21,560 nt of DNA. It comes from a virus. The stretch lies in the IMG/VR virus record IMGVR_UViG_3300020154_000019, positions 1 to 21,560 of that record. One strand, 5' to 3'. The position numbers and the translations under genes are program-made. Positions 1 to 21,560 of this stretch are shown here, one piece after another. The notes beneath the pieces are model-generated. The model was not told where the DNA came from and did no database searches. It saw only the letters and a list, made by a program, of their open reading frames with translations. Positions within the stretch are counted from its first letter, which is position 1. Each line of letters opens with the position of its first letter.

Positions 1-41
1 ACGAAATGGGCATTCAACACATGGTTCTTTTAGATTGTTTT

Positions 42-422
42 TCATCCCCTTACTCTGCGTTTTAAAAACTCAACTTCGTATTTAATAAGTTCGATATAGC
101 GGAATGTTGCCATCTTTTTGGTCTTAAGATTTCGAACCCTAATTTCACTTAAATTGAGCGAATCTTTTCCAATTAGAAATCCATCTTTTGAAGCCCATTT
201 ATACTCGGTATAAACGCCATCAAAACTTTGTTTCGTATTGTCGATGAAAAAGTAGTTCACGTCCAGAACTTGATACTTCCGACCCATTATTTTAATGACC
301 CGTTCTTCGTCATATGCCTTCAACAAGGCTAGGCGTTTTTCATTCTTCTGAATATCATTAACCAATTGTGCATTGGTAAAGGAAATAGTCAGGGTAAACA
401 GGGCTATTAGGAGGATTCTCAT
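42..422 (-). CDS. Small secreted protein with signal peptide, function unknown
   Basis: The predicted protein has 126 residues. I chose the ATG at 422 because it opens with a textbook signal peptide: MR, then a hydrophobic run (ILLIALFTLTISF), then TNA followed by Gln, a good signal peptidase I site after residue 18. An in-frame TTG at 464 would add 14 residues ahead of the signal and is less likely. There is no lipobox cysteine. The mature part is about 108 residues, rich in Lys, Arg and aromatic residues, with no repeat or motif that I recognise. It is the only gene in the left part on the minus strand and is divergent from the structural operon. An exported protein beside phage structural genes could act on the host envelope, for example in superinfection exclusion, but that is a guess. 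The reading frame and signal peptide are solid; the function is unknown. Confidence 0.7.
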   Translation of the reverse strand: MRILLIALFTLTISFTNAQLVNDIQKNEKRLALLKAYDEERVIKIMGRKYQVLDVNYFFIDNTKQSFDGVYTEYKWASKDGFLIGKDSLNLSEIRVRNLKTKKMATFRYIELIKYEVEFLKRRVRG

Positions 423-512
423 ATATCTAATTTGAATTTTCCCCAATATACGATAAGATTCCAAATTTGTTGCACTGAGATAGTAAAAAAGTGAATTTCT
501 AAGAAAATAGAG

Positions 513-520
513 TATTTATA
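513..520 (+). promoter_or_regulatory. TATTTATA element, putative phage promoter (site 1)
   Basis: TATTTATA preceded by G lies in the 147-bp divergent gap, 49 nt before the ATG at 570. It is one of eight copies of (G/C)TATTTAT found upstream of plus-strand genes. The promoter role is inferred from this recurrence and from the variable distance to the start codon. Its reverse complement, TATAAATA, equals the T4 late promoter core, so here alone the element could also serve the minus-strand gene starting at 422. Confidence 0.5.
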
Positions 521-569
521 AAAAAGTATAGCAAAACCAATTATTTAATTGCTTTAAAATCAAAGAAAA

Positions 570-2441
570 ATGGCAAAAAGAAACATAACTGAGTCTAATA
601 AAGAGCAGTTCTATCAAAGAATGAGACAATTGGCAGATATCCATCAGCCAATTAATGAAGGTCTAAAAAACTGCGATCTAATAGATTACAAGAGAGCCGG
701 TAACGGTTCAGCTTACGCTATCATCAAAGAGAATCACCACTATTACATCAAAGTATCGAACAAACAAGACAATACTTTGAATGTGGCCGATTTCACTTTC
801 ATTGGTGGTTTAGAAAACAAACTTAACTACCAGTACAAGAGTGTTTCTGAGGCTGATAAAAATAGAAACTTTTATTTGAAAAATATTAATGAAGGGATGG
901 CTAGTCTGAAAGCAGACAACGCTAAAACCAGATTAATAAACCTCAATGAAGGTAAGGCAATTAACGAAGAATTCGGTGAAGAAGAAAAACCGGAAGATGA
1001 AGTTGCCGTAGATGACGCAGGTGCTGAACCTGAATCTGACAGCGGTGATGAAAAATCAGATATAGATGCGGCTGCAGAAAAAATCGATGATTTAGACGCT
1101 GCTGCAAGCGCAGAAAAATCAGAACCTGCTGCGGATGCAAGTGCAGACCTTGGTGGTGCTGAAGATGCTGCTGCTGATTTAGGTGGTGCCGATGCAGGTG
1201 CTCCTGACATGGGTGGTGCTCCTGATGCAAGTGCTGATATGGGTGCTGATGCTGGTGCTGCTGATCTTGGTGGTGCTGAAGACGCTGCTGGTGATTTAGG
1301 TGGTGCTGATGCAGGTGCTGAAGATATGGGCGCAGATGCAGGGGAAGAAGGTGGTGACGCAGAAAAAGTTGAACTTAAAAAGATTGTTGGTAAAATTCAA
1401 CAACTTGCAAGTTCAGTTGAGCTAACTCCTGAAGACACTGTTGGACAATTGAAACAAATTCTTGCCGGATACAAAGGTGCAATCTCTGGATTGGATGATG
1501 TTGAAAAGAAAGAAGTTGCTAATAAAATAATGAAAGGTGAAGAAGGCGGCGAAGAATCTGGTGAAGGCGATATCGAAGGTGCTGAAGCAGGTCTGGGCGA
1601 CGATGCCGGTCTTGGTGATGAACAACCTAAACTTGGTGAAGAATCAATGTCAGGTTTCAAAGCACATATCCAAGAAATGGGATATGATCCTGCAAACACT
1701 CAAGCAATGTCTATGATGGAAATGGTTGGGATTATGAATTCCTACTTTAACAAAATGGACGGTAATGGTGAAGAAGCCGATGTACAAGGGTTGGCTGAAT
1801 ATATGAATGACGAAATAGTATCAGAACTTGCAGAATGTGGTTATGGTGACTATGCGACTCAAGCTAGAGGCTTAGGTGAAGGTTCTGCTCAATACGGTTC
1901 TGAAGAGCCTATGGCTATGGATAGTGGAAGCATGGGTGAAGATGGTGAAGGTGAAGACGAACTCGATGCAGAAGGTGGTGAAGAAGAACTTGGTGCTGAT
2001 GCTGGTATTGAAGGTGGTGAAGAAGAACTTGGTGCTGATGCTGGTATTGAAGGCGGTGAAGACGAAGCTGGCTTAGAAGATGTAACTGGTGAGATTCCTG
2101 CTGAAGAACCTGCAGGTGAAGAAGTTCCTCAATTCCCAACTGGTGCTCGTAACCCTGCTGAAATGCCTGCTGGCCCTCAATCAATCGCTCCTGCACACGA
2201 TGTGTTAGGTGCTGGTGTTCCGGGTGGTTCTGGTAAGAAAAGTTTGACTGTTGATTTGAACGCTAACGTGGTAAATCTTACAGTTAACGAAACACACGAA
2301 GGTAAACTTAGAAAAGTTGTTAAAAGAAGAATCGAAGAAAAGATGGGTTTGAAACAACCATTGTTAAATGAATCTAAAGATTCTGCTCTTTTGAAATTAA
2401 TTGACAAGTATATCGAAGACGAGATTAAGAAAAGATCATAA
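570..2441 (+). CDS. Acidic low-complexity protein, candidate prohead core or internal protein
   Basis: The protein has 623 residues and I do not recognise its family. Residues 1-135 look folded and hold several sites resembling the T4 prohead protease target ((I/L)-x-E before a small residue): ITE-S at 6-8, INE-G at 28-30 and 106-108, LNE-G at 125-127 and INE-E at 131-133. Residues about 136-265 and 440-540 are Gly/Ala/Asp/Glu repeats, including a 39-residue and a 13-residue tandem repeat. Between them are two less repetitive segments, around residues 270-320 and 350-430. The basic C-terminal about 65 residues resume a folded look and hold another LNE-S at 599-601. ATG at 570 follows an A-rich leader. 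It heads the run leading to terminase and the next gene starts 5 nt after its stop. The context and protease-type sites suggest a core or internal capsid protein; this is inference. Confidence 0.75.
   Translation: MAKRNITESNKEQFYQRMRQLADIHQPINEGLKNCDLIDYKRAGNGSAYAIIKENHHYYIKVSNKQDNTLNVADFTFIGGLENKLNYQYKSVSEADKNRNFYLKNINEGMASLKADNAKTRLINLNEGKAINEEFGEEEKPEDEVAVDDAGAEPESDSGDEKSDIDAAAEKIDDLDAAASAEKSEPAADASADLGGAEDAAADLGGADAGAPDMGGAPDASADMGADAGAADLGGAEDAAGDLGGADAGAEDMGADAGEEGGDAEKVELKKIVGKIQQLASSVELTPEDTVGQLKQILAGYKGAISGLDDVEKKEVANKIMKGEEGGEESGEGDIEGAEAGLGDDAGLGDEQPKLGEESMSGFKAHIQEMGYDPANTQAMSMMEMVGIMNSYFNKMDGNGEEADVQGLAEYMNDEIVSELAECGYGDYATQARGLGEGSAQYGSEEPMAMDSGSMGEDGEGEDELDAEGGEEELGADAGIEGGEEELGADAGIEGGEDEAGLEDVTGEIPAEEPAGEEVPQFPTGARNPAEMPAGPQSIAPAHDVLGAGVPGGSGKKSLTVDLNANVVNLTVNETHEGKLRKVVKRRIEEKMGLKQPLLNESKDSALLKLIDKYIEDEIKKRS
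1146..1350 (+). repeat. In-frame tandem repeat, 117-bp period
   Basis: Two copies of a 39-codon unit start at 1146 and 1263. The shared part reads DLGGAEDAA, A or G, then DLGGADAGA, P or E, then DMG; the second copy trails off near 1350. Codons differ at several positions between copies, so the duplication is not brand new. It forms an extended, negatively charged Gly/Ala/Asp tract in the protein starting at 570. Confidence 0.8.
1971..2072 (+). repeat. In-frame tandem repeat, 39-bp period
   Basis: Two adjacent units (1971-2009 and 2010-2048) both encode EGGEEELGADAGI and are identical at nearly every base, followed by a degenerate third unit (2049-2072). The near identity suggests a recent duplication or slippage event, and copy number may vary between relatives. 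Confidence 0.85.
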
Positions 2442-2446
2442 AGTAC

Positions 2447-2917
2447 ATGGATACTAATGGGTTAAAACTCATATATGTTCTCAAGAACGGACAGAACGTC
2501 AAAGGTGAGGGCATATATGAGTTTATATTTTCAACCAATCCTGATGACCTCAGTGAAAAGGCTAAGGATTTAAATTGGCATTTACCTGCTAAGGACAACG
2601 CCAATCCCCCTGATAAAGAAGATATCGATTTAGTAGTTGGTTTTAAGACTGATTACTTTAGATTGATTTGTCTTCATGAATTAAACGACAGAAAGTATCA
2701 GGACGGTTATTATAGAATTCACGCCATCGCTTTCGAAGACGAAGAGTACGAAAATGATTATGATATTGATTATGATGATGTTTTAGTTTTTCACTTTGGT
2801 GAATCATTCAAAGACGTGGAAAATAAACTTTACAAAAGGGAAGTCATTTTTCAAGCAAAGTCAAACGAATTTACTCACGCTAATAAGATAAAATTTAACA
2901 AACAAGTTGCAGAATAA
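2447..2917 (+). CDS. Acidic protein of unknown function
   Basis: The protein has 156 residues. The ATG at 2447 lies 5 nt after the stop of the preceding gene, so the two are surely co-transcribed and perhaps translationally coupled. It begins with a hydrophobic strand (LKLIYVL) and a GEGIYEFIFS segment, and has an acidic stretch of Asp, Glu and Tyr at about residues 112-128, followed by a VLVFHFGES strand. There is no signal peptide, membrane helix or catalytic motif that I can see. Its position between a putative core protein and the terminase suggests a small virion, assembly or packaging protein. I cannot name a function. Confidence 0.75.
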   Translation: MDTNGLKLIYVLKNGQNVKGEGIYEFIFSTNPDDLSEKAKDLNWHLPAKDNANPPDKEDIDLVVGFKTDYFRLICLHELNDRKYQDGYYRIHAIAFEDEEYENDYDIDYDDVLVFHFGESFKDVENKLYKREVIFQAKSNEFTHANKIKFNKQVAE

Positions 2918-2933
2918 AGTCACAATTAGAAAA

Positions 2934-3305
2934 ATGGCAGGGATGGATGTTGATCCTAAATATCTATTCTATATAAACCAATTTTCAAATTTTGCAGCCA
3001 AACACATCGGAATTAACACTCCAATCCACATCGTTCTAGTCGATAAATCCTATGACCAGTTAAGTTCAACTGGAATGTATTTCATCAACGAATATAAGAT
3101 GAAAATACTCTACGAAGGAAGGTCATTGGTTGACATTCTGAGAAGTATCGCCCACGAACTTCAGCATCAGAAACAAAACGAAGAAGACGAAATCCCGGCA
3201 AACCCTCAAAACATTGGTGGTCATCTTGAGAATGAAGCCAATATAATGTGTGGAATTCTTATCAAATTGTTCATCGACGAGCGAAAATTTCTTTACAAAT
3301 TATAA
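2934..3305 (+). CDS. Small zincin-like metallopeptidase (HExxH)
   Basis: The predicted protein has 123 residues. The core is a helix ending in HELQH (residues 74-78), the zinc-binding HExxH signature in which two His bind zinc and Glu activates water. About 20 residues downstream a second helix carries HLENEAN (97-103), where a Glu could be the third ligand as in gluzincins. Little more than the catalytic core is present: no signal peptide, no prodomain, no membrane helix. I start at the ATG at 2934, preceded by an A-rich TTAGAAAA leader, rather than a TTG at 2907 that overlaps the upstream gene. It lies directly before terminase. Phage targets could be a capsid or tail protein, or a host protein; the substrate is unknown. 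The metal-binding fold is a fair inference from motif spacing, but activity is not shown. Confidence 0.7.
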   Translation: MAGMDVDPKYLFYINQFSNFAAKHIGINTPIHIVLVDKSYDQLSSTGMYFINEYKMKILYEGRSLVDILRSIAHELQHQKQNEEDEIPANPQNIGGHLENEANIMCGILIKLFIDERKFLYKL

Positions 3306-3321
3306 AATTTTGTAAATCAAC

Positions 3322-3329
3322 TATTTATA
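3322..3329 (+). promoter_or_regulatory. TATTTATA element, putative phage promoter (site 2)
   Basis: TATTTATA preceded by C lies in the 40-bp gap between the zincin-like gene and terminase, 16 nt before the ATG at 3346. It matches the other copies base for base over TATTTATA. Confidence 0.5.
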
Positions 3330-3345
3330 GACATAATATTTTTAG

Positions 3346-5472
3346 ATGTCTATAGACGATCCTAATTTAAATGTTCCTATCAATGGTGAAGAACCATTAG
3401 ATGTTTTCATAAATGTTGATTTAGAAAAGAAAAAGGAAGAATCAAGAAGACTTGCCAAACTACTCCGTGAGCAAAGCAATAACACCGTAAGATACATCTC
3501 TACTCTTGGAGGTGAAACTAAAAAAGAAACTGATCTTACTAAAGAAGAAAAAACTGCTGAATTTTTAAGATGTGCTATTGATCCTATCTACTTCATTGAA
3601 ACCTACCTTACAATTTTTGACCAAACTAAAAATGCAATTGTACCATTCAAACTCTTTGAATTTCAAAAAGATTTAATTGAGTCTTATAGGACACATCGTT
3701 TCAACGTAGCCAATAAATATCGTCAGGCTGGAATTTCAACTACAACCTGTGCGTATATCACATGGTATGTAATGTTTACTGAACACGCTAAAGTTGCTGT
3801 TGTAGCAAACAAATTGGAAACTGCTCGTGATGAATTAATGTCTGATATCATCGACTTTATCGGTCAATGTCCTGAATATCTTCAACCTGATAATGAAGAT
3901 GATAGCGGTAAGAAAAAGAAAGTTTTAAAAGATGCTGCAGGTCACAAGAAATTTAATGGTGGTCGAGAAATTAAGGCTTTTGCACCAAGTACCCTTCGTG
4001 GTCTTACACCTACACTTATTTTTTGGGATGAAGCTGCATGGGCAGAACGTGGTGAAAAGTTTTGGGAATCTGCACGACCTACCTTACAAACTGGTGGTGG
4101 TGCCATCTTCGTATCTACACCTAACGGTCTTGATCCTGTATTTTATGAGGCTTTCACAAAAGCACCGGGTAATAAATTCAATGCAATTGAATTATGGTGG
4201 TATAACGATCCCCGTTATGTCAGAAACAAGGAAACTGGTTTAAGTGATTTGGAATGGGTAAAAGGGGCAGGAACAACTAATGAATTCCGAATTAAAGACG
4301 AAGATTTCTCTAAACAAAAAAGAAAGCAATTAGTCGATGATGGTTTCAAACCTACAAGTACTTGGTTTGAAGAAAACAAATTGACATACAACGGAAATGA
4401 ACGTCAGTTAGCGCAAGAAATGCTGTGCTCTTTCCTTGGCTCAGGTGACAACTTCGTTGGTGAAGACAATATAATGTATGCCAAAGAAAACACTGTCAAA
4501 GAACCAATTAGAAAAGAATACACCGACCATAACATGTGGATTTGGGAAGACCCCATACCAGATGTCATATATGTAATGGGCGTGGATGCTTGTAAAGGAA
4601 ATTCAGACGATAGTGCCAGTATTTCAATTTTAAAAGTTAATATCCGAGAAGAAATTGTCACTTCTACTAATAGTTTAGGTGTTACAAAACAAAGAAAACG
4701 AAAAAGACGACTATCTGAACAGGTAGCCGAATACCACGGGAAGAAGACACCTCAAGAACTAGCCCATATCGCATTCCATTACGGTAGATTATATAACACC
4801 GCATACGCTGTTGTCGATATTACAGGTGGTTACGGTAGTGGTACTGTAGATAAAATGAAGGAATTGGGTTATGACAATTTCTATTACAGTGAGATTGGTA
4901 ATAAAGGAATGAAGGACATGCTCAGTGGCTATGCAAAAAACATGGCTATTGAAAAGCAGGGTCAATACAAAGAAGTTGAGAAACACCCCGGTTTGGTTAT
5001 AACGGGTCAAAACAGACCTGCGATGCTTTTAGAACTTGAACGTGCACTGCGCATGAGGGATTTAACCGTTCGTTCCTCTAGGATGGTTAAAGAATTGGAA
5101 ACTTTCCAAACAGATAAAAATCCCAATAAACTAGCCGATCACACCCGTACTACTCATGACGATGCCATTTTCGGTACAACAATAGCCCTATACGCTGTCG
5201 CATATGATTTAGACGTGGCACAGGAGTCAATTAGTAAAACCAAGGCTCTTTTAGAGGCTATGACCAAAGTGAATAATAATTCAGGTGCAATTAGCCGAGT
5301 TATCAAACAACCAAATCAAGAAAGTTATTACATGAGAGGTGCAGACCCACGGGCTGCTAATAGTTGGCTTTTCAGCGATAAGCAAACATACATTCAGCAT
5401 TTAATGCAATCTCAAGGCATATCGAGAGACGATGCTGAAAGACAGTACTATGAATCAAAGCCATTTAGGTAA
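3346..5472 (+). CDS. terL: Terminase large subunit, T4 gp17-like packaging ATPase and nuclease
   Basis: The protein has 708 residues, longer than T4 gp17 (610). It is the motor that cuts concatemeric DNA and pumps it through the portal into the prohead. The ATPase half shows a deviant Walker A, K-Y-R-Q-A-G-I-S-T (124-132), with Lys at its first position instead of the usual GK(S/T), as in many terminases. Walker B is LIFWDEAAW (Asp228, Glu229), followed by the coupling motif FVSTPNG (256-261). The RNase H-like nuclease half shows its acidic residues in GVDACKG (Asp414), VVDITGG (Asp491) and THDDAIFG (Asp605, Asp606). Residues 449-456 are a very basic run, plausibly DNA-contacting. The ATG at 3346 follows site 2 of the promoter-like element. 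The portal gene follows 56 bp later, the usual partner. Identification is very secure. Confidence 0.96.
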   Translation: MSIDDPNLNVPINGEEPLDVFINVDLEKKKEESRRLAKLLREQSNNTVRYISTLGGETKKETDLTKEEKTAEFLRCAIDPIYFIETYLTIFDQTKNAIVPFKLFEFQKDLIESYRTHRFNVANKYRQAGISTTTCAYITWYVMFTEHAKVAVVANKLETARDELMSDIIDFIGQCPEYLQPDNEDDSGKKKKVLKDAAGHKKFNGGREIKAFAPSTLRGLTPTLIFWDEAAWAERGEKFWESARPTLQTGGGAIFVSTPNGLDPVFYEAFTKAPGNKFNAIELWWYNDPRYVRNKETGLSDLEWVKGAGTTNEFRIKDEDFSKQKRKQLVDDGFKPTSTWFEENKLTYNGNERQLAQEMLCSFLGSGDNFVGEDNIMYAKENTVKEPIRKEYTDHNMWIWEDPIPDVIYVMGVDACKGNSDDSASISILKVNIREEIVTSTNSLGVTKQRKRKRRLSEQVAEYHGKKTPQELAHIAFHYGRLYNTAYAVVDITGGYGSGTVDKMKELGYDNFYYSEIGNKGMKDMLSGYAKNMAIEKQGQYKEVEKHPGLVITGQNRPAMLLELERALRMRDLTVRSSRMVKELETFQTDKNPNKLADHTRTTHDDAIFGTTIALYAVAYDLDVAQESISKTKALLEAMTKVNNNSGAISRVIKQPNQESYYMRGADPRAANSWLFSDKQTYIQHLMQSQGISRDDAERQYYESKPFR

Positions 5473-5498
5473 AATCAAAAAAATGGTTGGATTCTACG

Positions 5499-5506
5499 TA
5501 TTTATA
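5499..5506 (+). promoter_or_regulatory. TATTTATA element, putative phage promoter (site 3)
   Basis: TATTTATA preceded by G lies in the 56-bp terminase-portal gap, 22 nt before the ATG at 5529. Confidence 0.5.
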
Positions 5507-5528
5507 ATTATAGACTCACATTGAATTA

Positions 5529-7550
5529 ATGGCAGAAAATAGAACAATATATCAGGAACTAACATCTTTTTTGAACTTTGATGGTTATAGCACATCGAAA
5601 TTGAAAGGCTCGAATAATGGTCAAGAACAAGAAAAGATTATTTTAAAAGGTGATAACCCTGATCAACTCAGAGCCAAAGCCTTAGAACTGCAACAAAAAG
5701 ATTTCTTATCGAAAAATTTCGGTAAGGTGCAGGAGCATAGCTTCCAAAAAGCCATGCAGTTTGAGGCTACTAGATTAACAGCCTTCATGGATTATGAAGG
5801 TATGGAATTCTACCCATTGATTGCACAAGGTCTTGATCTTTTGCGTGATGAAGCTACAACCATCGGTCATAATGGTAAAATGTTGAATATCTATTCCTCA
5901 AAGGATAGGATTAAAGGCCATCTTGAAGATTTGTTCTACGGTACATTAAACGTCAATGTAAACTTACCTTTCTGGACACGAAATCTTTGTAAATACGGTG
6001 ATGATTTTCTTTACCTATACGGTGAGCGCGGTAAGGGTATCATGTACGTAAAACAGTTAGTGAACCATGCGATGGAACGTAAGGACGTTTTTGAGAATGG
6101 CAAGTTAACAACTAAATTCAAACTCAAAGATAACGCTACTGAATTCCAAAATATTGAAATTGCTCACTTCAGAATTTTAGGCGATGACAAATACCAACCT
6201 TACGGTTCCTCAGTTCTTAATAAAATAAGACGTGTGTTCCGTCAATTGGTTATGGCTGAAGATGCCATGCTTACATACAGAATTTTACGTGCAGGTGAAA
6301 AACGTGTATTCAAAATTCCAGTGGGTAACATGGATGAAGCAGATATCCAATCGTATGTTGATAGAGTTATTACAGGTATAAAGAAAGCGCAACAGGTTAC
6401 TCCATCAAACGGTCAGATAAATTACCAATTCAATATTGCAGGTAATGATGAAGATATTTTTATCCCGGTTCGTGGTGAAAACATGGGTACTGTTATAGAT
6501 ACCCTACCCGGTGCACAGAACCTTGATGCTATCCACGATATTGAGTATTTAAGAGATAACATGTTTATGGGTCTTGGTATTCCTAGACCATTCCTTAGCT
6601 ATCAGAGTGCCGGTGGTGAAGGTAAAAACATGGCACAGTTCGATGTGCGTTTCTCTAAAAAAATTAATACTATTCAACAGTCATTGATTCAGGAATTGAA
6701 TAAAATGGCTATGATTCATCTTTACTACCTTGGTTTTAGAGGTGATGAATTAAGTGATTTTAAAATTACCTTAACCAACCCTTCTACACAATCTGAAATA
6801 TTGCGTATGGAGTTGTTGGAATTGAAAGCACGTGTTTATAAAGAATTGACTTCTTCAGACAGTTCGAGTATTGCCGCTTTCTCTCATACTTATTGTATGC
6901 GTAACATTTTCAACATGTCTGATCGTGAAATCATGGAAGACATTAAAATGCAACGTATCGAGAAGGCTATTTCTCAGGAATTGCAAAATACGCCGTTCTA
7001 CATCAAACAAACTGGAATTTTTGATGATGTTGATAAGAAGTTTGGTGGTATTGACCCTGCACAAGTTGCTGATAAAATAGCCCAAAATTCACCACCTCCG
7101 GGCGGTGAAGGTGGTAGTGGTTTAGGTGGTATTGACCTTGGTGGTGGAGGCGGTGGTATGCCTGATATGGGCGGTGATATGGGTGGAGGCGCACCTACTG
7201 GTGGAGCAATGGGCAATCAAGCCGAAGCATTCAATAACAAAAAGAATCAACGTTTAGATGAATTAATGAATCAGTTTGAAACTCTATTAAACGGTGAGAA
7301 GAAATCAACCACTGAGATTTCAGACAAAATTTCTTCTGAGAATAAAAGTTTGAACGAAAGGGCTTTCCAATTAATAGAATCTCTTGAGAAGAATTTACAA
7401 AATAACATTACTTTTAAAACCGACATACCTGAGAATGTGTATGAGGAAGAGAGTGATGAAGATTACGGTACATTCCTAAGATTACAGGAGGATTTGCTTA
7501 AAGACCAACTAAATACTTTGAATGAAAACTCAAAAAGTGACAATTCTTAA
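5529..7550 (+). CDS. gp20: Portal vertex protein, T4 gp20-like
   Basis: The protein has 673 residues; T4 gp20 has 524. The portal is a dodecameric ring at one capsid vertex that nucleates prohead assembly and is the channel for DNA. The sequence has the usual order: an N-terminal wing, then PFWTRNLCKYGDDFLYLYGE (about residues 145-166), a typical gp20 portal block, then RRVFRQLVMAEDAMLTYRI (about 232-250), and the GLGIPRPFLSYQSAGG segment (about 350-365) near the clip region. The extra length is at the C-terminus: a Pro/Gly-rich linker at about residues 522-564, then a predicted coiled, charged tail of about 110 residues. That tail would sit inside the capsid if topology follows other portals. 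Start ATG at 5529 follows promoter-like site 3. Its position right after terminase supports the call. Confidence 0.93.
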   Translation: MAENRTIYQELTSFLNFDGYSTSKLKGSNNGQEQEKIILKGDNPDQLRAKALELQQKDFLSKNFGKVQEHSFQKAMQFEATRLTAFMDYEGMEFYPLIAQGLDLLRDEATTIGHNGKMLNIYSSKDRIKGHLEDLFYGTLNVNVNLPFWTRNLCKYGDDFLYLYGERGKGIMYVKQLVNHAMERKDVFENGKLTTKFKLKDNATEFQNIEIAHFRILGDDKYQPYGSSVLNKIRRVFRQLVMAEDAMLTYRILRAGEKRVFKIPVGNMDEADIQSYVDRVITGIKKAQQVTPSNGQINYQFNIAGNDEDIFIPVRGENMGTVIDTLPGAQNLDAIHDIEYLRDNMFMGLGIPRPFLSYQSAGGEGKNMAQFDVRFSKKINTIQQSLIQELNKMAMIHLYYLGFRGDELSDFKITLTNPSTQSEILRMELLELKARVYKELTSSDSSSIAAFSHTYCMRNIFNMSDREIMEDIKMQRIEKAISQELQNTPFYIKQTGIFDDVDKKFGGIDPAQVADKIAQNSPPPGGEGGSGLGGIDLGGGGGGMPDMGGDMGGGAPTGGAMGNQAEAFNNKKNQRLDELMNQFETLLNGEKKSTTEISDKISSENKSLNERAFQLIESLEKNLQNNITFKTDIPENVYEEESDEDYGTFLRLQEDLLKDQLNTLNENSKSDNS

Positions 7551-7561
7551 TATTTAAATAG

Positions 7562-7569
7562 TATTTATA
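7562..7569 (+). promoter_or_regulatory. TATTTATA element, putative phage promoter (site 4)
   Basis: TATTTATA preceded by G lies in the 33-bp gap after the portal gene, 14 nt before the ATG at 7584. The gap holds little else. Confidence 0.5.
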
Positions 7570-7583
7570 AAAAACTCTATAAA

Positions 7584-8396
7584 ATGAGCAGAATTAATTT
7601 TGGTATTTTAAAAGCAGGTTTGTTTAACAAATTGACCGAATCTTTAGATAAAAATGATGAATTGAACAATTCTGATTACATTTCTTTTTTTGAAACTGTT
7701 AAAAACGATCCGCTTTTACAGGTAGAAAACATCATCTACAAAAATCTCTTGAATAAGCATATTAGTGCATCTGCAGAGAATTCAGCGGTTAGATATATCG
7801 ACGAAAATTTAAATCTTTTTAAAATGTTTACTAAAGCGGATTTCAAAGCATCTCACGCTAAACTAGGAATTTTCGAACCTAAAATACATAAAAATTTTAA
7901 ACCATCTAATTCAAAAGTCTTAAATGCTATTGATACATTATTATACGAATCATTGGCTTTTGACGCTAAAGAAATTCCCAATGTAGACTCTCTCCATGAA
8001 GCGTATGAAATTGTACTAGAGCATATCAAACTGCCGAAAGGTGAAACAGGTAAATCAAAACTTTCAAATTTGAAAGTTTCGTTAAAGGAAACTATAGTTA
8101 AAAACGCAATTAAGAAATTCAACGAGAAATATTCTCATTTGAATGAAGACGATAAAAAATTACTATCAGTACTAGTGAATCCAAATAATCAAGCCAAAAA
8201 AGAACTTTTTGAATCATTGAAAAATGAAACCTATGAAAAGTTGCAACGATCTTTAGAATCCGCTTCTCAAGCGGTTCAAGACAGAATTAAGAATTCAATG
8301 CTTAAAATTGAGAGAATGGAATTCAATGAAAAATCGTCTGCTAAAGATATGGTTCAACTCCACAATCTAAACAAGAACGGTTTCTCAACCAAATAA
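7584..8396 (+). CDS. Unknown protein after portal, possible prohead core component
   Basis: The protein has 270 residues. It is rich in Lys, Glu, Asn and Leu and looks almost entirely helical, with no signal peptide or membrane segment. I recognise no domain. It carries an LTE-S near residue 17-19, which fits the T4-type prohead protease target, and a weaker LNE-D near residue 190. In T4 the slot between portal (gene 20) and protease (gene 21) is filled by the small core genes 67 and 68, so a core or scaffold accessory role is plausible by position only. The gene has its own promoter-like element and a short A-rich leader. Its end overlaps the end of the convergent peptidoglycan hydrolase gene by 12 bp, so the two transcription units meet tail to tail with no room for a separate terminator. 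Confidence 0.7.
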   Translation: MSRINFGILKAGLFNKLTESLDKNDELNNSDYISFFETVKNDPLLQVENIIYKNLLNKHISASAENSAVRYIDENLNLFKMFTKADFKASHAKLGIFEPKIHKNFKPSNSKVLNAIDTLLYESLAFDAKEIPNVDSLHEAYEIVLEHIKLPKGETGKSKLSNLKVSLKETIVKNAIKKFNEKYSHLNEDDKKLLSVLVNPNNQAKKELFESLKNETYEKLQRSLESASQAVQDRIKNSMLKIERMEFNEKSSAKDMVQLHNLNKNGFSTK

Positions 8397-9698
8397 AGGC
8401 ACTTTGTTTCCTTGAACTTTAGTCAAATCATTATTTGCTACTTGGTTAGCATTTTCAACCAATTTATCAATCGGGTATACGTCTTTTAAATCGAAGTGAA
8501 CCGGGTCGTAATAATTTACGAAATCACCACCCCACGAGAATCCTAGTGCTTTCGCTATATTGATTGCTCCACTGGCTTCCCATTCCTCACGTGGCGAGGC
8601 TTTACGAAGTATTTTATCCCCCTTTACTAAGTTAATGTCAATACCTAAACCATAGTTATGGTGACTTCTTCCGGGGTCGGCATTGCGGTCATCCTCTTGT
8701 TGTAACTCAATTTGTTTCTGAAAACTTCTATAACCAGATGTGATAATCACTTTCCATCCAGTATTTTCCTGAATCTCGATAATGAATCTAGTGAAAGTTA
8801 CTCTCAATTTATAGTGAAGTTCATTAATAAACTTCTGTTGAGATGCGTCTAGTTTTTGTAGTTTAGGATTAACTTGTTCATTGGTCATGGCTACAATACC
8901 ATTTTCCTCCGCAATCAACGCTTCGAGAATAGCCTGTGGATAACCAAAATCATTCACTAAGAAAGTAAATATTGTTTTAACATATGTTAAGCCTTCCTTA
9001 ATTGGTAGCGTTGTTTTTCTTATCGCCTCTAAATATGAACTGGATTTAATCTCTGAACCGCGATTGTAGCAGTATAATGTACTTGATGCCAAATTCTTAT
9101 TGTTTTTCCCAATATATGACATCAACATACATTGCATTTTAATCAGAATTTGAGGGTTGTTAATGATATTCTGATGAAGCTGTCTGCGATTCGTGCTTGA
9201 GTTGAAATCATCAAGTTTTTGCTTATCACCTGATAAATTTAGTGTTAATGCGGCAATTTCAGTAGTGTTTAACCTTTTGTCAATTGTAAATCTTTTATTT
9301 TTTTCATAAATGATTGTCCAAACAGTATTAGCTGTGAATTGCGAAATTCCCATCGCTCCTGTATTTGAATATGCGAAGGCAACATATCTTTTAAATCCTA
9401 CACCTGATATTGTACCTGCAGCTTCTGCACTTATCTGCGCTGCTATAATATTAGCATCAAGTTCATACAATCTACTATACTTATCTACCCATTTTATGAT
9501 GTACTGACCCAACAATCGATTGGTATTTACATTTATTCCATCAGATAAAATATTAGCTGTAAAAATAATGTCTTGTTTAGAAATTGTGCTATTTGGCAGA
9601 CCCCATTTAAATTTTCCAGATAAAAGATAATTCTGATCATTGTCAGTAAACTTCTTAATATAGGCTTTTCCTTTACTACTTAATGCTTTATATGCCAT
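8385..9698 (-). CDS. Two-domain peptidoglycan hydrolase: lytic transglycosylase plus M15 peptidase
   Basis: The protein has 437 residues. The N-terminal half resembles an SLT-type lytic transglycosylase, which cleaves the glycan strand: NIIAAQISAEA (83-93) offers a candidate catalytic Glu92, followed by the hallmark SNTGAMGISQF (111-121) and a later LYCYNRGSE (208-216) in place of the usual AYNAG. The C-terminal half is an M15 (VanY/endolysin-type) zinc peptidase that cuts the peptide stem: SGYRS (321-325), SHHNYGLGID (345-354) giving ligands His347 and Asp354, and DPVHFDL (398-404) giving His401. No signal peptide is seen, so it would need a holin or delivery in the tail. The ATG at 9698 follows the hub-like gene by only 5 nt, which favours a virion-associated lysin; use as the endolysin is the alternative. 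Both domain calls are good; the transglycosylase one is slightly weaker. Confidence 0.88.
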   Translation of the reverse strand: MAYKALSSKGKAYIKKFTDNDQNYLLSGKFKWGLPNSTISKQDIIFTANILSDGINVNTNRLLGQYIIKWVDKYSRLYELDANIIAAQISAEAAGTISGVGFKRYVAFAYSNTGAMGISQFTANTVWTIIYEKNKRFTIDKRLNTTEIAALTLNLSGDKQKLDDFNSSTNRRQLHQNIINNPQILIKMQCMLMSYIGKNNKNLASSTLYCYNRGSEIKSSSYLEAIRKTTLPIKEGLTYVKTIFTFLVNDFGYPQAILEALIAEENGIVAMTNEQVNPKLQKLDASQQKFINELHYKLRVTFTRFIIEIQENTGWKVIITSGYRSFQKQIELQQEDDRNADPGRSHHNYGLGIDINLVKGDKILRKASPREEWEASGAINIAKALGFSWGGDFVNYYDPVHFDLKDVYPIDKLVENANQVANNDLTKVQGNKVPLFG

Positions 9699-9703
9699 AA
9701 AAT

Positions 9704-12700
9704 TTACGGACTTATTTTTAATAATGAATCTGGTAATACCGGGTCAATTGCACTTGGATTCGGAACGTATTCTGAACCTTTCGTACCATTCCCGATTCTA
9801 TTTGAATTTGGAGAAGGTACTATTGTCGGTGATCCCGTTATATCTTGGGTAATTCTGTTCTGTGCGCCTAAGAAGGCCGATACAGTGGCGATCTCTGTTA
9901 CGATGGGTGCTGGATAGGCTAACATTCTAACCCCTTTAAAAGAGGTTTCCATTGTGTTTGGTCGTATCTCATGAGTTACCTCAATTATCATGTATGCACC
10001 AGAGAACATGGGTATACCTTCTAATTGGAAATATTGAGTTGGTTGAATCATTGCATCACCAAGCATTTTCACAGTACAGGTATAACTTCGACCCTCATAA
10101 ACATTGAACAAATTTTGAGCCTTCCCTACAGGAGCAGATTCACTCTGATCAGCCGCGATTTGAGATAAAATCACTAAACTTTCATTTGTGTCTTTGTGTT
10201 CAACAGTATCTAAGATTATATCTTTGAAATATGATTGATTTTGAGCACCGTAACGGACTCTGAACGCTCGTACTGCATTTACCCCTGAGTTGTTGTTATT
10301 GAAATCTACAGGTAAACTACTATTTTCGTCTAAGTTGAAACTATCGTCTTTATAATCACTGTTAGCATCATTCAATTGGCTTGAACTACCACCAACATAC
10401 ATACATACGAACATAGGTCTTTGAGTCGGCTCAAGATTATCTATAGTTTCAAATATTCTCTCCCATTCATCATCCTTGAATGCCATGAAATTTTGTAAGG
10501 GGAAGAATTCGAAATTGTTATGGGCCAGAAGTCGAGATATCATTGTGAATACGCTAATATCATAATCGTCAGCCGATTCGATAAGAGGTCTGAAATCTAT
10601 AATACATTTATCACTAATGTCGTTAAAGGCTCTATCAACAAACACAAAACTATCGAATAATGATCCACCAAAACGATTATTTAGGATATAACCGTCATCA
10701 GCAAACATTCCACCAGCAAGCCATTTGTCATAAATGGATTTAAATGAATAATAACATTGATTTTTAACATCATCATCGTTTAGTCTGGATTGTGACTTCG
10801 CTGCTGTCTCAACTCTATCGACTTCAACTCTAGTTAGATTGCTTTCAAGTTTTCTAAAGAAAGTGGAAAAAAATGTGTTATTAATCTGAGCATGATCAGC
10901 GTCAAGTGCATTTATTTGTGGTAGAGTTAAGAATGTCGTTTGATTATTATCTGTAAATGCATTTTCCCCGAAAACTATCAACCCCTTTTCCAACATCAGA
11001 GTGTTTTCAAATTGTGTTTCTCTAAACGATGCAGAATTAAATGCCAAATCATAACCCTTGTATTTATCGCTATTAATAACTTGCGCATAAGCACCGTCAA
11101 CAGTAGCATCTAAAGGTTGCTTACTGATATTCTCGTTAATGATAACTTTTAATGACGATATTAATCTATCGAAGTCTGATTGTATATCATCATCTCCAAC
11201 ACCATTTACAAAATTTAAAAATTGAGTAATTAAAACGGTTTTATCGGCTTCGGTTAGATTAGGAATCAGTTCATCTACAATGAAATCATGTTCATTACTT
11301 TTAGCGGGGTTCTCGCTGATGAATAAATAACGTAATTTTTCAGTGCCTTGCATAGCCTGACTAATTAAACCAGACTGATGTTTAAGGGTTAAATTAAAAA
11401 ATTCAGCGAATAATTGAGTTGCTTGATTTTCAGCATTGACATTACCGTTAGCGTAATGGTAGATATAACCACCTAAGTAAATCAATACAAACTGTGGTAA
11501 TTTTAAAGCCGAAGGGATTCCCCAAAAAACATTTTGGGCAATACTATTTTGTGTGTAATTACTAGCTATAAAAAATGCTTTGGCAAATTCATCATATACA
11601 CTATCAGGCTTATTTAATATCACATTTATAGGAGCATCAAACAACGTATATAAAACTCTATAACGTTCGAGCATTGAAGACGTAATATTATCAATTTCAT
11701 CTAAAGCAATAGGTTGTAAATAATTTGTTTTAAAATCATCACCTCTTTCAGCATCATTGTAAAAAATCACGTTGTCAGAAGTAAACTTTCTAGGCTTGTT
11801 TTTCTTATCAAAAATTTCAATATAACTTTTATTTGAATCTAAAAAAACATTGATTGGATCACTAGTGTCACCCACAGAAATTCGCTCCGTTAAAACGCTA
11901 CCATCAACAATTTTGATTGAATCATTATCAGCCACATCAGCGAATGCTTTATTTTTGTAGATATTTACCCCATTAATCGTGAGTTGATTAGGGTTGGATA
12001 GACCAATGTTTCTACGTGTCAATTCTTGATAAAATAAATTCGGGTCAGCAGCAAAACGTTTGGCTAGTTCTTTAATAGCATTTGTAGTCTTAGGATTGTC
12101 CAGAGAATTAGTGATGTTTAATACTTCAGCATCTAAAATTAGCTGACGAATTGTGTCGTAGTTAATACCTGCTTTATTGCTTCGTTTAAACAAACCAAAA
12201 AAAGTCTTCTGTTCATAGAATGAAGAAGCGAAAAAATATTGACTATAAGCAATAAAACGATCATGAAATATCTGAAAAAACTGATCAATACCCGGATCAT
12301 CTTTTAGACCAAAATATGGTGAATTTGTATTCACTTCATTACCTAAAAGAGAATCTATTGGACTCAACGGAATCCATTTCTTATTACCGCTTTCGTCCTC
12401 TTGTTGTCTTAAATCAATAATTTTTTCTTGTTGTTTTAGCGTGATAAACGCATTTACAAAATTCTCAACCATCCTAACTTCTGGAAACTCAGGGTTAATA
12501 GGTAGTCTTCCCGGATATGCCTTTGAGCGTTTTTTTGTGTTATTTTCAACTATTTCTTCAGTATAAACAGGAAAAGGATAAATCTTTTTAACGTCACTAT
12601 TTTTTAAAGTATGACTTAATGCGTCGAAAATTTTCGATTTATTGGCTTCATGATGGCCTTCAGCCTGCCTAGCCGTTTCTTTCAATACATCGAAAAATTT

Positions 12701-14209
12701 ATCCACATCATCACAGATGATTCTGAATATATTTCCTATGGTCGGTATGAATCCACTTTCATCTGAGCCGCTAACTTTCTGTTTAAATTGTTGTAATTGC
12801 GAATCTACCAATGCATCCACTTTATCCTTCAATTTAAGATTGATGTCATCGACTTGTTTAGTGTATGATCTCTGTTGAACAATTATTTTTTGTGTAAAAT
12901 CACTCACATCCATTCCGACGTATTTCTCGTTTTCAATTGTGAATATTCTGAAGTTTTCAGAAATATCTTCAGACCCAATAGTTGAATTTGAGTATTGATT
13001 AGCCTTGGAAATTAAAGCAGTCTTAATATTTCTTAACCTATCTTTAACATATGTTTCTAAAGAGACATCATTCCCCACCTTAAAAGATAATAAAAGTCTC
13101 ACGGACTTGTTGCGATTCATAATCGGAACGTTATCAGTTGATTTTGCGACTGATGATGTCTTTAAAACTTTATCATATTTGGCTATTTTGTTAGTTACGT
13201 TTTCAAATTGAACAGGGTCAGAGTTGGCAGGTGATGAATTGTTCGCATCTTCACTTTGAGCCTGAGTTACCGAAATTGACGAAGTTTTATTCTCCATGAA
13301 TACATAGCCCTTATTGACCAAAGAAGTATCAGCATCGCCTGCAGTAAGATTTAGAAACGTGTTCGGAAAGCCATCGAGATCAGTAAAGACCGATGTTAAC
13401 CCATCTGATTTATTTTTAAGTTTTTCTCTAGTTGATACGTCTGCAGACTTGTCATTTATCTCACCTATTTGTTCGTAAAGTTTTTTACTTTTTATAATGA
13501 AATCTCTAAGAGTATTCGTGGGAGTAGTCACGTCATTTGAGCCACTGGTTGTACCTGTAGATTGAAGTAAATACGGTGCTATTTCAGCATATTTAAACAA
13601 TACGTCTGTCAACGGAGCGTAAGTTCGTCCTACAAAACTGGCAGTAATTAGGAAATTGCCAGTGTTTCCTTCAAATCTGGTATTTTGCTTTACTAGATGG
13701 AGATCGTAGGTGATTTGACCTCCGTAAATTCCTTTAACCGTCAATTGAAATAATGGCGGTGGAAACGAGTGCAAAACAGAATATGGACTGTCTTTACCTG
13801 AATTGAATAATGACAAACCTCTCGTGTCTGTGAACTCAATTTCGACCTGTGGTATATAACTGCTATTAACTGTGATTCTGATACTAGTTATCCCAAAACC
13901 TTCGTACTGCGGTTCTGTATTTCCATCACTAGAAACACCTCCCCAACGACTAGTAAATCTCTGAGTTTCGGGGTTATATCCCAACATGCTAACGGTCAGA
14001 TTATCGAAAACTTTTTCAACATTTCCGTTACTAACAGTACCTCTTTTATTCAACACCGTACTTTCTCTTCTGCTTGCTAGAAGTTCAACGAAGATGAACA
14101 TTTTAGAATAATCTGGAACCCCATTTCTTCTGTTGTTATTTATTTCGTTGGGATCGATAACTCTAATACTCATAGTTCCCTGATAATCTGATTTAAAATA
14201 AATAGTCAT
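9704..14209 (-). CDS. Giant baseplate hub-like structural protein
   Basis: The protein has 1501 residues, the largest gene here. The N-terminal about 215 residues are beta-rich (TSIRITVNSSYIPQVEIEF, LFQLTVKGIYGG, FLITASFVGRTY) and look like a tail or hub domain. The middle is long, charged and unrecognised. The C-terminal part has strands typical of hub proteins of the gp27/late-control-D type: FRVRYGAQNQSYF, SYTCTVKMLGDAMIQP (ending near residue 1390), QYFQLEGIPMFSGAY and IIEVTHEIRPN followed by SFKGVRM. A Pro/Ser/Asn/Gly tail of about 50 residues ends it. The ATG at 14209 is chosen; a second Met lies at residue 13. It is followed after 5 nt by the peptidoglycan hydrolase, as expected for a hub that carries a muralytic enzyme. 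The hub label is inference from the C-terminal pattern and context; the tail role is likely, the exact position less so. Confidence 0.65.
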   Translation of the reverse strand: MTIYFKSDYQGTMSIRVIDPNEINNNRRNGVPDYSKMFIFVELLASRRESTVLNKRGTVSNGNVEKVFDNLTVSMLGYNPETQRFTSRWGGVSSDGNTEPQYEGFGITSIRITVNSSYIPQVEIEFTDTRGLSLFNSGKDSPYSVLHSFPPPLFQLTVKGIYGGQITYDLHLVKQNTRFEGNTGNFLITASFVGRTYAPLTDVLFKYAEIAPYLLQSTGTTSGSNDVTTPTNTLRDFIIKSKKLYEQIGEINDKSADVSTREKLKNKSDGLTSVFTDLDGFPNTFLNLTAGDADTSLVNKGYVFMENKTSSISVTQAQSEDANNSSPANSDPVQFENVTNKIAKYDKVLKTSSVAKSTDNVPIMNRNKSVRLLLSFKVGNDVSLETYVKDRLRNIKTALISKANQYSNSTIGSEDISENFRIFTIENEKYVGMDVSDFTQKIIVQQRSYTKQVDDINLKLKDKVDALVDSQLQQFKQKVSGSDESGFIPTIGNIFRIICDDVDKFFDVLKETARQAEGHHEANKSKIFDALSHTLKNSDVKKIYPFPVYTEEIVENNTKKRSKAYPGRLPINPEFPEVRMVENFVNAFITLKQQEKIIDLRQQEDESGNKKWIPLSPIDSLLGNEVNTNSPYFGLKDDPGIDQFFQIFHDRFIAYSQYFFASSFYEQKTFFGLFKRSNKAGINYDTIRQLILDAEVLNITNSLDNPKTTNAIKELAKRFAADPNLFYQELTRRNIGLSNPNQLTINGVNIYKNKAFADVADNDSIKIVDGSVLTERISVGDTSDPINVFLDSNKSYIEIFDKKNKPRKFTSDNVIFYNDAERGDDFKTNYLQPIALDEIDNITSSMLERYRVLYTLFDAPINVILNKPDSVYDEFAKAFFIASNYTQNSIAQNVFWGIPSALKLPQFVLIYLGGYIYHYANGNVNAENQATQLFAEFFNLTLKHQSGLISQAMQGTEKLRYLFISENPAKSNEHDFIVDELIPNLTEADKTVLITQFLNFVNGVGDDDIQSDFDRLISSLKVIINENISKQPLDATVDGAYAQVINSDKYKGYDLAFNSASFRETQFENTLMLEKGLIVFGENAFTDNNQTTFLTLPQINALDADHAQINNTFFSTFFRKLESNLTRVEVDRVETAAKSQSRLNDDDVKNQCYYSFKSIYDKWLAGGMFADDGYILNNRFGGSLFDSFVFVDRAFNDISDKCIIDFRPLIESADDYDISVFTMISRLLAHNNFEFFPLQNFMAFKDDEWERIFETIDNLEPTQRPMFVCMYVGGSSSQLNDANSDYKDDSFNLDENSSLPVDFNNNNSGVNAVRAFRVRYGAQNQSYFKDIILDTVEHKDTNESLVILSQIAADQSESAPVGKAQNLFNVYEGRSYTCTVKMLGDAMIQPTQYFQLEGIPMFSGAYMIIEVTHEIRPNTMETSFKGVRMLAYPAPIVTEIATVSAFLGAQNRITQDITGSPTIVPSPNSNRIGNGTKGSEYVPNPSAIDPVLPDSLLKISP

Positions 14210-14245
14210 GTTTTCAAATTGTTGGGCGTTAATTGGGCTTAAAAC

Positions 14246-14253
14246 TATTTATT
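14246..14253 (+). promoter_or_regulatory. TATTTATT element inside a palindrome, divergent promoter region (site 5)
   Basis: TATTTATT preceded by C lies 12 nt before the ATG at 14266, in the 56-bp divergent gap between the hub-like gene and the membrane protein gene. It overlaps a perfect 12-bp palindrome, TTTATTAATAAA, at 14248-14259, so a similar sequence is presented to the minus strand. A shared bidirectional promoter is plausible. Confidence 0.5.
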
Positions 14254-14265
14254 AATAAAGAAAAC

Positions 14266-14682
14266 ATGCTTACGGTTTACACAATTTTACTCCAAATTTC
14301 AGATGAAGCAATGAACGGTTTTACCCAAGCCAGTGAGACTAGTGTGGTCAATGCACTTCTAGTATCAATATGCCTTATTTTGGTGGGTGTGATCATATTT
14401 TTGTTCAAAAAATATGAGGAAAAGATTAAAGATAATAAGGAATTGCAGATTAAAGCCCTCTATCGAGAGGAACAACGTAACAAGGAATTTTTAGAGTCAG
14501 AAAAGGAAACTTTGAAGATTCTTAACGGTGTAACGAACGTATTGGAAATGATAGAAAAGGTTAACGATCAAGACACCACTAACATCATCAATAAAATAAG
14601 TGAAGAAGCGGATAAAATTAGAACTCAAATAGATGTTCTGGAACGCACGATATTGGACAAAATCAAACAAACCAAAAAATAA
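14266..14682 (+). CDS. One-helix membrane protein with coiled coil, holin-like candidate
   Basis: The predicted protein has 138 residues. I start at the ATG at 14266 (MLTVYTILLQ), because a TTG at 14233 would run through the promoter-like element. Residues about 27-47 form one clear transmembrane helix (VVNALLVSICLILVGVIIFLF), followed by a basic KKYEEK edge and then about 85 residues of charged heptad-like sequence, a probable coiled coil. A short N-terminal segment, one membrane span and a long charged cytoplasmic tail resemble the layout of BhlA/UviB-type holin-like proteins, though this one is longer. It sits divergent from the operon with the peptidoglycan hydrolase, which fits a lysis role. 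A structural or prohead-membrane anchor role is an alternative given that the protease gene follows 15 bp later. The membrane topology is well supported; the holin role is a hypothesis. Confidence 0.7.
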   Translation: MLTVYTILLQISDEAMNGFTQASETSVVNALLVSICLILVGVIIFLFKKYEEKIKDNKELQIKALYREEQRNKEFLESEKETLKILNGVTNVLEMIEKVNDQDTTNIINKISEEADKIRTQIDVLERTILDKIKQTKK

Positions 14683-14685
14683 AAC

Positions 14686-14693
14686 TATTTATT
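14686..14693 (+). promoter_or_regulatory. TATTTATT element, putative phage promoter (site 6)
   Basis: TATTTATT preceded by C lies in the 15-bp gap before the prohead protease gene and ends only 4 nt from its ATG at 14698. It shares the 13-mer AAAACTATTTATT with site 5. A promoter here would produce a leaderless or nearly leaderless mRNA. Confidence 0.45.
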
Positions 14694-14697
14694 CAAT

Positions 14698-15432
14698 ATG
14701 AGTAAAATATTAAGAAGGGGTGAAACTGGTTTTGGTATTCTTATAGAAGAAGATGCGGGTTATATCGCGTCACACGTAAGTGATTTCAATAAGAACTTGT
14801 TCGAAAACGTTTTGAACGAAAGTTTTACAACATCTTCTTTAAAAGGTGGTAAAATTTTGGTGGATTGTATTCTTCAAAAATACGGAGTTGAAAACCGTAA
14901 CGGAAGGATATATCCTCAAGAGGTATTGTACCCACAGGTTCAAAAATATATGGAATCTGTTAAGGATAATTCTGCAGTAAGTGAAGCCGATCATCCTGAA
15001 AGTTCAGTAGTGTCTTTGAAAAATATTTCACACATTATTAAAGATATGTGGTGGGGTCAGGGTGACAATGCTAATACTCTTTACGGTAAATTAGAAATCA
15101 TAACATCCCCTGCTTACATTAATCATGGTCAGGTATGTATGATTGGAGATAAAATAGTTGAATACCTTCGCAGAGGAATTAAGTTAGGTATTTCAAGTAG
15201 AGGGGTAGGGTCGCTTCAGGAAGTTAAAGGCAAAAACATCGTTCAGAAAGACTTTGAATTGATATGTTTTGACCTTGTTGCTTCTCCAAGTACGCCCGGA
15301 GCATACTTATTCCCCAAATTTAATGATGAAAACGGTGCTGATGCTGTTCAGGAAATGAACATCGTCACTCCAAAACCAATGCTGAAAGAACAGAAATTAA
15401 TTTCGGCATTAGACAATTTTTTAAATTCTTAA
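14698..15432 (+). CDS. gp21: Prohead core protease, T4 gp21-like serine peptidase
   Basis: The protein has 244 residues (T4 gp21 has 212). This enzyme matures the prohead: it cleaves scaffold and core proteins to peptides and trims the capsid protein, usually after (I/L/V)-x-Glu. The fold signature is clear: ENRNGRIYP (65-73), SEADHPE (95-101) with catalytic His99, LGISSRGVGS (163-172) with the nucleophile among Ser166/Ser167, and DFELICFDLVASPSTPGAYL (185-204) with Asp192 a likely third member. Residues 39-42 read LNES, itself a plausible self-cleavage site that would remove a 41-residue propeptide. The C-terminal tail after about 208 is not conserved-looking and may be removed on activation. 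The gene is followed by scaffold and capsid genes exactly as in T4. Identification is very secure. Confidence 0.95.
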   Translation: MSKILRRGETGFGILIEEDAGYIASHVSDFNKNLFENVLNESFTTSSLKGGKILVDCILQKYGVENRNGRIYPQEVLYPQVQKYMESVKDNSAVSEADHPESSVVSLKNISHIIKDMWWGQGDNANTLYGKLEIITSPAYINHGQVCMIGDKIVEYLRRGIKLGISSRGVGSLQEVKGKNIVQKDFELICFDLVASPSTPGAYLFPKFNDENGADAVQEMNIVTPKPMLKEQKLISALDNFLNS

Positions 15433-15436
15433 AAGT

Positions 15437-15460
15437 CTAATTAGAAAAATTTTTAATTAG
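15437..15460 (+). other. AT-rich inverted repeat after the protease gene
   Basis: CTAATTA and TAATTAG form 7-bp arms around an interior A5/T5 run, 5 nt after the protease stop. It could fold into a weak hairpin and modulate read-through or mRNA stability. No T-tract directly follows, so I do not call it a terminator. Confidence 0.3.
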
Positions 15461-15496
15461 AAATATGATTAAAATGTCTTTTTTGGGAAAACAATG

Positions 15497-15504
15497 TATT
15501 TATT
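15497..15504 (+). promoter_or_regulatory. TATTTATT element, putative phage promoter (site 7)
   Basis: TATTTATT preceded by G lies in the 99-bp gap before the scaffold gene, 27 nt before the ATG at 15532. No such element lies between scaffold and capsid genes, so this one would serve both. Confidence 0.5.
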
Positions 15505-15531
15505 ATAAAAAAACATAAAGTTAATTACAAT

Positions 15532-16992
15532 ATGTCTGAGGTAAAGAAAACAGTTATTGAAGAAGCACTTATCGAATACGATATGGTGTTAAAAGAAGCT
15601 CAAGAAATAGCTAAGGAAGAATTGGCTAATTCTATGCCAGACAAATTTGAAAATTTAGTAGAACAACATCTTAAAAATAAAAATAAGATAAACGAATCTG
15701 ACGAACAACAAGAGCCAACTATGGCAGATGAAAAAGAGTCGGTAGAAGAGTCCTTTCAGGACAACAATCAAGAGATGTCTGAACCCGCTAAAGTCGATAT
15801 GACCCAAGCATCAATTGACGAAATCGAAGAAGCCTATGATAATTTATCATTGGATGAAATTGAGATCGTAAGAGATGGTGAAGGTTATGACGATGATATT
15901 GAGGTGAAAGATATCGAGAAGGAAATTGATTCCATGAGCGAAATGGTCGATGAACTAGACGCGATGGATCAACCAGTAGTTGCTGAAGACAGCAATGATC
16001 CTTTTGGTAAACTTAAACAAATGCACGAAGAAATGTCTAAAATGTTAGAAGCAATCGAATCAGAAAAATCTGCACCAATTGCAGAAGGCGTAAAGGATGG
16101 TCACGTACTCGCTACCAAAGGCGGTAAACTTGCAAAAGCTGCACCTGTAAAACAGATCGCAGAAGATGAAGTAGCCGAAGGAGTGAAGGATGGTCACGTA
16201 CTTGCCAAGAAAGGCGGTAAACTCGCGAAGGCTGCACCTGTAAAACAGATCGCAGAAGACGAAGTTGCAGAAGGCGTAAAAGACGGTCATGTGCTTGCTA
16301 AAAAAGGTGGCAAACTTGCAAAAGCAGCCCCGGTTAAAGCAATCGCAGAAGACGAAGAAATCGTGAACGAGGAACAAGTTGAAGAAAGTCATGGACACGC
16401 ATTGTCTCATAACAAGCACACTGGCCAAGAATCACAGCCAAGCATAGATGGTGCGAAAAGCTATGCTAAAGACAAAGTTAGACTTGCACTTCAGAAAGAA
16501 TCTGAGGACAAAGCTAAAAAGATTTCTGCTCTCTTGAAGGAACAAAGGGAACTTACCAAGAAGCTAAACTCAATGAAGAAAGAAAAATCTGATTTGGTTG
16601 GCATCAACGAAGGTTTCAAAAAGACCCTCAATGAGATGAAGGATCAAATGAAAAAAATGGCTGTATTCAACACGAACATTGCCCATGTAAACAACCTGTT
16701 GGTAAATGAAGAACTCGTTTTGACAAAAGACGAAAAAATTTACATCATCAACAAGTTTAAAAATGTGGCAAGCATCACTGAATCTGATACAACTCACAAA
16801 ACGCTTTTAGAAGAGTTTAAAACATCAAAGAAAAAACTTGATGAATCTATCGAAAAGAAAATAACTGAGTCAGTTGGTGGTGGATCATCTGCTAATATTC
16901 TTGAATCAAAAATCGTCGAAAAAACTGCTTTCGAAAAAAGCATCGACAAAATGAAGAATATTATAAACTACACTGAAAGACAGCGTAGATAA
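15532..16992 (+). CDS. gp22: Prohead scaffold protein, T4 gp22-like, with internal peptide repeats
   Basis: The protein has 486 residues; T4 gp22 has 269. The scaffold forms the core around which the capsid shell assembles and is then cut to peptides by the gp21-type protease. It sits between protease and capsid genes, the T4 position. Residues 1-180 are helical and strongly acidic. Residues 183-275 are three 31-residue repeats with a lysine-rich centre. Residues about 305-370 and 420-486 are charged coiled-coil-like sequence, as expected for scaffolds. Protease-type sites are abundant: INE-S (53-55), IAE at 183-185, 209-211, 240-242 and 271-273, VAE at 214-216 and 245-247, and near the C-terminus ITE-S and ILE-S. 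The extra length over T4 comes partly from the repeat block. The scaffold call rests on gene order and composition more than on residue identity. Confidence 0.85.
   Translation: MSEVKKTVIEEALIEYDMVLKEAQEIAKEELANSMPDKFENLVEQHLKNKNKINESDEQQEPTMADEKESVEESFQDNNQEMSEPAKVDMTQASIDEIEEAYDNLSLDEIEIVRDGEGYDDDIEVKDIEKEIDSMSEMVDELDAMDQPVVAEDSNDPFGKLKQMHEEMSKMLEAIESEKSAPIAEGVKDGHVLATKGGKLAKAAPVKQIAEDEVAEGVKDGHVLAKKGGKLAKAAPVKQIAEDEVAEGVKDGHVLAKKGGKLAKAAPVKAIAEDEEIVNEEQVEESHGHALSHNKHTGQESQPSIDGAKSYAKDKVRLALQKESEDKAKKISALLKEQRELTKKLNSMKKEKSDLVGINEGFKKTLNEMKDQMKKMAVFNTNIAHVNNLLVNEELVLTKDEKIYIINKFKNVASITESDTTHKTLLEEFKTSKKKLDESIEKKITESVGGGSSANILESKIVEKTAFEKSIDKMKNIINYTERQRR
16078..16356 (+). repeat. Three tandem 93-bp in-frame repeats in the scaffold gene
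   Basis: Units run 16078-16170, 16171-16263 and 16264-16356. Each encodes (I/V)AEGVKDGHVLA, then (T/K)KGGKLAKAAPVK, then (Q/A)IAEDE. Only about four residues differ among the copies, while many third codon positions differ. That pattern suggests the protein sequence is being kept by selection rather than by a very recent duplication. Confidence 0.95.
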
Positions 16993-17024
16993 TAATAATT
17001 ATAAAAACAAACAAAAACACAAAA

Positions 17025-18680
17025 ATGGGTTTTTTAATGGAAAGTGGCGATGTAGGTAACATCGGCTTAAAACAACTAAGAGATACACGTCAAGTAGTAA
17101 CTCAACGTTGGGAAAAAATTGGTCTTCTTGAAGGTCTTGAAGGCAACGTGAAAGAAAACTGCGCTCAATTATATGAGAATCAGTTATCACACATGATCAA
17201 CGAATCTACGGATTCTGCATCAAATGGTTCATTCGAAACTGTAGCATTCCCTGTAATCAGAAGAGTGTTCTCGAAATTGCTTGCTAACGATCTAGTATCT
17301 GTTCAGGCTCTTAACTTACCTATCGGTAAATTGTTCTTCATTAACCCGAAGATTTCTACCCGTAGAGCAAATAACCGTCATTCATCACCAGATGGTGCAT
17401 ATAGCAACGCTGCTACTTTAGCTGCTTCTGCTCGTACTCAATTTGAGTCTAAGAACCTTTACGATTCTTATTATGCAACTTCATACGGTGACGAAGGTAC
17501 TTCGCTTTTCGACCGTTCAAAAGGTGCTTCAACTGTAGTTACTGGTACTTGTACCGTATCTCCTGCATATGCATCTGGCGATAAAGTTGTAAGCGCAACT
17601 GTAGCTGGTTTCACTACTACCTCACAAGGTAAACTTGTTGGCCCTGCAGGTGTTCCTATGGACACTGAATCATTCCTTCAGTCATTGAAGATTTATTCAA
17701 ACAGAACCTTCGCAACTGTAGCTCCTTACACCTCTGAGAACATCGCAGCAGGTAGCCCGATCCCTTACAACATTAAGACTCAAACCTACGGTAGAGCAGT
17801 TGTAAACACTTCAGGCCAGTTAGTGTTGAACATTGACTTAACTTATCCGGGTGCAAATGGTTATGGTTCTGCTTTAACAGCAGCAACTCCTACCTTCTTC
17901 TTCGAATACAGAACTTATTCTGATTTGGAAGAAGATTCAGAAATGGCTGAAGTAACTTTCGGTCTTGATGAAGTAACCGTGTCTGTTGAAACTCGTAAAA
18001 TGAGAGCACAGTGGACTCCTGAACTTGCGCAAGACGTAAGTGCATTCCATAACATTGACGCAGAATCTGAATTAACAGCATTGTTGTCAGAAACTATGGC
18101 TGCTGAAATCGACCGTGAAATCCTTCGTGATTTGCGTAGAGGTGCAGCTTGGGTGAAGCGTTGGGACTATAACGGTCTTCGTAAACAATCTACTACGTAC
18201 TACGGTACTCAGAAGGATTGGAACCAAACTTTGATCACTACAATCAACCAGATTAGTGCTCAAATCCATAAGTCAACCCTTCGTGGTGGTGCTTCATGGT
18301 TGGTTGTATCACCTGAAATCTCTGCCGTGTTTGATGACTTGGAATACTTCCACGTATCTAATGCATCTCCTGAGCAAGATAAGTATAACATGGGTATCGA
18401 AAAAATCGGTAGCCTTAGCGGAAGATATCAAGTGTTCCGTGACCCTTATGCACCTGCCAACACTTTGTTGATTGGTCACAGAGGTTCATCAATCCTTGAG
18501 TCAGGTTACATCTACGCACCTTACGTGCCGATGCAATTAACTCCGGTTATGTACAACCCGTTCGACTTCAAGCCGATCCGTGGTATCATGACTCGTTATG
18601 CTAAGAAAATGGTATTGAACAGATACTTCGGTAGAGTTCTTTGCGATGGTCTTACATATTTCTCTGACCCGCTTCAGTAG
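17025..18680 (+). CDS. gp23: Major capsid protein, T4 gp23-like
   Basis: The protein has 551 residues (T4 gp23 has 521). It is the HK97-fold shell protein. Recognisable blocks are the capsid N-arm region FPVIRRVFSKLLANDLVSVQ (about 75-94), and the most diagnostic stretch, about residues 308-365: FGLDEVTVSVETRKMRAQWT, then ELAQDVSAFHNIDAESELT, then AAEIDREILRDLRR, which parallels the matching T4 segment closely. Residues 58-60 are INE followed by Ser61, at nearly the spot where T4 gp23 is cut (after residue 65), so the mature protein probably starts at Ser61. A Thr/Ser/Gly-rich segment at about 160-270 is more variable and likely corresponds to a surface insertion. The gene lies 32 bp after scaffold in an A-rich leader with no own promoter-like element, and ends before a strong terminator. 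Identification is very secure. Confidence 0.97.
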   Translation: MGFLMESGDVGNIGLKQLRDTRQVVTQRWEKIGLLEGLEGNVKENCAQLYENQLSHMINESTDSASNGSFETVAFPVIRRVFSKLLANDLVSVQALNLPIGKLFFINPKISTRRANNRHSSPDGAYSNAATLAASARTQFESKNLYDSYYATSYGDEGTSLFDRSKGASTVVTGTCTVSPAYASGDKVVSATVAGFTTTSQGKLVGPAGVPMDTESFLQSLKIYSNRTFATVAPYTSENIAAGSPIPYNIKTQTYGRAVVNTSGQLVLNIDLTYPGANGYGSALTAATPTFFFEYRTYSDLEEDSEMAEVTFGLDEVTVSVETRKMRAQWTPELAQDVSAFHNIDAESELTALLSETMAAEIDREILRDLRRGAAWVKRWDYNGLRKQSTTYYGTQKDWNQTLITTINQISAQIHKSTLRGGASWLVVSPEISAVFDDLEYFHVSNASPEQDKYNMGIEKIGSLSGRYQVFRDPYAPANTLLIGHRGSSILESGYIYAPYVPMQLTPVMYNPFDFKPIRGIMTRYAKKMVLNRYFGRVLCDGLTYFSDPLQ

Positions 18681-18702
18681 TCTTAATTGATTAGAATAGT
18701 AT

Positions 18703-18735
18703 AAGGGGTTGCAAAATTTGCAGCCCCTTTTTTTA
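18703..18735 (+). terminator. Intrinsic terminator after the capsid gene
   Basis: AAGGGGTTGCAAA and TTTGCAGCCCCTT pair as a near-perfect stem (one G-U pair, very short loop), followed directly by a run of seven T. It starts 23 nt after the capsid stop. GC pairs in this stem stand out against the AT-rich surroundings. It should separate the abundant capsid mRNA from the tail tube gene. Confidence 0.88.
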
Positions 18736-18764
18736 TTCCTTCTGACCAAATTTAAATTTTAAAG

Positions 18765-18772
18765 TATTTATG
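18765..18772 (+). promoter_or_regulatory. TATTTATG element, putative phage promoter (site 8)
   Basis: TATTTATG preceded by G lies just downstream of the capsid terminator and 34 nt before the tail tube ATG at 18807. A new promoter is needed here because the terminator would stop transcription from upstream, which supports the promoter reading of this element family. Confidence 0.55.
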
Positions 18773-18806
18773 AAAACAGAATAAAAATTATTCAAACAAA
18801 AAAGAT

Positions 18807-19295
18807 ATGTCAGAATTAGTAAGAGGTATTCCTTTAGATTACGAACCGTTAAGAGAGAATCGATTTTTCCTAGAGTTCCCCACAGAAGTTGGAATTGAAG
18901 TATGGAAAGTACAGGAAGTTAAAAGACCTACATTGACCATAAACTCAGTCGAAATTCCTTTCATTAACGAAACTAATTATGTAGCTGGTAAGTATAAGTG
19001 GAGCGAAATGGAAATCAAGTTGATTGATACCATTGGCCCATCAACTAGCACCCAATTAATGGAATGGGTTCGATTACATGCTGAATCTCTTACTGGACGT
19101 ATGGGTTACGCTGCAGGTTACAAGAAAAATCTCTTAATTAAGAGTCTTGACCCTACGGGTGTAGAAGTTCAAAAATGGTTCATCGAACAAGCTATGATTA
19201 CAAACGTAGATTTTGGTAACAACACAATGGAATCGGATGCTGTACAAATGGTTACTGTAACTATTCAGCCTTACAGATGTATCCTCAATTATTGA
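18807..19295 (+). CDS. gp19: Tail tube protein, T4 gp19-like
   Basis: The protein has 162 residues, essentially the length of T4 gp19 (163). It forms hexameric rings that stack into the inner tail tube through which DNA and proteins pass. The sequence shows the usual start, RENRFFLEFP (16-25), followed by a hydrophobic strand and VKRPTLTINSVEIPF (38-52), then KWSEMEIKLIDTIGPST (64-80), and the C-terminal strands AMITNVDFGNNTMES and VQMVTVTIQPYRCIL. Start ATG at 18807 is preceded by the A-rich leader typical of this window. In T4, gene 19 lies before portal next to the sheath gene 18; here it follows capsid, and no sheath gene is in the window. A homing endonuclease gene begins 4 nt after its stop. 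Identification is secure. Confidence 0.93.
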   Translation: MSELVRGIPLDYEPLRENRFFLEFPTEVGIEVWKVQEVKRPTLTINSVEIPFINETNYVAGKYKWSEMEIKLIDTIGPSTSTQLMEWVRLHAESLTGRMGYAAGYKKNLLIKSLDPTGVEVQKWFIEQAMITNVDFGNNTMESDAVQMVTVTIQPYRCILNY

Positions 19296-19299
19296 CGAT

Positions 19300-19938
19300 T
19301 TGCGGCAATTTTTTATATATCAAATTCAAAACACAATCAACGGCAAAATTTATATAGGAAGCACCGTTGGTTACAAAAGAAGATTCAGAGATCATAAGAG
19401 AGAACTAAATAAGAACATTCATCACAATATAAAACTCCAACGGGCTTGGAATAAATATGGTGGTGAATGTTTTTCTTTTTCAATTATAGAAGAAAATCTT
19501 GGAACGAAAGTGTTTCAGGTTGAAAGGGAAAATTATTATCTACAAAAACATAAACCATTTCTTGACGAAATTGGGTATAATATTTTAAATGAAGCGTTTA
19601 TTTCTGCCTCTACAATTTATAGTGATGAAATAAAAAAGGCAGCATCTGAAAGAATGAAGGGTTCAAAAAATCCAATGTTTGGTAAATATGGGTCTTTGAA
19701 TGGTAAATTTGGTAAACCACTTTCTCTTGAAACAAGAAGAAAACAATCAATAAGTAGAAGAAAAAAATTTATTGGTGAAAAAGCGGGAAACGTTAAACTA
19801 ACCGAACAACAAGTTCTTGAAATTAGGGCCAAATACATTCCACGGGTTTATTCAAGCACTAAACTTGCTCAAGAATACGACGTTTCTCAAGGTATGATTA
19901 TGTCAATAGTTAAAAGACGTAATTGGACTCATATTTGA
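19300..19938 (+). CDS. GIY-YIG homing endonuclease with NUMOD3 and helix-turn-helix, Seg-like
   Basis: The protein has 212 residues. Residues 5-90 are a GIY-YIG nuclease domain: FIY at 5-7 in place of GIY, YIG at 18-20, an Arg-rich helix (RRFRDHKREL, 27-36), the family block LQRAWNKYGGECFSFSIIE (46-64), and a likely catalytic Glu75 in VERENYY. Residues about 124-140 (NPMFGKYGSLNGKFGKP) are two NUMOD3 DNA-binding motifs, and 165-212 form a helix-turn-helix (STKLAQEYDVSQGMIMSIVKR). Such genes cut related phage genomes lacking the insertion and spread by recombination. The start is a TTG at 19300, chosen because no ATG precedes the domain and the tail tube stop is just upstream. No promoter-like element is present; expression would depend on tail tube mRNA. 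Its 3' end overlaps a convergent gene by 10 bp. Free-standing, since the neighbouring gene is intact. Confidence 0.9.
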   Translation: MRQFFIYQIQNTINGKIYIGSTVGYKRRFRDHKRELNKNIHHNIKLQRAWNKYGGECFSFSIIEENLGTKVFQVERENYYLQKHKPFLDEIGYNILNEAFISASTIYSDEIKKAASERMKGSKNPMFGKYGSLNGKFGKPLSLETRRKQSISRRKKFIGEKAGNVKLTEQQVLEIRAKYIPRVYSSTKLAQEYDVSQGMIMSIVKRRNWTHI

Positions 19939-20585
19939 CTCGTTTTAGTTAAGGAAGTTAAAAAAGATACTGCTTCACTATCATCATTAACTATCGAGTT
20001 TGGATTCATTTCGTTCATCATCTCTTTATTATAATCTTCGTCATAAGCATCAAAATTGTAAATTCTCTTCTTTTCCAAACATTTTATTACCTTAGCTTCT
20101 GAAACACCTATCATTTTTGCAATTGCTTGGTGATTAACTTCCATATTCTTATGTTCCAAGATGGATGTGGCTGCTTCTATCTGTTCGTAAAACGTCAGCG
20201 GAAAGTTCGCAACATTTAAAATATCGAATTTAATTAAATTAAAAAGCCGTATAATGTAGTATCCTTCTAACCCCTTTTCATTTCTGGAACAAGAATCCAA
20301 AATTAACATATATGGAATCACACCTTCATCAACAAGTTCTCGAACCCATTTTTGTTTTTTACTATTTCCCACATCATTGATATGTGCTATTAATCTCTCT
20401 AATGGGCTTTTTGTCTCACCGATGTATCTTAGTTTCGAAAACCGTTCAGGCACTTCTTTAAATAATAAATCATCATTAGAAACCATAACATCATCCTCTT
20501 TTAGAAAAAATATAGAAAATGTCTTTGGATCAATTCCTATGTCGCGAGGATCACCTAATCCATATATGTATTTTTTATTTTTCAT
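19929..20585 (-). CDS. Second GIY-YIG family nuclease with helix-turn-helix
   Basis: The protein has 218 residues. YIYGLGDPRD (6-15) and LRYIGETKSPLERLIAHI (52-69) are the two GIY-YIG strands and the following Arg-bearing helix; KKQKWVRELVDEGVIPYMLI (76-95) and EGYYIIRL (107-114) with candidate catalytic Glu107 complete the domain. About 35 residues are inserted between the GIY-like and YIG strands, more than usual. Residues 151-175 (NHQAIAKMIGVSEAKVIKCL) look like a helix-turn-helix. The tail is acidic. This is a different GIY-YIG subtype from the neighbour at 19300: the NUMOD3 motifs are absent and the core block differs. It could be a homing enzyme or a phage defence or repair nuclease. 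ATG at 20585 precedes a Lys-rich start. It belongs to a minus-strand run with the membrane protein and helicase genes. Confidence 0.8.
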   Translation of the reverse strand: MKNKKYIYGLGDPRDIGIDPKTFSIFFLKEDDVMVSNDDLLFKEVPERFSKLRYIGETKSPLERLIAHINDVGNSKKQKWVRELVDEGVIPYMLILDSCSRNEKGLEGYYIIRLFNLIKFDILNVANFPLTFYEQIEAATSILEHKNMEVNHQAIAKMIGVSEAKVIKCLEKKRIYNFDAYDEDYNKEMMNEMNPNSIVNDDSEAVSFLTSLTKTSQI

Positions 20586-20595
20586 TTATAAAATT

Positions 20596-20853
20596 TTAAT
20601 CGTAAAAATCAGGATATTGCGTATCATCGGAACCACTGGCTTCTTCGGAAACAGTGGTTTCGTCTTTTATGGAATCGTATATCCATTGCCACAGCGCACA
20701 CAACATCGCACCCACCACAAATAGACCTGCAGCAATTCCTATATAACCGGCAATCCTTACTGCATGTTCTGGAAATAAAACACCACCTGCAATGATAGCT
20801 ACAAAAGTAAACACAATTAATGTCGCCGTTATTTTAGCTTTTAGGTTTTTCAT
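20596..20853 (-). CDS. Small membrane protein with two transmembrane helices
   Basis: The protein has 85 residues from the ATG at 20853. Upstream in-frame ATGs at 20862 and 20880 would give 88 or 94 residues; I prefer the one at 20853 because it follows GAAAAAG and overlaps the preceding helicase gene least, but all starts overlap it by 20-47 bp. Two hydrophobic spans are clear (about residues 8-24 and 34-54), separated by a short loop (FPEHAVRIAG), with a basic N-terminus and an acidic C-terminal tail ending in DTQYPDFYD. The layout fits a small phage inner-membrane protein with both ends probably in the cytoplasm. A holin is possible (two spans, short loop), yet it sits away from the hydrolase and beside a helicase and a nuclease. 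Function unknown. Confidence 0.65.
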   Translation of the reverse strand: MKNLKAKITATLIVFTFVAIIAGGVLFPEHAVRIAGYIGIAAGLFVVGAMLCALWQWIYDSIKDETTVSEEASGSDDTQYPDFYD

Positions 20854-21560
20854 CTTTTTCATCTGTCCAACTATAATCATAAATCAATTCTTTTTTAGCA
20901 CGAGTAATCGCTACATACTTTAAGTTACTCTCTTGCTTATCCATCCATTCTAAAGGTTGTTTAACCGAAAGAAGTTGTGGTTTAATAATGAAAACCCGAT
21001 CAGCTTCAAGCCCTTTAGATTTGTGTATTGTTGATAGAATGATTGCATCATTTAAAAATTGTCCAATTTTTTCATCGTCACAAAATATTTCTTTTACTCT
21101 TGATTTCAATTGAATTATGTTCGTTATCGTTTTATTAATTAGCAATACACAATCCACAAAATCTTTCTGTGCTGAATAACCGCCGTGTTTTTCGTAGTCA
21201 ACAATGCCGTGGTCGATAAGTTCCATGCGATATTTATTCAGTTGATAATTTAATTCATCAACCATATCTTCTCGCTTGTCATATTTCTCCACGAGTTGAG
21301 CAATCCTTTGTCCGAAGTCAGAGCCTTTGATTACCGCTTTTTTCTTCTTTAAGAAGAGTTCAAAAAATAGACGAATCAAAGGTTTGTTTGTGCGACACAA
21401 AACGAAATCACCGGCTTGTGAATCTTGCAACACATTACCTTCTTGATTAACGATACCGTCAATATTTTTAGGATTAGCCTTCAAGTCTGAAACTAATTCA
21501 TTCGCTTCTTTGACAATATTCTTACCACAACGGAAAGTCGTTGTCAGCGGAAGTACGGCA
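20834..21560 (-). CDS. UvrD/Rep-like superfamily 1 DNA helicase, C-terminal part (5' end outside window)
   Basis: About 242 codons are visible and the frame stays open to the window edge, so the start lies beyond 21560. In order I see motif IV-like LPLTTTFRCGKNIV near the edge, motif V as STIHKSKGLEADRVFII, and motif VI as YVAITRAKKELI, where the Arg contacts ATP. The VAITRA form and the HKSKGLE form are typical of UvrD/Rep/PcrA-type 3'-5' helicases. The Walker A and B part is missing only because the window ends. The protein ends in a short charged tail. It would unwind DNA during phage replication or repair. It heads a minus-strand run and the following membrane protein gene overlaps its end. 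An alternative is a Dda-like SF1B enzyme, which the motif V and VI forms make less likely. Confidence 0.88.
   Translation of the reverse strand, partial: AVLPLTTTFRCGKNIVKEANELVSDLKANPKNIDGIVNQEGNVLQDSQAGDFVLCRTNKPLIRLFFELFLKKKKAVIKGSDFGQRIAQLVEKYDKREDMVDELNYQLNKYRMELIDHGIVDYEKHGGYSAQKDFVDCVLLINKTITNIIQLKSRVKEIFCDDEKIGQFLNDAIILSTIHKSKGLEADRVFIIKPQLLSVKQPLEWMDKQESNLKYVAITRAKKELIYDYSWTDEKDEKPKS

Follow-up and report, generated by a model that had tools for sequence, protein, structure and literature searches.

A candidate late-promoter element ahead of virion genes in giant phages of Bacteroidota-type bacteria

The 21,560-nt stretch of phage DNA analysed here (the window) carries a short element, TATTTAT preceded by G or C (STATTTAT), ahead of several plus-strand genes, which raises the question of whether these copies are promoters and, if so, what reads them. 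The first-pass annotation had proposed a phage-specific late promoter, perhaps read by a phage sigma factor. Our analysis favours this proposal: the sites are likely to be -10 elements of late promoters, recognised by a gp55-like sigma factor of the phage on the host core polymerase.

Placement and strand of the element in the window

All eight copies listed in the first-pass annotation were recovered where it had placed them, sites 1 to 4 with an exact TATTTATA (Table 1). The spacing to the ATG that it had given, 4 to 49 nt, is correct if counted from the octamer, whereas the distances of sites 1 to 8 in Table 1 run from the end of TATTTAT. Across the whole window STATTTAT occurs 10 times against 2.6 expected, a count that none of 100 shuffles reached. 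The excess of bare TATTTAT is only modest (15 copies against 8.6 expected, with 3 of 100 shuffles reaching 15) and the preceding G/C and the placement therefore matter. The proposal had been made to depend on enrichment by strand in intergenic DNA over shuffled gaps, and this is what the counts give: the gaps hold eight copies on the plus strand, all in the sense orientation, and none on the minus strand, whereas 5,000 dinucleotide shuffles of this intergenic DNA gave 0.094 copies on average and never more than 2.

The single further copy that the first-pass annotation had named, at 11061, is indeed a stray antisense copy within the gene it called the hub, and is probably due to chance, but a minus-strand copy of CTATTTAT had been overlooked. 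This copy lies inside the called hub ORF, for which PHROGs and Pfam give no family match at the thresholds used. Because the hub protein from residue 13 onward aligns to residue 1 of several relatives, the alignment places the true start most likely at 14173, and the overlooked copy thus becomes a ninth upstream site. It forms a divergent pair with site 5, an arrangement also present in the relative G001; the coordinate given earlier for site 5 stands, with the start of its downstream gene corrected to ATG 14266. The major capsid gene at 17025 (phrog_138) lacks a site and is probably served by site 7 as well. The terminator noted ahead of site 8 is present, as a hairpin of 12 pairs with a T-run. 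The window is a fragment, and no sigma gene was found in it.

Table 1. Copies of the element and neighbouring features in the window
Feature	Sequence	Position	Strand	Gene or context	Distance to ATG (nt)	Orthologs with site
Site 1	GTATTTATA	512..520	+	ATG 570, virion-region gene of unknown function	50	10/10 loci
Site 2	CTATTTATA	3321..3329	+	ATG 3346, terminase large subunit (phrog_2)	17	10/13 testable
Site 3	GTATTTATA	5498..5506	+	ATG 5529, portal (phrog_213)	23	13/22 testable
Site 4	GTATTTATA	7561..7569	+	ATG 7584	15	34/37 testable
Site 5	CTATTTATT	14245..14253	+	ATG 14266; divergent pair with site 9	13	31/31
Site 6	CTATTTATT	14685..14693	+	ATG 14698, head maturation protease (phrog_207)	5	49/55 testable
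Site 7	GTATTTATT	15496..15504	+	ATG 15532, scaffold-like (by position only)	28	47/50 (scaffold position)
Site 8	GTATTTATG	18764..18772	+	ATG 18807, tail tube (phrog_4542)	35	the sole testable ortholog
Site 9	CTATTTAT	14198..14205	-	corrected hub start 14173 (most likely)	24	49/52 testable
Stray copy	GTATTTAT	11060..11067	+	antisense within hub gene		
Hub gene		9704..14173	-	corrected start (most likely); called ORF 9704-14209		
Intrinsic-terminator-like hairpin		18703..18729	+	after major capsid gene		

Conservation and fine structure in related phages

A set of 100 related sequences was reduced to 70 loci by de-duplication on shared 25-mers, with genes called from ATG only at a minimum of 80 aa (60 aa in the tiled contigs of large relatives). 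GTATTTAT is the top over-represented 8-mer before genes in these loci, with 262 copies against 9.1 expected, although the loci are related to one another and the counts are not independent. In tandem gaps 209 copies are sense and 7 antisense, which rules out backward firing in the T4 orientation, since that would transcribe away from the gene. Together with the shuffles of the window, the counts in related loci also rule out chance occurrence in AT-rich DNA. Orthologs, counted with those at contig edges left out, are consistent in keeping or lacking the site: it is kept before the hub and scaffold genes (Table 1) and is found before only 1 of 47 major capsid genes and 2 of 37 endolysin genes, the endolysin gene being, like that of the major capsid protein, inside an operon.

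In seven tiled large relatives the upstream fractions of the element are 59/94, 57/92, 51/106, 38/144, 78/117, 39/83 and 43/76, with composition-matched controls below the upstream fraction in each. In Flavobacterium phage immuto (MW353177), which infects Flavobacterium sp. LMO8, the fraction is 15/32, and a copy of CTATTTATA at 120552 lies ahead of its portal gene. For comparison, the same test applied to 70-115 kb of T4 finds TATAAATA upstream in 10/17 cases. Whole-genome counts in the AT-rich G005, G008 and G010 are not clearly above a reversed-pattern control, whereas upstream placement in G008 and G010 does exceed the control. The signal is weak in G020 (11/64 upstream), and a 50-kb stretch of LR756508, which encodes a relative of the sigma family described below, shows no enrichment (TATTTAT upstream in 2/18). 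Conservation of the signal extends over a large family of giant phages that infect Bacteroidota-type bacteria.

At the sites, G/C stands at -1 and an AA lies at a fixed 11-12 nt downstream, independent of the distance to the ATG, which ranges from 0 to 60 nt and is most commonly 14-17 nt. Taken one by one, all eight genomes analysed have a fixed A at +11/+12 (the pooled flank table excludes G008, which was shown separately). One-mismatch variants of GTATTTATA are nearly confined to G>C at -1 and to the last base, and core variants in which A replaces T4 or T5 hardly occur. G/C is not universal, as the preferred base at -1 is A in Mel-JY01 and G016. For a -35 box, only a weak T-rich stretch was seen, at -18 to -13, where the fraction of T is 0.39-0.56 depending on the genome, compared with 0.27-0.46 farther from the core. 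That these T-tracts are terminator tails is unsupported, as neither upstream folding energy nor G+C is raised at T-rich sites; a C-T-tract signal was also seen, due in part to one orthologous promoter, that of the scaffold gene. The promoter would then have the form A(G/C)TATTTATA-nn-AAA, and we infer a transcription start close to the conserved A's, some 12 nt past the first T.

Sigma factors and further promoter classes

The first-pass annotation had suggested searching the genome for a gp55-like sigma gene. Such a gene, encoding a sigma-2 protein of about 250 aa with an additional C-terminal part (family A), is present in 14/14 large relatives and, as immuto136C_152, in immuto. Comparison of its profile with that of gp55 (hhalign) gave a probability of 90 and an E-value of 1.7e-6, and its predicted fold aligns with gp55 chain 7d7c_F at Z 9.8 (rmsd 3.7, 113 aligned), a score that is little above that of other sigma factors and that helical folds may reach by chance. 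Matches to phrog_234 (gp55) are weak, at E 0.001-0.03 in 3/10 members scanned and 0.008 for the immuto copy, with none in the other members; T4 gp55 was not recovered by the family A model, and Foldseek alone gave no strong match (best E 0.21). That the C-terminal part is a sigma-4 domain is unsupported, its best match being Z 5.7 and to non-sigma chains.

A phage multisubunit polymerase is ruled out, because the Rpb1-type model PF04997 matched 0/16 records and its control 14/14; the single-subunit model PF00940 matched nowhere and is hence uninformative. Searches for a gp45-type clamp with PF02916 and phrog_223 matched T4 only, except that phrog_223 also gave G011 as a weak match (E 0.0013), and PF00712 matched 0/16, although diverged clamps may escape all of these models. 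DNA polymerase PF00476 was matched in immuto only.

The large relatives contain a second promoter class, AAC-N-CGTATAA. ECF-sigma promoters are of the AAC...CGTA type, as for Bacillus SigW, and ECF-type sigmas recognise short -10 elements; the second class has the same shape and accompanies phage ECF-like sigmas (family B), with Sigma70_r2 over the Pfam cut-off in 11/16 records searched. The late element differs from it in sequence and lies on different genes. The two classes are nearly exclusive, the numbers of genes with late, ECF-type and both sites being 59/34/1, 56/15/1 and 78/31/0, and the 160-300 kb part of G001, which is rich in the ECF-type class, holds just 2 strict late-type sites. 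ECF-type sites were not found upstream of genes in G010, G008 and immuto, all of which have the late class; Sigma70_r2 has no match in G010 and immuto and only a weak one, below the cut-off, in G008. G014 has the ECF-type class and no Sigma70_r2 match over the cut-off, possibly because its contig is partial. Host-type boxes form a separate class with long flanks of its own, represented by TATATTTG in G010 (25 against 3.7 expected), TACCTTTG in G015 (21 against 0.3 expected) and TTG..TATATTTAGG in immuto, where they lie mostly ahead of a different, small-gene region.

Readings of the element and their meaning

T4 late promoters, TATAAATA, are read by gp55 with gp33 and gp45. TATTTATA shares 6/8 core bases with this sequence in the same orientation, and the remark in the first-pass annotation that the element is the exact reverse complement of the T4 late core therefore misleads, being a coincidence of strings. 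In both systems a short -10-type element lies close ahead of virion genes of either strand, oriented as they are transcribed, and a gp55-like sigma-2 protein is encoded, although a distant one here. The differences are that the central AA of T4 is TT in these phages, that G/C at -1 is strong and AA fixed downstream, and that the sigma has its extra C-terminal part and no clear gp45-type clamp was matched. A precedent for an altered late element accompanying a diverged gp55 is found in other T4-like phages, for example in the variant late promoter CTAAATA of Aeromonas phage Aeh1 (PMC1524935). In Aeh1 it is the first bases that differ, whereas here the change is in the centre and the first three bases remain.

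Could the host primary sigma (sigma-ABfr type) instead read the sites as weak variants of its own promoter, perhaps with a phage activator? As given in PMC6847099, the Bacteroidota primary-sigma promoter consists of -33 TTTG and -7 TAnnTTTG, with which the element has in common T-12 and A-11 at its first two positions, a T-rich centre and a similar distance to the start, and host-type boxes are in use elsewhere in these phages. This reading is nevertheless unlikely, as the nearly invariant TTTG is missing (positions 5-8 are TATA) and the host-type sequences constitute the separate class described above. In setting the host box aside the first-pass annotation was right about the sequence, although such boxes do serve other classes of genes in this phage group.

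That a family B sigma (Sigma70_r2 plus r4) rather than family A reads the element seems slightly less probable again: the widespread Sigma70_r2 matches and the taste of ECF-type sigmas for short -10 elements would suit it, yet the late class persists in immuto, G010 and G008, and it is the AAC-N-CGTATAA class that goes missing with family B, in a small sample with G014 as an exception. An element acting in the 5' leader of the mRNA, as a translation signal or RNA processing site, is very improbable. It would fit the commonest distance to the ATG and the use, according to PMC6847099, of A-rich upstream positions by Bacteroidota, which are without Shine-Dalgarno leaders; against it, the AA stays fixed relative to the motif while the distance to the ATG varies, operon-internal genes such as those for major capsid protein and endolysin lack the element, site 8 follows a terminator and divergent gaps hold back-to-back pairs.

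The strict strand bias, the fixed flanks, the conservation among orthologs, the scarcity of sites in the non-virion part of one large relative and the presence of a gp55-like sigma in every large relative together favour, over these readings, a late promoter that is specific to the phage and read by a sigma of its own; from this we infer the late timing and the reading by family A. The gp55-like sigma would direct host core RNA polymerase to the element and so open virion-gene transcription units late, and host-type boxes or, in some relatives, the phage ECF-sigma class may serve other, probably earlier genes. More tentatively, these phages might run their own sigma cascade on the host polymerase, in which non-virion genes are served by host-type boxes or by a phage ECF sigma (AAC-N-CGTATAA) and virion genes, afterwards, by a diverged gp55-type sigma that reads A(G/C)TATTTATAnnAAA independently of the clamp. 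In T4 the gp45 sliding clamp couples late transcription to replication; if the cascade holds, late transcription in this group would be uncoupled from that clamp.

It is already stated in PMC7824862 that group 2 jumbo phages, Bacteroidetes ones included, use phage sigmas; the motif and system were not found in the open-licence literature, among the matches listed. With the element, promoters could be read from sequence alone in a large group of giant phages, most of them uncultured, so that late units could be marked, gene starts corrected, as for the hub gene here, and sigmas matched to promoter classes. It may also offer, beside T4, a second natural experiment on how sigmas of the gp55 type select their -10 element and on the need for a sliding clamp in late transcription.

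The element and its setting in the window

The window, a 21,560-base fragment recorded as a virus, carries a T4-like head and tail cluster comprising terminase, portal, prohead protease, a gp23-type capsid protein and tail tube. The first-pass annotation had listed eight copies of TATTTAT preceded by G or C, all of which we recovered at the same positions, four being exactly TATTTATA. The element occurs eight times in sense and never antisense in the intergenic gaps, which bears out the suggested enrichment: when these gaps were shuffled 5,000 times, the count averaged 0.094 and peaked at 2. A single further copy had been noted inside the hub gene (minus strand); this one is indeed a stray, but a minus-strand copy had been overlooked. 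Of 30 hub relatives listed, four (L011, L016, L073 and L080) have their own residue 1 aligned to residue 13 of the called hub protein, and since these alignments begin there, the start would lie at 14173, leaving the overlooked copy 24 nt upstream; the called start is thus probably 12 codons too far upstream. This copy and site 5 form a back-to-back pair, an arrangement also seen in the large relative G001. With the hub start corrected, nine of the ten copies lie upstream and in sense, the stray being the exception, and eight of the nine upstream copies have an A at +11.

Coordinates of features in the window and of family A proteins (gp55-like sigma-2) with an insertion
Feature	Location	Remark
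Sites 1 to 8	513, 3322, 5499, 7562, 14246, 14686, 15497, 18765	plus strand
Stray copy	11061	
Minus-strand copy	14198-14205	
Called hub start, excess	14173-14209	
Scaffold-position protein	15532-16992	three tandem EGVKDGHVLA(K/T)KGGKLAKAAPVK repeats, seen in translation
GIY-YIG homing endonuclease gene	19300-19938	directly 3' of tail tube gene
Family A protein	L178:1168-2034	~40-residue insertion ahead of conserved S-Y motif
Family A protein	L179:1114-1983	same
Family A protein	L180:1492-2355	same
Family A protein	L181:1081-1971	same

Site anatomy and conservation among relatives

Searching for relatives by terminase and capsid protein brought up 99 viral-contig loci, many on contigs of 200-371 kb; adding the window made 100 sequences, of which 70 were left after near-duplicate removal. 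With no motif supplied, GTATTTAT was the top over-represented 8-mer upstream of genes in these 70 loci (262 of 723 regions, 9.1 expected). The G/C-preceded element was present 209 times in sense versus 7 antisense in their tandem gaps, and coding DNA (1.06 Mb) held 107 sense and 85 antisense copies. When sites are aligned on TATTTAT, position -2 is typically an A and position -1 a G or C; the stretch from -19 to -13 is weakly T-rich, and an A-rich triplet occupies +10 to +12. Of this triplet, the A's at +11 and +12 were found in each of eight genomes analysed singly, including the Flavobacterium phage immuto, with a frequency at +11 of 0.80-0.95. The distance from element to ATG is most often 14-17 nt and ranges from 0 to 60 nt, the upper bound imposed on the count. 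Because these A's are tied to the element rather than to the ATG, the alignment argues for a promoter that includes its own start site.

Among testable orthologs, a site was present for gene 570 (10/10), gene 14266 (31/31), the hub (49/52), the scaffold-position gene (47/50), gene 7584 (34/37), protease (49/55), terminase (10/13, one of them 42 nt inside the called gene), portal (13/22) and tail tube (1/1), and was mostly missing for the major capsid protein (1/47), endolysin (2/37) and gene 2447 (1/12). This consistency per gene suggests that the transcription units are conserved, and that the capsid gene is served by the preceding unit or by another signal.

Tiling and gene calling covered seven large relatives and 150 kb of immuto, with upstream defined as within 100 nt and [GC]TTATTAT as the composition-matched control. 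Seven more contigs encoding diverged family A copies were tiled and scored for bare TATTTAT.

Copies lying upstream of genes, as a fraction of all copies
Genome	Pattern	Upstream	Control	Remark
G001	[GC]TATTTAT	59/94	4/40	
G012	[GC]TATTTAT	57/92	6/56	
G010	[GC]TATTTAT	51/106	10/84	
G008	[GC]TATTTAT	38/144	21/143	
G009	[GC]TATTTAT	78/117	2/58	
G014	[GC]TATTTAT	39/83	3/36	
G013	[GC]TATTTAT	43/76	2/65	
immuto (150 kb)	[GC]TATTTAT	15/32	4/37	
G015	TATTTAT	40/110		
G016	TATTTAT	56/126		favours ATATTTAT
G018	TATTTAT	27/119		top 8-mer CTATTTAT
G020	TATTTAT	11/64		
G021	TATTTAT	9/44		top 8-mer CTATTTAT
G023	TATTTAT	10/45		CTATTTAT among 8-mers listed
G024	TATTTAT	15/47		

Other promoter-like sequences and the presumed hosts

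The 160-300 kb region of G001 contains merely two strict late sites, and AAC-N14-18-CGTATAA sites cluster there. This second sequence (L100-L118 of G001, L119-L131 of G012, L354-L368 of G009) is promoter-like, has an ECF-sigma shape and mostly precedes other genes, those with late, ECF-type or both sites numbering 59/34/1 in G001, 56/15/1 in G012 and 78/31/0 in G009. Its copies lie upstream in G001 (34/42), G012 (15/20), G009 (31/43), G014 (7/13) and G013 (3/7), and not in G010 (0/4), G008 (0/3) or immuto (0/3). The class occurs where phage ECF-like sigmas are found; sigma-70 region 2 (PF04542) exceeded the cut-off in 11 of 16 records searched, and neither immuto nor G010 gave a match. In place of the second promoter-like class, host-type boxes are present, TATATTTG in G010 and TTG..TATATTTAGG in immuto, where a long conserved host-type TTG..TATATTTAGGTATCAATAATTAAAAC stands ahead of many small genes (L133, about 60-77 kb of MW353177). 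G001 (L100-L118) also carries the palindrome CCAGTACTGG 44 times and CAGTACTG 82 times, many of these sites being seemingly intragenic; the corresponding counts in the seven other genomes compared are 0-1 and 0-6.

The isolate nearest to the window is a Flavobacterium phage (terminase identity 25.9%), and among bacterial genomes only two MAG contigs, each labelled Bacteroidota or Bacteroidales, proved to encode the capsid protein. Together with the relatives' host-type boxes, this kinship and these labels support, without proving, Bacteroidota hosts for the window phage.

A candidate sigma factor and the comparison with T4

The annotation had suggested looking for a gp55-like sigma gene, and such a family, family A, is encoded by all 14 large relatives and by immuto; the first leads to it were immuto's weak match to gp55 (E 0.008) and a relative in G002. 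The family A model did not match T4; in the phage collection it matched only four immuto records, LR756508 and Microcystis phage Mel-JY01, and 432 viral-contig stretches encode relatives, from which the best 80 were kept. For one member, a structure predicted at pLDDT 82 superposes on T4 gp55 (7d7c_F) with a Z of 9.8 and an rmsd of 3.7 over 113 residues, and sigma factors make up most of the 50 structural matches listed; the best Foldseek match, a weak one, was a sigma factor complex (E 0.21). Comparison with a 17-sequence gp55 alignment by hhalign gave a probability of 90 and an E of 1.7e-6, covering the sigma-2 part, and the C-terminal part searched alone gave no clear match. TATTTAT is upstream at 12 of 55 copies in the first 50 kb of Mel-JY01, mostly preceded by A, and at 2 of 18 in the 50 kb of LR756508 examined, the latter counting against the proposed reading. 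A gp45-type clamp was matched in T4 only, G011 adding a single weak phrog_223 match, and none of 16 records matched a bacterial beta clamp; distant clamps may escape such searches.

The T4 late core is given as TATAAATA, at -13 to -6, in PMC1524935, and PMC2988020 describes the T4 late promoter as being without a -35 element. The element had been regarded as the reverse complement of this core, which holds for the letters, though the strand data rule that orientation out; read in the same direction, TATTTATA differs from TATAAATA solely in the middle two bases. Run as a control on 70-115 kb of T4, the same upstream test gave 10/17 for TATAAATA and 4/17 for TATTTATA. Aeh1 offers a precedent for a variant late element alongside a diverged gp55 (PMC1524935). 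The initial proposal of a phage-specific late promoter read by a phage sigma factor is upheld in that the element is a conserved putative promoter of late type, and the evidence best supports its being recognised by a diverged gp55-type sigma.

Follow-up and report, generated by a model that had tools for sequence, protein, structure and literature searches.

The window (the whole stretch of DNA analyzed, 21,560 nucleotides) is a 21.6-kb virus contig with T4-type head genes, coding for a terminase, a gp20 portal, a gp21 protease, a protein in the scaffold position, gp23, and a gp19-like tail tube protein, in the order gp20-gp21-scaffold-gp23 for the core of the block (Table 1). The gene between the gp21 protease and gp23 codes for a mostly helical and coiled-coil protein with many (I/L/V)-x-E sites, as for a gp22-type core scaffold. 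It has no relevant gp22 family match in Pfam or PHROG, and as scaffolds diverge fast, this absence is weak evidence. The adjoining protease matches both a head maturation protease family (PHROG 207) and the T4 gp21 structure (PDB 5jbl), and its His in ADHPESS and Ser in GISSRGVGS align with the His and Ser of T4 gp21; wild-type T4 gp21 carries both residues, and the solved 5jbl chain shows Ala in place of each. A cognate gp21-type protease with its active-site residues retained is thus encoded. The predicted gp23 maturation site, (I/L/V/M)-N-E followed by S/A/T, is kept in all of the relatives aligned. It offers an independent reading of the protease's specificity, and agrees with the T4 motif L/I-x-E as given in PMC9026906.

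Table 1. Features of the head gene block and of the scaffold repeats (window coordinates)
Feature	Position	Strand	Basis or properties
gp21-type prohead protease, 244 aa, presumed cutter	14698..15432	+	Pfam Peptidase_S77 E 1e-23; PHROG 207 E 3e-41; PDB 5jbl E 3e-16
Core scaffold gene, gp22 position, 486 aa	15532..16992	+	Gene order; 75 related contigs have a homologue here; alignment
Three tandem 31-residue units, scaffold residues 183-275	16078..16356	+	Repeat finding, self-match
In-frame unit 1, IAEGVKDGHVLATKGGKLAKAAPVKQIAEDE	16078-16170	+	Frame of ORF 15532-16992
In-frame unit 2, VAEGVKDGHVLAKKGGKLAKAAPVKQIAEDE	16171-16263	+	Frame of ORF 15532-16992
In-frame unit 3, VAEGVKDGHVLAKKGGKLAKAAPVKAIAEDE	16264-16356	+	Frame of ORF 15532-16992
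Predicted released peptide 1, GVKDGHVLATKGGKLAKAAPVKQIAE	16087..16164	+	Monoisotopic 2585.50, net +3; phi-x-E both sides
Acidic spacer DEVAE	16165..16179	+	Between two cut sites
Predicted released peptide 2, GVKDGHVLAKKGGKLAKAAPVKQIAE	16180..16257	+	Monoisotopic 2612.55, net +4
Acidic spacer DEVAE	16258..16272	+	Between two cut sites
Predicted released peptide 3, GVKDGHVLAKKGGKLAKAAPVKAIAE	16273..16350	+	Monoisotopic 2555.53, net +4
Acidic spacer DEEIVNE	16351..16371	+	After third peptide
gp23-type major capsid protein	17025..18680	+	Pfam Gp23 E 4.5e-71
Predicted gp23 maturation site INE (residues 58-60) before Ser61	17196..17204	+	(I/L/V/M)-N-E kept in all aligned relatives

The scaffold gene carries three 93-nt direct repeats, as predicted originally and confirmed by TRF (16081-16357, period 93, 3.0 copies, score 377), and the protein matches itself with a best score of 293, versus 43 in shuffles. 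Each unit follows the formula (I/V)AE-GVKDGHVLA(T/K)KGGKLAKAAPVK(Q/A)IAE-DE; the QIAE ending first ascribed to all three copies holds for two, the third reading AIAE. Cutting after (I/V)AE is predicted to yield three 26-residue peptides, with 23% Lys and a net charge of +3 or +4 each, together with acidic DEVAE spacers. The whole scaffold has a net charge of -32, and the uncut repeat block (residues 183-275) alone is +2. The protein appears to have a helical N-terminus, a disordered middle, and a long C-terminal coiled coil, with helices at residues 2-54, 125-144, 157-179, 305-391, and 399-485 in an AlphaFold2 model of low overall confidence (mean pLDDT 57, from a shallow alignment). Residues 180-307, between helices, have a pLDDT of about 30, which suggests that the repeat stretch is disordered and would therefore be accessible.

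The scaffold is rich in the protease motif. Over residues 46-325, the part before the coiled coil, there are 19 phi-x-E ([ILVM]xE) sites versus 9.2 expected (0 of 3,000 shuffles), and removal of all repeats leaves 13 versus 7.0 (p about 0.006); the control motifs phi-x-D, phi-x-K, phi-E, and phi-xxE occur about as often as expected. The same pattern extends to 52 non-redundant relatives' scaffolds, which have 722 sites versus 429 expected (1.7-fold, z 17), with observed/expected ratios of 1.16 for phi-x-D, 1.03 for phi-x-K, 0.91 for phi-E, and 1.06 for phi-xxE. The excess is thus scaffold-wide and extends beyond the repeated cassettes. T4 gp22 is similar (21 sites versus 11 expected), as are other T4-like core proteins, and since the motif is also short and common, the sites alone are no proof of cargo. 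The proposal that gp21-type sites bound the units is supported by the adjoining gp21 homologue and the capsid site kept in the aligned relatives. Because the stretch is predicted to be accessible and is bounded by the protease motif, we regard cutting into the predicted peptides during prohead maturation as very likely.

The three copies differ mostly silently. NG86 values of pS are 0.47 (copies 1 and 2), 0.90 (2 and 3), and 0.60 (1 and 3), and the corresponding values of pN are 0.035, 0.028, and 0.064 (pN/pS about 0.03-0.11), showing purifying selection between copies. Silent sites of copies 2 and 3 are near saturation with the peptide preserved; selection against exact DNA repeats, which are prone to recombinational loss, could account for such codon scrambling. 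The window's peptide was not found outside the window in IMG/VR or GenBank phages, and the repeat gave chance matches only against PDB sequences.

A capsid-protein search of IMG/VR returned 76 loci, from 75 of which the ORF upstream of gp23 was taken. The relatives' capsid proteins are strongly conserved, at about 75% identity. In silico digestion of their scaffolds shows that about half of the non-redundant relatives have pairs of similar fragments running from cut site to cut site, and that the paired fragments are of mutually unrelated peptide types, yet occupy the same scaffold slot. We distinguish type A (QKNNGGQGANKVNPGGPTTAMIDE, mean net charge +0.2), type B (MHQGNFPLDKMHQGNYDSKLIDE, also in a long form; -2.8), type C, near the N-terminus (TAGEGKPFDEKAKKVEKVEE; +0.3), type D, which is the window's own, and a hydrophobic type of 61-67 residues in three lineages. 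Types A and B recur recognizably over many phages, and passengers of 23-34 residues with short spacers are a recurring format. No passenger type matched a Pfam family above the cut-off.

The flanking sites persist while the passengers change. Among 54 A and B cassettes, phi-x-E forms the upstream triplet in 52 and the terminal triplet in all 54, against a background of 5% per position; in the upstream triplet P2 varies (D, E, G, N, A, S, Q, Y) and P1 is always E. Cassettes of one type share ancestry, and these counts should not be read as separate events. Relatives that lose the sites and keep the repeat, which would have spoken against a cleavage role, were looked for, and the reverse was seen, with sites retained around differing peptides. 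Many relatives in the tree set are without a repeated cassette of the recognized types, so the family does not depend on one. Two relatives of the window's capsid gene sit in Bacteroidota MAG contigs, so the hosts of this phage group are probably Bacteroidota.

Two kinds of larger passenger were also observed. The hydrophobic type (L004, residues 210-270; L011, 238-304; L045, 264-326; also L043 and L066) starts with DP or SP, followed by a hydrophobic stretch and an Ala-rich tail with Lys, and has phi-x-E on both sides; the scaffolds carrying it differ in their remaining sequence, and it is possibly membrane active. Duplicated domains of about 100 residues are present in L052 (scaffold residues 148-366), with a similar pair in L018 (about 250-460), and these had no match in Pfam.

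Cassette composition turns over rapidly, changing at least 23 times across 51 rows of the capsid-protein tree. Strongly supported sisters differ, with L003 carrying AA and L024 BB in the same slot, and L013 carrying bb and L074 bB. The scaffolds of the latter two capsid-protein sisters are nearly identical, apart from one cassette swapped exactly between the cuts after IEE and LIDE and one 20-residue cassette inserted cut-to-cut; one of the N-terminal type C cassettes of L074 is degenerate. Overall, 16 of 70 distinct indels run cut-to-cut, compared with 3.3 +/- 1.7 under random placement (0 of 2,000 trials reach 16), or 4.8 times chance. It is thus often the released fragment that is exchanged, though most indels in this test are not resolved as cut-to-cut.

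Selection on the peptide, as proposed originally, is borne out within phages. For 17 copy pairs in the relatives, pooled pS is 0.333 and pN 0.047, the silent differences again showing constraint, and copies are DNA-identical in some relatives (L024, L041, and L076). Between phages, pN/pS is 0.51 for passengers (with unlike types mixed), versus 0.38 for the linker and 0.23 for the coiled coil, so that passengers are under weaker constraint than the scaffold around them. This counts against a universally conserved peptide function, and it fits filler or host-specific cargo alike. For copies of equal silent divergence, similarity is just modestly higher within a phage than between phages.

A similar arrangement is present in an isolated phage, Flavobacterium phage vB_FspM_immuto (MW353176), whose capsid protein is 32% identical to that of the window. 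Its scaffold, in the same gene position, has two copies of GFEQWLDSVSAQMDKFGKNNPTIQAIEKAV(S/Q)AAQ(D/E)KAKKAGITGHGMTKGHK(VF/IS)E in the layout /GFEQ...KVFE/ESENLEE/GFEQ...KISE/ESEELAE/ (slashes mark predicted cuts). A phi-x-E closes each passenger, including the first, which ends in VFE, and the ESENLEE spacer lies between them. The shared features are thus gene position, tandem Lys-rich passengers, phi-x-E bounds, and acidic spacers, whereas the immuto passenger is longer (55 residues, net +2) and unrelated in sequence, and the genome, at 160 kb, falls short of the long contigs found among the window's relatives. The first immuto passenger (GFEQ...KVFE), with an N-terminal Gly and a C-terminal Glu, has a predicted monoisotopic mass of 5929.00. 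The immuto copies differ in 3 of 52 codons, and by this measure the duplication is recent. We note that the gene (MW353176.1, 125582-126823; L079:3692-4933) is annotated as a "DNA polymerase phi-like protein," probably a compositional mis-annotation, its position and layout being those of a core scaffold. No site-bounded peptide duplicates were found in the scaffolds of T4, Mel-JY01, SCTP-2, Phosso, phiKT1024, CPX, LR756508, and LR756511, several of which have acidic or coiled-coil periodicity.

We put at about even the prospect that the scaffold is a multi-copy, exchangeable peptide precursor, with freed peptides that act in the head or in the host. The scaffold would use its N-terminal helices and its C-terminal coiled coil to assemble into a prohead core, leaving the disordered repeats exposed, and the gp21 homologue would cut after the (I/V)AE flanking each unit. 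The spacers would hold the uncut stretch nearly neutral, and cutting would part the basic peptides from them. We take it as most likely that at least some of the free peptides would then act as peptides inside the head, either staying with the DNA or passing into the host, by comparison with the retained fragment of T4 gp22. Other phages would fill this slot with different peptides to suit their own needs. Retention or ejection, and any activity of the free peptides, are suggested by analogy and are much less certain than cutting.

The T4 head provides the closest comparison. PMC9026906 gives 576 copies of gp22 in the prohead and 115 copies of a 2.5-kDa fragment in the mature head, together with 139 copies of a 3.9-kDa fragment of gp67 that remain in the head; the window's 2.6-kDa peptides are within the size range of these retained fragments. 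T4 gp22 resembles the window's scaffold in its position between gp21 and gp23, its helical character, its richness in (I/L)-x-E, and, as that source describes, its digestion by the protease to leave small head peptides. It has, by contrast, no tandem units (its best self-match is 39, and shuffles reach 61), and no family match in Pfam or PHROG connects the two proteins. The T4 internal proteins IPI, IPII, and IPIII are, like the window's passengers, variable and poorly conserved core contents, and are freed by the gp21-type protease (PMC9026906), but each has a gene of its own and an N-terminal targeting peptide that ends at a cut site, whereas the window's units lie in tandem in the middle of the scaffold ORF. 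In the IPIII targeting sequence, processing is inhibited by an aspartate at position 10 (PMC9026906), which we take to be P1. phiKZ gp175 and SPN3US gp245 are also gp21-type proteases that cut after Glu in a short motif and process multi-site propeptides; the phiKZ motif is S/A-x-E, and the propeptides are mostly N-terminal, on head and ejection proteins. Tandem peptide cassettes in the head proteins of these two phages are not described in the available portions of PMC9026906 and PMC10052503. Digestion of T4-type core proteins leaving peptides is thus known, and the multi-copy, exchangeable precursor form looks new; our literature search, with most subscription papers outside its reach, turned up no account of tandem cassettes of this sort in a T4-like scaffold. 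Cells make multi-copy peptide precursors, such as that of yeast alpha-factor, in which peptide copies lie between protease sites with short spacers; this is an analogy only, the proteins and proteases being unrelated to those of the window.

A possible, if doubtful, alternative to a peptide precursor is that the cassettes are degradable filler, setting the length or volume of the core, with sites that let the protease chop the stretch for exit before DNA entry and peptides that are otherwise idle. T4 core peptides mostly exit the head (PMC9026906, PMC9958956), and the scaffold-wide motif enrichment, the poor conservation of passengers between phages, and the fast turnover of cassette sets are all as this explanation would have it. 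Filler needs no particular sequence, however, yet in a single phage the copies retain the peptide as their silent sites drift apart, and for this reason we favor a peptide role over mere filler. Types A and B also recur across many phages, and the recurrence of passengers of 23-34 residues with short spacers is not what random chopping would give.

It is unlikely that each unit is instead a binding site in the uncut core, contacting the capsid protein, portal, protease, or other core proteins, with copies raising avidity and the sites releasing the contact at maturation. One to three tandem copies in a stretch predicted to be disordered and accessible would suit such a module, as would the near-neutral uncut block and the confinement of passengers to the scaffold gene in the relatives' contigs that matched (three of six). 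But a partner such as the capsid protein is highly conserved, and the peptides bear no relation to one another; even sister phages whose capsid proteins are closely related carry different ones.

Very improbable is the suggestion, made in the original prediction, that Lys-rich peptides condense DNA in the packed head, as counter-ions or DNA-binding tails. The Lys content and charge of the window's peptides and the Lys-rich immuto passenger are in its favor, but the means for types A, B, and C show mostly neutral or acidic peptides in the relatives, and the window's own was found nowhere else, so this is not supported as a general role. The charge is also small, with about 6,000 charges estimated to match 1-2% of DNA phosphates (assuming a T4-like number of 576 scaffolds and a roughly 250-kb genome). 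Condensation in the window's phage alone is possible but weak. Neutral replication slippage is the least probable explanation and is already disfavored: linkers in disordered proteins gain repeats easily and some relatives have DNA-identical copies, but silent change between copies strongly exceeds replacement change, and this and the site-to-site indel boundaries argue against it.

The role of small internal peptides in T4-type heads has long been unclear, and discrete, repeated, exchangeable units make the question testable, with respect to staying in the head, ejection, and the effect of a swap; immuto, with the same layout, offers an experimental phage. Extending the peptide-precursor reading, we suggest tentatively, and as something short of likely, that in Bacteroidota-associated T4-like phages the scaffold is a general loading slot, through which any peptide or small domain would enter every prohead at fixed copy number. 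Passengers flanked by phi-x-E, whether Lys-rich, Gly/Asn-rich, His/Met-rich, hydrophobic, or domains of about 100 residues, would be freed, delivered with the DNA, and swapped like anti-host effectors. Should passengers indeed be delivered, this slot would give large phages a peptide-loading route not described before.

Three other genes of the window deserve mention. A 1,501-aa protein is encoded on the minus strand (9704-14209) within the head gene block, in the opposite orientation, and has no match in Pfam. A 623-aa protein (570-2441) with long Asp/Ala/Gly and Glu/Gly tandem repeats, for which a family search gave no match, has several INE/LNE sites close to both ends and may be another core or head protein. 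Immediately after the gp19-like gene there is a GIY-YIG/NUMOD3 homing endonuclease gene (19300-19938), a placement resembling that of the seg genes near the T4 head genes.
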